Positions 1 through 64,000 of a DNA stretch of 64,000 bases are shown piece after piece. Location: contig NZ_CP029191.1 in the NCBI RefSeq assembly GCF_008642335.1, positions 7,130,001-7,194,000 on the forward strand. The letters are read 5' to 3'. The first letter of the stretch is position 1. Every line of letters begins with the position of its first letter. Under the pieces are notes generated by a model. That model saw only the letters and a list, made by a program, of their open reading frames with translations, had not been told where the DNA came from and did no database searches. The position numbers and the translations under genes were made by a program. The stretch comes from Streptomyces venezuelae. Lineage in GTDB: Bacteria; Actinomycetota; Actinomycetes; Streptomycetales; Streptomycetaceae.

Positions 1-574
1 GCGCGACGCCGACCAACTGCGGGCCCAGCTGCGCGAAGCGGTCGCCGTCGACGACGCGCCGACGCTCCTGCGCTTCCCCAAGGAGTCGGTGGGGCCCGCG
101 ATCCCGGCCGTGGACCGGATCGGCGGCATGGACGTGCTGTTCGGCGACGCGTCGGCGGACGCGGAGGTGCTGCTCGTCGCCGTCGGGGTGATGGCGCCGG
201 TCTGTCTCCAGGCCGCCGAGCTGCTCCGGGAGCGCGGTCTGCGCTGCACCGTCGTCGACCCGCGCTGGGTCAAGCCCGTCGACCCCGAGCTGCCCGGCCT
301 CGCCGCACGCCACCGCCTCGTCGCGGTCGTCGAGGACAACAGCCGTGCCTCCGGGGTCGGCGCGGCGGTCGCGCTCGCGCTCGGCGAGGCCGAAGTCGAC
401 GTACCGGTGCGGCGGTTCGGCATCCCCGAGCAGTTCCTGGCGCACGCCAAGCGGGGCGAGGTCCTCGCCGACCTCGGGCTCACCCCCGTCGAGATCGCAG
501 GACGCATCAGCGCCACGCTGACCGCCAAGGACGGCGCGCACCAGCAGGGCCCAGGCAAGGAGTACGACGTATGA
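1..574 (+). CDS. dxs: 1-deoxy-D-xylulose-5-phosphate synthase, C-terminal part
   Basis: Partial: the reading frame is open from base 2, so the start lies left of the window. About 190 residues are present, matching the transketolase C-terminal domain of DXS. Visible are the phrase [13 protein letters not shown] and a closing segment typical of the family ([25 protein letters not shown] split across the end). DXS condenses pyruvate and glyceraldehyde 3-phosphate with thiamine diphosphate, the first step of the MEP isoprenoid pathway. The stop overlaps the next ATG (ATGA), so it is translationally coupled to the aminotransferase. In Streptomyces a second dxs copy sits in the hopanoid operon just before such an aminotransferase, which fits this context (family knowledge plus inference). 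The thiamine-binding N-terminal domains are outside the window and cannot be checked. Confidence 0.93.
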
Positions 575-1956
575 CCAAGGAGTTCGACCTCGGCCGGCTT
601 CTCGCCGAGCGGGGCGCCGAACGGTACGAACTGCACACCCGGCACCTCAACCACCAGCTGCCGCGCATGCTGCACACCATCGGCTTCGACAAGGTCTACG
701 AACGGGCCGAGGGCGCGTACTTCTGGGACACGGACGGCAACGACTACCTCGACATGCTCGCGGGCTTCGGCGTCATGGGGCTCGGCCGGCACCACCCCGT
801 CGTACGCAAGGCGCTCCACGACGTCCTCGACGCCTCGCTCGCCGACCTCACCCGCTTCGACTGCCAGCCCCTGCCCGGGCTGCTCGCCGAGCAACTGCTG
901 AGGCACAGCCCGCACCTGGACCGCGTCTTCTTCGGCAACAGCGGCACCGAGGCGGTCGAGACGGCGCTGAAGTTCGCCCGCTACGCGACCGGGAAGCCAC
1001 GGGTGCTCTACTGCGCGCACGCCTTCCACGGGCTCACCACGGGCTCCCTCTCCGTCAACGGCGAGGACGGCTTCCGGGACGGCTTCGCGCCGCTGCTGCC
1101 CGACACCGCGGTCCCGCTCGGCGACCTGGACGCGCTCGCCCGGGAGCTGCAGAAGGGCGACGTCGCCGGGCTGATCGTCGAGCCCATCCAGGGCAAGGGC
1201 GTGCACGAGACCCCGCCCGGCTATCTGCGCGCCGCCCAGGAGCTGCTGCACCGACACAAGGCGCTGCTCATCGCCGACGAGGTGCAGACCGGCCTCGGCA
1301 GGACCGGTGACTTCTACGCCTACCAGCACGAGGAGGGCATCGAGCCCGACCTGGTCTGCGTCGCCAAGGCGCTGTCGGGCGGCTATGTGCCGGTCGGCGC
1401 GACGCTGGGCAAGGACTGGATCTTCAAGAAGGTCTACTCGTCGATGGACCGGGTGCTCGTGCACTCGGCGAGCTTCGGCTCCAACGCGCAGGCCATGGCG
1501 GCCGGGCTCGCCGTCCTGTCGGTCATCGAGGACGAGAAGGTCGTCGAGAACGCCCGGGTCACGGGCGAGCTCCTGAAGTCCCGGCTCGCCGCCCTCGTCG
1601 ACCGCTACGAGCTGCTGAGCGAGGTGCGCGGCCGCGGGCTGATGATCGGCATCGAGTTCGGACGCCCCAGGTCCCTCAAGCTGCGCGGCCGGTGGACGAT
1701 GCTGCAGGCGGCCCGCAAGGGGCTCTTCGCGCAGATGGTCGTCGTACCGCTGCTGCAGAAGCACCGCATCCTCACGCAGGTCTCCGGGGACCACCTGGAG
1801 GTCATCAAGCTGATCCCGCCGCTGACCGTGGGGGAGCGGGAGGTGGACCGCTTCGTGGACGCCTTCACCGCGGTGATGGAGGACGCGCACGGAGGCGGCG
1901 GACTGATGTGGGACTTCGGCAGGACGCTGGTGAAGCAGGCGGTCGCGAACAGGTAG
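571..1956 (+). CDS. hpnO: class III PLP aminotransferase, HpnO-type (aminobacteriohopanetriol formation)
   Basis: 461 residues, class III aminotransferase fold. Visible are the [16 protein letters not shown] phosphate-binding region, [15 protein letters not shown] with the PLP-pyridine aspartate near residue 236, and the Schiff-base lysine in [16 protein letters not shown] near residue 266. The family includes ornithine and acetylornithine aminotransferases. The overlap with dxs (ATGA) and the expected hopanoid operon context point to HpnO, which aminates the bacteriohopane side chain to 35-aminobacteriohopane-32,33,34-triol. The role is inferred from context; the fold and cofactor are clear. 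The C-terminal extension after residue ~430 is longer than in plain acetylornithine aminotransferases. It is followed by a large dyad at 1978-2012. Confidence 0.8.
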
Positions 1957-1977
1957 ACGAGAGGCGGTCCGTCGTTT

Positions 1978-2012
1978 TTGCCTCTCGGGCAAGAAAGTTG
2001 CCCGAGAGGCAA
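1978..2012. promoter_or_regulatory. nested tandem dyad upstream of XRE-cupin gene (operator or terminator)
   Basis: Two copies of TTGCC-N5-GGCAA (1978-1992 and 1998-2012) are separated by GAAAG. Each arm is itself a dyad, and the two arms are perfect reverse complements over 15 bp, giving a 35-bp palindrome. It ends 20 bases before the ATG of the XRE-cupin regulator. As RNA it could act as a terminator for the aminotransferase, although only a T-run precedes it and none follows. The repeated internal symmetry fits better with paired binding of a dimeric regulator, probably the downstream XRE protein itself (inference). Confidence 0.6.
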
Positions 2013-2032
2013 GGCTCTGGCTCAATCAAGGT

Positions 2033-2668
2033 ATGAGCCCTGCCGAGCCCACGGAGCCCGCACCGCCGCCCGAGGCGGCCGAAGCGCTCCCCGCCGTGGC
2101 ACCCCAGCTGCGTGAACTGCGCCGCCGCGCCTCCCTGACCCTGGAGGCCGCGGCCCGCACGGCCGGGCTCTCGCCCGCCCACCTCTCCCGCCTAGAGACC
2201 GGGCAGCGCCAGCCTTCCCTGCCGATGCTGCTCACGCTCGCACGTGTCTACGGTACGACGGTCTCGGAGCTGCTCGGCGAGACGGTCGCGGACCGGGACG
2301 CGGTCGTCCGCGCCTCGGACATGGAACCGACCGCGGCCGGCGGCTGGGCCTACTGGCAGGCGGGCGCCTCCGGCCGCGGCATGCAGGCGCTGCGCGTGCA
2401 CGTGCCGCACGGGGCGCAGGGCGACATCGTGCGCGTCCACCCCGGCGAGGAGTGGCTGTACGTCCTGAAGGGGCGGCTGCGGCTGCGCCTCGGGGACACC
2501 GCGCACCTCCTCGGTCCGGGCGACAGCGCGCACTTCGACTCGCTGACCCCGCACCGGATCGCCGCCGCCGACCCGGGCGGCGCCGACCTCCTCTTCGTCC
2601 ACACGCTGCTGCAGAGCCCCGCCACCGCGCTGTGCCTCGGCGGCCCCACTCAGGGAGACCCGACATGA
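2033..2668 (+). CDS. XRE-family regulator with C-terminal cupin domain
   Basis: 211 residues. Residues ~25-80 form an XRE helix-turn-helix (LRELRRRASLTLEAAARTAGLSPAHLSRLETGQRQPSLPMLL, cited in part). Residues ~110-200 form a cupin_2 barrel (HPGEEWLYVLKGRLRLRLGD). Such proteins sense a small ligand through the cupin and repress their own and neighbouring genes. The ATG has no good ribosome site; only AAGG lies two bases upstream, so a leaderless or very short leader is possible. The 35-bp dyad at 1978-2012 is the likely operator. The stop overlaps the start of the next small gene (ATGA), so the two are coupled. An ortholog of this pair lies beside the hopanoid operon in other streptomycetes as I recall. 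The ligand is unknown. Confidence 0.88.
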   Translation: MSPAEPTEPAPPPEAAEALPAVAPQLRELRRRASLTLEAAARTAGLSPAHLSRLETGQRQPSLPMLLTLARVYGTTVSELLGETVADRDAVVRASDMEPTAAGGWAYWQAGASGRGMQALRVHVPHGAQGDIVRVHPGEEWLYVLKGRLRLRLGDTAHLLGPGDSAHFDSLTPHRIAAADPGGADLLFVHTLLQSPATALCLGGPTQGDPT

Positions 2669-2838
2669 CGGAACCGGAACAGCAGAGCCCTGTTCAGCCG
2701 GAGCGGCCCGCCCGCAACACCATGGAGGAGAAGTTTCCCCGGGCGCTCTGGGTCCGACTGATCATCTATGTGGCCGTCGGCCACGTCTTCGCGGCCTTCC
2801 TCTACCTGCTCTTCGAGGTGGGCGCGAACAGTAAGTAG
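2665..2838 (+). CDS. 57-aa single-pass membrane protein of unknown function
   Basis: The ATG overlaps the stop of the XRE-cupin gene (ATGA), so the two are translationally coupled. The charged, proline-rich N-terminus (residues 1-25) is followed by one hydrophobic helix (LWVRLIIYVAVGHVFAAFLYLLF, in part, residues ~30-52) and a short tail. A positively charged flank before the helix suggests the N-terminus is inside. It resembles small membrane proteins found next to XRE-cupin genes in actinomycetes, but no function is known to me. A role in sensing or in the membrane/hopanoid context is only a guess. Confidence 0.75.
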   Translation: MTEPEQQSPVQPERPARNTMEEKFPRALWVRLIIYVAVGHVFAAFLYLLFEVGANSK

Positions 2839-2862
2839 CGGCTCGGTCCGGCGCGGTCCTGC

Positions 2863-3687
2863 TCAGTCGAGGAGGCGCTCGCGCAGCCTCTCGCGCGTCT
2901 CGGCGCTGAGCTTCAGACCCGCGGAGAGGTACGTGTCCACGTCGCCCCAGGTCTCGTCGATCGTCTCGTACGCCGCCGCCAGGTACTCGGCGCGGGCGTC
3001 GAAGAGCGGGTCGAGGAGCTCCATGACCTCGGGCGACATCGCGTTCGGGGAGCTGTCCGAGCGGTGCACCTTGTAGCGGCGGTGCTTCACGTTCGACTTG
3101 AGGTAGTCCGCCTCGATGGCGTCGCGCTCCACGCCCACGGCGAGGAGCGTGACGGCTATGGACAGGCCCGCGCGGTCCTTGCCCGCCGCGCAGTGCATCA
3201 GGGCGGGCACGCTGTCCTCGGCGAGCGCGTGCAGCACCTTGCTGTGCTCGGCGGTGCGCTCCTTGATGATCGTCCGGTACGCGGCGCCCATCCGGTCGGC
3301 GGCCCTGCCGTCGGAGAGGATCGAGCGCAGCTGGTCGAGGTCGCCGTCGCGCACCATCTTCCAGAACTCGGCGCCGTCGGCCGGGTCGGTCAGCGGCAGG
3401 TTCACGTTGCGCACGCCGGGCAGCTCGATGTCGGGACCTTCGAGGCGCTGGTCGGCGTCGTTGCGGAAGTCGAAGATCGTGTGCAGGCCGAGCGAGGAGA
3501 GGAACGCGGCGTCGTCGGCGGTGGCGTGCGCCAGGTGGCCGCTGCGGAAGAGCCTGCCCCGGCGGACGCGCCGCCCGTCCACGGTCGGCAGCCCGCCCAC
3601 GTCACGGAAGTTGCGCACTCCGGCGAGGTCGGGCTCCGACAGCTCCACCAGTGCTGCCAGCTCTGTCGGCGGGGACTCCTGCGTCAC
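2863..3687 (-). CDS. tyrosine-protein phosphatase (Y_phosphatase3 family)
   Basis: 274 residues from a GTG at 3687, chosen because GAGGAG lies about seven bases upstream; an open frame continues upstream but has no family similarity. The signature P-loop HCAAGKDRAG is at residues 165-174 (nucleophile Cys166, Arg172). N-terminal blocks NFRDVGG and GRLFRSGHL are typical of this bacterial dual-specificity/tyrosine phosphatase family, which includes lipid phosphatases related to MptpB. The P-loop has Ala where many members have Thr before Gly. It is predicted to be cytosolic since no signal is seen. It stands alone, convergent with the small membrane gene. Substrate unknown. Confidence 0.9.
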   Translation of the reverse strand: MTQESPPTELAALVELSEPDLAGVRNFRDVGGLPTVDGRRVRRGRLFRSGHLAHATADDAAFLSSLGLHTIFDFRNDADQRLEGPDIELPGVRNVNLPLTDPADGAEFWKMVRDGDLDQLRSILSDGRAADRMGAAYRTIIKERTAEHSKVLHALAEDSVPALMHCAAGKDRAGLSIAVTLLAVGVERDAIEADYLKSNVKHRRYKVHRSDSSPNAMSPEVMELLDPLFDARAEYLAAAYETIDETWGDVDTYLSAGLKLSAETRERLRERLLD

Positions 3688-3821
3688 GGGCTCTCCTCGG
3701 GCTCTGCGCCGGCGCGGCTCGCCGGTAGATGCGTCTTTGACGATACGACATGGCTTCCCGGGGCGATCAAGTCTCGGCGGTGGCCCGTCACGTCTCCGCG
3801 TCGCAGCCCTCCCGTGGCACG

Positions 3822-4649
3822 TCAGGCCAGGGGTTCGCCGGTCTCCAGGAGGGTCTTGAGGCTGGAGAGGATGGCGGGCCAGCCCTGGCTGCACATGGAC
3901 TTCAGCGTGTCCGCTCCGTCGAACTCGTGGGTGACGGTCAGCTTCACCCGGTCGCCCTCGGGCTCCAGGTCGAAGGTGACCCGGGAACGCCGCTCGCTCG
4001 CGAGTCGGGCGCGCAGTTCCTCGTCGATGCCGTTCGCCTCGGCCCACTGCGGACTGAAGGTGTGCCAGGTGTAGGCCAGCCTGCGGTGCGGTTCGTGGAC
4101 GAGGACGACCTGCTCGGGGTCCTCCGTGGTGGCGCCCGTCTCGGTCCAGGTCATGGGCGATCCCGGGGTCCAGTCGGTGCCGAAGCTCACGCCCCAGTAC
4201 CGGCGGGTGAAGGCCGGGTCGGTCAGGGCCTGCCAGAGCCGCTCGGGGGTGGTGCGGATGTAGGTCGTGTACACGAACGTCGTGCTGTCGTCGATGCTGT
4301 CGCTGTTCATGGTCGGTTGCTCCAATGCTCTCTTCAGGTCCGCGAGGGCGTGGGCCCGTTCGCGGTCGAACCGGCTGATCCAACGCTCGGCGATGGCGTT
4401 GATCGGAGCGGCGTTCAGGTAGTGCAGCTTCTCCCGTCCCTGCCGCGCCGTGGTGACGAGCTCGGCGCCCTCCAGGACCGCGAGGTGTTTGCTCACCGAC
4501 TGCCGGGCCATGTCGAGGCCCGCGCACAGCTCCCGCAGGGTCTGTCCGTTGCGGTCCCGCAACCGGTCCAGCAGCTGCCGCCGGACCGGATCGGCCAGCG
4601 CCTTGAACGCCGCGTCCACTGTCTGCCACCCCCAGTCATGCAGCCGCAC
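3822..4649 (-). CDS. ArsR-family regulator fused to SRPBCC (AHSA1-like) domain
   Basis: 275 residues from a GTG at 4649 with GGAGAGG five bases upstream. Residues ~5-85 are a winged helix of ArsR type (VDAAFKALADPVRRQLLDRL, LDMARQSVSKHLAVLEGAELV). Residues ~105-270 are a START/SRPBCC domain (TTFVYTTYIRTTPERLWQALTD, YWGVSFGTDWTPGSPMTW). In many bacteria these are two adjacent genes; here they are one continuous frame. The usual cysteine metal-site motif of ArsR is absent, so a hydrophobic or organic ligand bound by the SRPBCC pocket is more likely than metal sensing (inference). Two identical-arm dyads overlap and precede the start codon, suggesting autoregulation. Confidence 0.87.
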   Translation of the reverse strand: MRLHDWGWQTVDAAFKALADPVRRQLLDRLRDRNGQTLRELCAGLDMARQSVSKHLAVLEGAELVTTARQGREKLHYLNAAPINAIAERWISRFDRERAHALADLKRALEQPTMNSDSIDDSTTFVYTTYIRTTPERLWQALTDPAFTRRYWGVSFGTDWTPGSPMTWTETGATTEDPEQVVLVHEPHRRLAYTWHTFSPQWAEANGIDEELRARLASERRSRVTFDLEPEGDRVKLTVTHEFDGADTLKSMCSQGWPAILSSLKTLLETGEPLA

Positions 4650-4684
4650 GGCTGCCTCTCCATGATTGGCAGCCGAATGGCTGC
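4640..4684. promoter_or_regulatory. twin GCAGCC-N4-GGCTGC operators of the ArsR-SRPBCC gene
   Basis: Two perfect dyads, GCAGCCGCACGGCTGC (4640-4655) and GCAGCCGAATGGCTGC (4669-4684), have the same six-base arms and the same four-base spacer. Their starts are 29 bp apart, close to three helical turns. The first covers the GTG start codon; the second lies just upstream. Placement and identical arms suggest binding by the ArsR-type protein encoded here. This is an inference, but chance occurrence of two such identical dyads is unlikely. Confidence 0.7.
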
Positions 4685-4795
4685 ATGTCAACCGAGGAGG
4701 CATCGCCGGGAAAGGACCGCCGGACGGGACTGGCACTTATTCCGAAGTTGGGTGAATCTTGACCGGTGGCTTATCTCACCCTCCGTCAACCCCTC

Positions 4796-4811
4796 CCTAC
4801 GGTGGCGTAGG
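4796..4811. promoter_or_regulatory. CCTACG-N4-CGTAGG dyad before the SGNH hydrolase gene
   Basis: Perfect six-base dyad CCTACGGTGGCGTAGG, 29 bp before the GTG at 4841. A GTCAAC-N17-TAGGTC pair (4785-4790 and 4808-4813) could be a promoter overlapping it. The dyad resembles TetR-type operators with a TACG...CGTA core seen near lipid genes of actinomycetes (general recollection). No TetR gene is adjacent. Confidence 0.45.
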
Positions 4812-4840
4812 TCACTTAGAGAGGTGAAGGATGTGACGTC

Positions 4841-5674
4841 GTGAGCGCAGAGTCGACAACCTTCATCCACCACTCCATCAACACCGGAGTGATCAACTCC
4901 TACGCAGCGCTCGGCGACAGCTTCACCGAAGGCGTGGGCGACCCGTCCCCCGACGGCACGTTCGTCGGCTGGGCCGACCGCCTCGCGGTCCTGCTCGACG
5001 ACCGGGTGCCCGAGCACACCTTCCGGTACGCCAACCTCGCCGTCCGCGGCAAACTCCTCGACCAGATCGTCGAGGACCAGGTGCCGCGCGCCAAGGAGCT
5101 CGCCCCCGACCTGGTGAGCTTCTGCGCCGGGGGCAACGACATCATCCGGCCCGGCACCGACCCCGACGAGGTCGCCGAGCGGTTCGAGCGCGCCGTCGCC
5201 GACCTCTCGTCAGCGGTCGGCACGGTCATGGTGACCACCGGCTTCGACACCCGCGGCGTCGCGGTCCTCAAGCACCTGCGCGGCAAGATCGCCACGTACA
5301 ACATGCACGTCCGCGCCATCGCGGACCGCTACGGCTGCCCCGTCCTCGACCTGTGGTCCCTCAAGACCGTCCAGGACCGCCGGGCGTGGGACGGCGACCG
5401 GCTGCACCTCTCCGCCGAGGGCCACACGCGCGTGGCGTTGCGGGCCGGCCAGGTGCTGGGGCTGGACGTGCCCGCCGACCCCGACCAGGCATGGCCGCCG
5501 CTGCCGCCGCGCGGCACGCTGGAGGTGCGCCGCGACGACATCCACTGGGCGCGCGAGTACCTGGTGCCGTGGATCGGGCGGCGCATCCGCGGCGAGAGCT
5601 CCGGGGACCACGTGGAGGCGAAGGGCTTCCGCAACATCGACGCCCTCAAGATGCAGATCCACGCCGGTTCCTGA
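4841..5674 (+). CDS. SGNH/GDSL-family hydrolase
   Basis: 277 residues from GTG with AAGGA nine bases upstream. Block I is AALGDSFTEGVGD with nucleophile Ser27, block III is FCAGGNDIIRPG (the GxND signature), and block V is DGDRLHLSAEGH with the catalytic Asp/His pair, so the esterase triad is complete. There is no signal peptide, so it is probably cytosolic. The family includes esterases and lipases acting on acyl, acetyl or carbohydrate esters; the substrate cannot be told. The C-terminal ~60 residues (WAREYLVPWIGRRIRGESSG region) are a conserved actinobacterial extension. It converges with the acyl-CoA synthetase gene with a 20-base gap. Confidence 0.88.
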   Translation: MSAESTTFIHHSINTGVINSYAALGDSFTEGVGDPSPDGTFVGWADRLAVLLDDRVPEHTFRYANLAVRGKLLDQIVEDQVPRAKELAPDLVSFCAGGNDIIRPGTDPDEVAERFERAVADLSSAVGTVMVTTGFDTRGVAVLKHLRGKIATYNMHVRAIADRYGCPVLDLWSLKTVQDRRAWDGDRLHLSAEGHTRVALRAGQVLGLDVPADPDQAWPPLPPRGTLEVRRDDIHWAREYLVPWIGRRIRGESSGDHVEAKGFRNIDALKMQIHAGS

Positions 5675-5694
5675 AAAGCCCGTGCCATGAGCCG

Positions 5695-7590
5695 TCACGC
5701 GCCGCCCGTCCGCAGCGACGCGGTGATCTCGTCGAGGACCCCGAGGTCCTCGATCGTCGCGGGCACGGTGTAGTCCCGGCCGTCGGCGATCGCCCGGACC
5801 GTGCCGCGCAGGATCTTCCCTGAGCGGGTCTTGGGCAGGCGCGGCACGGCCACCACCCGGCGCGGGGTGGCGACGGCGCCGATGCGGGACCGCACCAGGG
5901 AGCGCAGCTCCGCCTCGATGTCGGCGGCGGGGCGGTCCACGCCCTGGCGCAGCACGACGAGGCCGAGCGGCAGCTCGCCTTTGAGCTCGTCCGCGACGCC
6001 CACCACCGCGCACTCCGCGACGTCCCGGTGGTCGGCGAGGACTTCTTCCATGGCTCCGGTGGACAGCCGGTGTCCCGCGACGTTGATGACGTCGTCGAGG
6101 CGGCCCATCACGAAGACGTGGCCGTCCTCGTCGACATGGCCGCCGTCACCGGTCAGGTAGTGGCCGGGGTAGCGGCTCAGATAGGTGGACGCGAACCGCT
6201 CGTCGTCGCGGTACAGCGTGGTGAGGCTGCCCGGTGGGAGCGGCAGGCGCAGGGCCAGCGTGCCGTCCGTGCCGGGCGGGCACTCCTCGCCCGCCTCGTC
6301 GAGGACGCGCAGGTCCCAGCCCGGCATCGGCCTGCCGGGTGAGCCGGACCTGGCGGGCAGCGCCTCGATGCCGAGCGGGTTGGCGACGATGGGCCAGCCC
6401 GTCTCGGTCTGCCACCAGTGGTCGACGACGGGGATGTCGAGGAGTTCACGCGCCCAGTGGTAGGTGTCGGGGTCCAGGCGCTCGCCCGCGAGGAACAGGG
6501 CGCGCAGCGACGACATGTCGTGCCCGGCCAGGTGTGTGCCCTTCGGGTCGTCGCGCTTGATGGCGCGGATCGCCGTCGGCGCGGTGAACAGGGTGCGCAC
6601 CTGGTGCTGTGCGACGACGCGCCAGAACGCGCCCGCGTCGGGCGTGCCGACGGGCTTGCCCTCGTACAGGAGCGTGGTGCAGCCGGCGAGCAGCGGCGCG
6701 TAGACGATGTACGAGTGGCCGACGACCCAGCCGACGTCGGACGCCGTCCAGAAGACCTCGCCGGGCCGGGCGTCGTAGATGTGCTCCATGCTCCAGCGCA
6801 GCGCCACGGCGTGGCCGCCGTTGTCGCGGACCACGCCCTTGGGGGAGCCGGTCGTGCCGGAGGTGTAGAGGATGTAGAGCGGGTCCGTGGCGGCCACCGG
6901 CACACAGCCGGCGGCGGGCGCCGAACGGACCGCGTCCGCCCAGTCGAGGTCCCGTCCGGCACGCAACTCCGCTTCCGCCTGCGGCCGCTGGAGGATCACG
7001 CACGCCTCCGGGCGGTGGGCGCACTGCTCCAGAGCGGCGTCCAGGAGCGGCTTGTACGCGATGACCCGGTCGACCTCGATGCCGCACGACGCGGAGAGCA
7101 CCACCTTGGGGCGCGCGTGGTCGATGCGGGCCGCCAGCTCGGGGGCCGCGAAGCCGCCGAACACCACCGAGTGCACGGCGCCGATGCGCGCACACGCCAG
7201 CATCGCCACGGCCGCCTCGGGCACCATCGGCATATAGATGACGACGGTGTCGCCCTTGCCGACGCCGAGTTCCGCGAGCATGCCCGCGGTGCGCGCGACC
7301 TCGTCGAGCAGTTCGCGGTAGGTCAGACTGCGGACCGTGCCGGTGACGGGGCTGTCGTGGATCAGCGCCGTACGGTCCCCGTGCCCCGCCAGGACGTGCC
7401 GGTCCAGGGCGTTGTGACAGGTGTTCAGCTCACCGCCCGCGAACCAGCGGGGCGCGGCCGGCGCGTCGGCGTCCAGGACCGTGGCGGGCGGCACGTACCA
7501 GTCGACGGCCTCGGCCGCGCGGCCCCAGAAGGCCGTCGGGTCCAGGAGGCTCTCGCGGTGGGCACTCTCGTAACTCGTCGGCCTTGGCAA
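5695..7590 (-). CDS. prpE: propionyl-CoA synthetase-type acyl-CoA ligase
   Basis: 631 residues from a TTG at 7590, preceded by GGAGTGA at seven bases; the frame is open further upstream but similarity starts here. Adenylate-forming enzyme: P-loop LYILYTSGTTGSPKGVV, WWQTETGWPIVANP, hinge DDVINVAGHRLSTGAMEEVL, and the catalytic lysine in LPKTRSGKILRG. The VAGHRLSTGAMEEVLADH block and full length fit propionate-CoA ligase/AcsA-like enzymes rather than medium-chain ligases. It would make propionyl-CoA (or acetyl-CoA) from the acid and ATP. In this strain propionyl-CoA could feed methylmalonyl-CoA for the PKS modules at the right end (speculative link). Confidence 0.88.
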   Translation of the reverse strand: MPRPTSYESAHRESLLDPTAFWGRAAEAVDWYVPPATVLDADAPAAPRWFAGGELNTCHNALDRHVLAGHGDRTALIHDSPVTGTVRSLTYRELLDEVARTAGMLAELGVGKGDTVVIYMPMVPEAAVAMLACARIGAVHSVVFGGFAAPELAARIDHARPKVVLSASCGIEVDRVIAYKPLLDAALEQCAHRPEACVILQRPQAEAELRAGRDLDWADAVRSAPAAGCVPVAATDPLYILYTSGTTGSPKGVVRDNGGHAVALRWSMEHIYDARPGEVFWTASDVGWVVGHSYIVYAPLLAGCTTLLYEGKPVGTPDAGAFWRVVAQHQVRTLFTAPTAIRAIKRDDPKGTHLAGHDMSSLRALFLAGERLDPDTYHWARELLDIPVVDHWWQTETGWPIVANPLGIEALPARSGSPGRPMPGWDLRVLDEAGEECPPGTDGTLALRLPLPPGSLTTLYRDDERFASTYLSRYPGHYLTGDGGHVDEDGHVFVMGRLDDVINVAGHRLSTGAMEEVLADHRDVAECAVVGVADELKGELPLGLVVLRQGVDRPAADIEAELRSLVRSRIGAVATPRRVVAVPRLPKTRSGKILRGTVRAIADGRDYTVPATIEDLGVLDEITASLRTGGA

Positions 7591-7771
7591 CCGGTCACTC
7601 CGCTCTTCCGAGGTCTTCGCACGGCATCGTGGGGCGAACGCCCGCCATCGTAAGGGGAGTCGGCCGGTGAGGTGACAGGGCTGGAGTGGCGTGGACCCGC
7701 GCGGTCGCCCCGGTGCTGGGATGACGGCGAACCGTCCCCGCAGGGACGGGCAGCCGGAAGGAACCCACGTC

Positions 7772-8566
7772 ATGCGCTCAGTACGTTCCGTGCTTTCCGT
7801 ACGTTCCGTCAGTGCCCTCGCGCTCGCCGCTCTCGGGCTGCCGGGAGCCCCCGCCGTCGCCGCCCCGGCCACCCCCGCCGCCCGCCCGGCCGCCGCCGTG
7901 GCGCCCGCGCCGGCGACGGTGAGCGTGACCGGGGCGGGCAGCGCGTCGGCCGCACCCGACATGGCCGTGCTCACCGCGGGCATCGAGGTCACCCGGCCGA
8001 CCGCGGACAAGGCGCTCACGGAGCAGAACGCCGCCGCCGAGGCGCTGCTTGCCGCCGCACGCGCCGCGGGCGTCGACGAGCGCGACATCAGGACCGAGAA
8101 CCTCTCCCTGTCCGCGGTGTACCGCAACCGGGACGGCGAGCCGGACCAGTACGAGGCCGCGGGGCCGAGGGGCGAGGGCGAGATCTTCATCGGCCACCGG
8201 GCCACGCAGATGTTCTCCCTGATCATCCGGGACATCGAGAAGACCGGAGCCGTGGTCCGTGCCGTCGCCGACGCCCCCGGCGACGCGAGCCGCATCCACT
8301 CGGTGGCCTTCGACGTGCAGAACCCGGAGGCGCTGCGCACCAGGGCCCGCACGTCGGCGTACGACGACGCCAGGAGCAAGGCCGTGCAGTACGCGCGGCT
8401 GAGCGGCCGCGGCCTCGGCCGGCTGCTCTCTCTGGAGGAGAGCGGCGGCGGGCGCCCGCGCCCCGTGCCGGTCCCGGTCTCCTCCTTCTCGAAGGAGTCG
8501 GTGCCGGTGGCGCCGGGACGCATTCAGGACGAGGTCACGGTGACGGCGGTGTACGAGCTGCGGTGA
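7772..8566 (+). CDS. secreted SIMPL-domain (DUF541) protein
   Basis: 264 residues from ATG 7772, with AAGGA about ten bases upstream. A Sec signal peptide occupies residues 1-~32 (basic start, long Ala/Leu core, cleavage near AVAAPA), followed by an Ala/Pro linker. The SIMPL domain begins with [20 protein letters not shown] and continues with the repeated-helix region TLSLSAVY/DIRTENLSL and FDVQNPEALRTRARTSAYDDARSKAVQYA. Bacterial SIMPL proteins are periplasmic or exported beta-barrel/helix proteins linked to oxidative stress, of unknown biochemistry. A family oddity is the internal insert QYEAAGPRGEGEIFIGHRA. It is a lone gene. Confidence 0.87.
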   Translation: MRSVRSVLSVRSVSALALAALGLPGAPAVAAPATPAARPAAAVAPAPATVSVTGAGSASAAPDMAVLTAGIEVTRPTADKALTEQNAAAEALLAAARAAGVDERDIRTENLSLSAVYRNRDGEPDQYEAAGPRGEGEIFIGHRATQMFSLIIRDIEKTGAVVRAVADAPGDASRIHSVAFDVQNPEALRTRARTSAYDDARSKAVQYARLSGRGLGRLLSLEESGGGRPRPVPVPVSSFSKESVPVAPGRIQDEVTVTAVYELR

Positions 8567-8672
8567 CGCCGGGGCGCCGTCCGGGCGGGGTGCCGTCTCA
8601 GGTGCCCCGCAGGACTCAGCCGGAGCCGGTGGACATAATGGGGAGGCCTATTCACCCCCCTCAGGAGGTCCC

Positions 8673-9881
8673 GTGTCCCGGTTCCTGATCCCCGGGCTGC
8701 GCTCGCTGCGGTCCGCTGCCTTCGGAGCGGATCCTTCGGGTGCCCGGCTGGCGCGCATCCGCAGGTCGCCGAATTTCTCGGTGGCCGAGGGGTCCTTCCA
8801 GAACCCCGTGGGGGCGCGGACCCGGCCGACCGGGTCGTCCCTGGAGTTCGCCAAGATCTACTTCCGCAAGGAGGAGCGCGTACGCCGCGGACCCGCCGGT
8901 ACGGTCCCCGTGCACGCGACGACCCTCGCCGACCTCGCCAAGCCGCCGATCAGCGGATTGCGGGTCACCTGGATGGGTCACTCCAGCGTCCTGGTCGAGA
9001 TCGACGGGCGGCGCGTCCTCTTCGACCCCGTGTGGGGTGAGCGGTGCTCGCCCTTCTCCTTCGCGGGGCCCAAGAGGCTGCACCCGGTGCCGGTGCCGCT
9101 GGAGGCGCTCGGTCCCGTCGACGCGGTGGTGATCTCGCACGACCACTACGACCACCTGGACATGCCCACCATCAAGGCTCTCACCGGCACGGACACGGTG
9201 TTCGCGGTGCCGCTCGGCGTCGGCGCCCACCTGGAGCGGTGGGGCGTACCGGCCGACCGCCTGCGCGAGCTGGACTGGCACGAGTCGGCGACGGTGTCGG
9301 GGCTGACCCTCACGGCCACCCCCGCCCGCCACTTCTGCGGCCGCGGTCTGCGCAACCAGCAGCACACGCTGTGGGCGTCGTGGGTGGTGGCGGGGTCCGA
9401 GCACCGCGTCTACCACAGCGGTGACACCGGCTACTTCGCCGGTTTCCGGGAGATCGGCGCCGCGTACGGGCCGTTCGACGCGACGATGATCCAGATCGGT
9501 GCGTACTCCGAGTACTGGCCCGACATCCACATGACGCCGGCCGAAGGGCTGCAGGCCCACCTCGACCTCCAGGGCGGCGAGCCGCGCGGCGTGCTCCTGC
9601 CGATCCACTGGGGGACGTTCAACCTCGCCCCGCACGCCTGGTCCGAGCCGGGCGAGGACACCATGGCGGCGGCACGCCGCGCGGGCGCCGCCATCGCGCT
9701 GCCCTGCCCCGGCGAACCCTTCGAGCCCGGTTCGGGATCCGTGCCCTCGGCGCCGTGGTGGCGGAGCGTCGCCCTCACCCCCAAGGGCGGCTGGCCCGAA
9801 CCGGCCGCGGCGGACGCCGCGGGGACCGCGCGGACGCGCCCCTCGGACAGCGGCGAGCCGGAGGCGGCGCCCGTCGGGTGA
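8673..9881 (+). CDS. metallo-beta-lactamase-fold hydrolase (RomA/NAPE-PLD-like)
   Basis: 402 residues from GTG with a strong AGGAGGT five bases upstream. A -10-like CATAAT lies at 8634-8639. Zn-binding motif HDHYDH (VVISHDHYDHLDMP), later TPARHF, HSGDTGYF and the distal LLPIHWGTF supply the remaining metal ligands. The order matches the Lactamase_B_2 group with NAPE-PLD and RomA, often lipid-related phosphodiesterases or lactonases. The N-terminal ~100 residues (basic, SVAEGSFQNPVG) and the Pro/Ala-rich tail are typical of the actinobacterial members. The real substrate is unknown. A hairpin at 9891-9910 ends the unit. Confidence 0.88.
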   Translation: MSRFLIPGLRSLRSAAFGADPSGARLARIRRSPNFSVAEGSFQNPVGARTRPTGSSLEFAKIYFRKEERVRRGPAGTVPVHATTLADLAKPPISGLRVTWMGHSSVLVEIDGRRVLFDPVWGERCSPFSFAGPKRLHPVPVPLEALGPVDAVVISHDHYDHLDMPTIKALTGTDTVFAVPLGVGAHLERWGVPADRLRELDWHESATVSGLTLTATPARHFCGRGLRNQQHTLWASWVVAGSEHRVYHSGDTGYFAGFREIGAAYGPFDATMIQIGAYSEYWPDIHMTPAEGLQAHLDLQGGEPRGVLLPIHWGTFNLAPHAWSEPGEDTMAAARRAGAAIALPCPGEPFEPGSGSVPSAPWWRSVALTPKGGWPEPAAADAAGTARTRPSDSGEPEAAPVG

Positions 9882-9890
9882 CGCGAGGCC

Positions 9891-9910
9891 GGGGGCACGC
9901 CTGTGCCCCC
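9891..9910. terminator. bidirectional hairpin terminator
   Basis: GGGGGCAC-GCCT-GTGCCCCC is a perfect eight-base stem with a four-base loop, in the 35-base gap between two converging genes. It would serve both strands. Confidence 0.65.
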
Positions 9911-9916
9911 TTCACC

Positions 9917-10435
9917 TCACGCGGCGCGTGCGCGGTGTCTGCGGACCGCGTCGCGGTTGGCGCAGCGCTGCGTGCAGTAGCGCTGCCGCCCCGTGCGCGA
10001 GGTGTCGGCGAAGACCGCCGTGCACTCGGTCACCGCGCACCGCCGCAGCCGGTGCATGCCCCGGCCCGCCAGATGCAGCGCGGTGCCCACCGAGATCAGT
10101 GAGAACAACAGGTCGCCGAGGGACCGGTCCGCCTCGCGGTAGTGCAGGTGCCAGCCGCTGCCCGCGTGGTCGGTCAGCCGCGGATACGCGGCCGCCGCGG
10201 CCAGCATCGCGTTGACCAGCTCGGCCCGCTCCTGCTCCGCCACCGCGTCGACGACCTTCTCCCAGGCGTCCAGGGCCTCCAGCGCGCGCACCAGGTCGGC
10301 GTGCGCGACCGGGCGCTCCAGGACCAGTCCCGCGGCGCGGCAGCGCTCCGCGAGCTCCTCCGCGTCCGCCGGCCGGCGGTTGGCCAGCTCGGCGGCCAGC
10401 TTCACGGCGTCCTCGCCGTAAGGGTTGAGGTGCAT
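9917..10435 (-). CDS. CGNR zinc-finger (ABATE domain) probable transcription factor
   Basis: 172 residues. The C-terminal CGNR zinc finger reads RRCAVTECTAVFADTSRTGRQRYC...CANRDAVRRHR, with Cys pairs spaced as in the family; here the name motif CGNR is CANR. The N-terminal ABATE domain (LAAELANRRPADAEELAERCRAAGL) is a helical part thought to bind a ligand. These proteins are predicted stress-linked transcription factors of actinobacteria. The start ATG is at 10435. No partner gene is seen on the same strand; the next gene is divergent after 261 bp. Confidence 0.88.
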   Translation of the reverse strand: MHLNPYGEDAVKLAAELANRRPADAEELAERCRAAGLVLERPVAHADLVRALEALDAWEKVVDAVAEQERAELVNAMLAAAAAYPRLTDHAGSGWHLHYREADRSLGDLLFSLISVGTALHLAGRGMHRLRRCAVTECTAVFADTSRTGRQRYCTQRCANRDAVRRHRARAA

Positions 10436-10696
10436 GGGCCCATTACAGCAGAGGATACGAATCGGACCCGCGTACGAGGCGTCATACCAGAGCGGGACGC
10501 TGCCCCGCTGACTTTGTCAACTGCCCACCGCACCTGACACGTTGCCGACTACCGTGAGTGGCCGTCGGGCGACGCAGGGATGACGACGCAGGGCTGACGT
10601 CGCGACCTGCCGACCGGCACGGCGATGCCGCAACCACGCCGCAAAGAGAGGTCCGGCCGACCGCCGGACCCTCGTCGCAACGTACCGAGGACGCAG

Positions 10697-12535
10697 ATGT
10701 CTCACCTACGCGCACCGGCCGCCCGCGCAGACCGCCGTGAGGGCGGCCGGCACGGCAGACCCGGCAGCCGGACCGCCGCCGCACTCCCCGAGACCCATAT
10801 ACGGCCGCAGCTCCTGCGCATCGCCGTGCTGCCGGCCGTCGCCGTGGGCCTCAGCGCCTGCGCGGCCGTGCTGTTCACCCTGCGCTCGACCGGCGCCCGC
10901 CCCGACCCCGTCCTGCTCGCCGTCCTCACCGCCGCCGCCCTGGTGGGCCTTGCCGGCATCGTGACGGCGGCCATCGCCGCCGAACGCGCCGCCAAGACCG
11001 TGCGCGACCGCGTCATCGTGCTGCGCCGCGCCACCGCCCGCGGCCAGACCGAACTGCGCGGCGTCGTCGAACAGTTGCGCCGCGGCGACCAGCCGCCGAC
11101 ACCGGAGGCCACGGCCCGGGTCAGGTCCGGCGGCGACGAGTTCGACCAGCTCGCCGACGAACTGAACCGCGCCCAGGAAGCCGCCGTCGGCGCCGTCGTG
11201 CAGGCCTCGCAGCTCTCCGGCCACGCGGGCAGCGAACAGAAGGTCGAGGTCTTCGTGAACCTCGCCCGGCGGCTCCAGTCGCTCGTGCACCGCGAGATCT
11301 CCCTGCTCGACGAGTTGGAGAACGAGGTCGAGGACCCCGAACTGCTCAAGGGCCTCTTCCACGTCGACCACCTCGCGACCCGCATCCGCAGGCACGCCGA
11401 GAACCTCGCCGTGCTCGGCGGCGCCGTCTCGCGCCGCCAGTGGAGCAACCCGGTCTCCATGCACGAGGTGATGCGCTCCGCCATCGCGGAGGTCGAGCAG
11501 TACTCACGCGTCAAACTGGTGCCGCCCATCGACGGCACCCTGCGCGGACACGCCGTCGCCGACGTCATCCACCTGCTCGCCGAACTCGTCGAGAACGCCA
11601 CCGTGTTCAGTGCGCCGCACACCCAGGTCCTGCTGCGCGCCAACCTCGTCACCGCGGGCATCGCCGTGGAGGTCGAGGACCGCGGCCTCGGCATGCCCGT
11701 CACCGAGCAGAACAAGATGAACCGCCTGCTGACCGACCCGGACCAGGTCGACGTCGCCGGTCTGCTGCAGGACGGCCGCATCGGACTCTTCGTGGTCTCC
11801 GCGCTCGCCCGCAGGCACGGCGTCGCGGTGCGGCTGCAGACCAACATCTACGGCGGCGTCCAGGCCGTACTGATCCTGCCGCAGGAACTCCTCGGCGAGG
11901 AGCAGGACGCCGACCCGGTCACGCGCCGCCGCCCGGCGGCGGAGGCGGCGTCGCGGGGCGCCGCGGGAAGCGTGGAGGAGGGCGCGCGGGACGCGGCACG
12001 CGCGGTGGCGCACGCCGATCCCCCGACCTGGCCGGAACCCACACCTCTTCAGCCCCACCCGCACCCACAGCCCACGTCCCAAGCCGCCCCCCAGCCCCAC
12101 CCGGCAGGCCCGGCCGCCTCCGCACCGCCCCAGCCGCGCCGCGCGAACGGCGCGGCCCCCGCACCCCTCCCCGTGCGCGGCGCCCGCCAGGACCGGCCGA
12201 CACCCGCCGACGCCACCCCCGGCATCCGGCCCGAGGACCGGCAGGCCGCCGCCGAGCACACCGCGACGCCCCCGACGCCCCGCAACGGCGCCGTGCGCGG
12301 CCGGGTCGGCAGACCACAGCTCCCCAAGCGGCGCGCCCAGGAACACATCGCTCCGCAGCTGCGCGACTCACCGTCGCCGCGGACCGACAACGACCAGGTC
12401 GTCGGCCACGACCCGGGCCTGATGGCCGCGTTCCAGCGCGGCATAGGCCTCGCCCAGGCGCAGGACGCGCGCGAACCCACCCCGCGGGACCACCGGGCCG
12501 GCGCCCCGCACGACGGGCAAGGACACGGCGGCTGA
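10697..12535 (+). CDS. cvnA: conservon sensor histidine kinase-like protein CvnA
   Basis: 612 residues. I place the start at ATG 10697 (GAGGA five bases upstream) rather than the in-frame ATG at 10625, which lacks a ribosome site. Two membrane helices (residues ~32-54 and ~63-85) have little outside the membrane. Next come a HAMP-like/coiled linker, a kinase dimerisation segment with DHLATRIRRHAENLAVLGG, and an HATPase domain (LAELVENATVFSAPHTQV with the N-box, EDRGLGMPV as G-box). The C-terminal ~200 residues are Pro/Ala/His-rich and disordered. In conservons CvnA forms a membrane complex with CvnB-D, resembling eukaryotic GPCR-like signalling. It is the first gene of the operon. Confidence 0.93.
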   Translation: MSHLRAPAARADRREGGRHGRPGSRTAAALPETHIRPQLLRIAVLPAVAVGLSACAAVLFTLRSTGARPDPVLLAVLTAAALVGLAGIVTAAIAAERAAKTVRDRVIVLRRATARGQTELRGVVEQLRRGDQPPTPEATARVRSGGDEFDQLADELNRAQEAAVGAVVQASQLSGHAGSEQKVEVFVNLARRLQSLVHREISLLDELENEVEDPELLKGLFHVDHLATRIRRHAENLAVLGGAVSRRQWSNPVSMHEVMRSAIAEVEQYSRVKLVPPIDGTLRGHAVADVIHLLAELVENATVFSAPHTQVLLRANLVTAGIAVEVEDRGLGMPVTEQNKMNRLLTDPDQVDVAGLLQDGRIGLFVVSALARRHGVAVRLQTNIYGGVQAVLILPQELLGEEQDADPVTRRRPAAEAASRGAAGSVEEGARDAARAVAHADPPTWPEPTPLQPHPHPQPTSQAAPQPHPAGPAASAPPQPRRANGAAPAPLPVRGARQDRPTPADATPGIRPEDRQAAAEHTATPPTPRNGAVRGRVGRPQLPKRRAQEHIAPQLRDSPSPRTDNDQVVGHDPGLMAAFQRGIGLAQAQDAREPTPRDHRAGAPHDGQGHGG

Positions 12536-12618
12536 CCAGTACCCCGGGCCCGACCCCCACCCCCCACCGCTGCTTGCGCAGATCTACGTACGTCCGTACC
12601 CCAAGGAGTCGATCCACC

Positions 12619-13053
12619 ATGGCGAGCGATGCGCCGACCGGCCATGTATCCGATCTCGACTGGCTGATGAGCGGCCTCGTGCAGCGCGTGCCGCACACGC
12701 ACAGCGCCGTCCTGCTCTCCTCCGACGGACTCGTGAAGTCGGTGCACGGCCTCGACCCGGACAGCGCCGACCACATGGCGGCCCTCGCCTCCGGGCTGTA
12801 CTCGCTGGGGCGCAGCGCGGGCATCCGCTTCGGCGACGGCGGTGACGTCCGCCAGGTCGTCGTGGAGCTCGACTCGACCCTTCTGTTCGTCTCCACCGCG
12901 GGCTCGGGCACCTGTCTGGCCGTCCTCGCCGGACGCGACGCGGACGCGGCCGTCCTCGGCTACGAAATGGCGATGCTGGTCAAGAGCGTGCGGCCGTACC
13001 TGATCACCGCCCCCCGGCAAACCGCGGGCGAACCCGCGCCGATGAGGCGATGA
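12619..13053 (+). CDS. cvnB: conservon roadblock/LC7 protein CvnB
   Basis: 144 residues, roadblock/LC7 fold: DLDWLMSGLVQRVPHTHSAVLLSSDGL at the N-terminus, then GLYSLGRSAGIRFGDGGDVRQVVVELDSTLLFVSTAGSGTCLAVLAGRDADAAVLGYEMA (cited as landmarks). Roadblock proteins in these operons act as GTPase partners or GAP-like proteins for CvnD. The ATG at 12619 has GGAG about eleven bases upstream. The stop overlaps the CvnC start (ATGA), so translation is coupled. Confidence 0.93.
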   Translation: MASDAPTGHVSDLDWLMSGLVQRVPHTHSAVLLSSDGLVKSVHGLDPDSADHMAALASGLYSLGRSAGIRFGDGGDVRQVVVELDSTLLFVSTAGSGTCLAVLAGRDADAAVLGYEMAMLVKSVRPYLITAPRQTAGEPAPMRR

Positions 13054-13427
13054 GGATGGCGGCCCCGCACGACGGGCCCTGGCTCGACGACGCCGCGGGG
13101 CGGCTGGTCCGCCCCTACACCGTCAGCAACGGACGGACGAGACCGAGCAGCCAACTCGACCTGCTCTCCCTGGTGATGGCGACCGGCTCCACACCGCTCG
13201 GCTACCTCGGGCCGGAGCATTCGACGGCCCTCGGACTGTGCGAGGAGCCGACCTCCGTCGCCGAGATCGCGGCCCAGCTGAAGCTGCCCGCGGCCGTGAC
13301 CAAAGTGATCCTCTCGGATCTCCTCGACTGCGGGGCCCTCACCCAGAAGGCCCCGGACTTCTACCACAACCCCACTGACCGGTCCCTGTTGGAGGCAGTG
13401 CTCGATGGATTACGACGACAGCTCTGA
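13050..13427 (+). CDS. cvnC: conservon DUF742 protein CvnC
   Basis: 125 residues, DUF742: WLDDAAGRLVRPYTVSNGRTRPS and LDLLSLVMATG near the N-terminus, then a winged-helix-like second half (LCEEPTSVAEIAAQLKLPAAVTKVILSDLLDCGALTQ). The helix-turn-helix look has suggested DNA or protein binding for the family. It starts in an ATGA overlap with cvnB; a second ATG at 13056 is possible. Its end overlaps cvnD by 23 bases, so the four genes form one coupled operon. Confidence 0.92.
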   Translation: MRMAAPHDGPWLDDAAGRLVRPYTVSNGRTRPSSQLDLLSLVMATGSTPLGYLGPEHSTALGLCEEPTSVAEIAAQLKLPAAVTKVILSDLLDCGALTQKAPDFYHNPTDRSLLEAVLDGLRRQL

Positions 13428-13998
13428 CCCCTTCCCCACCGCACTGAAGATCCTGGTCGCGGGTGGTTTCGGGGTCGGCAAGACGACCTTCGTCGGCGCG
13501 GTCAGCGAGATCGCGCCGCTCAGCACCGAGGAACTGCTCACCACGGTCAGCGAAGGCACCGACGACCTGTCGGGCGTGGAGAACAAGACCACGACGACGG
13601 TCGCCATGGACTTCGGGAGGATCACCCTCGACCCCGAACACGTGCTGTACCTCTTCGGCACACCAGGACAGGAGCGCTTCTGGTTCATGTGGGACGAGCT
13701 CTCCGAAGGCGCGCTCGGCGCGGTGGTGCTCGCCGACACGCGCCGCCTGGAGGACTGCTTCGCCGCCGTGGACTTCTTCGAGCAGCGCGGCATGGGCTTC
13801 ATCGTGGCGATCAACGAATTCGACGGCGCCTACCGCTACGAACCCGACGAAGTGCGCTCCGCGATCGACCTCGACCCGCAGGTCCCCGTCGTGCGCTGCG
13901 ACGCACGGATCTCCAGCTCCGGCATCCAGACCCTCCTCATCCTCGTCAAGCACCTCCTCAACCACGCCCCGGCGGCCAGCTACGGAGCCCACACGTGA
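13405..13998 (+). CDS. cvnD: conservon small GTPase CvnD
   Basis: 197 residues. Walker A GGFGVGKTTFVG lies at residues ~20-31, the G3-like motif LYLFGTPGQERFWFMWDEL is clear, and the usual NKxD specificity motif is replaced by AINEFD. This is the MglA/Ras-like GTP-binding group of conservons, which cycles between GTP and GDP forms and reports from the CvnA/B complex. It overlaps cvnC by 23 bases and its stop overlaps the next gene. It is the best-conserved member of the set. Confidence 0.93.
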   Translation: MDYDDSSDPFPTALKILVAGGFGVGKTTFVGAVSEIAPLSTEELLTTVSEGTDDLSGVENKTTTTVAMDFGRITLDPEHVLYLFGTPGQERFWFMWDELSEGALGAVVLADTRRLEDCFAAVDFFEQRGMGFIVAINEFDGAYRYEPDEVRSAIDLDPQVPVVRCDARISSSGIQTLLILVKHLLNHAPAASYGAHT

Positions 13999-14531
13999 TG
14001 CATGACCCGACCGGGCGCCTCCTGCTCACCCCGGTGGACAACGAGGCGCCCGCACGGGTGCGGAGGCTGCGCGGGCTCGGGATCGGGCAGTACCCCGAAC
14101 CGGCCTTCGACGCCTTCGCGGACCGGCTCGCCGACATGACGGGCGCGCCGTACGCCATGGTCAACTTCCTCGACGAGACCGGACAGTTCTTCGCGGGCCT
14201 GCACGCACCCGGGCACCCGGAGCGCGCGGCCGGCCGCTATATGACCCGTGACCACGGGTACTGCCCGCACGTGGTCGTGCGCCGCAAAGCCCTCGTCCTG
14301 GAGGACGTCCGTGACTATCCGCGGTTCGCGGGCAACCCCGTGGTCGACGAGACCGGCATCCGCTCCTACCTGGGCGCACCCCTGATCGACCGCACGGCGA
14401 CGGTCCTCGGCACGGTCTGCGTCGTCGACGTCGAGCCGCGCCGCTGGGGCACGGCGGGACTCGACACGATCAAACGCATGGCGGGGGAACTGGTGGAGCA
14501 GATCCATCGGAGGGAGGCGGGCGGGATCTGA
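13998..14531 (+). CDS. GAF-domain protein attached to the conservon
   Basis: 177 residues from ATG 13998, overlapping the last base of the cvnD stop; a GTG three bases earlier is an alternative. A single GAF domain fills most of the protein: LADMTGAPYAMVNFLDETGQFF, then DHGYCPHVVVRRKALVLEDV, SYLGAPLIDRTATVLGTVCVVDVEPRRW. There is no kinase, HTH or signal part, so it is a soluble sensor module, probably for a small ligand or redox state. Some conservons carry a fifth gene (a P450 or other); here the extra gene is GAF. A role as input to the GTPase system is inferred from the overlap. Confidence 0.87.
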   Translation: MHDPTGRLLLTPVDNEAPARVRRLRGLGIGQYPEPAFDAFADRLADMTGAPYAMVNFLDETGQFFAGLHAPGHPERAAGRYMTRDHGYCPHVVVRRKALVLEDVRDYPRFAGNPVVDETGIRSYLGAPLIDRTATVLGTVCVVDVEPRRWGTAGLDTIKRMAGELVEQIHRREAGGI

Positions 14532-14536
14532 CCGGG

Positions 14537-16420
14537 TCACAGGGCGAGTGCCGTGCCGTCGGGGAAGCTGACGTTCACGGTGTCGCCGTCCACGTCACAG
14601 GCGATGGACTCCCGCAGCGCACGAGGACTGACCGTGTCCCGTGAGAGAGCGACCAGGGTGACGTGGATGCCGACGCCGCCCGGTGGGATTGCGGACGTCA
14701 GGAACGGGGTCGCGGAGTGCGGACCGTACGCGTTGGCGGCCACCTCGCGGGCGATGCCCGCCTCACCGTCCCAGCCGTGCAGGCCGACGACCGCACTGGT
14801 CAGACCCGTCGTCGTACGGGCGAGGGCCCACCCGGGGCCGCACTCGGTGCGGGGCCGCGTGTCATCGGCCACCGCGTGACCTCCTTCGCGGACGGTCGCC
14901 CCCGCCGGGGCCCGCACGCGGTGCACCCGGATCTCCCACGGGCCGTGCAGCGCGCTCGTCGTCTCGATGGGACACGTCTCGTCGGTGCCCGGGTACCGGG
15001 CGTCGTGGCGGGAGGCGGCCACGCGGCCCTCGCAGCGCAGCGGGTGAATGCGGAGGCGGCGCGACGGCGTGCCGTCGGGGGCGAGAAGGGCCATGTGACC
15101 GTCTACGGCACGGTCCCACGCGCGGGGGGCGGTCTCCGGGGCGGTCGCGGTGGAGTAGGCGAACTTGGCGTAGTGCGGGTCGTCCTGGGCGGGGCCTTCG
15201 AGGGGGTTGTGGTCGCTGCCGTGGTTGATCAGACGGACGATGCCGTCGTGCCGGGTGCCGTGCAGCAGCCAGCCGGGCCGGGGGAGCGCGGTGTACTGGT
15301 CGGACTCCTCGACGGGCAGCGGCACTTCGCGCTCCGTCCACACGGGGTGATCGGCGGGAAGCAGCAGCCCCAGGAAGCCTTTGCTGGCCCAGTAGGGCGA
15401 GGCGGGCCCGGAGTAGGCCTGGGTGGCGGGCAGGAACGTCCCGTACCAGCCGAGCGGCAGCAGCCCCCGCTCGTCGGGCACGCCCCGCTCGACGAAGTGC
15501 CGTGCGGTGCCGGAGGCGAGACGCCGCGTCAGGCCCGGCGCGAGCGGGGTGCAATCGGCCAGCGCACCCATCCACACGGGTGCGGCGGCCGCGAAGCGGT
15601 ACGTCAGGGAGCGCCCTTGGTGGACGGGCGCGCCATCGCCGCCGAAGAAGTGCGGGTAGGTGGACAGGAATTGACCGAGGCGCTCCCGGTAGACGGTGGC
15701 TCGGCCGCCGTCGTCCCCGCCGGTCATCCGGGCCCACCACAACGGGTAGAGGTGCATGGCCCAGCCGTTGTAGTAGTCGAAGTTGCGCCCGTCGCCGTCG
15801 GTGTACCAGCCGTCGCCGCGGTACCAGTCCTCGATGCGGTCCAGGCCGCCGTCGATGTCCGCCCGGCTGTACGGGGCGCCCACCGACGCGAGGAACTGCT
15901 CGGACACCACCTGGAACAGCCGCCAGTTGTTGTCCCAGGTCTTCCCGCCGACGAACCCGGAGAACCAGTCGACGACCCGCTCCTGGACCCGGGTGTCGAG
16001 CTTGTCCCAGATCCAGGGGCGTGTCTCGTACAGCCCGATCGCGATGGAGGCGGCCTCCACCATCTGCTGGGAGCAGTCGGTGAGTTCCGGCCAGGCCTCA
16101 CCGCTGTCACGGTCCGTGCCCGTCGTCAGACCCCGCGCGTAGCGTTCCACGAGACGGGGGTCCACCTCGCCGCCCGCTCCCGCGATCCGAAAGGCGGCGA
16201 GGAGGAACGACCGCGCAAACCCTTCGAGCCCGTCCGACACGACCCCCGACCAACTGTTCCGCCCCGGCAACCGATACTGCGCGAACCCGGGCGTGGCGTA
16301 CGGGACAAGCGCATCCAACTGCCGGTCGGCCAGGGCTTCCCAGTGGGCCCGGGTCCACCCGGTGAGCGGGGAGAGGACGCGATCGGTGGGCGGGAGGGTG
16401 AGGTGCGGGGCGGGCGGCAT
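14537..16420 (-). CDS. DUF2264 protein, (alpha/alpha) toroid, likely saccharide-related
   Basis: 627 residues. DUF2264 landmarks: FARSFLLAAFRIAG, WPELTDCSQQMVEAASIAIGLYETRPWIWD, NNWRLFQVVSEQFL, DGWYTDGDGRNFDYYNGWAMHLYPLWW. The helical first half resembles six-hairpin glycosidases and unsaturated glucuronyl/rhamnogalacturonyl hydrolases; the second half is beta-rich. There is no signal peptide, so it is cytosolic. It is divergent from a Gfo/Idh/MocA dehydrogenase gene, and both promoters carry a GTAAGCG-type LacI-like site, so they likely serve the same sugar or uronate pathway (inference). No enzymatic activity is established for the family to my knowledge. Confidence 0.87.
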   Translation of the reverse strand: MPPAPHLTLPPTDRVLSPLTGWTRAHWEALADRQLDALVPYATPGFAQYRLPGRNSWSGVVSDGLEGFARSFLLAAFRIAGAGGEVDPRLVERYARGLTTGTDRDSGEAWPELTDCSQQMVEAASIAIGLYETRPWIWDKLDTRVQERVVDWFSGFVGGKTWDNNWRLFQVVSEQFLASVGAPYSRADIDGGLDRIEDWYRGDGWYTDGDGRNFDYYNGWAMHLYPLWWARMTGGDDGGRATVYRERLGQFLSTYPHFFGGDGAPVHQGRSLTYRFAAAAPVWMGALADCTPLAPGLTRRLASGTARHFVERGVPDERGLLPLGWYGTFLPATQAYSGPASPYWASKGFLGLLLPADHPVWTEREVPLPVEESDQYTALPRPGWLLHGTRHDGIVRLINHGSDHNPLEGPAQDDPHYAKFAYSTATAPETAPRAWDRAVDGHMALLAPDGTPSRRLRIHPLRCEGRVAASRHDARYPGTDETCPIETTSALHGPWEIRVHRVRAPAGATVREGGHAVADDTRPRTECGPGWALARTTTGLTSAVVGLHGWDGEAGIAREVAANAYGPHSATPFLTSAIPPGGVGIHVTLVALSRDTVSPRALRESIACDVDGDTVNVSFPDGTALAL

Positions 16421-16570
16421 GGTGGGTCGTGGCTCCTAGGGGAGGGGGATGTGAGAGGGGCCGGGGGGTGTTTTCGACAAGCGTGCGGGGCTGGGATGGT
16501 TTTTTAGGGGCGCGGGGAACTGCGCGACCAGCCACGACGCACCCGCAGACACAGAACCCCGCGACAGCAT

Positions 16571-16582
16571 GTAAGCGGTTGC
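16571..16582. promoter_or_regulatory. LacI-like operator GTAAGCGGTTGC
   Basis: Imperfect copy (one change in the right arm) of the dyad GTAA-N4-TTAC at 16682. The flanking TGTAAGCGGTTGCT fits the cre/LacI-family consensus with a central CG. It lies about 150 bases upstream of the DUF2264 start, read on the minus strand. No LacI-family gene is in the window. Confidence 0.5.
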
Positions 16583-16669
16583 TATACCGCGCAAGAGGAC
16601 CTGCAGAATTTCCACGCTCTTTCTGCCCGCCCACGCGGCGACACCCGCCGACCCGGCACGGACAAGGTA

Positions 16670-16699
16670 TTGACCACAGCAGTAAGCGATTACTACGTT
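16670..16699 (+). promoter_or_regulatory. promoter with operator in the spacer, Gfo/Idh/MocA gene
   Basis: TTGACC (16670-16675) and TACGTT (16694-16699) are separated by 18 bases. Inside the spacer is the perfect dyad GTAAGCGATTAC (16682-16693). A bound LacI-type repressor would block RNA polymerase directly. Transcription should start near 16706-16708, the ATG itself, so the mRNA may be leaderless. Confidence 0.6.
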
Positions 16700-16707
16700 C
16701 CCTTCCC

Positions 16708-17892
16708 ATGACCGACCTTCGTCTCGGCGTTCTCGGCTACGGGCTGCGCGGCTCGCTCGCCCGCACCGCCCACCGGCCGGGCGCGGGCGCACGCGTCACC
16801 GCGCTCGCCGACCACGACCCCGGCGCCCGGGCGGAGGCGGCCGTGGCCTTCCCCGGCGCGCTGATATCCAGCGACCACCGCAAGGTCGTCGAGGACCCGG
16901 ACGTCGACGCGGTCGTGGTCCTCACCCCTGACCACACCCACGCGCAGCTCGCCCGCGAGGCACTGCGCGTGGGCAAGCCGGTCTTCGTGGAGAAGCCGCT
17001 GGAGACGAGCGTCGAGGCCTGCGACGCGATCCTGCGCACCGCCCACGAGACCGGCACGCGACTGTACGTCGGGCACAACATGCGCCACATGCCCGTGGTC
17101 CGCCTGATGCGCGACATCGTCGAGCGCGGCGAGATCGGCGCGGTCAAGACGGTCTGGGTGCGGCACTTCGTCGGATACGGCGGGGACTGGTACTTCAAGG
17201 ACTGGCACGCCGAACGGCGGTACACCACCGGCCTGTTGCTGCAGAAGGCCGCCCACGACATCGACGTGCTGCACTGGCTCGCGGGCGGATACACGCGGCA
17301 GGTGCAGGCCCTGGGCGACCTCATGGTCTACGGCGACAATCCGCACCGCCGCGAGCCGGGCGAGCCGAAGACCGACGACTGGTACACCAAGGACGGCCAC
17401 TGGCCGCCGCACACCCAGCGCGGCCTCAACCCCGTCATCGACGTCGAGGACGTCTCCCTGGTCAACATGCGCCTGGACAACGGCGTCCTCGCCGCCTACC
17501 AGCAGTGCCACTTCACCCCCGACTACTGGCGCGACTACACCGTCATCGGCGACGCGGGCCGGCTCGAGAACTTCGGCGACGGGCCCGGGGGAGTGGTGAA
17601 GGTGTGGAACGCGCGCCGGTCGGGCTACCGGGGCACGGCCGACGCCGAGTACGCGGTGCCGGACGCGCAGGACCACGGCGGGCACGGCGGCGCGGATCCG
17701 CTGCTCGTCGACGAGTTCGTACGTTTCGTGCGGGAGGGAGGGCGTACCGACACGTCGCCCGTCGCGGCGCGCATGGCCGTGGCGGCCGGGGTGCGGGCCA
17801 CCCAGTCGCTGCGGGACGGCGGGACGCCCCGCGAGGTACCCACCCTCGATCCGGAGCTGATCGCCTATTTCGAACGTGGGCAGACCCGCTGA
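16708..17892 (+). CDS. Gfo/Idh/MocA-family oxidoreductase
   Basis: 394 residues from ATG 16708; the upstream frame is open but covers the promoter and operator. An N-terminal Rossmann fold (LRLGVLGYGLRGSLARTAHRPG, then TALADHD) and the VVVLTPDHTHAQLAREALRVGKPVFVEKPLE stretch give the family signature with the EKP lysine. The C-terminal alpha/beta substrate domain has KAAHDIDVLHWLAGG with the conserved Asp/His pair. These enzymes oxidise or reduce sugars, inositols or uronates with NAD(P). There is no Shine-Dalgarno sequence, which agrees with a leaderless transcript. Likely cytosolic and co-regulated with DUF2264. Confidence 0.9.
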   Translation: MTDLRLGVLGYGLRGSLARTAHRPGAGARVTALADHDPGARAEAAVAFPGALISSDHRKVVEDPDVDAVVVLTPDHTHAQLAREALRVGKPVFVEKPLETSVEACDAILRTAHETGTRLYVGHNMRHMPVVRLMRDIVERGEIGAVKTVWVRHFVGYGGDWYFKDWHAERRYTTGLLLQKAAHDIDVLHWLAGGYTRQVQALGDLMVYGDNPHRREPGEPKTDDWYTKDGHWPPHTQRGLNPVIDVEDVSLVNMRLDNGVLAAYQQCHFTPDYWRDYTVIGDAGRLENFGDGPGGVVKVWNARRSGYRGTADAEYAVPDAQDHGGHGGADPLLVDEFVRFVREGGRTDTSPVAARMAVAAGVRATQSLRDGGTPREVPTLDPELIAYFERGQTR

Positions 17893-18009
17893 ACCCCAGG
17901 GTCTGAAGGAAAGCTGCGGCGGCGCTTAAGAAATCCTCGATGGACCGGGGCGCCGCCGTAGGGAAGATTCCTGTGTCGTCGGGGGAAGAAGCGACGTACG
18001 ACGGGAGCC

Positions 18010-19044
18010 GTGGCGTTGAAGGCGCTGGTCAAGGAGAAGGCGGAGCCGGGTCTCAGCCTGAAGGACGTACCGGAGCCGGTCATCGGCCACGGGGATGTGC
18101 TCATCAAGGTGCTCCGCACCGGGATCTGCGGGACGGATCTGCACATCAGGGCCTGGGACGGCTGGGCGCAGCAGGCGATCTCCGCGCCGCTGGTGGTCGG
18201 GCACGAGTTCGTCGGCGAGGTCGTGGAGACCGGCCGTGACGTCGCCGACATCAAGATCGGCGACCGGGTCAGCGGCGAGGGCCACCTGGTGTGCGGCAAG
18301 TGCCGCAACTGTCTGGCGGGGCGGCGGCACCTGTGCCGCGCCACGGTCGGCCTCGGGGTCGGGCGCGACGGCGCCTTCGCCGAGTACGTGGCGCTGCCCG
18401 CGACGAACGTGTGGGTGCACCGCGTCCCCGTCGACCTCGACGTGGCCGCGATCTTCGACCCGTTCGGCAACGCCGTGCACACCGCCCTGTCCTTCCCGCT
18501 GGTCGGCGAGGACGTGCTGATCACGGGCGCCGGGCCGATCGGCCTGATGGCGGCGGCCGTGGCGCGGCACGCGGGCGCCCGCAACGTCGTCGTCACCGAC
18601 GTCAGCGAGGAGCGCCTCGAACTGGCCCGCAAGGTCGGCGTCAGCCTCGCCCTCAACGTGGCGGACTCGACGATCGCCGACGGCCAGCGCGAGCTCGGTC
18701 TGCGCGAGGGCTTCGACATCGGCCTCGAGATGTCCGGCAACCCGCGCGCGATGCGCGACATGGTCGCCAACATGACCCACGGCGGCAAGATCGCCATGCT
18801 CGGGCTGCCCGCCGAGGAGTTCGCCGTCGACTGGTCGCGGATCGTGACCTCGATGATCACCATCAAGGGCATCTACGGCCGCGAGATGTTCGAGACCTGG
18901 TACGCGATGTCCGTGCTGCTCGAAGGCGGCCTCGACCTGGCCCCCGTCATCACCGGACGGTACGGCCACCGCGACTTCGAGGCCGCGTTCGACGACGCGG
19001 CGAGCGGCCGCGGCGGCAAGGTCATCCTCGACTGGACCGCCTGA
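18010..19044 (+). CDS. tdh: L-threonine 3-dehydrogenase
   Basis: 344 residues from GTG 18010, preceded by GGGAG. Zinc medium-chain dehydrogenase: catalytic Zn motif [19 protein letters not shown], structural Zn cysteines in [18 protein letters not shown]-binding [22 protein letters not shown]. The segment [13 protein letters not shown] is specific to threonine dehydrogenases. It oxidises L-threonine to 2-amino-3-ketobutyrate, the substrate of the next gene product. The kbl gene follows after 53 bases, so the pair forms the threonine-to-glycine operon. Lengths match the E. coli enzyme (341 aa). Confidence 0.96.
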
Positions 19045-19097
19045 CCACCGCTTCCGGCCCCGGCCCTCCGCCCCCGACCTCCTTTAAGGAACCCCGC

Positions 19098-20312
19098 ATG
19101 TTCGACTCCGTACGCGAAGACCTCCAGGCCACCCTCGACGAGATCCGCGCCGCCGGTCTGCACAAGCCCGAGCGCGTCATCGGCACGCCGCAGTCCGCGA
19201 CCGTCGCCGTCACGTCGGGCGGACGGCCCGGCGAGGTCCTCAACTTCTGCGCGAACAACTACCTCGGCCTCGCCGACCACCCCGACGTCGTCGCCGCCGC
19301 CCACCAGGCGCTCGACCGCTGGGGCTACGGCATGGCCTCCGTCCGCTTCATCTGCGGTACGCAGGAGGTCCACAAGGAGCTCGAGGCGCGCCTGTCCGCG
19401 TTCCTCGGCCAGGAGGACACGATCCTCTACTCCTCCTGCTTCGACGCCAACGGAGGCGTCTTCGAGACGCTGCTCGGCGCGGAGGACGCGGTGATCTCCG
19501 ACGCCCTCAACCACGCGTCGATCATCGACGGCATCCGCCTCTCCAAGGCCCGCCGCTTCCGCTACGCCAACCGCGACATGGCGGACCTGGAGCAGCAGCT
19601 GAAGGAGGCGACGGAGGGCGGCGCCCGCCGCAAGCTGATCGTCACGGACGGCGTCTTCTCCATGGACGGCTACGTCGCCCCGCTCCAGGAGATCTGCGAC
19701 CTCGCCGACCGCTACGACGCGATGGTCATGGTCGACGACTCGCACGCCGTCGGCTTCGTCGGCCCCGGCGGCCGCGGCACGCCCGAGCTGCACGGCGTCA
19801 TGGACCGCGTCGACATCATCACCGGCACGCTCGGCAAGGCCCTCGGCGGTGCCTCCGGCGGCTACGTCGCCGCCCGCGCCGAGATCGTCGCCCTGCTGCG
19901 CCAGCGCTCGCGCCCGTACCTCTTCTCGAACACCCTCGCCCCGGTGATCGCCGCGGCCTCCCTGAAGGTCCTCGACCTCCTGGAGTCGGCCGGCGACCTG
20001 CGTGAACACCTCGCCGCGAACACGGCGCTCTTCCGCTCCCGCATGACCGACGAGGGCTTCGACATCCTGCCCGGCGACCACGCCATCGCGCCGGTCATGA
20101 TCGGCGACGCGGCGAAGGCGGCCCGCATGGCCGAGCTGCTCCTGGAGCGCGGCGTCTATGTGATCGGCTTCTCCTACCCGGTGGTCCCGCAGGGCAAGGC
20201 CCGCATCCGCGTCCAGCTCTCCGCCGCCCACTCCACGGAGGACGTGAACCGCGCGGTCGACGCGTTCGTCGCCGCGCGGGCGGAGCTGGAGCGGGAGTCC
20301 GCGCAGGGCTGA
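19098..20312 (+). CDS. kbl: glycine C-acetyltransferase (2-amino-3-ketobutyrate CoA ligase)
   Basis: 404 residues from ATG 19098 with AAGGA eight bases upstream. Alpha-oxoamine synthase, PLP fold type [65 protein letters not shown] and the PLP lysine in [15 protein letters not shown]. It cleaves 2-amino-3-ketobutyrate with CoA to glycine and acetyl-CoA. It directly follows tdh, confirming the function. A 16-bp hairpin at 20324-20370 follows the stop. Confidence 0.96.
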
Positions 20313-20323
20313 CGCACTCCCGG

Positions 20324-20370
20324 CACCCGTGCACCACGGCCCTCATCGCGGGGCCCGTGGTGCACGGGTG
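20324..20370 (+). terminator. strong hairpin after kbl
   Basis: Perfect 16-base stem CACCCGTGCACCACGG / CCGTGGTGCACGGGTG with a 15-base loop, starting 11 bases after the kbl stop. No T-run follows, as is common in Streptomyces. It ends 25 bases before the next gene, so it may also affect the leader or operator of that LysR gene. Confidence 0.7.
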
Positions 20371-20395
20371 GCTGTCCGTTTGGGAGAATCGCCGC

Positions 20396-21313
20396 ATGAT
20401 CGAAGCGCGGCGGCTGCACATCCTCCGGGCGGTGGCCGACCACCGTACGGTCACGGCCGCTGCCGCCGCGCTCTACCTCACGCCGTCCGCGGTCTCCCAG
20501 CAGCTCAGCGCCCTGGAGCAGGAGACCGGGCACCGGCTCGTCGAGCGTTCGGCGCGGGGCGTGCGGCTCACCGCGGCCGGCGAGATCCTGCTCACGCACA
20601 CCAACGCGGTGCTGGCGCAGTTGGAGCGGGCCGAGGCCGAGCTCGCCGCGTACAGCTCCGGTGAGGCCGGGACCGTGACCGTCGCCGCCTTCGCCACCGG
20701 CATCGGCCTGGTCGTCGCCCCCGCCCTGGCCCGGCTCGCGGACTCCGCCCCGGGCATCCGGGTCCGCGTGCAGGACGCGGAGGGCGACGCGAGCCTGCCG
20801 ATGGTCCTGGACCGGCAGGTGGACGTGGCCGTCGCCGTCGAGTACCGGGGCGCGCCGGGCGCGGACGACCCGCGGCTCACCCGCGTCCCCTTGTACGCCG
20901 AGCCCTTCGACGCCGTGCTCCCGCGGGGCCACCGGCTCGCGGACGCGGAACGGGTGGCGTTGGCCGAGCTCGCGAAGGACGCGTGGATCGGCCCCTTCGC
21001 CGGCAACCCCTGCCACGACGTGGTCGTCCTCGCCTGCGAACAGGCCGGTTTCCAGCCCCTGTTGGAACATTGGTCGGACGACTTCCGGGCAGTTGTCGCC
21101 CTCGCATCGGCAGGCGCGGGAGTCGCCCTCGTACCGCGCTCGGCGCTGCGCGGCATGGACGTGTCGGGCGCGGTGGTCCGCCCGGTCGAGGGCGTGGCTC
21201 CCACGCGTCGGGTGTTCGCGGCGGTGCGGTGCGGCGCGGAGGACCATCCGCTGATCCGCCCCGTGCTGGAGGCGCTCGGGGAGGCGGCGGCCCGCTCCGT
21301 CACACCGACTTGA
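20396..21313 (+). CDS. LysR-family transcriptional regulator
   Basis: 305 residues from ATG 20396 with GGGAG about eight bases upstream. N-terminal winged helix: MIEARRLHILRAVADHRTVTAAAAALYLTPSAVSQQLSALEQETGHRLVERSARGVRLT (landmarks). A linker helix follows, then a periplasmic-binding-like effector domain (VTVAAFATGIGLVVAPALARLADSAPG, GAGVALVPRSAL). The ligand is unknown. It lies beside tdh-kbl and converges with an SDR gene, overlapping its stop by 14 bases. Both neighbours are candidate targets. Confidence 0.92.
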   Translation: MIEARRLHILRAVADHRTVTAAAAALYLTPSAVSQQLSALEQETGHRLVERSARGVRLTAAGEILLTHTNAVLAQLERAEAELAAYSSGEAGTVTVAAFATGIGLVVAPALARLADSAPGIRVRVQDAEGDASLPMVLDRQVDVAVAVEYRGAPGADDPRLTRVPLYAEPFDAVLPRGHRLADAERVALAELAKDAWIGPFAGNPCHDVVVLACEQAGFQPLLEHWSDDFRAVVALASAGAGVALVPRSALRGMDVSGAVVRPVEGVAPTRRVFAAVRCGAEDHPLIRPVLEALGEAAARSVTPT

Positions 21314-22094
21314 CGGAGTTGCCGTCGATGACGTGGTCCGCGCCGGTGATGCTCGCGGCGAGCGGCGAGCCCAAGTAGGCGATGAGCGCGGCGACTTCGG
21401 CGGGCTCGACGAGTCGCCCCGTGACCATGCCCGCGGTGGCGGGCAGGCCGTCCAGGAGCCGGGCGTGGGGGACGCCGAGGGACGCGGCGAGCTGTGCGCC
21501 GTACCCGTCGGGGCTCTCCCACATGGCGGTGCGGACGGGACCCGGCGAGACCGTGTTGACCCGCACACCCCGTGGCCCCACCTGCTCGGCCAGAGCCTTG
21601 CCGAAGGCGGTCAGGGCCGCTTTCGCGGTGCTGTACGCGATCGGCCCGGCGTGGGGGGTGAGCGCGCTCGTGGACGAGACGTTGACGATCGCGCCCCCGG
21701 CCTCCGCCTCGAAGAGCAGGGGCAGCGCGGCCCGTGCGGTGCGGACCGCGGCGTAGAAGTTCACGTCGAACGCGTCCGTCCACTGCTGGTCGGTGACGTC
21801 GAGAAAGCCGCCCGTCCAGTTGGCGTCCGCGTCTCCACCGCCGACGTTGTTGACGAGCAGGTCGAGGCCGCCGAACTCGGTCCGGGCCCGGTCCACGGCG
21901 CGGGCGGGCCCGTCGGGCGCGGTGAGGTCCACGGCCACGGCCGTGGCGCCCGTGGCCCCGAGTTCCGGGGTGATCGTGCGGGCCGCCGCCACGACACGCA
22001 CACCCTCGTCGAGCAGCGCGGTCACGGTGGCGAGGCCTATGCCTCGGCTCGCTCCGGTCACGAGCGCGGTCTTTCCGGTCAGCCGCAGATCCAT
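21300..22094 (-). CDS. short-chain dehydrogenase/reductase
   Basis: 264 residues from ATG 22094; the frame is open 19 codons further up but similarity begins at MDLRLTGKTALVTGASRGIGLATV. Classical SDR: TGASRGIG cofactor site, LLVNNVGGG (NNAG-like), catalytic Ser in IVNVSSTSALTPHAGPIAYSTAKAAL with YSTAK (YxxxK). The C-terminus has GSPLAASITGADHVIDGNSVKSV, close to the usual conclusion of 3-oxoacyl-ACP reductase-like members. It probably uses NADP(H). The 3-prime end overlaps the LysR gene on the other strand by 14 bases. Confidence 0.9.
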   Translation of the reverse strand: MDLRLTGKTALVTGASRGIGLATVTALLDEGVRVVAAARTITPELGATGATAVAVDLTAPDGPARAVDRARTEFGGLDLLVNNVGGGDADANWTGGFLDVTDQQWTDAFDVNFYAAVRTARAALPLLFEAEAGGAIVNVSSTSALTPHAGPIAYSTAKAALTAFGKALAEQVGPRGVRVNTVSPGPVRTAMWESPDGYGAQLAASLGVPHARLLDGLPATAGMVTGRLVEPAEVAALIAYLGSPLAASITGADHVIDGNSVKSV

Positions 22095-22321
22095 GCGAGT
22101 CCCACTCTCCTCGTCCGCTCTGCCCGAAATCTTGGCCCTTAGGGTCATCAAATCACCCGAAGAGCGTTGATCAGGACATAGGGCGACACGTTTCAGCCGT
22201 GCGCCATTTCAAAGATTGCCATGTACAGGCTTCTTGCACGATCGTCATCGTGCAAGCGCAAAACGTCTCCCGGAAATGGTCGCCAAATGACCATGTACGG
22301 GCCCGAAATCAGGGAGTACTT

Positions 22322-22678
22322 GTGCTGTCGAAAACCAAGCGGGTAGCCCGCTCCGCGACCATGGCCATCGCCGCGGCCGCCGCGTTCACCGTCGTGATGC
22401 CCACGGGCAACGCCTTCGCCATCGACCACGTCGAATGCCGTGGCGGCGAGAACTTCTTGAAGATCTGGTCGCACACCAGCGACGGCCGTTCCAGCGTGGA
22501 CTGCTACGCCAACAAGGGCCGGACCGGCTTCGGCAGCTGGTGGGTCGACCGCATCCAGACGGGCAACAACGACCTGATCTACTACGACGCCAATGGCGAC
22601 TCCGTGCGCATCAACCGGTGGACCGACATCACCTTTCCGCACCGTCCGCCGAAGGTGAAGGACATCGAAATCCTCTGA
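22322..22678 (+). CDS. secreted beta/gamma-crystallin-fold protein (Streptomyces killer toxin-like)
   Basis: 118 residues from GTG 22322 with GGGAG six bases upstream. A Sec signal peptide is followed by a mature part that starts near IDHVECRGGENFLKIWSH. The mature ~85 residues match, from memory, the small Streptomyces killer-toxin-like protein (SKLP) family, a single crystallin domain: VDCYANKG, GSWWVDRIQTGNNDLIYYDANGD, and RINRWTDITFPHRPPKV. Two cysteines could form a disulfide. Family members can inhibit yeast or fungal growth, but activity here is not shown. The gene is alone and AT-richer than its neighbours in its leader. Confidence 0.85.
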   Translation: MLSKTKRVARSATMAIAAAAAFTVVMPTGNAFAIDHVECRGGENFLKIWSHTSDGRSSVDCYANKGRTGFGSWWVDRIQTGNNDLIYYDANGDSVRINRWTDITFPHRPPKVKDIEIL

Positions 22679-22679
22679 C

Positions 22680-22720
22680 GAGTCGAATGCTCCGGTAAGG
22701 CGAGTCAAATGCTCAGGTAA
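22680..22720. repeat. 22-bp-period direct repeat after the crystallin-fold gene
   Basis: GAGTCGAATGCTCCGGTAA (22680-22698) and GAGTCAAATGCTCAGGTAA (22702-22720) match at 17 of 19 positions with a period of 22 bp, two helical turns. The first copy begins one base after the stop codon. It may be a protein-binding site or a small duplication; nothing decides between these. Confidence 0.6.
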
Positions 22721-22802
22721 AAGGGTCCAAAACAGGAGCCAATGACTCGTCGAGAAGATGCTCGGCCGATGGTCATCTCCGCACCATGGCCATTCGGAAT
22801 AG

Positions 22803-22838
22803 ACCGGTCACGCCTTTTTCGGGCGTGGCCGGTTTTTG
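22803..22838 (+). terminator. rho-independent terminator with T-run
   Basis: ACCGGTCACGCC / GGCGTGGCCGGT form a 12-base stem (one G-U) with a short T-rich loop, followed by TTTT. It is unusually canonical for Streptomyces. It sits 125 bases after the crystallin-fold gene and insulates the importer operon. Confidence 0.75.
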
Positions 22839-22969
22839 CGTGCCATCGAAATGCCCCCCATCTCCGACCGACGCTGCGACCCCCGCCCCGCATGGGCGGC
22901 GCCGGCTCGGCCGCCACGTGCCCGTCGGTGAGGCGGGCAGACCGCGCCACGAAACTCAGGTCCGACCTA

Positions 22970-23029
22970 TTGACCCTGCGGCCGACCACTCATTAGCGTT
23001 GCGGGCAGCCTTCCAGAAAGCGCTTTCTG
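22970..23029 (+). promoter_or_regulatory. promoter and LacI-type operator of the NMT1-like importer operon
   Basis: TTGACC (22970-22975), 18-base spacer, TAGCGT (22994-22999). The perfect 16-base palindrome CAGAAAGCGCTTTCTG (23014-23029) lies just downstream, where a repressor would block the start of transcription. The core GAAAGCGCTTTC is typical of LacI-family operators and recurs at 31007-31018 in the same position relative to another TTGACC-N18 promoter. Confidence 0.72.
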
Positions 23030-23064
23030 ACAGCGTTTTCCGATGACGCTTCCGGGAGTTCACC

Positions 23065-23928
23065 GTGAGCCAGAGCGCTGTGTCCAGAGCCCCCGTGAAG
23101 ACGGCGGGGGTCGCCGAACGGGAACGCCCGGGCTTCGGGCGTCGTACCGCCGAAGCGGCCGAGAAGAGCTGGCGCCCCCTCGCGCTCCTCGTCGTCTGCT
23201 TCGCCGCCTGGTGGGTCGTCGCCGCCACCGAGATGGTCGAGGCCTACCTGGTGCCCTCGCCCGGCGCCACCCTCGACGTCATCCTCGACAAGCCCGACTA
23301 CCTGTGGCAGCACAGCTGGGTCACCACGTACGAGACCCTCATCGGCCTCGTCATCGCCGTGGCCGTCGGCATCCTCTCCGCCGTCCTGATGGTCGCCTCG
23401 ACCACCGTCGAGAAGACCCTCTACCCCGTCCTGCTCTTCGCCCAGGTCGTGCCGAAGATCGCGATCGCCCCGCTGTTCGTCGTCTGGCTCGGCTTCGGCA
23501 TCGCCCCGAAGATCCTCATCGCCGTACTGATCGCCTTCTTCCCCGTCGTCATCTCGATGGTCACCGGACTCAAGGCCGTGGACCCCGAGATGCTGCAGCT
23601 CTCCGCCACGATGGGCGCCCGGCCCTGGCAGACCTTCCTCAAGATCCGCTTCCCCGCCTCGCTCCCGCACCTCTTCTCCGGCCTGAAGGTGGCCGTCACG
23701 CTCGCCGTCACGGGCGCTGTCGTCGGCGAGTTCGTCGGCGCCGACGAGGGCCTCGGCTACGTGATCCTCCAGGCCAACGGCAACCTCGACACCCCGATGC
23801 TCTTCGCGGGACTCCTCGTCATGTCGCTCATCGGCGTGGTCCTGTTCGCGCTCGTCGAGATCGCGGAGAAGCTGCTGCTCCCGTGGCACGCGAGCCGCAG
23901 GGACCAGGGCGTGACCACCACGTACTGA
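23065..23928 (+). CDS. ABC transporter permease (SsuC/ThiX type)
   Basis: 287 residues from GTG 23065 with GGGAG six bases upstream. BPD_transp_1 permease with six predicted membrane helices, first at residues ~38-58 (LALLVVCFAAWWVVA). The EAA loop TMGARPWQTFLKIRFPASLPHLFSGLKVAVTLA contacts the ATPase. The relatives import nitrate, sulfonates, taurine or thiamine precursors. The operon order permease, binding protein, ATPase is complete. Control by a LacI-type operator hints at an organic, possibly carbohydrate-related substrate. Confidence 0.9.
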   Translation: MSQSAVSRAPVKTAGVAERERPGFGRRTAEAAEKSWRPLALLVVCFAAWWVVAATEMVEAYLVPSPGATLDVILDKPDYLWQHSWVTTYETLIGLVIAVAVGILSAVLMVASTTVEKTLYPVLLFAQVVPKIAIAPLFVVWLGFGIAPKILIAVLIAFFPVVISMVTGLKAVDPEMLQLSATMGARPWQTFLKIRFPASLPHLFSGLKVAVTLAVTGAVVGEFVGADEGLGYVILQANGNLDTPMLFAGLLVMSLIGVVLFALVEIAEKLLLPWHASRRDQGVTTTY

Positions 23929-23993
23929 CCCCCGCCCGGCGCATCACGCCCCCTGCCCCGCCATGTCCTCCGTACGCGAGAAGGGCCGTCCCC

Positions 23994-25019
23994 ATGCACG
24001 CGCGCAGACTCCTCACCGCCCTCGTCCCCCTGGCGCTCGTCGCGGCGACCGCGACGGCCTGCGGTGGCGACGACAGGACGAGCACCAGCGCCTCCGGCGA
24101 GAAGCTGGACAAGGCGACCCTGACGCTCAACTGGTACCCGTACGGCGAGCACGCGCCGTTCTACTACGGCAAGAAGCGGAAGATCTTCGAGAAACACGGC
24201 ATCGACCTGGAGATCAGAGCGGGGCAGGGATCCCAGAAGACCGTGCAGGCGACCGGCGCCGGGCAGACCGACTTCGGCTGGGCGGACACGCCGGCCGTGC
24301 TCGCCGGGGTCGACCAGGGCGTGGACGTGAAGAGCCTCGGCGTGTTCCTGCAGACCACGCCCGCGTCCGTGCAGTCCTTCACGGCCGAGGGCGTCGCGTC
24401 GCCCGCCGACCTCAAGGGCAGGACGGTCGCGGGCACGGCGGGCGACGCCCTCACCAAGACCTTCCCGATCTTCCTCCAGAAGAACGGCATGGAGCTCTCC
24501 GACGTCAAGGTCCAGAACACCGACCCGGCGGGCAAGATCGCCGCGGTGATCTCCGGCAGGACGGACGCGCTGCTCGGCTACGCGAGCGACCAGGGCCCCA
24601 CCATGCGGAGCAAGGCCGAGAAGGACGTCTCGTACCTCCGCTTCTCCGAGCACGGCCTGAACTTCTACTCCAACGGCCTGATAGCGGGCAGCAAGACCCT
24701 CCAGGGCAGGGGTGATCTGGCGAAGCGGATGACCGCGGCGGTCAGCGAGGCGTGGACGGCGGCCGAGAAACAGCCCGGCCCGGCGGTCGCGGCCATGGAG
24801 GGCGCCTCCGGGCAACTCCCGCCGAAGGACGTCCTGTCGGAACAGTTCAGGACGACGCTGACGCTGCTGCACACCGACGCCACCAAGGGCAAGGCGCCGG
24901 GGGTCAACACCGAGGCGGACTGGAAGCAGACCATCGAGGTGTTCTCCGAGGCGGGTCTGGTCAAGGACCCCAAGTCCGTGACGGAGTACTGGGACGCGGC
25001 GCACGGGATCAAGGGGTGA
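23994..25019 (+). CDS. ABC transporter substrate-binding lipoprotein (NMT1/THI5-like)
   Basis: 341 residues from ATG 23994. A lipoprotein signal ends at Cys22 (LALVAATATAC-GGDD). NMT1/THI5-like body: LTLNWYPYGEHAPFYYGKKRKIFEKHGIDLEI, KTVQATGAGQTDFGWADTPAVLAG, NFYSNGLIAGSKTLQ. The NWxPyxEHAPFYyg start resembles the ThiY/pyrimidine-precursor and riboflavin-type binders, but the substrate cannot be fixed. Its stop overlaps the GTG of the ATPase gene. Confidence 0.89.
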   Translation: MHARRLLTALVPLALVAATATACGGDDRTSTSASGEKLDKATLTLNWYPYGEHAPFYYGKKRKIFEKHGIDLEIRAGQGSQKTVQATGAGQTDFGWADTPAVLAGVDQGVDVKSLGVFLQTTPASVQSFTAEGVASPADLKGRTVAGTAGDALTKTFPIFLQKNGMELSDVKVQNTDPAGKIAAVISGRTDALLGYASDQGPTMRSKAEKDVSYLRFSEHGLNFYSNGLIAGSKTLQGRGDLAKRMTAAVSEAWTAAEKQPGPAVAAMEGASGQLPPKDVLSEQFRTTLTLLHTDATKGKAPGVNTEADWKQTIEVFSEAGLVKDPKSVTEYWDAAHGIKG

Positions 25020-25795
25020 CCACCGCGCCCGCCGTGCGGATCGGCGACGTCGCCGTGCGGTTCCGTACGAAGAAGAAGGACGTCACCGCGTTGCGCGACG
25101 TCTCCCTCGACATCGGCGCCGGCGAGTTCGTGGCGATCGTAGGACCGTCTGGCTGCGGCAAGTCGACCCTGCTCAAACTCGTCGCCGGACTCCTCGCGCC
25201 GTCGTCGGGCGAGGTGCTCCTGGGCGGGGAGCGGGTGCGGGGACCGCGGCCCGACATCGGATACGTGTTCCAGCGCGCCGCCCTGCTCGACTGGCGCTCG
25301 GCGCGCCGCAACATCCTCCTCCAGGCTGAGATGCGCAAGCTCCCCGCCGAACGGGCACGCGCGCGTGCCGACGATCTGATCCGCATGGCCGGTCTGAACG
25401 GCTTCGAGGACGCGTACCCGCACGAGCTCTCCGGCGGCATGCAGCAGCGGGTGGCGCTGTGCCGTGCGCTGCTGCACGAGCCGCCCGTGCTGCTCATGGA
25501 CGAGCCGTTCGGCGCGCTCGACGCGCTGACGCGGGAGCAGCTGAACGTCGAGCTGAACCGCATCTGGCGCGAGACCCGCACCACGGTGCTCCTGGTGACG
25601 CACTCGATCGCCGAGGCCGTGTACCTGGCGGACCGCGTGGTGGTGATGAGCCCGCGCCCGGGCACGGTGACGGAGGTCATCGAGGTTGGGCTGCCGCCGG
25701 AGCGGGGGTACGCGGAGACCCTGGCCTCGTCCATGTTCCGCGAGGCGACCGGGCGGGTCAGGGAACTGCTGGGAGCGGTCTCGACGCACGGCTGA
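25016..25795 (+). CDS. ABC transporter ATP-binding protein (SsuB/ThiZ type)
   Basis: 259 residues from GTG 25016, overlapping the previous stop (GTGA); the frame is open upstream but lies over the binding-protein gene. Walker A GPSGCGKST, Q-loop GYVFQRAALLDW, signature LSGGMQQRVALCRAL, Walker B PVLLMDEPFGALDALTR and switch His in LLVTHSIAEAVYLADRVVVMSPRPG. It completes the importer with the permease and lipoprotein. The SsuB-like C-terminus is short, without a regulatory domain. Confidence 0.94.
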   Translation: MTTAPAVRIGDVAVRFRTKKKDVTALRDVSLDIGAGEFVAIVGPSGCGKSTLLKLVAGLLAPSSGEVLLGGERVRGPRPDIGYVFQRAALLDWRSARRNILLQAEMRKLPAERARARADDLIRMAGLNGFEDAYPHELSGGMQQRVALCRALLHEPPVLLMDEPFGALDALTREQLNVELNRIWRETRTTVLLVTHSIAEAVYLADRVVVMSPRPGTVTEVIEVGLPPERGYAETLASSMFREATGRVRELLGAVSTHG

Positions 25796-25823
25796 GCCGC
25801 GTCGGCGCGTGACCCGGGCGACC

Positions 25824-25852
25824 TTGTCGTCGTCCCTGATACGGGATAGCGT
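25824..25852 (+). promoter_or_regulatory. promoter of second XRE-cupin gene, probably leaderless
   Basis: TTGTCG (25824-25829) and TAGCGT (25847-25852) with a 17-base spacer put the transcription start at about 25859-25860, the A of the ATG. No ribosome site precedes the gene. A dyad CGGGA-TAGCG-TCCCG (25842-25856) covers the -10 and may be the operator. Confidence 0.55.
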
Positions 25853-25859
25853 CCCGAAT

Positions 25860-26429
25860 ATGGAACACGACGAAGAGGGAGTCGACGCGCGCCTCGCCGC
25901 CCGGCTCGCCGAGCTGCGCGCCGAACGCGGCTGGTCCCTCGGCGAACTGGCCGAGCTCAGCGGGATCAGCCGCTCCACCCTGTCCCGCGCCGAGCGCGCC
26001 GAGATCAGCCCCACCGCGGCCCTCCTGAACCGCCTCTGCGCGGTCTACGAACGGACCATGTCGCAGCTCCTCAGCGAGGTGGAGGCGGAGCCCGCCCAGG
26101 TGGTGCGCGCCGTCGACCAGGCCGTCTGGGCGGACGACGAGGCGGGCTTCATGCGCTGGGCCGTCTCGCCGCCCCGCACCGGCATGCGCGGCGAGCTGGT
26201 CGAGGGCAGGCTCCAGCCGGGCGCCGACATCGCGTACGACCGCCCGTCCGTGCCGGGTCTCGAACAGCACATCTGGGTGCTCGAAGGCGCCTTGGAGGTC
26301 ACGGTCCAGGGCGAGCCGCACACCTTGCGCACCGGCGACTGCCTGCGCTTCCGGCTGTGGGGTGCGTCCCGATTCCGTTGCGCGGGTGAGGAGGCGGTGC
26401 GGTACGCGCTCGTGGTGGTGAAGCCATGA
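25860..26429 (+). CDS. XRE-family regulator with cupin domain (second copy type)
   Basis: 189 residues from ATG 25860. Residues ~10-65 are an XRE helix-turn-helix (LAELRAERGWSLGELAELSGISRSTLSRAERAEISPTAALLNRLC as landmarks). The C-terminal half is a cupin (GADIAYDRPSVPGLEQHIWVLEGALEVTVQGEPHTLRTGD). It differs clearly from the XRE-cupin at 2033. There is no Shine-Dalgarno; a leaderless transcript is likely. It follows the importer operon by 64 bases and overlaps a tiny ORF at its end (ATGA). It may regulate itself or that lost neighbour. Confidence 0.9.
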   Translation: MEHDEEGVDARLAARLAELRAERGWSLGELAELSGISRSTLSRAERAEISPTAALLNRLCAVYERTMSQLLSEVEAEPAQVVRAVDQAVWADDEAGFMRWAVSPPRTGMRGELVEGRLQPGADIAYDRPSVPGLEQHIWVLEGALEVTVQGEPHTLRTGDCLRFRLWGASRFRCAGEEAVRYALVVVKP

Positions 26430-26548
26430 CCCACGGCCCGGTGCTCGAACGCCTCACCGCGGCCGGCCTCCGCGCCGCCTCCGAACCGGGAACAGCGGCC
26501 CGGCGCCGGACGGCCGACGCCGAGCCGCGACCGGCGGCGTGTCAGTAA
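26426..26548 (+). pseudogene. 40-codon ORF coupled to XRE-cupin, probable gene remnant
   Basis: The ATG overlaps the XRE-cupin stop (ATGA). It reads MTHGPVLERLTAAGLRAASE... and runs out in Arg/Ala-rich sequence to a TAA at 26546, overlapping the end of the isomerase-like gene on the other strand. The coupled start and sensible first ~20 residues, then low-complexity sequence, suggest a truncated gene; many XRE-cupin genes are followed by an acetyltransferase gene. The exact parent cannot be recognised. Confidence 0.4.
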
Positions 26549-27435
26549 CGCAGCGCCGCCAGATACGCGTAACTGTTCCGCGCCGTCGCGAACGGGTCCG
26601 CGGGGGAGTCGTGCTCGACCAGCCACTGCCGGACGCCCCCCACGCGCGCGTGGGCGAACATCGCCGCGAAGTCGAGCGTCCCCGAGCCGACGTCGGCGAA
26701 CCCGCCGTCGGGCGCCATGTCCTTGACGTGCAGCGCGGGGAACCTTCGCGGATGGCGCCGGAAGTACGTCGCCGGATCGGCGCCGCCCTTCACGGCCCAG
26801 TACACGTCCAGCTCGAACCCGACGAGAGCGGGATCGGTCTCGGCGACCAGGACGTCGTACAGGTTCGTGCCGTCGACCACCACGTGGTCCAAGCCGTGGT
26901 TGTGGAACAGCACGGGACCGAGCCCCGCCTCGCGCGAGGCGCGCCCGATCCTGTTGAACTGCCGCGCCGCCTCCCGGAACCCGTCCGGCGTGTGCAGCGC
27001 GCCGGGCAGGCTCGGCACCACCGGCCACTTCGCGCCAAGGGTGTGCAGTTCGTCGAGCGCCTGCGGCAGCCCGGCGCCGGTGAGCGTGGGGTAGGCGACG
27101 TGTTCGAGGACCGCCCGCAAACCGACGGCGTCGAGCATCCGCCGGATGGCCGCGGCGTCGTACCCGTGGCGGCCGCTCACCCCCACGGTCGCGTAGCCGA
27201 TGCCGGCGAGCCGCTTCAGGGTGCCCGCGAAATCCCGCGCCAGGGCGTCGCGCATCGTGTACAGGTGCATGCCGATGCCGCCGCGCGGGATACGCCGCTT
27301 GTACGCCCGCTCCGCCGCCCGCGCGGGCAGCGCCCCGCCGACCGCTGCCGCGAGCCCCAACGATGTACCGAGGGACGCACGGAGGAAGGCCCGTCTGGCG
27401 CCGTCGACGGAGGGCGCGCTCGTATACCTGGTCAT
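26542..27435 (-). CDS. Tat-exported sugar phosphate isomerase/epimerase-like TIM-barrel protein
   Basis: 297 residues from ATG 27435 (GAGGA five bases upstream); an in-frame GTG at 27447 that overlaps the stop of the next upstream gene is an alternative. A twin-arginine signal (ARRAFLRASLGTSLGLAAAVG) leads to a xylose isomerase-like TIM barrel: GGIGMHLYTMRDAL, GLGPVLFHNHGLDHV, GFELDVYWAVKGG, HVKDMAPDG. These contain the Glu/Asp/His metal ligands of the family. Exported members occur with ThuA/PQQ proteins in sugar-processing operons. Co-transcribed with the large protein upstream by overlap. Confidence 0.88.
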   Translation of the reverse strand: MTRYTSAPSVDGARRAFLRASLGTSLGLAAAVGGALPARAAERAYKRRIPRGGIGMHLYTMRDALARDFAGTLKRLAGIGYATVGVSGRHGYDAAAIRRMLDAVGLRAVLEHVAYPTLTGAGLPQALDELHTLGAKWPVVPSLPGALHTPDGFREAARQFNRIGRASREAGLGPVLFHNHGLDHVVVDGTNLYDVLVAETDPALVGFELDVYWAVKGGADPATYFRRHPRRFPALHVKDMAPDGGFADVGSGTLDFAAMFAHARVGGVRQWLVEHDSPADPFATARNSYAYLAALRY

Positions 27436-27443
27436 CGTCTTCC

Positions 27444-30400
27444 TCACTTCGCCGTGACGCGGACGGCGCCGGTCGTCGTGTCGCCCTTGTCGTCGGTGAC
27501 GGTCAGATGCGCCGTGTACGCCCCCACGCGCGCGTACGTGTGCTCGGCGCTGCCGCTCTCCGTGCCGCCGGACTTGGAGTTGTCACCGAAGTCCCAGTGG
27601 TACGAGGTCGCGGTACGGCCTGCCGGGAGCCTCACCGTGCTCGTGAGCTTGACGGCGAGCGGTGCCGAACCGCTGCCTGGGGCGGCTTTGACGGTGACCC
27701 GCGCCCCGGCCCTCTTCTCGACCCCTGGGCCGTTGAAACGCAGCCAGTCGACCGTGAGGAGGTCGGCCTTGTCGGGCGACCACTCCGGGTTGGTGAAGAC
27801 GGCGTACACCTTCGTCGTGCCGTCGTGCGCGGCCAGTTCGGTGGTCGGCGAGATGAAGTTGCCCCACCCTCCGGTGTTCGGCACGGTCACCTTGCCGAGC
27901 AACTCGCCCGTAGGAGACCCGGCGCGGAACTCGACGTCACCGCCGAGACCGCCCGAAGCCGCGCCCACCGTCACGGAGTCGACTCCCTTGAGGTGCACCG
28001 GGTCGAAGGAGACCCAGTCCCCGTCCTCGATCTCGACGAGCCGCTTGCCGCCGGACGCGTCCGCGCGGTCGCCGATGTCGGCGCCGCCGTGCGCGCCGCC
28101 CGTCGCGGTCCGGTGCTCGGCCTCACGGAACGACGTCCGCAGCGTCAGCGAAGCCGACCCCGTCAGCGCGGGAACCCCGCTCGCGCCCTTGTCCTCGTAC
28201 TGCGCCGTGATGCCGTAGTACAGGTTCTGCCCCGGACCGTGGCTGTCGCCCGCGTCCGTCACGATCTCGCCCGCGCAGCCGGTGTAGTTGTCCAGCGGAT
28301 GCAGATGCGTGTCGTGGCCCAGCTGGGACTGCACGACGACCCGCGAGCAGTCGATCCGCTTGTCCTCCCGGTCCGTCACCTTGACCGTGAACGGGATGGT
28401 GTCCCCGAAGCTGAACGTCCCGCCGTTCGGCGGCTGCTGAATCGTCACCTCGGGCCGCGTGTTGCCGACCGTGATGTCCCGTACCGCGAGATTGCTCAGC
28501 TCCTTGGGCCCGGTCACCTTCAGACGGGCCGTGAACTGCCCCTTCCGCGTGTACGTGTGCGTCGGGTTCGCCTCGGTCGAGTCGGTCGTGCCGTCGCCGT
28601 CGAAGTCCCAGGCGTACGTGACCGGCGTGCCGCCCGGCAGCCCCGACCCCTCGCTGGAGAACTTCACGGTCAGGGGCGTGCTGCCGTTGTCGGGCGTCGC
28701 GCTCACCCGGGCGTCCGGGAGACGGCCGTCCGCCACGTAGTCGATGCGGTAGATCCCGGAGCCCTCGTTGCTGCCGCCGCGGCCCGTGCCGCTGCCGAGC
28801 CCGAAGTCGATCACGTACAGCGCCCCGTCGGGACCGAAATCGGCGTCGAAGGGCTGGTTCCACTTCATGTCGGAGAACACGGAGTTGATCGACTGCACAT
28901 CGCCCGCCTTCGCCGGCGGGAAGCGCGGATCGGAGAACGACTGGTCCTTCTCCTGGATCGAGAAGGTCTTGAACCACTGCCGGGTCAGCTCGTACGCGAG
29001 CCACTTCCCCTCGAAGTACTCGGGGAACTTCGTCCTGTACGTGTTCGCCGGGTCGTAGTCGTACACGGGACCGCTCATCGGCCCGCCGCCGCCCGTGCCG
29101 AGCTCGGGGAACTCGTTGGACTCGGAGTACGCGTACCAGACGTCGGCGGACCGGGCGGGCGGCAGCTCGCGCAGCCCGGTGTTGTTCGGCGAGTCGTTGA
29201 CGATCTTCGCGCAGTCGAACTTCGCCTTCGACGTCTTCGTCGCGAAGTCGTAGTCGTTGAACGGGGTGTTGTCGCCGATGCAGTACGGCCACCCGTAATT
29301 GCCGGCCTTCGTGATCCGGTCGAACTCCACCGTCCCCTCGGGTCCGCGGTCCGCCACCGCCTTCTTCGCGTCGGGGCCGTAGTCCGCCACCAGCAGGGCG
29401 CCGCTGACCGGGTCCGTCGTGATGCGGAACGGATTGCGCAGCCCCATCGCGTACACCTCGGGCCGCGTCCTGTCCGTCCCGGGCGGGAACAGGTTCCCCT
29501 CCGGCACGGCGTACGTCCCGTCGTCCTTCGGCGTGATCCGCAGGATCTTGCCGCGCAGGTCGTTCGTGTTCCCGGAGGTGCCCTGCGCGTCCCAGGCGCG
29601 GCGCCCCTCGCGTTCGTCGATCGGCGCGAAACCGTCCGACGCGAACGGATCGGTGTTGTCGCCCGTCGCGACGTACAGATCGCCCTTCTTGTCGAAGGCG
29701 ATCGACCCCGCCATGTGCGAGTTGGCCCGGCCCTCGCCGCGCCAGGTCGGAATCGTGAGCAGCCGCTTCTCCGACGACGCGGCGACCTTCCCGCCCGCCT
29801 CCGTGAAGCGGGAGAGATTGATCCGCTTCTCCGTCTTGTCGGAGTGCAGCAGATACAGCCAGTGGTTGTCCTCGAACCCCGGGTCCAGCGCGAGGCCGAG
29901 CAGTCCGTCCGACTGGCTCGTCATCTCCGGCGTGTACGCGAGATCGAGCGCCGTGGAGACCTTCAGCGACTCCTGGTCGATGATTTTCAGCTTCCCGGTG
30001 CGCTGGACGAAGAAGACCCGGCGGTCGGGCGCGACGGCCAGCTCGAACGGGTCGGCGAGGTCGGCGGTGGCCAGCGGAGTGCGCTGGAAGGCACCCGTCT
30101 TCGTGGCCGTGCAGTCGCCGGGCTTGTCACCGGCGGCCCACTGGATGCCGCCCAGGATGTGCCGGAGGAACCCCTCCTCCTGGAAGGCCGACGCGGCGTG
30201 CCCGCCCGCCGTGTACCAGGAGCGGCCGCCGTCGTAGTTCTGGCACCAGGACCACGGATGGTCGACGCCCTCGTCGAGCCCCGAGACGCCGTCGCGCACC
30301 TTGATCTGCGCGAGGGTGTGCACCTTCCCCGTGGGATTGGTGCGCCAGTTGTACCACTCCTCCTCGCGCTCCCAGAGCTCCGGAAGGCCCTTCGTGGACG

Positions 30401-30938
30401 GGTGCGCGTGGTCGAGCACCTTGACCCGTCCCTTCTGGACGGCGGGGTGCTTGTCGAAGATGGCCCCGACCAGGCCCTCGTACCAGTCCCAGTCGCGCTC
30501 GCTCGCCGACGCCGCGTGCAGCCCCACCCAGCCGCCGCCCGCGCGGACGTACTTCTGGAACGCGGCCCGCTGTCCCGCGTCGAGCAGATCGCCCTTCTCG
30601 GGCGTGGAGTTGGTGTTGTTGAAGACGACGGCCTGGAACCGGGCCAGGTTGGCGTCGGTGAACGCCCCGGCGTCGTCGGTGGCCTCGACCTCGAACCCGT
30701 GCTCGGCGCCGAGCTTCTCGATCGCCTCGACGCCCGCCGGGATCGAGTCGTGGGGGTAGTTCGTGACCTTGGAGAAGACCAGGACACGGAAGGCCGGCGC
30801 GGCCTCGGCGCGGGACGGGGCCGCGATGCCGGGCCCCACGACGAGCGCGAGCAGGGCGACGAAGACGAGCAGGGCTCTCGGCGCGCCTCGCGGCGCTCTC
30901 CGCGGAGCCATGGAACTCACGGAACTCATGGAACTCAT
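27444..30938 (-). CDS. secreted ThuA / PQQ-type sugar dehydrogenase / PKD / carbohydrate-binding fusion protein
   Basis: 1164 residues from ATG 30938 with GGGAG four bases upstream. Signal peptide (residues ~1-47). ThuA-like domain ~48-265 (FRVLVFSKVTNYPHDSIP, GGGWVGLHAA). PQQ-dependent glucose/sorbosone dehydrogenase-like beta-propeller ~285-750 (FELAVAPDRRVFFVQRTGKL, DGLLGLALDPGF, GYIRN-like AMGLRNPFRI). First PKD domain ~760-845 (YAWDFDGDGTTDSTEANPTHTY). A beta-rich spacer is followed by a CBM6-like domain ~935-1070 (FREAEHRTATGG, IEDGDWVSFDPV). Second PKD ~1085-1160. Probably a cell-wall or secreted enzyme oxidising or capturing sugars. The first codons hold three ATGAGTTCC-type repeats. 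Promoter and operator at 31007-31062. Confidence 0.9.
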   Translation of the reverse strand: MSSMSSVSSMAPRRAPRGAPRALLVFVALLALVVGPGIAAPSRAEAAPAFRVLVFSKVTNYPHDSIPAGVEAIEKLGAEHGFEVEATDDAGAFTDANLARFQAVVFNNTNSTPEKGDLLDAGQRAAFQKYVRAGGGWVGLHAASASERDWDWYEGLVGAIFDKHPAVQKGRVKVLDHAHPSTKGLPELWEREEEWYNWRTNPTGKVHTLAQIKVRDGVSGLDEGVDHPWSWCQNYDGGRSWYTAGGHAASAFQEEGFLRHILGGIQWAAGDKPGDCTATKTGAFQRTPLATADLADPFELAVAPDRRVFFVQRTGKLKIIDQESLKVSTALDLAYTPEMTSQSDGLLGLALDPGFEDNHWLYLLHSDKTEKRINLSRFTEAGGKVAASSEKRLLTIPTWRGEGRANSHMAGSIAFDKKGDLYVATGDNTDPFASDGFAPIDEREGRRAWDAQGTSGNTNDLRGKILRITPKDDGTYAVPEGNLFPPGTDRTRPEVYAMGLRNPFRITTDPVSGALLVADYGPDAKKAVADRGPEGTVEFDRITKAGNYGWPYCIGDNTPFNDYDFATKTSKAKFDCAKIVNDSPNNTGLRELPPARSADVWYAYSESNEFPELGTGGGGPMSGPVYDYDPANTYRTKFPEYFEGKWLAYELTRQWFKTFSIQEKDQSFSDPRFPPAKAGDVQSINSVFSDMKWNQPFDADFGPDGALYVIDFGLGSGTGRGGSNEGSGIYRIDYVADGRLPDARVSATPDNGSTPLTVKFSSEGSGLPGGTPVTYAWDFDGDGTTDSTEANPTHTYTRKGQFTARLKVTGPKELSNLAVRDITVGNTRPEVTIQQPPNGGTFSFGDTIPFTVKVTDREDKRIDCSRVVVQSQLGHDTHLHPLDNYTGCAGEIVTDAGDSHGPGQNLYYGITAQYEDKGASGVPALTGSASLTLRTSFREAEHRTATGGAHGGADIGDRADASGGKRLVEIEDGDWVSFDPVHLKGVDSVTVGAASGGLGGDVEFRAGSPTGELLGKVTVPNTGGWGNFISPTTELAAHDGTTKVYAVFTNPEWSPDKADLLTVDWLRFNGPGVEKRAGARVTVKAAPGSGSAPLAVKLTSTVRLPAGRTATSYHWDFGDNSKSGGTESGSAEHTYARVGAYTAHLTVTDDKGDTTTGAVRVTAK

Positions 30939-31006
30939 GGCGCTCCCTGGGCTGGGCTGGCTTGGCTGATGGCCGGCTGCCGGTTGCCGGGTGTGCGGTG
31001 AGTTTA

Positions 31007-31062
31007 GAAAGCGCTTTCACTGCGCGGGACTCAGGGTAGGTTCCGGTTCCGCGGAGGGTCAA
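31007..31062 (-). promoter_or_regulatory. promoter and LacI-type operator of the ThuA/PQQ operon
   Basis: On the minus strand: TTGACC (31062-31057), 18-base spacer, TACCCT (31038-31033). The palindrome GAAAGCGCTTTC (31018-31007) follows 14 bases downstream. This is the same core and the same arrangement as at 22970-23029, so one regulator probably controls both operons. Confidence 0.72.
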
Positions 31063-31192
31063 TGGGTCGGACGGGCCGCGTGGGTTCCGGCCGAACGAGT
31101 CCTGCATGACGTCCCGCGCGCGGGGGAGGCTGGCCGGGAGACGCACTCCGTCGACCATGGACCGTACGCACACGCACCAGGGAGCCCGCGCG

Positions 31193-32185
31193 ATGACCGA
31201 CCGAGCCGACGACACCACCGCCAGCGCCACCGCCCCGACCCCCGCCTACACCGCGGGACTGCTCAACGCCGCGGACGGCGTGCCCGTGGCCACGTACACC
31301 TGGCTGCCCGCCGACGGCAGGCCCCGCGCGTACGTGCAGATCGCGCACGGAGCCGCGGAACACGCCCTGCGCTACGACCGCTTCGCCCGCCACCTGACCG
31401 AGCACGGCTACGGAGTGGTCGCCTCCGACCACCGCGGCCACGGCGCCACCGCCCAGGCCACCGGCGGCTACGGCGTGACATCCGAGACGGCGGGCCCCGA
31501 CGACGCCGACAGCTGGCGGGCGATCGTCGACGACCTGAAGGCCATCGGCGACCAGGTGCGCACGCTGCACCCCGGCGCCCCGTTCTTCCTCCTGGGCCAC
31601 AGCCTCGGCTCGATGCTCGCGCGGGACTACGCCCAGGAGTACGCCGACGGACTCGCCGGAGTGATCCTCTCCGGTACGTTCCGCTCGCTGCCCGGCGCCG
31701 AGATCGAGGGGTCCATCGCCCGCCTGGAACGCGAGGTGGCGGAACACGGCCGGGCCGCCCGCTCCTCGTACGTCTCCGAGCTCTTCGCCTCGTTCAACGA
31801 CCCGTACGAGCACCGCACCGGGTTCGAGTGGCTCTCGCGGGACGAGGCCGAGGTCGACGCGTACGCCGCCGACGAACGCTGCGGATTCGCCTTCTCGGCG
31901 GGCCTCTCCCTGGACTGGGTGCGCGCCGTACGGAAGATCAACGACCCGCGCAACATCGCGCGCGTCCCCGCCGACCTGCCCATCCACGTCGCCGTCGGCG
32001 AGCAGGACCCCTGCAACCAGCGCATGACCCTCGTCCACGAACTCCTGGAGGACTTCCGCTACGCGGGCGCGGAGGACCTCACCTGGAAGGGCTACCCCGG
32101 CGCCCGCCACGAGATCCTGAACGAGACCAACCGCGCCGAGGTCCAGGAGGACTTGACGGCGTGGCTGGACAAGCGGGTGCTCTGA
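31193..32185 (+). CDS. alpha/beta hydrolase, lysophospholipase/monoacylglycerol lipase type
   Basis: 330 residues from ATG 31193 (GGGAG nine bases upstream); an ATG at 31157 is in frame but has no ribosome site. Hydrolase_4 family: IAHGAAEHALRYDRFARHLTEHGYGVVASDHRGHGAT, nucleophile elbow GHSLGSM, and a terminal His in YPGARHEILNE; the acid residue is in VAVGEQDPCN. It has no signal peptide and is cytosolic. The substrates are likely lysophospholipids or monoglycerides. It is divergent from the ThuA operon. Confidence 0.9.
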   Translation: MTDRADDTTASATAPTPAYTAGLLNAADGVPVATYTWLPADGRPRAYVQIAHGAAEHALRYDRFARHLTEHGYGVVASDHRGHGATAQATGGYGVTSETAGPDDADSWRAIVDDLKAIGDQVRTLHPGAPFFLLGHSLGSMLARDYAQEYADGLAGVILSGTFRSLPGAEIEGSIARLEREVAEHGRAARSSYVSELFASFNDPYEHRTGFEWLSRDEAEVDAYAADERCGFAFSAGLSLDWVRAVRKINDPRNIARVPADLPIHVAVGEQDPCNQRMTLVHELLEDFRYAGAEDLTWKGYPGARHEILNETNRAEVQEDLTAWLDKRVL

Positions 32186-32250
32186 CCCGGAGGAGGCGCG
32201 GAGGGGGCGCCGAAGGGTGATTGTCAGTGGCGTTAGCTACGGTTCATCGC

Positions 32251-32631
32251 ATGTCGAAGTCCAGATCCCGCGCCCGTGCCCGCGTCACCTCAGATGACGT
32301 GCGCCGCATCGCGCTCGCCCTGCCGGAGACGGTGGAGAAGATCGCGTGGAGCATGCCCACGTTCCGGGTCGCCGGGAAGATGTTCGTGACGGTTCCCGAC
32401 GACGAGACGTCCTTCGCCGTGCGCTGCCCGAAGGTCGAGCGCGACGAACTGGTCCTGGCCGAGCCGGACAAGTTCTGGGTCGCCGCCCACGAGGCGGGTT
32501 CGGCCTGGGTGCGGGTGCGCCTCGCTGCTCTGGACGCCGACGAGCTCACGGACATCCTGGCCGACTCCTGGCGCCAGGCCGCGCCGCCCCGACTCCTGGA
32601 GCTGCACCCCGAGTTGGGCGTGGTGGCATGA
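32251..32631 (+). CDS. MmcQ/YjbR-family DNA-binding-like protein
   Basis: 126 residues from ATG 32251. Landmarks: VRRIALALPETVEKIAWSMPTFRVAGKMFVTV, FAVRCPKVERDELVLAEPDKFWVAAHEAGSAWVRVRL. The fold is CyaY-like; function is unknown although the family name suggests DNA binding. No clear Shine-Dalgarno sequence is present. It is 65 bases downstream of the hydrolase and 32 upstream of the MFS gene, possibly one transcript with the latter. Confidence 0.88.
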   Translation: MSKSRSRARARVTSDDVRRIALALPETVEKIAWSMPTFRVAGKMFVTVPDDETSFAVRCPKVERDELVLAEPDKFWVAAHEAGSAWVRVRLAALDADELTDILADSWRQAAPPRLLELHPELGVVA

Positions 32632-32663
32632 TCCCACCGTTGCCGTAGGGAGGGGTGGGGGAC

Positions 32664-34022
32664 GTGCCGAAGGGCTCGGGAGCGCGGGTGCGGGCGCAAG
32701 GGACAGGCGGCGGGGGAGAGCCGGGCGGCCTCGACGCCGACCGGGGCATCTGGTCCCGCGACTTCGGGCTGTTCTTCGCGGCCCGCGCCGTGGCGAAGCT
32801 CGGCGACACGATGCTGCCGGTCGCCCTGGCCGCCGGGCTCCTGAAGCACGGACACGGCGCCGGCGCGGTCGGCCTCGCGATGGCGGCCACGACCGTGTGC
32901 TTCGCAGGCCTCGTGATCTTCGGCGGGGTCTTCGCCGACCGCTTCAGCACACGCCTGCTGATGATCGGCGCGGACGTCGTCCGGCTCGGCACCCAGTCGC
33001 TCGCGGCGGTGTTCTTCTTCACCGGTCACGTCGTCCTCTGGCAGATCTGCGCGGTCGGTGCGGTCAACGGCGCGGCCGCCGCCCTCTTCCAGCCGGGCGT
33101 CGCCAGTACGGTCCCGCGCCTCGCCGCCGACGTGCAGAAGGCGAACGGGGCGATACGCGTGGCCGAGTCGACCGCGTCCCTCGCGGGACCGGCCACCGCG
33201 GGTGTCCTGGTCGGCCTGGCCTCGCCGGGCGCGGTCTTCGCCGCGCACGCGGCGACGTACGGCGTCAGCGCCCTCTGTCTCCTCCTCCTGCGACTGCCCC
33301 CGGCCCGCCCCGGATCCCAGCCGCACAGCGACGGCTTCCGCGCCGACCTGGTACAGGGCTGGCGCGAGTTCAGGTCCCGTACCTGGCTGTGGGGCGTCAT
33401 AGCCGTCTTCGGCGTGCTGATGATCACGACCACGGGGCCGACCGTGCCGCTGGTGGCGACGCTCGTGGTCCAGGAGCACGGCTCCGGCGCGTACGGCCTG
33501 GTGAACTCCGCCCTGGGCGCGGGCACCGTCCTAGGCGGCCTCCTCGCCCTGCGGCTGCGCCCGCACCGCATGCTCCGCGCCGGGGCGACGGCGCTGGTCG
33601 CCTACGCCGCGTTCCCCGCGGCCGTCGGCGCCCAGCTGAGCGTGCCGCTGATGTCGGCGGGCGCGGCGATCGCGGGCGCGGGGGTCTCCTTCTGGGGCGT
33701 GATGTGGGCGACGAGCGTCCAGACGCAGGTCCCGCCGGACGTCCTCAACCGCATCCACGCCTACGACGTCGCCGGCTCCCTCGCCCTGCTGCCCGTGGGC
33801 CAGGCCCTCGCGGGCCCCGCGGCGACGGCCTTCGGCGCGGAGACGGTGCTGCTGACCGGCGGGGTGATGACGGTGGCGGTCTGTATCGCCCTCCTCGCGA
33901 TCCCGGCGATCAGCGGCCTGGTCCGCGCGGACGCCCCGACGCTGTCGGGTCCGACGCCCTCGCCCCGCTCGCGCCGTGGGCGGGCGGCTGCGGAGAAGGC
34001 CGGGTCGGACACCGGCCGGTGA
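32664..34022 (+). CDS. MFS transporter (drug-efflux-like)
   Basis: 452 residues if GTG 32664 is used; the AGGGAGG at 32647-32653 is well spaced for it, while the GTG at 32655 sits one base after that site. Twelve predicted helices. Landmarks: RDFGLFFAARAVAKLGDTMLPVALAAGLL, FGGVFADRFSTRLLMIGADVVRLG, ATYGVSALCLLLL. It is of the MFS_3/enterobactin-exporter-like group common in actinomycetes. The Gly/Arg-rich N-terminal tail and Ser/Arg-rich C-terminal tail are cytosolic. Substrate unknown. Confidence 0.87.
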   Translation: MPKGSGARVRAQGTGGGGEPGGLDADRGIWSRDFGLFFAARAVAKLGDTMLPVALAAGLLKHGHGAGAVGLAMAATTVCFAGLVIFGGVFADRFSTRLLMIGADVVRLGTQSLAAVFFFTGHVVLWQICAVGAVNGAAAALFQPGVASTVPRLAADVQKANGAIRVAESTASLAGPATAGVLVGLASPGAVFAAHAATYGVSALCLLLLRLPPARPGSQPHSDGFRADLVQGWREFRSRTWLWGVIAVFGVLMITTTGPTVPLVATLVVQEHGSGAYGLVNSALGAGTVLGGLLALRLRPHRMLRAGATALVAYAAFPAAVGAQLSVPLMSAGAAIAGAGVSFWGVMWATSVQTQVPPDVLNRIHAYDVAGSLALLPVGQALAGPAATAFGAETVLLTGGVMTVAVCIALLAIPAISGLVRADAPTLSGPTPSPRSRRGRAAAEKAGSDTGR

Positions 34023-34201
34023 TCCGGGTCACAGGAGCCCCGGACCCGTCGCCCCGGCGAGCCCGAGGTGCCGGGGGAGAGGCGGCTCGTTCACGCCCGT
34101 GCCCGCAGCCGACCCGCGAAAGGTGTGAGCGATCACCGGTCGGAGTGCGGTATTGTTTCGGTGCGCGTTCGGCCGGGGGAAACCCCAGGTCACACGGGCA
34201 A

Positions 34202-34275
<74 letters not shown>

Positions 34276-34405
34276 CTCGTGAGAGTCGCAGGTCAGGGGC
34301 CGTTTCAGAGGAATCTGGAGCGGCCCTCGATCATGTCCGGAGCGTGGTCGGTGCCCGGGGGAAAATCGCATGCCATGTGCAGCTGCGCCCGCCAGGATGA
34401 GGACC

Positions 34406-34654
34406 ATGACTGGTGAGACGCCGTGGGGAGCCGGCGGGACGCCGAGCGATCCGGCCGTGCCGGGGCGGCTCCTCGACGGTGTCGAGCGTGAGCCGGGGAA
34501 CGTCACCGCGCCGGTGCTCTGCGAGTCCGTCGACTCCGGTCTGCTGGACACCACGCTGGAGAGCTTCGACCTGCACTACGCGGTCAAGACGACACTCAAT
34601 CCCGGGCCGAAGGACACCGGCTGGATGACGGAGGAGCAGAAGGCGGGCGGATGA
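34406..34654 (+). CDS. 82-aa protein of unknown function upstream of P450
   Basis: ATG 34406 with GAGG nearby; 82 residues, acidic. The longest structured-looking part is VTAPVLCESVDSGLLDTTLESFDLHYAVKTTLNPGPKD. It has one Cys, no signal peptide and no family I recognise. The stop overlaps an ATG that opens a 14-codon ORF ending in an ATGA with the P450 start, so all three may be translationally chained. It may be a partner or substrate of the P450, but this is speculation. Confidence 0.55.
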   Translation: MTGETPWGAGGTPSDPAVPGRLLDGVEREPGNVTAPVLCESVDSGLLDTTLESFDLHYAVKTTLNPGPKDTGWMTEEQKAGG

Positions 34655-34691
34655 TCAACGGGCAGCTTCTTCAGGGCAATGGCGGCACGGC

Positions 34692-35870
34692 ATGACCGAC
34701 TCGACGCAGGACCCGGCCTTCCTGCGGAATCCGTACCCGGCCTACGCGGCCATGCGGTCCGCCTGCCCGGTGCGGCCCGTGCCCAACGGATCCGGTGGGC
34801 GCACCAGTTACCTGATCACCGGCTATGCCGAGGCCCGCGAAGCGCTGGTCGACCCGCGCCTGTCGAAGGACACGGCCGCCTTCTTCGCGGGCAAGGGGTC
34901 GAGCCGCCGCCTGCACCCTGCGGTGGCCCACACGATGCTCGCCAGCGACCCGCCCCGGCACACGCGGCTGCGCAAGCTGGTGACCGCGACGTTCACGACC
35001 GGGGCCGTCGGCAAGCTGCGTCCGTTCATCGCACGCACCACGGACGAGCTGCTGGACCAGTGGCCGGACGGCGGGGAGTGCGACGTCGTGGCGGGCCTCG
35101 CCGTGCCGCTGCCCGTCATGGTGATCTGCGAGCTGCTCGGCGTCCCGCAGGCCGACCGGCCCGACGTCCGGCGCTGGTCGGCGGAGCTGTTCGCGGCCGG
35201 AGCGCCGGACGTCATCGACGCGGCGTCCCACGCGATGGCCGACTACATGACGGACCTGATCGCCGCCAAGCGCCGGACACCCGGCGACTCGCTCCTCGAC
35301 CGGCTCATCGCGGCCCGCGACGGGGACGACCGCCTGAGCGAGGAGGAACTGGTCTCCCTCGCGGTGCTGCTGCTCGTCGCCGGACACGAGACGACCACGA
35401 ACTTCCTGGGCAACGCCGTCCTGGCACTGCTCCAGCACCCGGCCGAGCTCGCCCGCCTCCGCGACGACCCCGACGGCATTCCCGGCGCGCTGGACGAGCT
35501 GCTCCGCCATGACTCTCCGGTGAGCACGGCGACGTTCAGGTTCACCACTGAGGCGGTCACGTTCGGCGGCACCGACATCCCGGCCGGCGTGCCGGTGCTG
35601 GTCGCGCTCGGAGCGGCGAACCGTGACCCGGCCCGCTTCCCCGCACCGGACTCGCTCGACCTGAACCGAGACGCTTCCGCGCACCTCGGCTTCGGCCACG
35701 GGATCCACCGCTGCGTCGGCGCCCCCCTCGCCAAGGCCGAGGCGGAGATCGCCCTGCGAGCGGTGCTCACCCGCTTCCCCGCGCTCCGGCCAGCCGTCCC
35801 GCCCGACCGCCTGACCTGGCGCCGCACCCGCCTCGTCCGCGGCCTCGCGTCGCTGCCGGTCCTGACGTGA
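34692..35870 (+). CDS. cytochrome P450
   Basis: 392 residues from ATG 34692. Heme-binding FGHGIHRCVGAPLAK with Cys341; I-helix oxygen site VAGHETTTNFLG; ExxR in LDELLRHDSPV...; PDRAxR-like NRDPARFPAPDSLDL. It is soluble and of bacterial class I type, closest in look to CYP105/107-like enzymes. It needs external ferredoxin; none is encoded next to it. It is 4.3 kb from the PKS cluster and separated by unrelated genes, so a role in the polyketide is possible but not indicated. Confidence 0.93.
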   Translation: MTDSTQDPAFLRNPYPAYAAMRSACPVRPVPNGSGGRTSYLITGYAEAREALVDPRLSKDTAAFFAGKGSSRRLHPAVAHTMLASDPPRHTRLRKLVTATFTTGAVGKLRPFIARTTDELLDQWPDGGECDVVAGLAVPLPVMVICELLGVPQADRPDVRRWSAELFAAGAPDVIDAASHAMADYMTDLIAAKRRTPGDSLLDRLIAARDGDDRLSEEELVSLAVLLLVAGHETTTNFLGNAVLALLQHPAELARLRDDPDGIPGALDELLRHDSPVSTATFRFTTEAVTFGGTDIPAGVPVLVALGAANRDPARFPAPDSLDLNRDASAHLGFGHGIHRCVGAPLAKAEAEIALRAVLTRFPALRPAVPPDRLTWRRTRLVRGLASLPVLT

Positions 35871-36060
35871 CCGCGCCGGTCGGAACCGCCGCCACACCCT
35901 TACCCCGTACCGCAGTCCGCCGATGTGGCGCGCGGGCGGGGTGCTGGGAGAATGAGTGGTGGTGTTCAGGCAACCGCTGCTTCTGATCGACCGATCGCAG
36001 CGGAACGAACCAACTCTCCGTCCGGCAGGGTTCTCCCTGGGCGGGCACGGAGGTACTCCC

Positions 36061-36906
36061 ATGAGCAGTTACGGACGTACGCGTCGTATCACCCGTACCA
36101 CCGCCCTGGCCGCCGCCGCGGCCGTCGCCGCGCCGATGGCGCTTCTGGCGGCAGCCGGAAACGCTTCCGCGGCCACTCCCACCTGCCGGACGGACCAGCT
36201 GAAGGCGTCGTGGACCGACAAGGGCACGGCCAAGTCCGACTCGCCCACGGGTGAGCAGGAGATGGCCGTGGTGGAGCTGAAGAACTCCGGCTCCGAGACC
36301 TGCACCCTCAAGGGGCAGCCCGGCGTCACCCTGACCCAGAAGGGGCAGGACAGCGAGACGCTGCGCGAGAGCAGCAAGTCCAAGGAGAAGCTGGTCTCCC
36401 TCGACCCGGGCAAGAGCACGACGTTCACTCTCGTCTTCCTCAGTGAGAAGGACGAGCCGAAGCAGGGCTTCACGCCCGAGACCGCCGTCGTGACTCCTCC
36501 CGGCAACAAGGACACCGTCGACCTGCCCTGGAAGTGGGGACCGGTCACCAAGCAGGAGAGCGCCACCCACCCGGGCAACTGGGTCGGGCCCGTCGGCGCG
36601 AGTGTCCAGCTGTCCGGGGAGGAGGGCGGTGGCAAGAGCGCCGCCACGAAGAACGTCGACTGCGGCACTGGCTGGCACGGGCTGAGCGTCCGCGCCGTCA
36701 CCACGCACGGCAAGGGCGCCTGCCCCACGGCGCACAAGGTCACCGACGCGTACGGCAAGGCCCTGGACGCGAAGACGAAGCCGCCGGTCACCGTGACCGT
36801 GAACGGCGCGGCCTGGAAGTGCGACGAGAAGCAGGGCAAGGTCAACCCCTACCAGGAGTGCGTCAGCACGAAGGAACAGGGCGAGAAGGTGCACCTGCTC
36901 TCCTGA
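36061..36906 (+). CDS. secreted DUF4232-type protein
   Basis: 281 residues from ATG 36061 with GGAGG seven bases upstream. A Sec signal peptide (basic, Ala-rich, cleavage near ASAATPT) is followed by a DUF4232-like Ig-fold domain: CRTDQLKASWTD, GEQEMAVVELKNSGSETCTLKGQPGVTLTQKG, with FTLVFLSEKDE. The C-terminal ~110 residues (CGTGWHGLSVRAVTTHGKGACPTAHKVTDAYGKALD) have several Cys and are not recognised. It is exported; function unknown. Confidence 0.78.
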   Translation: MSSYGRTRRITRTTALAAAAAVAAPMALLAAAGNASAATPTCRTDQLKASWTDKGTAKSDSPTGEQEMAVVELKNSGSETCTLKGQPGVTLTQKGQDSETLRESSKSKEKLVSLDPGKSTTFTLVFLSEKDEPKQGFTPETAVVTPPGNKDTVDLPWKWGPVTKQESATHPGNWVGPVGASVQLSGEEGGGKSAATKNVDCGTGWHGLSVRAVTTHGKGACPTAHKVTDAYGKALDAKTKPPVTVTVNGAAWKCDEKQGKVNPYQECVSTKEQGEKVHLLS

Positions 36907-37082
36907 GGCGGCGCCACGCGCCCGTGCCGCCGCGCCGAACGAGCTCCTGCAATCCGGTGACCGGGCGCGTGTCGGGCGTCGGGTCACATCCTGATTCCCG
37001 CCCAGCACCTACGTTTTTCTCCGCAGTGCAGACCGGGTTTTCTCGGAGGAAACTCGGCGCTTCGCCAAGGAGAATAAACGGC

Positions 37083-37448
37083 ATGATGTTTCGAAATGCA
37101 GTGAGCGGCTGCCTGGCGGTCGCCCTCGCCTCCGTCGCCTTCACCGGTATCGCGCAGGCGGACACCCAGCACGTGCGGGACTCCGGCACCTCGGTCGCGG
37201 CACCGGCCGCCAAGCCGGTCAAGGGCACCGTCACCTCGCGGCTCGGAGTCAACGTACGGCAGTACCCGACCTCCAAGTCGAAGGTCGTCGGGACCTACCG
37301 CTACCGTCAGGTCATCGACCTGACCTGCAAGAAGACCAACGGTCAGCCGGTCAACAACAACCGCGTCTGGTACAAGGTCAACAAGCCCAACGGCTGGGTC
37401 ACCGCCGCCTACGTCAAGAACCACGCCCCAGTGCCGCTCTGCAAGTAG
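37083..37448 (+). CDS. small secreted SH3-like domain protein
   Basis: 121 residues from ATG 37083 with AAGGAG about nine bases upstream (a second ATG directly follows). The signal peptide ends near IAQADTQ. Bacterial SH3 type 3 domain: GTVTSRLGVNVRQYPTSKSKVVGTYRYRQVIDLTCKKTNG then WYKVNKPNGWVTAAYV. Such domains bind cell wall peptides. Two Cys may pair. A strong terminator follows at 37467. Confidence 0.87.
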   Translation: MMFRNAVSGCLAVALASVAFTGIAQADTQHVRDSGTSVAAPAAKPVKGTVTSRLGVNVRQYPTSKSKVVGTYRYRQVIDLTCKKTNGQPVNNNRVWYKVNKPNGWVTAAYVKNHAPVPLCK

Positions 37449-37466
37449 GCGGGCAGTCGCACTTTC

Positions 37467-37497
37467 TTCGGCCGGGCGCTCCATGCGCCCGGCCGAA
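37467..37497 (+). terminator. hairpin terminator after the SH3-like gene
   Basis: Perfect 13-base stem TTCGGCCGGGCGC / GCGCCCGGCCGAA with a five-base loop, followed at some distance by TTGTCCTTTT. It begins 18 bases after the stop codon. Confidence 0.75.
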
Positions 37498-37571
37498 GCC
37501 ATATTGTCCTTTTGGTCAATGGAGACTGGCCTTTTTGGCGACGCGCTCGACGGTGTCCGACTCGTAGCGTT

Positions 37572-37622
37572 ATGGGTGTCGGAGGAAAGGAAAAAAGACT
37601 TTTCCTCGCCGTAGAGAAATGA
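37572..37622 (+). promoter_or_regulatory. short upstream ORF and hairpin before a secreted protein gene
   Basis: A 16-codon ORF, MGVGGKEKRLFLAVEK, begins at ATG 37572 and its TGA overlaps the next ATG (ATGA at 37619-37622). A stem GAGGAAA/TTTCCTC (37582-37588 with 37601-37607) lies within it. Translation of the uORF would open the hairpin and couple to the main gene. Inference only. Confidence 0.4.
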
Positions 37623-38089
37623 GCAATTCAATGCGCCACTTCACGTCTCGCCGCACGATCCGTACCACCGCCGTCACCCTTGGTGCCGTCGTCGCCCTGG
37701 GCGCCCCCGCCGCGGCCTTCGCCGCCGACCAGCCCGCCGGTGCGGACCAGAGCGTCAGCGCGTCCGTCGTCGCCAAGCGGAAGCTCGTCAAGACCCAGCG
37801 CCTCGTCGACGGCTCGGTCGGCAAGGGGTACAAGGCCGACATCACGTCCAAGGGCAGCCGCGTCGGCACGATCAACGGGCGCGGTGAGATCACCTACGGC
37901 GAGACGGGCGGCCTCGGCGCCGTACACGCCAAGATGACCCCGAACGGCAAGGTCACTTCGTGGCTGACCAGCCCCAAGCCGAAGCCGGGTGCCGCGCCGG
38001 AGGACCGGCAGCAGGACGACAAGCGCCAGGACGACGTCGACCCGCAGCCCCAGCCGCTGCCGGAGGACGCCGCCCCCGCCGGAGTGTGA
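37619..38089 (+). CDS. secreted protein of unknown function
   Basis: 156 residues from ATG 37619 (ATG 37631 is an alternative). A Sec signal peptide (RRTIRTTAVTLGAVVALGAP, cleavage near AAFAADQP), a compact middle (VSASVVAKRKLVKTQRLVDGSVGKGYKADITSKGSRVGTINGRGEITYGETGGLGA as landmarks) and a Pro/Asp/Gln-rich C-terminus. No ribosome site at proper spacing; an upstream 16-codon ORF overlaps the start. No family recognised. It converges with a histidine kinase gene. Confidence 0.72.
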   Translation: MSNSMRHFTSRRTIRTTAVTLGAVVALGAPAAAFAADQPAGADQSVSASVVAKRKLVKTQRLVDGSVGKGYKADITSKGSRVGTINGRGEITYGETGGLGAVHAKMTPNGKVTSWLTSPKPKPGAAPEDRQQDDKRQDDVDPQPQPLPEDAAPAGV

Positions 38090-38116
38090 ACGGTTGAGAC
38101 AGCGACGGCATGAGGA

Positions 38117-38153
38117 CAGTGGTGTGCTACCCCGCGGGGGCGGCACACCACTG
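38117..38153. terminator. bidirectional hairpin terminator
   Basis: CAGTGGTGTGC / GCACACCACTG (11 bases) with an inner GC-rich stem, in the gap between two converging genes. Confidence 0.72.
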
Positions 38154-38167
38154 TTGTCGCCGACTCG

Positions 38168-39385
38168 TCACAGCGCGGAACGCGTCGCAGGACGCAGCGG
38201 CAGGACAGCGACGTTCTGCCAGCCGCCTCCCGGCAGCGGCCCCGTCCGCAGGCTGCCGCCCATCGCCGCCGCCCGCTCCCGCATCCCCTCGATGCCGAAG
38301 CCGCCGCCCTTGGCCCGCTCCGGCAGCGCCGCCGCGTTGCGCCCGTCGTCGACGATCTTCAGCTCCAGGTCGGAGTCGACCGTCGTGAGGGTGATGCGCA
38401 CGTGCCGGGCGTCGGCAGCGTGCTTGCGTACGTTGGTGAGCGCCTCGCGGACGATGCGGTGCACACCCGCCGTCACGTCGGGCGGCAGACGGTCCTCGAC
38501 GCCGGGCTCGATGTACAGGGAGATGTCCGGGCAGCCGTCACCGGTGAAGTCGGCGACCAGCTTCCGTGTGTCCGCCAGGCTCGCCACGGGTGCCGTCGTC
38601 ACGGGCCTGCCCGGATCGGCACGCCGCATCACGGCCACGAGGCGTCGCATCGCCCCGAGAGCTTCCGTCGCCTCCCGCTCGATGCGTTCCAGCAGGGCGG
38701 CCGTCTCTTGCGGGCTCTGCGCGTTCGGCGCACCGTCTTCCGGGTCCTGCGCGGCGAAGCGCGCGGCCTTGGTCTGTACGACGATGCCGGTGACGTGATG
38801 CGCGACCACATCGTGCAACTCGCGGGCGAGTTCGCGCCGCTCGGCGGCGCGCAGGGCATCGAGGTCCCGTACGCGCTGCTCCGACTGCGTGCGCAGCAGC
38901 AGCGAGAAAGCCGCGACGATCACCGTGATGAGCGTGATCGCCAGCGTCCATTCGTGCGGGTCCGAGTCGCGGGCCGGAATCGCGATGCAGGCCACCGCCA
39001 GGGGAGGCCCCAGGATCGCCGCGGCCTGGTCGGAGCCCCGCCACACCGTGCCCACCAGCAACAACAGGAGCGCGACGAGCTCGCCCACGCCCCAGGCCCC
39101 GGCGGCCGCGTCGTCGCTCGCGAGGAGGAAGAGCGTGGTCGTCCACGAGGCGACCACCGCCACGCTCGCCCTGAGGGTGCGCGAGACGCTCTCCAGCGGA
39201 ACCGCACACAGACTGGCCACCACAGCGGAACCGACGGCGAACGCGTTCTGCAGCGGCGGCAGCCGTTCCAGCAGGACGTCGTCGACCACGGTCAGGGACA
39301 GCAGGAAGGCCGCCACCGCGCACTTCTGCGCCGTGGACCAGGACGGGTGATCCGCCCCCCAGTCCGAGAGACGCTTCAGGAGCAC
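38168..39385 (-). CDS. two-component sensor histidine kinase (HisKA_3, NarL-type)
   Basis: 405 residues from a GTG at 39385. Four to six hydrophobic helices at the N-terminus (residues ~20-165), with little outside. HisKA_3 dimerisation: ERRELARELHDVVAHHVTG with phosphoacceptor His191. HATPase: VREALTNVRKHA (N-box) and GFGIEGMRERAAAMGGSL (G-box). It is divergent from its LuxR-type response regulator with 132 bases between. The stimulus is unknown; the short loops suggest it senses the membrane itself or something in it. Could control the nearby cluster, but this is not shown. Confidence 0.93.
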   Translation of the reverse strand: MLLKRLSDWGADHPSWSTAQKCAVAAFLLSLTVVDDVLLERLPPLQNAFAVGSAVVASLCAVPLESVSRTLRASVAVVASWTTTLFLLASDDAAAGAWGVGELVALLLLLVGTVWRGSDQAAAILGPPLAVACIAIPARDSDPHEWTLAITLITVIVAAFSLLLRTQSEQRVRDLDALRAAERRELARELHDVVAHHVTGIVVQTKAARFAAQDPEDGAPNAQSPQETAALLERIEREATEALGAMRRLVAVMRRADPGRPVTTAPVASLADTRKLVADFTGDGCPDISLYIEPGVEDRLPPDVTAGVHRIVREALTNVRKHAADARHVRITLTTVDSDLELKIVDDGRNAAALPERAKGGGFGIEGMRERAAAMGGSLRTGPLPGGGWQNVAVLPLRPATRSAL

Positions 39386-39517
39386 GTGACGAGCCTAGGA
39401 AAGGTGCCGCGGGCCCGCTCCTTCTGCCGCGTCGGCCGTCACCCGAACGGACGGCACCGCGCGTCACCGCGACGCCGGTCGCCCTAGCGTTGCAGGAGTC
39501 GAAAGGGTGGTTCGCGC

Positions 39518-40180
39518 ATGGCGATCAGCGTGGTCATCGCCGACGACCAGGACATGGTCCGCATGGGCTTCCGGATGATCCTGGAGAAGAGCCCGGGCAT
39601 CGAGGTCCTCGCCGATGTGGCGGACGGCGACGCGGCGCTGGAGACGGCACGCCGCCTCCGGCCGGACGTGCTGCTCGCCGACATCCGTATGCCCGGGATC
39701 GACGGCCTGGAGGTCACGCGCCGGTTGTGCGCGGAGGCGGCGACCCCCGAGGAGTGCAGGCCCCGGGTGCTGATCGTCACGACCTTCGACGACGACGAGT
39801 ACGTCCGTAAGGCGCTGCACCATGGCGCCAGCGGATTCCTGCTCAAGGACGCGAGCCCCGAACTGCTCGTGGAGGCCGTGCGTGCGGCGGCGGCGGGCGA
39901 CTCGCTGATCTCGCCGGCCATCACCGTACGGATGCTCAAGGACTGGACGTCCGCCGGTCCTGCCGTGAGCCGGCAGCCGACGGAGGAACTCACCGACCGC
40001 GAGCGGGACGTCGTGCGGCTGCTGGCCAATGGGATGACGAACGCCGAGATCGCCGGCGAGCTGTTCGTCTCCCAGTCGACCGTCAAGGCGCACCTGGCTC
40101 ACGTGCAGACGAAACTCGCCGCCCGCAACCGCGTCGAGATCGCCGTGTGGGCCTGGGAGAGCGGTCTGGCCCGCGGTTGA
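39518..40180 (+). CDS. NarL/LuxR-family response regulator
   Basis: 220 residues from ATG 39518. Receiver domain with acidic pocket (IADDQDMV) and phosphorylated Asp55 in DVLLADIRMPG; Lys in FLLKDAS. C-terminal LuxR helix-turn-helix: EELTDRERDVVRLLANGMTNAEIAGELFVSQSTVKAHLAHVQTKL (landmarks). Partner of the divergent kinase. It converges with the discrete ACP gene with only 17 bases between stops, so it marks the left border of the polyketide cluster. Confidence 0.94.
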   Translation: MAISVVIADDQDMVRMGFRMILEKSPGIEVLADVADGDAALETARRLRPDVLLADIRMPGIDGLEVTRRLCAEAATPEECRPRVLIVTTFDDDEYVRKALHHGASGFLLKDASPELLVEAVRAAAAGDSLISPAITVRMLKDWTSAGPAVSRQPTEELTDRERDVVRLLANGMTNAEIAGELFVSQSTVKAHLAHVQTKLAARNRVEIAVWAWESGLARG

Positions 40181-40197
40181 GGCGGCATCCAGGGGGG

Positions 40198-40515
40198 CTA
40201 CGCGGTCGTGTGGGCGAGTTCCTGGCCGAGGTGGTGGGCGAGCTGGGCCGGGGTCGGGTTCTCGACGATGGCGACCATCGCGATCTCCATGCCGGTCAGC
40301 GTCATCAGGGTCTTGGTGAGTTCGAGGGCGGTGAGGGAGTTGAGGCCGTTCTCCAGGAAGTTGCTGTCGTCGCTCAGCGTGGTGTTGAGCAGGTTGCCGG
40401 CCTGCGTGCGGATGGTGTCGGTGAGGAGCTTCTCGCGCTCCTCGGGGGTGGCCGCGGCGAGCTGCCTCTCCAGCTCGGTGGCGTCCTGGCCGGGCGTATT
40501 GTCGGTGCTGGTCAT
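40198..40515 (-). CDS. discrete acyl carrier protein (ACPX-like)
   Basis: 105 residues from ATG 40515 with AGGAG five bases upstream. A single PP-binding domain: EKLLTDTIRTQAGNLLN, FLENGLNSLTALELTKTL with phosphopantetheine Ser60. The usual DSL before the attachment site is NSL. There is a ~25-residue N-terminal arm and no docking helix. It is the last gene of a four-gene operon after KS-AT(dead). In monensin-type polyether clusters a discrete ACPX holds the full-length chain during oxidative cyclisation; this gene is placed where ACPX would be (inference from context). Confidence 0.88.
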   Translation of the reverse strand: MTSTDNTPGQDATELERQLAAATPEEREKLLTDTIRTQAGNLLNTTLSDDSNFLENGLNSLTALELTKTLMTLTGMEIAMVAIVENPTPAQLAHHLGQELAHTTA

Positions 40516-40559
40516 GAATGCTCCTGTGTGAGTGGGGTGTTGACGTGTCACACCGTGTG

Positions 40560-42956
40560 TCACACCGCGGTGTGCGTGGTGTGGTCGTGCAGCCAGTAAC
40601 GCGTGGCCTGGAAGGGGTACGTCGGGAGGTCGACGGTCCGGGGGCGCGGCGTGCGCCGGGTGAGCGGCGTCCAGTCGACCGCGGCGCCCGAGGTGTACAG
40701 CCGCGCGAGCGCCGTAAGAACCGTGCGCGCGGCCGGTGTTGAGGGAGAGAAGGCGCTCAGGTCGAGGAGGGTGTGGGTCTCGGGGGCGTGACCGGGGTCG
40801 TGGTGGGCGGAGGCGAGGTGGTGGTGCCAGTAGCCGGGGGAGGACACGGGGGTGTCGGCCGGGGCGGTGCCGGTGAGTGCGAGCGTCGCGGGCCGGAACG
40901 TCAGGTCCTTCAGCACCGCTTCGTACGCCTCGGGCGTGGGCGACGCGCCTTCCCCCGTGGCCGTGAAGTGGGCCGCGGCCAGGCGGCACGCGTCGTCGAG
41001 GGAAAGGACGCCCGCGGCGTAGGCGGCGGCGATGTGGCCGGTCCCGGTTCCGGACACCGTATGGGCGTGCACCCCGGCTTCCAGCAGCATGTGGGCGAGT
41101 GCCGTGTGCAGCGCGAAGTGCGGGGGCTCGGAAGCCGTGGCCGGGAGGGGCGCGGGGAGGTGGGCGTCGAGGAGGGTCCGGATCTCCTCGTAAATCTCCG
41201 CGAAGAGGGGGAAGGCCGCGGCGAGGTCGGCGGCCGCTGTCTCGGTGCCTGCGGCGGGTGTGCCGTCGAAGTGCCAGGCGATCTTCTTGGGGGTGCCGTC
41301 TGCGGGGGTACGGGTCAGGTCGGGGTGGTCGTCACCGGTAGCCAGCGCGCGGGCCGCGGTGAGGAGACCGGTGGTGTCCGTGCCGGTGAGGACGGCTCGG
41401 TGCTCCAGGGGGCTTCGGGTGGCGGCGAGGGAGTGGGCGACCTCGGCGGGCGAGGGCGAGGGGTCGGCGGCCGCCAGGTGGGTGACGAGCGCCTTCGCCT
41501 GCTCCTGGAGGGCTTCGGGGGTACGTGCGGACAGGGGCCAGGCCACCGGGAGTGCGGGGACCGCTGCCTCGGTGGCCGGTGCGGCGGGAGCGTCCGGGGC
41601 CGGGGGCTCTTCGAGGATGAGGTGGGCGTTCGTGCCGGACGTGGCGAAGGCGGAGATGCCGACCCGGCGAGGCTCGTCGCGGCGCGGCCAGTCCACGGCC
41701 TCGGTGAGGAGCCGGACCGCACCCTTCTTCCAGGCGGCGAGCGGGGTGGGCCGGTCGACGTGGAGCGTCGGCGGCAGCGTGTCGTGCCGGAACGCCTGGA
41801 CCATCTTGATGAGCGCCGCGGTACCGGCGGCGCCCTGCGTGTGCCCGGTGTTGGACTTGACGGAGCCGAGCCACAGGGGCCGCTCGGGGGAGCGGCCCGC
41901 GCCGTAGGTCGCGAGGAGCGCCTGCACCTCGATGGCGTCGCCGATGGGCGTCCCCGTCCCGTGTGCCTCGACGGCGTCGACCTGGTCGGGGGTGAGCCCG
42001 GCGTCGGCGAGCGCGGCACGGATGACGTGCTGCTGGGAGGGGCCGTTGGGGGCCGCGAGGCCGTAGCCCGCGCCGTCCTGGTTCACCGCGGAGCCGCGGA
42101 TGACGGCGAGTACGGGATGGCCGTTGCGCCGTGCGTCGCCGAGCCGTTCGAGGAGGACCAGACCGACCCCCTCGCCCAGTCCCATGCCGTCCGCCGCGGC
42201 CGCGAACGGCTTGCAACGCCCGTCCGGCGCCAGGGACTTCTGATGCGCGAAGGCATGGAAGGTGTGCGGCGTCGACATCACGGTGCCGCCGCCCGCCAGG
42301 GCGAGCCGGCACTCCCCGCGGCGCAGCGCCTGGCAGGCCAGGTGCAGGGCGACCAGGGAGGACGAGCAGGCCGTGTCCACGCTGATGGCGGGGCCTTCGA
42401 GGCCGAGGGCGTACGCGATGCGGCCGGAGACGAGACTGCCGGAGGTGCCGCCGCCCAGGTAGGGCAGCAGCTCGTCGGGCGCGGTCTCCAGACGTGTCGC
42501 GTAGTCGTGCCCGGTGGCGCCCACGTAGACGCCGGTGAGGGTGGAGCGCAGGGTGTGCGGGGCGATGTGGCCGCGCTCGACGGTCTCCCAGGCGAGGTGG
42601 AGCATGAGCCGCTGCAGGGGCTCGGTCGCCACGGCCTCGGCCGCGCCGATGTCGAAGAAGCCCGCGTCGAAACCGGCCGCGTCGTCGAGGAAACCGCCGA
42701 GTTGCGCGTACGGGGGATCCTCGGGGAGCTCCCATGTGCGGTCGTCGGGGAAACCGGTGACGGCGTCACGCCCCTCCGACACCAGGTCCCACAGGTCGTC
42801 CGGGGTGCGGGTCTTGCCGGGGAGCCGGCAGGCCGCCGAGACGACGGCGATCGGCTCGCGCTGCGCGGCCCGGAGGTCACGGAGCTGCTGCTGGGTCCGG
42901 TGCAGCTCGGCGGTCGTCCACTTGAGGTATTCGACGAGCTTCTCTTCGTTCGCCAC
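40560..42956 (-). CDS. ketosynthase with inactive AT-like domain (KSX-like chain-transfer protein)
   Basis: 798 residues from a GTG at 42956, chosen because [21 protein letters not shown] aligns with the N-terminal docking helices of the PKSs at 57189 and 63915. KS (residues ~35-460) is intact: [12 protein letters not shown] with Cys197, [12 protein letters not shown] and [12 protein letters not shown] with both His. An AT-like domain follows but its GHSxG elbow is GTGTG near residue 634 (catalytic Ser lost), the HAFH/YASH specificity motif is absent and the domain is short. The [11 protein letters not shown] post-AT linker ends it; no ACP, KR or TE. A KS that takes chains but does not extend them fits KSX of polyether clusters, passing the chain to the adjacent ACP. 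Confidence 0.85.
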
Positions 42957-43057
42957 GGGAATCGCCGGCCTTCCTCTTCTCGCGCGTGAAGCCTCAGGTG
43001 GGACGGTGTGGGCAGGCGGGAGCCGCACGCTGTCGGTGTCAGGGTTGCCGCGGCTGC

Positions 43058-43990
43058 TTAAGCGGGTCTAACTCCCGCCTTGCCGCGGGGACGCGGCTCT
43101 CTCGCGTACGCCGTCACCTCGGCGGACTCCGTCACCTCGCGGGCGAGGAGGAGGAGGTCGGCGGCGATCTCGTCGGGCGCTCCCGCGTGCAGATCGTGGT
43201 CGGAGCCCGGATACCAGCGCACGCTCACCCGGTCCAGGGCGGCCTCGGCCGCGGCGACCCAGGCACGCACCTGGTCGGAGAGTTGGGGGATCGCCGGGAT
43301 GAGGGGGAGCAGCCGGACCGGCACGGTGATCCTCGGGTACCAGTCGGCGGGGGCCTCGCGCTGCAGGCTCTCGACGATCGACATGACCTGTTCCGAGGTC
43401 ATGCGGGGGATGAGGAGGCCATCCGGGCCGACGCGGTAGTCCGCGAGGCGCGCCTCGATGGAGGTCGACGACCACTCGGGGTGCGTGGCCTTCAGGTAGG
43501 CGCGCATATCGGCGGCGCTCGTGGTGCCCTGCTGCGCGCGCCGCACCACGTCGGCGGTGCGCTCCCAGAAGGCCCGCATCACCGGCCCGTCGAACTCGTA
43601 CCAGCCGCCGTCGATCAGCGCCAGACCGGCCACCAGGTCGGGGCGTTCGGCCGCCAGGCGCAGCGCGAGGTGCGCGCCCCAGGAGTGCCCGGCCACCAGC
43701 GCGCCGGACAGTCCGATGCCGGTGACCGCCTCGACCAGGTCCGTGACGACGGCCGCGTTCTCGTAGCCGTCCGCCGGCGCGTCCGACTCGCCGTGGCCGC
43801 GGTGGTCGACGGCGTAGACCGGGTGCCCGGCGGCGGCGAGCCGGGTGGCGACCTCGTCCCACATGCGGGCGTTCGACAGCATGCCGTGCAGCAGCAGGAA
43901 CGGACGCCCCGCGGCGCCCGGTCCGCCCGCGGGCAGGTGCCGGACGTTGAGGGAGACGGTCCGCGACACGGGGATGCGGAGGTTCTTCAC
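43058..43990 (-). CDS. alpha/beta hydrolase of the polyketide cluster
   Basis: 310 residues from a GTG at 43990. Abhydrolase_1: [39 protein letters not shown], nucleophile elbow GHSWG with Ser103; a His lies in [13 protein letters not shown]. Ser as nucleophile argues for an esterase/thioesterase rather than a classic epoxide hydrolase (which uses Asp). Its place between the methyltransferase and KSX-like genes matches what I recall as MonCII (called epoxide hydrolase, and proposed as a chain-releasing thioesterase like NanE). A role in release from the discrete ACP is thus the favoured guess. Confidence 0.85.
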
Positions 43991-44032
43991 AGGCGGGCCC
44001 CTGAGGAGTCGTCGAGTCGTCTGTTCGGCGGG

Positions 44033-44899
44033 TCAGGGGCGCTGTGCGGTGGCGAAGATGTAGCCGAGTTCGGGCATCTTGCCGAGGGCGGCCTGGTTGT
44101 GCAGGAAGAGTTCGTAGCCCTCGACGCCGATGATGTCGACGTACTCGTCGCGGTGGGCGCGGATCCACTCGACGTACCCGTCGTACGTCTTGGCGGTCTC
44201 GCTGGTGATGTCGGTCAGTTCGAGGACCGTCCAGCCGGCGGCGCGGAAGATGTCGGGGTAGTCCCCGATGTCGGTGAGCGCGGCGTAGATCGTGGTGTCG
44301 CTGACCGTGGCGGTGCGCGGCTTGCTCGGGTCGGGGTTGAGGTACACCATGTCGGCGATCGGCATGCGGGCGCCGGGCTTCACGACGCGGCGGGCCTCGG
44401 TGAGGACCTGCTGCTTGTCGGGCATGTGGAGCATGGACTCCAGGGCCCAGCAGTGGTCGAACGACGCGTCGTCGAACGGCAGGTTCATGGCATCCACCTG
44501 CTCGAACCGGACCCGGTCGGCGAGACCGGCCTCCCGCGCCCTGCGGTTGCCGCGCTCGACCTGGCGGGCGCTCACGGAGATGCCGACGACCTCGACGTCC
44601 CGTGCGCGGGCCAGCTGCATCGCGGGGGTGCCGTTGCCGCAGCCGATGTCCAGGATGCGGTCGCCGGGCGCGGGGTCGAGGCGGCGGATCATCTCGTCGG
44701 TCATCTGGACCATGGCCTGGTCGAATGTGGCCTCCTGTCGGCCGCTGTCGAACCAGTAGCCGTAGTGCAGGTTGCCGTCTCCGAGCTGGGTCATCAGGTC
44801 GAAGACCTTGTGGTCGTAGTAGTGGCCGATGTCGCTCGGTTCGGGGGCGACGGTCTTGTTCACCGTCGGGGGCTTCTTGGTCGTCGCGTTGTTCGTCAC
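44033..44899 (-). CDS. SAM-dependent O-methyltransferase (MonE-like)
   Basis: 288 residues from GTG 44899; GTG 44902 and a longer start at 44923 are possible and no ribosome site decides. Class I methyltransferase: RILDIGCGNGTPAMQLA (SAM glycine loop), VGISVSARQVERG, FEQVDAMNLPFDDASFDHCWALESMLHMPD. The N-terminal HYYDHKVFDLMTQLGDGNLHYGYW is typical of small-molecule O-methyltransferases near RebM. In a monensin-like cluster this would be the 3-O-methyltransferase acting late on the chain or product. It is the first gene of the minus-strand operon and is divergent from the exporter. Confidence 0.88.
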   Translation of the reverse strand: MTNNATTKKPPTVNKTVAPEPSDIGHYYDHKVFDLMTQLGDGNLHYGYWFDSGRQEATFDQAMVQMTDEMIRRLDPAPGDRILDIGCGNGTPAMQLARARDVEVVGISVSARQVERGNRRAREAGLADRVRFEQVDAMNLPFDDASFDHCWALESMLHMPDKQQVLTEARRVVKPGARMPIADMVYLNPDPSKPRTATVSDTTIYAALTDIGDYPDIFRAAGWTVLELTDITSETAKTYDGYVEWIRAHRDEYVDIIGVEGYELFLHNQAALGKMPELGYIFATAQRP

Positions 44900-44957
44900 C
44901 ACCTCAGCGTCACGGCGCCGCACGCGCTGTCACAACCCCACCCCTGCCCCTCAACAG

Positions 44958-44988
44958 CCCCTAGGGCGCTCTCCGGCCCACCCCTAGG
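44958..44988. repeat. CCCCTAGG direct repeats in the bidirectional promoter region
   Basis: CCCCTAGG at 44958-44965 and 44981-44988, starts 23 bp apart (about two turns), between the methyltransferase and exporter genes. The spacing suits tandem binding on one DNA face, for example by an SARP or similar activator. No such regulator is in the window. Confidence 0.45.
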
Positions 44989-45012
44989 AGAGAGGCCTCC
45001 GGACGCCTTCTC

Positions 45013-45033
45013 TTGACGCGTTCCATACGGAAC
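45013..45033 (+). promoter_or_regulatory. candidate exporter promoter with TetR-type dyad
   Basis: TTGACG (45013-45018) is followed at once by the dyad GTTCC-ATAC-GGAAC (45020-45033). No convincing -10 is visible at 17-18 bases. The dyad is a candidate operator for the TetR regulator encoded two genes down. An AT-rich tract (45049-45060) and a strong AGGAGGT precede the exporter GTG. Confidence 0.45.
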
Positions 45034-45107
45034 CCCTGGTACCACGAGATAAAAAATGAGAGTACGCTCCGACTAGATATTGAGCTCTCTTTAGGAGGTC
45101 GACTCTC

Positions 45108-46643
45108 GTGTCAGCAGATCTGGGTGCGCGGCGGTGGTGGGCCGTCGGGGCTCTCGTGCTCGCGTCGATGGTCGTGGGCTTCGACGTGACGATCCTGAGC
45201 CTGGCGCTGCCCGCCATGGCCGACGATCTGGGTGCGAACAACGTCGAGCTGCAGTGGTTCGTGACCTCGTACACGCTCGTGTTCGCGGCGGGAATGATCC
45301 CCGCGGGCATGCTCGGTGACCGGTTCGGGCGTAAGAAGGTGCTGCTGGCCGCGCTGGTGATCTTCGGCATCAGCTCGCTGGGCTGTGCCTACGCCCAGGA
45401 CTCCGGCACGTTCATCGGCGCACGTGCGGTGCTCGGCCTGGGTGCCGCGCTGATCATGCCGACGACGCTGTCGCTGCTGCCGGTGATGTTCTCCGACGAG
45501 GAGCGCCCCAAGGCCATCGGCGCCGTGGCGGGCGCCGCGATGCTGGCCTATCCGCTCGGCCCGATCCTGGGCGGCTACCTCCTCAACCACTTCTGGTGGG
45601 GCTCCGTCTTCCTGATCAACGTGCCCGTGGTGATCCTCGCCTTCCTGGCGGTGTCGGCCTGGCTGCCCGAGTCCAAGGCCAAGGAGGCCAAGCCCTTCGA
45701 CGTGGGCGGCCTGGTGTTCTCCAGCGTGGGTCTCGCCGCGATGACGTACGGCGTGATCCAGGGCGGCGAGAAGGGCTGGACCGACGTCACCACCCTCGTG
45801 CCGACCCTGGGCGGCATGCTCGCCATCGTGGTCTTCGTTTTCTGGGAGAAGCGGGTGGCCGATCCGCTGGTCGACCTCTCGCTGTTCCGCTCGGCCCGGT
45901 TCACCTCGGGCACCGTGCTCGGCACCGTCATCAACTTCACGATGTTCGGCGTGCTGTTCACGATGCCGCAGTACTACCAGGCGGTCCTCGGCACCGACGC
46001 GATGGGCAGCGGTTTCCGGCTCCTGCCGATGGTCGGCGGCCTCCTCGTCGGTGTGACCGTCGCCAACAAGGTCGCCAAGGCCCTCGGCCCGAAGACCGCG
46101 GTCGGCATCGGCTTCGCGCTCCTCGCCGCCGCCCTCTTCTACGGCGCGACGACCGACATCGACAGCGGCACCGGCCTCGCCGCCGCGTGGACGGCGGCGT
46201 ACGGCCTCGGCCTCGGCATCGCCCTGCCCACCGCCATGGACGCGGCACTCGGCGCGCTCAACGAGGACGCCGCCGGCGTCGGCTCCGGCGTCAACCAGTC
46301 CATCCGTACCCTCGGCGGCAGCTTCGGCGCGGCCATCCTCGGCTCCATCCTCAACTCCGGCTACCGCGGCAAGCTCGACCTCGACGGAGTCCCCGAGCAG
46401 GCACACGGCGCCGTCAAGGACTCCGTGTTCGGCGGCCTCGCCGTGGCCAGGGCGATCAAGAACAACGGGCTCGCCGAGTCGGTGCGGACCGCGTACGTCC
46501 ACGCCCTGGACGTGGTCCTCGTCGTCTCCGGCGGCCTGGGACTGCTCGGCGTGCTCCTCGCGGTGGTGTGGCTGCCCCGCAGTGTTGGTCAGAGCACCCC
46601 GAAGCCCGCAGAATCTGAGCATGAAGCAGCAGACGCAGTCTGA
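45108..46643 (+). CDS. MFS exporter, DHA2/EmrB-QacA type (MonT-like)
   Basis: 511 residues from GTG 45108 with a near-perfect AGGAGGT at nine bases. Fourteen predicted helices. MFS motif A: GMLGDRFGRKKVLLA; motif C region: GPILGGYLLNHFWWGSVFLINVPV, typical of drug:H+ antiporters. It lies next to a TetR gene that overlaps its end. In the monensin cluster the MonT exporter gives self-resistance by pumping out the ionophore; the location here fits the same role (inference). Confidence 0.92.
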   Translation: MSADLGARRWWAVGALVLASMVVGFDVTILSLALPAMADDLGANNVELQWFVTSYTLVFAAGMIPAGMLGDRFGRKKVLLAALVIFGISSLGCAYAQDSGTFIGARAVLGLGAALIMPTTLSLLPVMFSDEERPKAIGAVAGAAMLAYPLGPILGGYLLNHFWWGSVFLINVPVVILAFLAVSAWLPESKAKEAKPFDVGGLVFSSVGLAAMTYGVIQGGEKGWTDVTTLVPTLGGMLAIVVFVFWEKRVADPLVDLSLFRSARFTSGTVLGTVINFTMFGVLFTMPQYYQAVLGTDAMGSGFRLLPMVGGLLVGVTVANKVAKALGPKTAVGIGFALLAAALFYGATTDIDSGTGLAAAWTAAYGLGLGIALPTAMDAALGALNEDAAGVGSGVNQSIRTLGGSFGAAILGSILNSGYRGKLDLDGVPEQAHGAVKDSVFGGLAVARAIKNNGLAESVRTAYVHALDVVLVVSGGLGLLGVLLAVVWLPRSVGQSTPKPAESEHEAADAV

Positions 46644-47232
46644 CCAGGGCAGAACCGTGCCTGGACTGAGAGAACGCAAGAAAGCCAGGACCAAGGCCGC
46701 GATCCAGCGGGAGGCGGTGCGCTTGTTCAGGGAGCAGGGCTACACCGCCACGACCATCGAGCAGATCGCAGAAGCCGCCGAGGTCGCCCCCAGCACCGTC
46801 TTCCGCTACTTCGCGACCAAGCAGGACCTGGTCTTCTCACACGACTACGACCTGCCCTTCGCCATGATGTTCCAGGCCCAGTCGCCCGACCTGACACCGA
46901 TCCAGGCCGAACGACAGGCCATCCGTTCGATGCTGAACGACATCTCCGAGCAGGAACTGGCCCTGCAGCGCGAACGCTTCGTGCTCATCCTCTCCGAGCC
47001 GGAGCTCTGGGGGGCCAGCCTGGGCAACATCAGCCAGACCATGCAGCTCCTCGGCGAACAGGTCGCCAAGCGGGCCGGGCGCGATCCGGGGGACCCCGCG
47101 GTCCGCGCCTACACCGGGGCCCTGTTCGGCGTGATGCTGCAGGTCTCCCTTGACTGGGCGAACGATCCGGAGATGGACTTCGCGGCCACTCTGGACCAGG
47201 CGCTCTTCTGCCTGGAAGACCTGCGTCCCTGA
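46621..47232 (+). CDS. TetR-family repressor (MonRII-like)
   Basis: 203 residues from ATG 46621, overlapping the exporter gene by 23 bases; no strong ribosome site, so coupling is likely. HTH: LRERKKARTKAAIQREAVRLFREQGYTATTIEQIAEAAEVAPSTVFRYFATKQDLVF (landmarks). The C-terminal part carries a ligand pocket of the MftR-like type. It probably represses the exporter operon until the product or an intermediate binds. Confidence 0.92.
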   Translation: MKQQTQSDQGRTVPGLRERKKARTKAAIQREAVRLFREQGYTATTIEQIAEAAEVAPSTVFRYFATKQDLVFSHDYDLPFAMMFQAQSPDLTPIQAERQAIRSMLNDISEQELALQRERFVLILSEPELWGASLGNISQTMQLLGEQVAKRAGRDPGDPAVRAYTGALFGVMLQVSLDWANDPEMDFAATLDQALFCLEDLRP

Positions 47233-47324
47233 TGTCGTACGCGACAGCCCACGGCGGGCGGTTGCGTACGAAGTAGGACGACCGCGCGCGGCCACCGCCC
47301 CCCGGCTGCCGCGTCCGGTCCAAC

Positions 47325-47361
47325 CTGGCGTGCTCCGGCTTCCCTCGACGGAGCACGCCAG
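47325..47361. terminator. bidirectional hairpin terminator
   Basis: Perfect 12-base stem CTGGCGTGCTCC / GGAGCACGCCAG with a 13-base loop, followed by GGGTCTTTCC. It lies between the converging TetR and thioesterase genes. Confidence 0.78.
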
Positions 47362-47398
47362 GGGTCTTTCCGGGCCGCGCACGCTCTCCCTCCCGCCG

Positions 47399-48184
47399 TT
47401 ACGCTCCGACGGCCGCTGTCAGCGCCGCGGCCACGATCGACGCAACCTGCTCCTGACAGGCGTCGAGGTAGAAGTGACCGCCCGGCAGCACCCGGAGATC
47501 GAACTCCGCACTGGTACGCTCCCGCCACGTGCCGGCCTCCTCCGGCGAGGTCCGCTCGTCGGCGTCACCGATCAACGCCGTGATCGGGCAGTCCAGACGC
47601 TCAGGACCCGGCGCCTCGTACGTGGCGACCGCCCGGTAGTCGGCCCGCAGCGAGGGCAGGATCAGCTCCTGCAGCTCCGGGCTCCGGAAGAACCGCTCGT
47701 CGGTGCCGCCCATCGCCCGCAGATGCGCCAGGATGTCCGCGTCGTCCAGGGCCCCGGACCGCCCGGCGGGACGGTAGGGGCGGGCGAGCCCGCCGGAGGC
47801 GAACAGGTGCACGGGGCCGGTTCCGCCGGGGCCGGAGTCCCGCAGGCGCCGCGCCACCTCGAACGCCACGATCGCGCCCAGACTGTGCCCGAGCAGGGCG
47901 AACGGCGTTCCGTCGGACGGCAGTTGCTCCACGACCCCGTCGGCGAGCGCGGCCACCGACTCCAGACACGGCTCCTTGTGCCGGTCCTGCCGCCCCGGAT
48001 ACTGCACGGACAGCACGTCGATGCCGGGCGAAAGCAGCCCGGAGAGGCCGAACCAGTAACTCGCCGAGCCACCCGCGAACGGGAAGCAGATCAGCCTCAC
48101 CGGTGCCGCGGCGGAGTCGTGGTACCGCCGCAGCCACACCCCGGCCCCCGTGTTCCGCGGCGCCTGCGCAGTGCCCCTGTCCAT
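47399..48184 (-). CDS. type II thioesterase
   Basis: 261 residues from ATG 48184 (GGGAG four bases upstream); an 18-codon upstream extension has no similarity. Thioesterase family: RLICFPFAGGSASYW, VQYPGRQDR, nucleophile elbow LLGHSLGAIVAFE with Ser101, ALIGDADERTSPEEAGTW (Asp) and LPGGHFYLD (His), so a complete triad. Type II enzymes clear wrongly loaded acyl groups from ACPs. Its placement before the first PKS gene matches MonAIX as I recall. It is read away from the PKS. Confidence 0.93.
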   Translation of the reverse strand: MDRGTAQAPRNTGAGVWLRRYHDSAAAPVRLICFPFAGGSASYWFGLSGLLSPGIDVLSVQYPGRQDRHKEPCLESVAALADGVVEQLPSDGTPFALLGHSLGAIVAFEVARRLRDSGPGGTGPVHLFASGGLARPYRPAGRSGALDDADILAHLRAMGGTDERFFRSPELQELILPSLRADYRAVATYEAPGPERLDCPITALIGDADERTSPEEAGTWRERTSAEFDLRVLPGGHFYLDACQEQVASIVAAALTAAVGA

Positions 48185-48246
48185 CGCTCTCCCTCTCGTG
48201 CCGGTGCCCTTCCGGCCCCGATGCTGGCCGCGACCCATAGCGCCCG

Positions 48247-48290
48247 TCTAAAGCGGCGGACGGCTAGCCGGGGTTTGGTTCGCCTTTAGA
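48247..48290. promoter_or_regulatory. inverted repeat in the thioesterase-PKS intergenic region
   Basis: TCTAAAG (48247-48253) and CTTTAGA (48284-48290) form a 7-base inverted repeat 37 bp apart, in the 214-base region between divergent thioesterase and first PKS. Likely a regulatory site for the PKS operon; regulator not known. Confidence 0.4.
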
Positions 48291-48398
48291 GAACCCGCTC
48301 ACGATGAGCCCGGTACGCGAAGCGATCTCCGATTTCGGACCGGGAGCGCCGTTGATGTTTTCTGGCAGCCAGTTGTTCCGCGGTCGAACGCAGCTGAC

Positions 48399-51300
48399 GT
48401 GATGGCCACGTCGCCGTCCGGCGCGAGCGCGGGCCCCGAACCGATCGCGGTCGTCGGGATGGCCTGCCGGCTGCCCGGAGCACCCGACCCGGCGGCGTTC
48501 TGGCGGCTGCTCAGCGAGGGCCGCGGCGCCGTGCGCGACACCCCGCCCGAGCGGCGGCGCACCGATTCGGGCCTGCGCGGACCGGGCGGCTACCTGGACC
48601 GGATCGACGGCTTCGACGCACCCTTCTTCCACGCCGGCCCGCGCGAGGCCGAGGCGATGGACCCGCAGCAGCGGCTCCTCCTCGAACTGAGCTGGGAAGC
48701 GCTGGAGGACGCCGGCATCCCCGCGCCCGCCCTGGCCCGCAGCCGCACCGGCGTCTTCGTCGGCGCCCTCTGGGACGACTACGCCGACGTCCTGAACCGC
48801 GCCACGCGGAACGCCGTCACCCGGCACACCATGACCGGCGTCCACCGCAGCATTCTGGCCAACCGCATCTCGTACGCGTACCACCTGACGGGCCCGAGCC
48901 TCACCGTCGACACCGCACAGTCCTCCTCGCTCGTCGCCGTGCACCTGGCCTGCGAGAGCATCCGGCGCGGCGAGTGCGAGACCGCGTTCGCGGGCGGCGT
49001 CAACCTCATCTGCTCGCCCCGCTCCACCGCGCTCGCCGAGGCCCGCTTCGGCGGCCTCTCGGCCACGGGCCGCTGCCACACCTTCGACGCACGCGCCGAC
49101 GGGTTCGTGCGCGGCGAGGGCGGCGGGCTCGTGGTGCTCAAACCGCTCGGGGCCGCGCAGCGCGACGGCGACACCGTGTACTGCGTCATCAGCGGAAGCG
49201 CCGTCAACAGCGACGGAGCGACGGACGGACTCACGCTGCCCAGCGGGCAGGCGCAGCGCGACGTGGTGCGCATGGCCTGCGGCCGGGCCCGAGTGACGCC
49301 CGACCAGATCCAGTACGTCGAACTCCACGGCACGGGTACGCCCGTCGGGGACCCGATCGAGGCGGGCGCGCTCGGCGCCGCGCTCGGTCAGGACGGGGCG
49401 CGCACCGAACCGCTCACCGTCGGCTCCGCGAAGACGAACGTCGGCCACCTGGAGGCGGCGTCCGGGATCGTCGGGCTCATCAAGACGGCGCTGAGCATCC
49501 ACCACCGCAAGCTGGCACCGAGCCTCAACTTCGACACACCCAACCCGGCCATCCCGCTGGCGGACCTCGGTCTGACCGTTCAGCGGGAAGCCGGGGAGTG
49601 GCCGCGCCCCGAGCGGCGGCTGATCGCCGGGGTGTCGTCGTTCGGGATGGGGGGCACGAACGGGCACGTTGTGGTGGCTGAGGCGCCTGTGGTGGAGGGG
49701 TCTGCCGATGCGGGGCTCCGTTCCGCGGAGCCTGCCTCCGTGGCGCGGCGGCCGGCCCTCGTCCCGTGGCCCGTGAGCGCCCACAGCGCCTCCGCGCTGC
49801 CCGCCCAGGCCGCACGCCTGCGCGCACACCTCGCCGCGCACCCGGCCACCCCCGACGCCACCCGCATCGGCCACGCCCTCGCCACCACCCGCGCCCCCCT
49901 CGCCCACCGCGCGGTCCTGCTCGGCGGCGACACGGCCGACCTGCTCGGCTCCCTGGACGCGCTGGCGGCGGGTGACGAGAGCGCCGCCGTGATCCGCGGC
50001 GAGGCGGTCCCCGACGGCAAGACGGCCTTCCTCTTCAGCGGGCAGGGCGCACAACGTCCGGGCATGGGACGTGAGTTGTACGCGGCGCATCCGGTGTTCG
50101 CCGACGCGCTCGACGAGGCGTTCGCGGCACTGGACGTCCATCTGGAGCGGCCGCTGCGCGAGATCGTCCTCGGCGAGGACGCCGAACGGCAGGGGCTGCT
50201 CGACCGGACCGAGTACACCCAGCCCGCGCTCTTCGCGATCGAGACGAGCCTGTACCGGCTCACCGCCGCCCACGGCCTCACCCCCGACTACGTACTCGGC
50301 CACTCCGTCGGCGAGATCGCCGCCGCACACGTGGCCGGTGTCCTCTCCCTGGCGGACGCGAGCGCCCTGGTCGCCGCCCGCGGACGGCTCATGCAGGCGG
50401 TGAGGGCACCCGGCGCGATGGCCGCATGGCAGGCGACCGCGGACGAGGCGGCGGAACTGCTCGCAGGGCACGAGGAGCGGGCCGCCGTGGCCGCCGTCAA
50501 CGGCCCCGAATCCGTCGTGGTCTCCGGCGACCGCGACACGGTCGAGGAGCTGACGCTCGCCTGGCAGGCATACGGCCGCAAGGCCCGCCGACTCAAAGTC
50601 AGCCACGCCTTCCACTCGCCGCACATGGACTCCGTCCTCGACGAGCTGCGCGCCGTCGCCGCGGGACTGACGTTCCACGCGCCGGTCATCCCCGTCGTCT
50701 CCAACGTCACCGGCGAGCTCGTGTCGGCGGACGGCACCGAACAGGCCGACCCCGAGTACTGGGCACGGCACGCACGCGAGCCCGTGCGGTTCCTCGACGG
50801 GGTGCGCGGGCTGTGCGAGCGAGGGGTGACGACCTTCGTCGAACTCGGCCCGGACGCACCGCTGTCGGCGATGGCGCGGGAGTGCTTCCCCGCGGCCGAT
50901 TCCGTGGACGGCGGTCCGGGCAGCGGTTCAGGCCGTCCGCGCCCCGCCGCGGTGGCCGCGTGCCGGCGCGGGCGCGACGAGGCGCACACGTTCATGGCGG
51001 CGCTGGCACAGGCGTACGTGCGGGGCGCCGATGTCGACTTCACCGCCGCGTACGGTTCGCTCGGCGACACGGAGCGCGTGAGCCTGCCCACGTACGCCTT
51101 CCAGCGGAAGCGGTACTGGCCCGAGGCGGAACCGGCCGAGTACCGCGAGGTGCGGGAGCCCTCCGCGCCCGAGGAGAGCGGGCCGCGCCCGGTCGGCGGC
51201 GCGCGGACCGACCTCGCCGAACGGCTCGCCGCGCTCTCCGTCGCCGACCAGGAACGCACCCTGCTCGGCCTGGTCGCCAAGCAGATCGCCGTCGTGCTCG

Positions 51301-54300
51301 GCGGCACCTCGGCGACGGTCGAAACGGCCCGTACGTTCAAACAGTCGGGCTTCGACTCGATGGCGGCGGCCGAGCTGAGCGAACGGCTCGGCACGGTCAC
51401 CGGGCTGCCGCTGCCCGCCACCCTCACCTTCGACCACCCGACACCGCTGGCCGTCGCGGGGTATCTGCGCGCGCGGCTGACCGGAGCGGGCGGCGAGGAC
51501 CTCGCGCGACCCGCGGGCCGCCCCGCCCCCGGCCCGTCCGGCACGGACGACGATCCCATCGCCATCGTCGCCATGAGCTGCCGCTACCCGGGCGGCGCCG
51601 GTACGCCGGAGGACCTGTGGCGGCTGCTCGCCGACGGCGCCGACGCGATCGGCGCGTTCCCCACCGACCGCGGCTGGGACCTGGAGCGGCTCTTCCACCC
51701 CGACGCTGACCGGTCCGGCACCAGCTCGACGCGGCAGGGCGGCTTCCTGTACGAAGCCGCCGACTTCGACGCCGAGTTCTTCGACATCAGCCCGCGGGAA
51801 GCGCTGGCTGTCGACCCGCAGCAGCGGCTGCTCCTCGAATGCGCCTGGGAGGCCTTCGAACGGGCGGGCCTCGACCCCCGGGCGCTCAAGGGCAGCCCCA
51901 CCGGCGTCTTCGTCGGCATGACGGGCCAGGACTACGGCCCCCGGCTGCACGAACCGTCCCGGTCCACCGACGGCTACCTGCTCACCGGCAGCACCCCCAG
52001 CGTGGCATCGGGCCGCCTCTCGTTCAGCTTCGGCCTGGAAGGGCCCGCGCTGACGGTCGACACGGCATGCTCCTCGTCCCTGGTCACCCTCCACCTGGCG
52101 GCGCAGGCGCTGCGGCGCGGCGAGTGCGACCTGGCGCTCGCCGGGGGCGCCACCGTCCTCGCCACGCCGGGCATGTTCACCGAGTTCTCGCGGCAGCGCG
52201 GCCTCGCCCCCGACGGGCGCTGCAAGCCGTTCGCGGAGAGCGCCGACGGCACGGGCTGGGCCGAGGGCGTCGGCCTCGTACTCCTCGAACGCCTCTCCGA
52301 GGCGCGGCGCAAGGGGCATGAGGTCCTCGCGGTGATCCGCGGTTCAGCCGTGAACCAGGACGGCGCGAGCAACGGCCTGACCGCGCCCAACGGCCCCTCG
52401 CAGCAGCGTGTCATCCGTGCCGCGCTCGCGGACGCGCGCCTCGCGGCCGACGAGGTGGACGCCGTGGAGGCACACGGCACCGGCACCACGCTGGGCGACC
52501 CGATCGAGGCACAGGCGCTGCTCAACACGTACGGTCAAGGCCGTTCGCCCGAGCGGCCGTTGTGGCTGGGCTCGGTGAAGTCGAACATCGGCCACACGCA
52601 GGCCGCCGCCGGAGTCGCCGGTGTCATCAAGATGGTGCTCGCGCTCCGGCACGACCTGCTCCCCGCGACCCTCCACGTCGACGAGCCGAGCGGGCACGTC
52701 GACTGGTCGTCGGGCGCGGTACGGCTGCTCACCGAGCCCGTCGTCTGGCCCCGCGGCGACCGTCCGCGCCGGGCGGCGGTGTCGTCGTTCGGCATCTCCG
52801 GGACGAACGCACACCTCGTGCTCGAAGAGGCGCGGCCTCAGGAGGCCCGAACAGCCGTTGAATCGGCCGACGCCGGGGCCGGGGCGGCGGACGGCGTGGT
52901 GCTGCCGTGGGTGGTCTCCGGACGCAGCGGTGAGGCGCTGCGTGAACAGGCCCGCAGGTTGGGCGAGTTCGTCGCGTCGGGCGGTCCTGGTGGGACCGCG
53001 TCCGTCACGGAGGTGGGCCGGGCGCTGGCCACGAAACGGTCGGTGTTCGAGCACCGGGCCGTGGTGGTGGGCCGGGATCGGGATGCGTTGACGGACGGTC
53101 TTGAGGCGTTGGCGTCCGGTGCGGTGTCGCCGGGTGTGGTGTCCGGGGTGGCGTCGGGTGATGTGGGTCCTGGGCCGGTGTTGGTGTTTCCGGGGCAGGG
53201 GTCGCAGTGGGTGGGGATGGGGGCTCAGTTGTTGGATGAGTCTCCGGTGTTCGCCGGGCGGATTGCTGAGTGTGAGCAGGCGCTGTCGGCGTACGTTGGC
53301 TGGTCGTTGCGAGAGGTGTTGCGCGGGGACGGGCGTGAGCTGGCGCGGGTCGAGGTCGTGCAGCCGGTGCTGTGGGCCGTCATGGTCTCCCTCGCCGCGG
53401 TGTGGGCCGACCAGGGGATCACCCCTGCGGCCGTCGTCGGGCATTCGCAGGGTGAGATCGCCGCGGCGGTCGTGGCGGAGGCGCTCACGCTGGAGGACGG
53501 CGCCAAGATCGTGGCGCTGCGCAGCCGTGCGCTGCGGCAGCTCTCCGGTGCGGGCGCGATGGCTTCGCTCGGCGTGGGGCAGGAGCGGGCCGCCGAACTC
53601 GTCGAGGGGCGGCCGGGGGTGGGCATCGCGGCCGTCAACGGCCCGTCGTCCACCGTCATTTCGGGTCCGCCCGAGCAGGTCGCCGCGGTCGTCGCGGACG
53701 CCGAGGCGCGTGGACTCCGGGGCCGCGTCATCGACGTGGACTACGCCTCGCACAGCCCGCAGGTCGACACCATCACCGACGAACTGACCCGCATTCTGGC
53801 TGGCATACGTCCCGTCCAGGCCCCCGTGGCGTTCTACTCGGCGGTGACCGGCACCCGTATCGACACGACCGGGCTCGATACGGACTACTGGGTCACGAAC
53901 CTGCGCCGCCCGGTCCGGTTCGCCGACGCGGTCTCGGCGCTCCTCGCCGACGGGCACCGGGTCTTCATCGAATCCAGCAGCCATCCGGTGCTGACGCTCG
54001 GCCTCCAGGAGACGTTCGAGGAGGCCGGGGTCGACGCCGTCACCGTTCCCACGCTCCGGCGCGAGGACGGCGGCCTGTCCCGCCTCGCCCTCTCGCTGGC
54101 CCAGGCGTTCGTGGCGGGCTGCGCGGTGAAGTGGGAGGGCTGGTTTCCCGGGAGCGGGGCGGTCGGCAGCCCGGCGCTGCCCACGTACGCCTTCCAGCGG
54201 CGCCGCTACTGGCTGGAGGCGTCCGGCGGCAGCCAGGACGCGGCCGGCCTCGGTCTCGCCGCGGTCGGGCACCCGCTGCTCGGTGCGGCGGCGGAACTCG

Positions 54301-57182
54301 CCGAGGGCGACGTACGGCTGCTCACCGGCCGTATCAGCGGGCACAGCCACCCGTGGCTCACACAGCACACCCTCTTCGGCACCGCCGTCGTGCCCGCCTC
54401 CGTGCTCGCGGAGTGGGCGCTGCGCGCCGCCGACGAGGTCGGTTGCGCGGGTGTCGAGGACCTGACGCTTCAGGCGCCTCTGGTGCTGCCCGACACGGGG
54501 GGCGTGCAGGTGCAGATCGTGGTGGGGGCGGCCGACGGGGACGGCGGGCACCGGGACGTGCGCGTCTACGCCCGTCCTGACGACGAGGATGCTCTCGCCG
54601 GAGGCGGTGGGGGGTGGACGTGTCATGCGTCGGGGCAGCTCGTCGCCGAGTCCGCGGGCGTGGACGCGCGTGACGGGGACGATTTGGGTGGGGCGTGGCC
54701 GCCTGCTGGTGCCGAATCCGTCGACCTGAGCGACTTCTACGAGCGGGCCGCCGCGAGTGGTGTGGGTTACGGACCGGCCTTCACGGGACTGCGCGGCCTG
54801 TGGCGGCGGGGTGAGGAACTGTACGCCGAGGCGGCACTGCCTCAAGAGGCCCCGGACGGAACGGGGTTCGGCCTGCATCCGGCGCTCCTCGACGCCGCAC
54901 TGCACCCCGCCCTCCTGGTCGAGCCGCCGGCCGGGGCCGAGCAGGTGTGGCTGCCGTTCAGCCTGACCGGGGTGTCGCTGTGGGCCACGGGTGCGACGTC
55001 CGTACGTGTCCGCCTCACGCCGTCGGGCGAGGACGGACCGCTCCCGGAAGGTTCGGGCCGGAGCTGGCGGGTCGCGGTGAGCGATCCGACGGGGGCGAAG
55101 GTGCTGACCTGCGAGGGGCTTGCCGTGGTCGCGGCGGGGCGCGGGGTGTTGCGGGGCGCCGGGCGGGGTGCGGCGTCCGATCTGTATGCGTTGCGGTGGG
55201 TGCCGGTGGCGGTGCCTGTGGCGGGTCGGAAAGCACAGTCGGCGGGCGGTGGGGTCTCGACGGGGGAGCTTCCGTCGGGGTGGGTCCGTCTGGGCGACGG
55301 TGGGTACCGCGATCTGGACGCTTTGTGCGCGGCCGTCGACGCGGGGGCACCGCTTCCGTCCGTCGTGCTTTCCGACGTGGTGGGCGTAGGGGCGAGTGAG
55401 GCTCCGGCCGCGGTGGAGCGTACCGCCGCGCTCCTGGACCGCTGGCTCGCCGACGCCCGCTTCGCCGACGCACGTCTGGTGCTGCTCACGCACGGCGCGG
55501 TCGGCGGGGACGACGGCGCGCTGCCCGACCCGTCGGCCGCCGCGGTGCGCGGCCTCGTCCACCAGGTGCAGGCCGACCATCCGGGCCGTTTCCTCCTCGT
55601 CGACGCGGAAGCCGAGGGTGGGGTGGAAGGGCCGGTCCTGGAACGCGTCGTGGCAGCGGCCGTGGACGGCAACGAACCTCAACTCGCCCTCCGGGGCGGC
55701 CAAGTACTGGCCCCCCGGCTTCACGCCACCGCCCCGACGATGACGTCCGTGACGCCAACGTCCATGAACACGCGGGCACTTGACCCGGACGGCACGGTGC
55801 TCCTCGTCGGCTCGGCCGGGGCGCCCGTCGCCGCCCTCGCGGCACACTTGGTGCGCGGCGAGCAGTGCGGACATCTGCTGATCCTCGCCGAGGACGAACT
55901 CGGCCTGGACGCGGACGAGTTGCGGGCGGCGGGTGCCGTCGTGCACTCGGACGTCCTCGACCCCACAAACCCTGCCGCGCTCACAGAAGCCGTCGCCGCC
56001 GTCGGCGCGGACCACCCCCTCACCGGAGTCATCCACGTCACCGGCGCCTCGACGGGCGGTTCGTTCGCGGACGGGTGGGCAGCGAGGGCAGCCGTCACCG
56101 CGGCCCTGGACGCCGCGACGGCACACCTTCCCCTCGCCCTCTTCGCCGTACTGTCCCCGGCCGGCGCGGATCTGGGCATCCCGCGGTCCGCGGCGGACGC
56201 CGCGGCCGACGCGTTCCGCGAGGCACTCGCCCTGCGCCGGCACACCGCCGGTACGACGAGCGTCGCCCTCGCCTACGCCCTGCCGCCCACCGACGAGAGC
56301 CCCGACTCGCCCCACGTACCCGGCGTCAAGGCCCCCGAGCCCGACAAGCTCCCCGCCCTCCTGGACGCGGCCCGCGCACATGCGGGCACCCCCCTCGTCG
56401 GGGCCCGCCTGGCCCCTCGCACACTGGCCTCCGCAGACCCCGACGTCCTCCCCGCCCCGCTCCGCGGACTCGCCGCGCCGCGCGCGCAGGCCCGGCGTAC
56501 CGCCGCCGACCGCACGCCGCCCACGGACTGGTCGGCACGCCTGGCCTCCCTGTCCGCCGCCGAACAGCTCCGGCTGCTCACCGAGGCGGTACGCACCCAC
56601 GCCGCCGCGGTCCTCGGCCGCACCGACCCGGAGGCGCTGCGCGGCGACGCCACGTTCAAGCAGCTGGGCCTGGACTCGCTGACGGCCGTCGAGCTGCGCA
56701 ACCGGCTCGTGGCGGACACGGGGCTGCGCCTGCCCACGGCCCTCGTCTTCCGCCACCCCACACCGGCCGCCGTCGCCACCCATCTGCGCGAGCGTCTGAC
56801 CGCCGGTGGCGAGCGCCCCAACGGCGGCAAGGCAGCCGCCCCGGCATCGGCCGGACCGCCTGCGCCGGACGCGGTGCTGGACGACCTCACCCGCATGGAG
56901 AGCAGCCTCGCCACCCTGGCGACCCGGTTGCCCCACGGCGAGTCGGGCGAGATCACCAGCCGCCTGGAGGCGCTCCTCGCCCATTGGAAGGCCGCGAACG
57001 TCACGGCGGACGGCACGCCGAGCGGCACGAACAACACCTCAAGGAACGGCACGTCGGACGACGACAGCGCCGCCGACCGGCTCAAGGTCGCATCCGCCGA
57101 CCAGATCTTCGACTTCATCGACAACGAGCTGGGTGTCGGGCCCGACACCTCGCGCGCCACCCCCACTCCGAAGGCCGGGTGA
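48399..57182 (+). CDS. type I PKS: loading module KSQ-AT-ACP and module 1 KS-AT-DH-KR(inactive)-ACP
   Basis: 2927 residues; start GTG 48399 or ATG 48402. Loading module: KSQ (~15-435) with Gln174 in TVDTAQSSSL replacing Cys; AT with GHSVG (Ser636) and HAFH (736-739), so malonyl; ACP with Ser987. Decarboxylation gives an acetyl starter. Module 1: KS from ~1050, Cys1224 in [11 protein letters not shown] with GHSQG (Ser1683) and YASH (1782-1785), so methylmalonyl; DH with HTLFGTAVVP (His1990) and LLDAALH (Asp2165); KR remnant ~2465-2660 whose cofactor loop is VGSAGAP and whose Lys, Ser and Tyr sites are gone; ACP Ser2760. C-terminal docking helices ~2830-2927. Predicted product: 2-methyl-3-oxobutanoyl-ACP. 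This layout matches MonAI. A 6-base gap precedes the next PKS gene. Confidence 0.93.
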   Translation: MMATSPSGASAGPEPIAVVGMACRLPGAPDPAAFWRLLSEGRGAVRDTPPERRRTDSGLRGPGGYLDRIDGFDAPFFHAGPREAEAMDPQQRLLLELSWEALEDAGIPAPALARSRTGVFVGALWDDYADVLNRATRNAVTRHTMTGVHRSILANRISYAYHLTGPSLTVDTAQSSSLVAVHLACESIRRGECETAFAGGVNLICSPRSTALAEARFGGLSATGRCHTFDARADGFVRGEGGGLVVLKPLGAAQRDGDTVYCVISGSAVNSDGATDGLTLPSGQAQRDVVRMACGRARVTPDQIQYVELHGTGTPVGDPIEAGALGAALGQDGARTEPLTVGSAKTNVGHLEAASGIVGLIKTALSIHHRKLAPSLNFDTPNPAIPLADLGLTVQREAGEWPRPERRLIAGVSSFGMGGTNGHVVVAEAPVVEGSADAGLRSAEPASVARRPALVPWPVSAHSASALPAQAARLRAHLAAHPATPDATRIGHALATTRAPLAHRAVLLGGDTADLLGSLDALAAGDESAAVIRGEAVPDGKTAFLFSGQGAQRPGMGRELYAAHPVFADALDEAFAALDVHLERPLREIVLGEDAERQGLLDRTEYTQPALFAIETSLYRLTAAHGLTPDYVLGHSVGEIAAAHVAGVLSLADASALVAARGRLMQAVRAPGAMAAWQATADEAAELLAGHEERAAVAAVNGPESVVVSGDRDTVEELTLAWQAYGRKARRLKVSHAFHSPHMDSVLDELRAVAAGLTFHAPVIPVVSNVTGELVSADGTEQADPEYWARHAREPVRFLDGVRGLCERGVTTFVELGPDAPLSAMARECFPAADSVDGGPGSGSGRPRPAAVAACRRGRDEAHTFMAALAQAYVRGADVDFTAAYGSLGDTERVSLPTYAFQRKRYWPEAEPAEYREVREPSAPEESGPRPVGGARTDLAERLAALSVADQERTLLGLVAKQIAVVLGGTSATVETARTFKQSGFDSMAAAELSERLGTVTGLPLPATLTFDHPTPLAVAGYLRARLTGAGGEDLARPAGRPAPGPSGTDDDPIAIVAMSCRYPGGAGTPEDLWRLLADGADAIGAFPTDRGWDLERLFHPDADRSGTSSTRQGGFLYEAADFDAEFFDISPREALAVDPQQRLLLECAWEAFERAGLDPRALKGSPTGVFVGMTGQDYGPRLHEPSRSTDGYLLTGSTPSVASGRLSFSFGLEGPALTVDTACSSSLVTLHLAAQALRRGECDLALAGGATVLATPGMFTEFSRQRGLAPDGRCKPFAESADGTGWAEGVGLVLLERLSEARRKGHEVLAVIRGSAVNQDGASNGLTAPNGPSQQRVIRAALADARLAADEVDAVEAHGTGTTLGDPIEAQALLNTYGQGRSPERPLWLGSVKSNIGHTQAAAGVAGVIKMVLALRHDLLPATLHVDEPSGHVDWSSGAVRLLTEPVVWPRGDRPRRAAVSSFGISGTNAHLVLEEARPQEARTAVESADAGAGAADGVVLPWVVSGRSGEALREQARRLGEFVASGGPGGTASVTEVGRALATKRSVFEHRAVVVGRDRDALTDGLEALASGAVSPGVVSGVASGDVGPGPVLVFPGQGSQWVGMGAQLLDESPVFAGRIAECEQALSAYVGWSLREVLRGDGRELARVEVVQPVLWAVMVSLAAVWADQGITPAAVVGHSQGEIAAAVVAEALTLEDGAKIVALRSRALRQLSGAGAMASLGVGQERAAELVEGRPGVGIAAVNGPSSTVISGPPEQVAAVVADAEARGLRGRVIDVDYASHSPQVDTITDELTRILAGIRPVQAPVAFYSAVTGTRIDTTGLDTDYWVTNLRRPVRFADAVSALLADGHRVFIESSSHPVLTLGLQETFEEAGVDAVTVPTLRREDGGLSRLALSLAQAFVAGCAVKWEGWFPGSGAVGSPALPTYAFQRRRYWLEASGGSQDAAGLGLAAVGHPLLGAAAELAEGDVRLLTGRISGHSHPWLTQHTLFGTAVVPASVLAEWALRAADEVGCAGVEDLTLQAPLVLPDTGGVQVQIVVGAADGDGGHRDVRVYARPDDEDALAGGGGGWTCHASGQLVAESAGVDARDGDDLGGAWPPAGAESVDLSDFYERAAASGVGYGPAFTGLRGLWRRGEELYAEAALPQEAPDGTGFGLHPALLDAALHPALLVEPPAGAEQVWLPFSLTGVSLWATGATSVRVRLTPSGEDGPLPEGSGRSWRVAVSDPTGAKVLTCEGLAVVAAGRGVLRGAGRGAASDLYALRWVPVAVPVAGRKAQSAGGGVSTGELPSGWVRLGDGGYRDLDALCAAVDAGAPLPSVVLSDVVGVGASEAPAAVERTAALLDRWLADARFADARLVLLTHGAVGGDDGALPDPSAAAVRGLVHQVQADHPGRFLLVDAEAEGGVEGPVLERVVAAAVDGNEPQLALRGGQVLAPRLHATAPTMTSVTPTSMNTRALDPDGTVLLVGSAGAPVAALAAHLVRGEQCGHLLILAEDELGLDADELRAAGAVVHSDVLDPTNPAALTEAVAAVGADHPLTGVIHVTGASTGGSFADGWAARAAVTAALDAATAHLPLALFAVLSPAGADLGIPRSAADAAADAFREALALRRHTAGTTSVALAYALPPTDESPDSPHVPGVKAPEPDKLPALLDAARAHAGTPLVGARLAPRTLASADPDVLPAPLRGLAAPRAQARRTAADRTPPTDWSARLASLSAAEQLRLLTEAVRTHAAAVLGRTDPEALRGDATFKQLGLDSLTAVELRNRLVADTGLRLPTALVFRHPTPAAVATHLRERLTAGGERPNGGKAAAPASAGPPAPDAVLDDLTRMESSLATLATRLPHGESGEITSRLEALLAHWKAANVTADGTPSGTNNTSRNGTSDDDSAADRLKVASADQIFDFIDNELGVGPDTSRATPTPKAG

Positions 57183-57188
57183 CCCCAC

Positions 57189-60100
57189 ATGGCGAGTGAA
57201 GAGCAACTGGTCGAGTATCTGCGCAGGGTGACCACCGAGCTCCACGACACGCGTCGGCGCCTGGCGCAGGAGGAGGACCGCAGGCACGAGCCGATCGCGG
57301 TCGTCGGGATGGCCTGCCGCTTCCCGGGCGGCGTGGCCTCCCCGGAGGACCTCTGGGACCTCGTCGCCGCGGGGAAGGACGCCATCGAGGACTTCCCGAC
57401 CGACCGCGGCTGGGATCTTGAGGCGCTCTACCACCCGGACCCGGCCCACTACGCCACCAGCTACGTGCGCCACGGCGGTTTCGTCGACGACGCGGGCTCC
57501 TTCGACGCCGACTTCTTCGGCATCAGCCCGCGCGAGGCGCTGGCGATGGACCCGCAGCAGCGCCTGATGCTGGAGACGTCCTGGGAGCTGTTCGAGCGTG
57601 CCGGCATCGACCCCGTCTCCCTCAAGGGCAGTCTCACGGGCGTCTACGCGGGTGTGTCGAGCGAGGACTACATGTCCCAACTCCCGCGCATCCCCGAAGG
57701 GTTCGAGGGGCACGCCACCACGGGCAGCCTCACGAGCGTCATCTCCGGCCGGGTGGCCTACAACTATGGCCTCGAAGGCCCCGCCGTCACCGTCGACACG
57801 GCCTGCTCCGCCTCGCTCGTCGCGATCCATCTGGCGAGCCAGGCGCTGCGCCAGGGCGAGTGCGACCTGGCGCTCGCGGGCGGGGTGCTCGTGCTGTCGA
57901 GCCCGCTGATGTTCACCGAGTTCTGCCGCCAGCGTGGACTCGCGCCGGACGGCCGCTGCAAGCCGTTCGCCGCCGCGGCGGACGGCACCGGCTTCTCCGA
58001 GGGCATCGGCCTGATCCTGCTCGAACGCCTCTCGGACGCCCGCCGCAACGGCCACAACGTCCTGGCCGTCGTCCGCGGCTCGGCCGTGAACCAGGACGGC
58101 GCGAGCAACGGCCTCACTGCCCCCAACGACGCCGCGCAGGAACAGGTCATCCGAGCCGCCCTCGCGAGCGCCCGCCTCGCCCCGGCCGAGGTGGACGCGG
58201 TCGAGGCGCACGGCACCGGCACCAAACTGGGCGACCCCATCGAGGCCGGCGCCCTGCTCGCCACCTACGGTCAGCACCGCGAGCGGCCGCTCCTGCTCGG
58301 CTCCCTCAAGTCCAACATCGGCCACACACACGCCACCGCCGGTGTCGCCGGAGTCATCAAGACCGTCATGGCGATCCGCAACGGTCTGGTGCCCGCCACA
58401 CTCCACGTCGAGGAGCTCAGCCCGCACGTCGACTGGGACGCGGGCGCGGTCGAGGTCGTCACCGAGCCCACACTCTGGCCCGACACAGGCCACCCGCGCC
58501 GTGCGGGCGTGTCCGCGTTCGGGATCTCGGGGACCAACGCCCATCTGATCCTGGAGGAGGCGCCGGAGCACACATCGGAGTACACGCCGGAGGAGGTACC
58601 TGGTCATCACCCGTCCGTGGCGGGCAGCGCGGTGGTTCCGTGGGTGGTTTCCGGCAGGACGCCCGAGGCGCTGCGCGAACAGGCCCGCAGGTTGGGCGAG
58701 TTCGTGGCCGGGGACACGGAGGCGCTGCCGGGCGAGGTCGGCTGGTCACTGGCGACGACGCGGTCGGTGTTCGAGCACCGGGCCGTGGTGGTGGGCCGGG
58801 ACCGGGACGCGTTGACGGACGGTCTTGGGGCGTTGGCGTCCGGTGCGGTGTCGCCGGGTGTGGTGTCCGGGGTGGCGTCGGGTGATGTGGGTCCTGGCCC
58901 GGTGTTGGTGTTTCCGGGGCAGGGGTCGCAGTGGGTGGGGATGGGGGCTCGGCTGCTGGACGAGTCACCCGTGTTCGCGGCGCGTATTGCCGAGTGCGAG
59001 CAGGCGCTGTCCGCGTACGTTGGCTGGTCGTTGTGTGAGGTGTTGCGCGGGGACGGGAGTGAACTGTCCCGCGTCGAGGTCGTGCAGCCGGTGTTGTGGG
59101 CGGTGATGGTGTCGCTGGCTGCGGTGTGGGCTGACCAGGGGGTCGCTCCGGCTGCGGTGATCGGGCATTCGCAGGGTGAGATGGCTGCCGCGTGTGTGGC
59201 GGGTGCGTTGTCGTTGGAGGATGCGGCGCGGATCGTGGCGGTACGCAGCGACGCGCTGCGGCAGCTGCAGGGGCGCGGCGACATGGCGTCCGTCGGCGCG
59301 GGTGCCGAGCGGGTCGCCGAGCTGATCGCGGACCGGCCGGGCGTGAGCGTCGCGGCTGTCAACGGGCCGTCGTCCACCGTCATTTCGGGCTCGCCCGAGC
59401 ATGTGGCTGCTGTGGTCGCCGAGGCGGAAGGCCACGGGCTGCGGGCTCGGGTCATCGACGTCGGCTACGCCTCCCACCACCCGCAGATCGACGCACTCCA
59501 CGACGAGCTGACCGAGCGTCTGGCCGACATCCGGCCCGTCCCGACCGACGTCGCGTTCTACTCGACCGTCACCGCTGAGCGCCTCACCGATACCACCGTG
59601 CTCGACACCGACTACTGGGTCAGCAACCTCCGCCAGCCCGTCCGCTTCGCCGAGACGGTCGAAGCGCTCCTCGCGGACGGCTACCGGCTGTTCATCGAGG
59701 CCAGCGCCCACCCCGTCCTCGCACTCGGCATGGAGGAGACCATCGAGCAGGCCGACGTGCCCGCCACCGTCGTCCCCACCCTCCGGCGCGACCACGGCGA
59801 CACCGTCCAGCTCACCCGCGCCGCCGCGCAGGCCTTCGCGGCGGGTGCCGACGTCGACTGGCGGCGCTGGTTCCCGGCCGACCCCGCCCCTCGTACCGTC
59901 GACCTGCCCACGTATGCCTTCCAGCGCCGACGCTACTGGCTGGCCGACACGGTGAAGCGGGAGGACGTCGGGCAACAGGGGTCGGCCGGGTCCGGCCACC
60001 CGCAGTTGCCCACCGCCGTCGCGCTCGCCGACGGGGGAGTGGTGCTCAACGGCCGGGTCTCCGCCGAGCGTGGGGACTGGCTGGGCGGGCATGTGGTCGC

Positions 60101-63100
60101 CGGGACCGTCCTGGTGCCGGGTGCGGCGTTGGTCGAGTGGGTGCTGCGGGCCGCCGACGACGCGGGCCGCGCGACGCTCCAGGAGCTGACGCTGCGGGCG
60201 CCTCTCGTGCTGCCCGAGACCGGTGGCCTCCAGGTTCAGGTCGTCGTCGATGCCGCCGACGAGCAGGGCAGGAGCGACGTACGCGTGTACTCGCGTCCTG
60301 AGCGGGACGCCGGGGCCGTGTGGGTGTGCCATGCCGTCGGCGAGCTGGGGCGGGAGCCGGGGGTAAGGCCTGCGCGGCAGGCCGGTGCGTGGCCTCCGGC
60401 GGGCGCGGAACCGGTGGACGTCGGCGCGTTCTACGAAGGTGTCGCCGCCGCCGGATACGAGTACGGTCCGGCGTTCCGCGGACTCCGTGCGATGTGGCGG
60501 GACGGAGCGGAGCTGCTGGCGGAGGTGGAGCTGCCCGAGCAGGCCGGTTCGCCCACCGGCTTCGGCATCCATCCCGCGCTGCTGGATGCCGCTCTGCACC
60601 CGCTGCTCGCACAGCGGAGTCTCGACGAGGGTGGTTCCGGGGCCGCGAATGAGCAGGTGTTGCTGCCCTTCACCTGGAGCGGTGTCTCGCTGTGGGCCAC
60701 CGATGCCACGTCCGTGCGGGTGCGCATCAAGGGGCTCAGTGCGCTCAGTGCGCTCGGTGGGCCGGGTCGGCCGCGCGCGAGCGGTGAGGAGACCGTGTCG
60801 CTCGTCGTGACCGATCCCGCCGGGGCTCCCGTCCTCGACGTCGCCGAGCTGCGGCTGCGGTCCACCAGTGCCCGGCAGGTGCGGGCGGCGGTCGGGTCGG
60901 TCGGGTCCGGTGCCGATGGGCTGTACGAACTGCGGTGGACGCCGCTGCCCGTGCCGGCGGCCCCGGGTGGGGCGGACGCGGCCGATGCCGGCGGCTGTGT
61001 GACGCTCGGGGGGCTGGACGTCGAGGGAGTACGGGACCTCGCCGCGACCGACGCCACGCCACCCCCTGTGGTGCTGGTGCCTGTGGACGCTCCGGATGCG
61101 GTGACCGGTGGGGACGGATTCGCCCTGACGGTACGTGTGTTGACCCTCGTCCAGGAGTTTCTTGCCGAGCCCCGCCTTGAGCAGACGCAGCTCGTCTTCG
61201 TCACTCGGGGCGCGGCCGGTCCCGACGATGAGGAAGACGGGGTTGCGTACGCGCCGAACCAGGCGGGCGCGGCCGTGTGGGGCCTGGTGCGCAGTGCGCA
61301 GTCGGAGAACCCGGGGCGGTTCGTCCTGCTCGACATGGATGTCGCTCTCGATCCCGACGACCATGAGGTTCTGCGTACTGTCCAGTGCGCTACCGACGTC
61401 GACGAGCCCCAAGTCGCCGTGCGAGGCGGACAGTTGCTGTTGCCCAGGTGGGCGCGGGCCGATGCGACGGCCGAGGTGTCCGGGCCGCCCGGTGCGCGGG
61501 CCTGGCGGCTCGTCGGCGGTGCATCCGGAACGCTCGACGCCGTCGAGGCCGTGGCCTGCGAAGAGGTGCTGAGCCCCGTGGAGCCGGGGCAGGTCCGCAT
61601 CGCCGTGCACACGGCCGGCGTGAACTTCCGTGACGTACTGATCGCGCTCGGCATGTATCCGGACGCCGACGCGCTGCCCGGCACCGAGGCGGCCGGTGTG
61701 GTGACGGAGGTCGGGCCGGGCGTCACCGGGCTGGCCGTGGGCGACCGGGTGATGGGCATGCTGGAGGGCGCCTTCGGGCCGTGGGCCGTCGCCGACGCGC
61801 GCATGCTGGCGCCCGTTCCGGCCGGCTGGGACATGCGGCAAGCGGCCGCCGCCCCGGCCGCGTTCCTCACCGCCTGGTACGGCCTGGTCGAGCTGGCCGA
61901 ACTGCGGGCGGGCGAACGGGCGTTGATTCATGCCGCCACAGGCGGCGTGGGCATGGCGGCGGTGCAGATCGCCCGGCACATCGGGGCCGAGGTGTTCGCC
62001 ACCGCCAGTCCGGCCAAGCACGGCGTGCTGGAGGAGATGGGGATCGACGCCGCCCATCGCGCCTCCTCCCGGGACCTCGCCTTCGAGGACGCGTTCCGGC
62101 AGGCCACCGGCGGCCGCGGCGTGGACGTCGTACTCAACAGTCTCACCGGCGAACTCCTCGACGCCTCCCTCCGGTTGCTCCGCGAAAGTGCGGGCGGGCG
62201 CCTCGTCGAGATGGGCAAGAGCGATCCGCGTGACCCCGAACTGGTCGCGCTGGAGCACCCCGGAGTGTCGTACCAGGCCTTCGACCTGGTCGCCGACGCC
62301 GGGCCCGAGCGGCTCAGGCGGATGCTCGACCTGCTCGGCGGCCTCTTCGCCGACGGCACCCTGGTACCGCTGCCGGTCGCGGCACGGCCCCTGGGGCGGG
62401 CACCCGAGGTGTTCCGGCACATGAGCCGGGCGAAGCACATCGGCAAGCTGGTGCTCGACGTGCCCGCTCCGCTCGACCCCGACGGCACCGTCCTCGTCAT
62501 CGGAGGCACCGGCACGATCGGCGCCGCCGTCGCCGAACATCTGGCGCGCACGGGCGAGAGCAGGCACCTGCTCATCGCGAGCCGCAGCGGAGACGCGGCA
62601 GAGGGCGCGAGGGAACTCGCCTCACGGATTGTCGAAGGGGGTGCCGACGTCACCTTCGCGGCCGTCGACGTGAGCGAGCCCGGCGCCGTCGCCGCGCTGA
62701 TCGCCGGGATCGATCCGGCGCACCCGCTGACCGGCGTCGTGCATGCCGCCGGTGTGCTCGACAACGCCATGATCGGCGGCCAGAGCCCGGAAAGCCTCGC
62801 CAGGGTGTGGGCGTCGAAGGCGGCGGCCGCGTACGAACTCCACGAAGCCACGCGCGAGATGCGGCTCGGCCTGTTCGTGACGTTCTCCTCCTTCGCCTCC
62901 ACCCTGGGCACCCCCGGCCAGGCCAACTACGCCGCGGCCAACGCCTACTGCGACGCCCTGGCCGCGCACCGCCGCGCGGAGGGCCTCGCCGGGCTCTCCG
63001 TGGCGTGGGGGCTGTGGGAGACCGCCAGCGGCCTGACCGGCACGCTGTCCGCGGCCGACCGAGCCCGCATCGACCGGTACGGCATCAAGCCGACCGGCGC

Positions 63101-63857
63101 GGCCCGCGGCTGCGCCCTACTGGCCGCCGCACGCGCCCACGGACGTCCCGACCTGCTCGCGATGGACCTCGACCCTCGTGTTCCGGCCGCCTCCGACGCG
63201 CCTGTCCCCGCCGTCCTGCGCACGCTGGCGGCGACGGCCGCGGCGACATCCACCACGGCGCGTCCCACCGCGGCCGCGGCGGGCGAGGCCACGGACTGGT
63301 CCGGCAGGCTCGCCGGCCGCACCGCCGAGGAACGTCTTGAACTCCTCACCACGCTGGTGCGCACCCAGGCGGCCGGCGTGCTCGGCCACGCGGACCCGGA
63401 CGCCGTGCAGGTCGACACGCCGTTCAAGGAGCTCGGCCTCGACTCGCTCACCGCCGTGGAACTCCGCAACAGGCTTGCCGCCGCGACCGGCCTCAAGCTG
63501 CCCGCGGCGCTCGTCTTCGACTATCCCCAGGCCCACATGCTCGCCGCCCACCTGGCCGAACGGCTCGCCCCCGACGAGGCGGCGCAGGCGGGACGGACGG
63601 GCCGGGCGGCGAACGGCGACATGACCGCCCAGGTCCTTCAGGAGGTGGCCCGGGTCGAGCACGCCCTGTCCGCCGCCGTCGCCCAGGGACTCGACCGGGC
63701 AGCTGTCGCGGCCCGCCTGGAGGCACTGCTCGCCCGCTTCGCGGCGAGCACGTCGAGCGCGGCCGCCGCGGCGGACGGCGACGACGCGGTGGACCAGCTG
63801 GAGACGGCCACCGCCGAGCAGGTACTGGACTTCATCGACAACGAACTCGGGGTGTGA
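57189..63857 (+). CDS. type I PKS: module 2 KS-AT-DH-ER-KR-ACP
   Basis: 2222 residues. N-terminal docking helix [22 protein letters not shown] Cys206 (VDTACSASL). AT GHSQG (Ser661) with YASH at 760-763, so methylmalonyl. [12 protein letters not shown] (His968) and LLDAALH (Asp1133). ER ~1470-1765 with [14 protein letters not shown] and NADPH loop [13 protein letters not shown] (~1581). KR with GGTGTIG (~1773), FSSFAS and NYAAAN (Tyr1914), active; B-type LDD is LDN. ACP Ser2086; C-terminal docking helices ~2150-2222. All reductive domains look active, so the beta-carbon becomes CH2. ER Tyr in ALGMYP suggests a 2S methyl. Same domain set and single-module size as MonAII. No Shine-Dalgarno; coupled to the gene before. 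Confidence 0.94.
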
Positions 63858-63914
63858 GCCGCGTGCCGGCCGCACACCTCGCGTCGCGATCACGGGCGGG
63901 GAGTTAAAGCGCAC

Positions 63915-64000
63915 ATGGTGAGCGAAGAGAAACTGGTCGACTACCTCAAGCGTGTCTCCGCGGATCTGCACGCCACCCGGCAGCGGCTGCGCGAGGCGGA
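63915..64000 (+). CDS. type I PKS, N-terminal docking region (continues beyond window)
   Basis: Partial, 28 codons from ATG 63915 with GGGGAG 11 bases upstream. MVSEEKLVDYLKRVSADLHA aligns with the docking helices of the two other cluster proteins that accept chains (42956 and 57189). It should receive the chain from module 2. It follows the module 2 gene by 57 bases. By analogy it would hold modules 3 and 4 (MonAIII-like). Confidence 0.88.
   Translation, partial: MVSEEKLVDYLKRVSADLHATRQRLREA

Follow-up and report, generated by a model that had tools for sequence, protein, structure and literature searches.

A locus of Streptomyces venezuelae that very probably encodes monensin biosynthesis

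Which polyether is encoded at the right end of the window, the 64,000-nt stretch of a Streptomyces venezuelae genome analysed here? The initial annotation took this region for the left end of a monensin/nigericin-type polyether ionophore cluster and left monensin, laidlomycin and nigericin open. The polyether assignment was supported, and the present evidence favours monensin. The locus spans about G000:C1:7170198-7267775, and we consider it very probable that it is a complete cluster for the veterinary antibiotic monensin, with its left quarter within the window. Monensin was favoured over laidlomycin and nigericin because of the AT count, the presence of MonE and the identity of the epoxidase.

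Left end of the cluster

The gene frames of the window extend over multiple kilobases, with Pfam E-values down to 4e-175, and are far beyond chance. From the discrete acyl carrier protein (ACP) to the start of the last PKS gene in view, the gene list, positions and order were confirmed by Pfam, translations and motifs exactly as first annotated. Four genes lie on the minus strand. They encode a discrete ACP of the MonACPX type (40198..40515, 105 aa; Pfam PP-binding, 7.7e-9), a discrete ketosynthase (KS) of the MonKSX type (40560..43028; Pfam, translation and motifs), an alpha/beta hydrolase predicted to be the MonCII-type chain-releasing thioesterase (43058..43990; Pfam) and a SAM methyltransferase predicted to perform 3-O-methylation as MonE does (44033..44923; Pfam). 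On the plus strand are a predicted MonT-type exporter of the DHA2 family of MFS proteins (45108..46643; Pfam), which scored 264.5 with NCBIfam TIGR00711 (cut-off 230.2), and a MonRII-type regulator of the TetR family (46582..47232; Pfam TetR_N and TetR_C_14). A type II thioesterase of the MonAIX type follows on the minus strand (47399..48238; Pfam Thioesterase, 7.2e-47).

The discrete ACP has Ser60 together with Glu55, Glu65, Glu77 and Glu99 at the MonACPX positions (55/60/65/77/99) given in an excerpt of PMC10560226. The discrete KS has a docking domain and an intact Cys-His-His set. GTGTG replaces the GxSxG serine motif in its AT-like region, and its description as a KS with a dead AT was thus correct. 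The MonCII-type hydrolase was 90% identical to an S. atriruber protein.

Assembly line and its predicted product

The MonAI-type PKS (48399..57182, plus strand; Pfam, BLASTP and motifs) contains the loading module and module 1. The loading module is composed of KSQ (48438-49604), a malonyl AT (50028-51038) and an ACP (51261-51479). Its KS has Gln for Cys (DTAQSSS) and its AT has the malonyl motif HAFH, in agreement with the acetyl starter proposed earlier. Module 1 is composed of KS (51552-52775), methylmalonyl AT (53175-54128; YASH), DH (54270-55106), a dead KR (55779-56291) and ACP (56571-56798). The KR was a 37% remnant by BLASTP that lacked the NADPH and Ser-Tyr-Asn motifs, and no Pfam KR match was found at 1e-10; a methylmalonyl module with its KR erased had been inferred before. 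The DH of this module, absent from the initial domain list, retains its motifs. This DH would have no hydroxyl substrate. The MonAII-type PKS (57189..63857, plus strand; Pfam, BLASTP and motifs) contains module 2, with KS (57288-58508), methylmalonyl AT (58899-59858), DH (59997-60893), ER (61539-62459), KR (62469-63038) and ACP (63339-63578). Its DH, ER and KR motifs are intact, and the full reduction claimed for this methylmalonyl module was upheld. The MonAIII-type PKS, with modules 3 and 4, starts at the edge of the window (63915..64000, plus strand; Pfam) and continues for 12.2 kb past it (G000:C1:7193915-7206202).

When the cluster was followed beyond the window, 12 extension modules were counted over eight PKS proteins, where about 12 had been predicted. 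They are divided as load+1, 1, 2, 2, 2, 1, 1, 2, a split that we take to be identical in S. cinnamonensis. All 13 AT motifs could be read: five HAFH (malonyl, A), seven YASH (methylmalonyl, P) and one VAGH (ethylmalonyl-like). The loading module has HAFH, and modules 1 to 12 read P P A P (VAGH) A P A A P P P, with VAGH at module 5. We regard VAGH as a mark of ethylmalonyl, and presumably an ethylmalonyl AT is to be expected at module 5 of the monensin line. The tally equals that of monensin A, for which 5 malonyl, 7 methylmalonyl and 1 ethylmalonyl units are given in an excerpt of PMC7074812. A single ccr gene that scored above its family cut-off lies at another place in the genome and would serve the supply of ethylmalonyl-CoA.

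The module 5 motif bears directly on a laidlomycin-type cluster. Such a cluster would build the same carbon skeleton, but module 5 would presumably add a methylmalonyl unit, and O-3 would bear an acyl ester in place of the methyl ether. However, the module 5 AT here has VAGH, not YASH, and a MonE-type gene is present, whereas the laidlomycin type would be expected to have a methylmalonyl AT at module 5 and no 3-O-methyltransferase.

The predicted reduction leaves a keto group at module 1, full reduction at modules 2, 4, 6 and 8, alkenes at modules 3, 5 and 7, a keto group at module 9 and hydroxyls at modules 10 to 12. The reductive domains would therefore predict the monensin triene, provided that the KR of module 9 and the DH of module 12 are silent. 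The module 9 KR gave a full-length Pfam KR match (2.7e-24) and retains the Ser-Tyr-Asn motif; the one feature suggesting that it is dead is an altered NADPH motif (GGVGRLT). Module 12 has a DH that the product does not need, with the Gly of its His motif replaced by Asn. In the same module, BLASTP gave a weak ER-like match over 115 residues, which Pfam did not call at 1e-5. The hydroxyl at module 12 is predicted by reading both as inactive. A suspected lack of KS active sites in PKS AII and AVI was rejected, as they read DTACSASL with a normal Cys.

Epoxidase, cyclases and related loci

The rightward extension in the same genome contained genes of the MonCI (flavin epoxidase), MonBI, MonBII, MonD, MonAX, monH and monRI types. 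The epoxidase and cyclases that the initial annotation had advised looking for were thus all found. It had named a normal TE in the last module and no epoxidase as evidence against its reading; besides the epoxidase, we found no TE after the final ACP of the last PKS (Pfam, 1e-5), which ends 111 residues past this ACP. MonCI scored 950 bits with the solved MonCI over residues 1-477 of 484, followed by Lsd18/LasC with 442-444 bits. Arg412 and Arg454 are conserved as residues 404 and 446 here, while several dozen positions differ from the solved S. cinnamonensis protein in the alignment. The best matches of MonBI and MonBII were the solved MonBI and MonBII. An apparent absence of MonBI was dismissed, as the gene is present in the ORF list and translation. 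The right end of the cluster has a P450 (MonD-type), a SARP (monRI-type) and a second type II TE (MonAX-type). MonD, MonE, MonT, the regulators H, RI and RII and two type II TEs are thus all present, as assigned by domain class and position; the regulator classes are LAL for H, SARP for RI and TetR for RII in an excerpt of PMC11903796. Like the mon cluster of S. cinnamonensis, the locus has eight PKS genes, twelve extension modules and the same AT count, with counterparts of MonCI, BI, BII, CII, D, E, T, H, RI, RII, AIX, AX, KSX and ACPX.

The gene set of a laidlomycin-type cluster is also alike. In Streptomyces sp. CS684, which we take to be a laidlomycin strain, the epoxidase was 83% identical and the MonCII-like protein, labelled 'epoxide hydrolase', 78%. 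Against this, MonCI reached 950 bits with that of monensin, and its listed relatives of similar score were 89-91% identical. MonE relatives in other Streptomyces showed 80-91% identity among the matches listed. In the closest relatives, MonE was matched at 97% in G081, 85% in G032 and 80% in the genome of L049. In contrast, no MonE match above 40% was found in S. olivoreticuli (L048) or G051, where the epoxidase identity is about 82%, a level like that of CS684. We rated laidlomycin lower because of this distribution, and MonE and the ethylmalonyl-type AT motif set the present cluster apart from that of CS684. The CS684 label was absent among the 48 listed MonE relatives, which is weak alone, since the S. 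atriruber label was absent too. Overall, a laidlomycin-type cluster seems very improbable.

A cluster of the nigericin type, or for another longer polyether, would share the general layout of KSX, ACPX, CII, P450, epoxidase and two cyclases, as in L053-L059. We assume from their layout that L053-L060 are nigericin-type loci. Their enzyme classes are alike, but their epoxidases were 61-63% identical and their gene order differs: KSX, ACPX and CII lie at most 10 kb after the epoxidase in six of the seven loci L053-L059, and at the far left end here. Moreover, more than 12 modules would be expected for the nigericin type, whereas this locus has 12 in the monensin order. We give this explanation the least credence of all. 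L058 had no CII match in its stretch and contained a second epoxidase.

A monensin cluster is therefore the preferred reading. The monensin-like loci of S. atriruber, S. aurantiacus, S. acidiscabies and S. olivoreticuli have BI, BII and CI in the same order as here, with epoxidases of 95%, 87%, 78% and 82% identity, respectively. No monH match was seen within 10 kb in S. olivoreticuli.

An insert between monH and monCI

A 7.5 kb block of five genes in region 108602-116148, including two ABC-F proteins, an HTH-like protein and a secreted-type protease, separates monH from monCI. In the published S. cinnamonensis cluster, monH and monCI are neighbours, and the block is not known to be present. 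Adjacency was also seen in L046 and L049. In S. aurantiacus and S. acidiscabies this site lacks the block, and monH adjoins monCI, unlike here. S. atriruber has it at the same place, at least in part. The adjacency lies outside the chemical definition of a monensin cluster.

It could be argued that the insert, or point changes, inactivated the monensin cluster. However, the block sits between two convergent genes, neither of which is broken, and none of the eight PKS frames is interrupted by a stop; their KS, AT and ACP motifs are present. S. atriruber, with at least part of the block, has a MonCI 95% identical to the one here. A broken cluster is thus highly unlikely.

An intact monensin cluster that probably carries the block as passenger DNA is more consistent with these observations. 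It is very unlikely that the ABC-F pair, the HTH-like protein and the protease were recruited to the monensin regulon in the lineage shared with S. atriruber, for example to sustain translation under ion stress. ABC-F proteins protect ribosomes. A role of the pair in monensin resistance was set aside because of this and because the contiguous pair also occurs in Streptomyces genomes with only common-level epoxidase matches (for example G020, G003 and G111, with best E-values of 4e-102, 1e-92 and 2e-102).

Discussion

Gene content, gene order, module chemistry, active-site motifs and close kinship to the solved monensin enzymes were established here. The following order of steps is modelled on published S. 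cinnamonensis work and general background. The eight PKS proteins would assemble premonensin, a linear triene, from five malonyl, seven methylmalonyl and one ethylmalonyl units. KSX would then move the completed chain off the last module, which lacks a TE, and onto the discrete ACPX, and MonCI would form three epoxides on the ACPX-bound chain at the alkenes of modules 3, 5 and 7. MonBI and MonBII may open these epoxides in a cascade to give the ether rings, and MonE and MonD would decorate the molecule. Release is assigned to MonCII and export to MonT. Judged by its genes, the strain may be a maker of monensin A/B.

A literature search of titles and abstract starts found, among the papers listed, no account of the cluster in this strain or in strains labelled S. 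venezuelae, S. atriruber or S. aurantiacus, which is weak evidence. A 'monensin gene cluster' named for S. benahoarensis in an excerpt of PMC9149447 was rejected; it cites actI-homologous genes (Arrowsmith 1992) with ketoacyl synthase/ACP names, which indicates another kind of PKS.

The locus adds one more ordinary copy of a well-studied pathway, carried by a further Streptomyces strain. It is of a known kind and leaves the view of how polyethers are made unchanged. This monensin cluster lies on a single-contig genome and can serve as a second reference when MonCI, MonB and PKS sequences are compared; the strain is perhaps another producer.

Gene content and extent

The monensin gene cluster of S. 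cinnamonensis has a counterpart in this Streptomyces that, judged by gene content, is complete. The window spans G000:C1:7130001-7194000, and the 100 kb to its right were examined as its continuation in the single-contig genome of 8,048,154 bases (region coordinates, genome position minus 7,130,000), and the cluster was found to occupy 40198 to 137775, about one quarter of it inside the window. Mon names follow from domain class and position, and also from sequence for those genes where this was compared. The initial annotation had read a probable monensin/nigericin-type cluster from its left end; this was right, and the rightward extension completes the monensin gene content. The genes it had named within the window were all present in the order named.

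The leftmost gene encodes an ACP of 105 residues (40198-40515, minus strand) with its serine at residue 60 and Glu at residues 55, 65, 77 and 99. The accessible text of the MonCI structure work names Ser60, Glu55, Glu65, Glu77 and Glu99 in MonACPX (PMC10560226). The adjoining KS kept Cys, His and His, and its AT-like region lacked the GxSxG serine, as in a transferase of MonKSX type rather than an extension module. Also in the window were genes for a hydrolase (MonCII type), a methyltransferase (MonE type), an exporter of the DHA2 family, a TetR regulator and a type II thioesterase. Immediately to the left of the ACP gene, a histidine kinase (minus) and a LuxR-type response regulator (plus) diverged at 38168-40180. 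The accessible parts of the literature on the cluster do not list this pair with the mon genes, and it is possibly a cluster boundary or a local regulator.

To the right, the plus strand carried AIII (modules 3 and 4; 63915-76202), AIV (modules 5 and 6; 76272-88313), AV (modules 7 and 8; 88363-100476), AVI (module 9; ~100500 to 105767) and monH, which ends at 108601. On the minus strand lay MonCI (116149-117603), MonBII (117600-118013), MonBI (118068-118502), AVIII (modules 11 and 12; 118499-129640) and AVII (module 10; 129701-134737). The right end comprised a MonD-type P450 (134836-136086, plus), a MonRI-type SARP regulator (136145-137185, minus) and a second type II thioesterase of MonAX type (136942-137775, minus). 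Because the last two called frames overlap, at least one of their starts is too far upstream.

Epoxidase, cyclases and polyketide synthase

Aligned with the solved MonCI, the MonCI found here scored 950 bits, the match covering residues 1-477 of 484; with the lasalocid epoxidase it scored 442-444 bits. Read from the alignment, Arg404 and Arg446 are the counterparts of MonCI Arg412 and Arg454, which the accessible structural text places in salt bridges with MonACPX (PMC10560226). MonBI and MonBII had the solved MonBI and MonBII as their best matches.

The AT motifs were HAFH, YASH, YASH, HAFH and YASH in the loading module and modules 1-4, VAGH, HAFH, YASH and HAFH in modules 5-8, and HAFH, YASH, YASH and YASH in modules 9-12. 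These 13 motifs sum to five malonyl, seven methylmalonyl and one other, equal to the monensin A count in the accessible text of two papers (PMC7074812; PMC6963833). Modules 3, 5 and 7 had DH and KR without ER, so three alkenes are predicted; DH, ER and KR in modules 2, 4, 6 and 8 predict methylenes, and KR alone in modules 10 and 11 predicts hydroxyls. The module 1 KR was a remnant. That of module 9 gave a full-length Pfam match (2.7e-24) and kept Ser-Tyr-Asn with an altered NADPH motif, and was read as dead. Module 12 had a KR, a DH with Asn for Gly in its motif and a weak ER-like stretch detected by BLASTP only; judged from sequence, the latter two both appear silent. The last PKS protein ended 111 residues past its ACP, and Pfam at 1e-5 found no TE in it. 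One crotonyl-CoA carboxylase/reductase above the family cut-off was located elsewhere in the genome (6785326-6786519); a control search gave matches in 13 of 14 genomes, above the cut-off in only one.

The KR motif stretch SSGAGVWGSGQQGAYGAAN was identical between modules 10 and 11 (G000:C1:7248499-7264737, on the window's own contig), which hints at a recent module duplication or gene conversion. PKS-like pieces at G000:C1:5419975-5437132, with DNA 67-80% identical to window part 62000-64000, are probably a second modular PKS cluster.

An inserted block between monH and monCI

A block of 7.5 kb with five genes separated monH from monCI (108602-116148; G000:C1:7238602-7246148). All on the minus strand, they encode an ABATE/CGNR protein (109037-109621), two ABC-F proteins (109652-111352 and 111442-113160), an HTH-like protein (113651-114649), so labelled from its sequence and without a Pfam or NCBIfam match, and an alpha-lytic-type protease (114731-116134).

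In S. aurantiacus and S. acidiscabies, by contrast, the block was not at this site, and the monH match began 147 and 83 bases past the monCI match, respectively. Among the rest of the 15 loci compared, one (L051) had a weak partial monH match (34%) near monCI; no monH match was found in the others within the stretch examined beside monCI. In S. atriruber, monCI was followed by the protease and the HTH-like protein, as here. On a contig of the genome taken as this species (G081:C569), the ABATE/ABC-F part directly adjoined the 3′ half of monH, the 5′ half lying on another contig. The two lineages thus have the insert in common at least in part. Next on the S. atriruber contig came other genes, an aldehyde dehydrogenase and a TetR-domain frame.

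DNA similar to the insert occurred somewhere in 147 of 150 genomes at 1e-20, many of the matches listed covering just one ABC-F or ABATE gene. Both ABC-F genes fell in one contiguous match in at least 12 of the 150 besides this genome and G081, and 30 of the 150 had a match to the HTH-like protein at 1e-30. Most simply, this is a passenger block that came to lie between two convergent genes.

Relatives of the cluster

The MonCI protein search scored the 7993 candidates sharing most words and gave 342 relatives at 1e-100, the best 120 of which were considered. Among the matches listed, the closest proteins belonged to strains under the name S. venezuelae (96 and 95%) and to Streptomyces sp. Je 1-369 (94%), and the epoxidase of Streptomyces sp. 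CS684, which we take to be the laidlomycin strain, was 83% identical. MonCII had 139 relatives at 1e-60; the best 120 included S. olivoreticuli (82%) and CS684 (78%).

Within the genus, 335 of 392 genomes had a MonCI match at 1e-30. Own genome aside, only G081 (94%), G032 (87%) and G051 (82%) exceeded 80% identity, and the next full-length matches were at 62-63%. Among the 15 named loci, identities were 95% in S. atriruber, 87% in S. aurantiacus, 82% in S. olivoreticuli and 78% in S. acidiscabies.

MonE was searched in six genomes. It was 100% identical in the own genome, 97% in G081, 85% in G032 and 80% in S. acidiscabies, and no close MonE was found in S. olivoreticuli (at most 40%) or G051 (36%). 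MonE was thus present where the epoxidase was 94, 87 or 78% identical and absent from both 82% relatives, a pattern that divides these clusters into a monensin-like and a laidlomycin-like set. The monensin-like epoxidase loci (~82%) of the genomes without a close MonE, L048 of S. olivoreticuli and G051:C1 around 650536-651978, are candidate laidlomycin-type clusters. The cluster described here belongs on the monensin side of this split. It is of a known kind, and its sole unusual feature is a small lineage-specific insertion.
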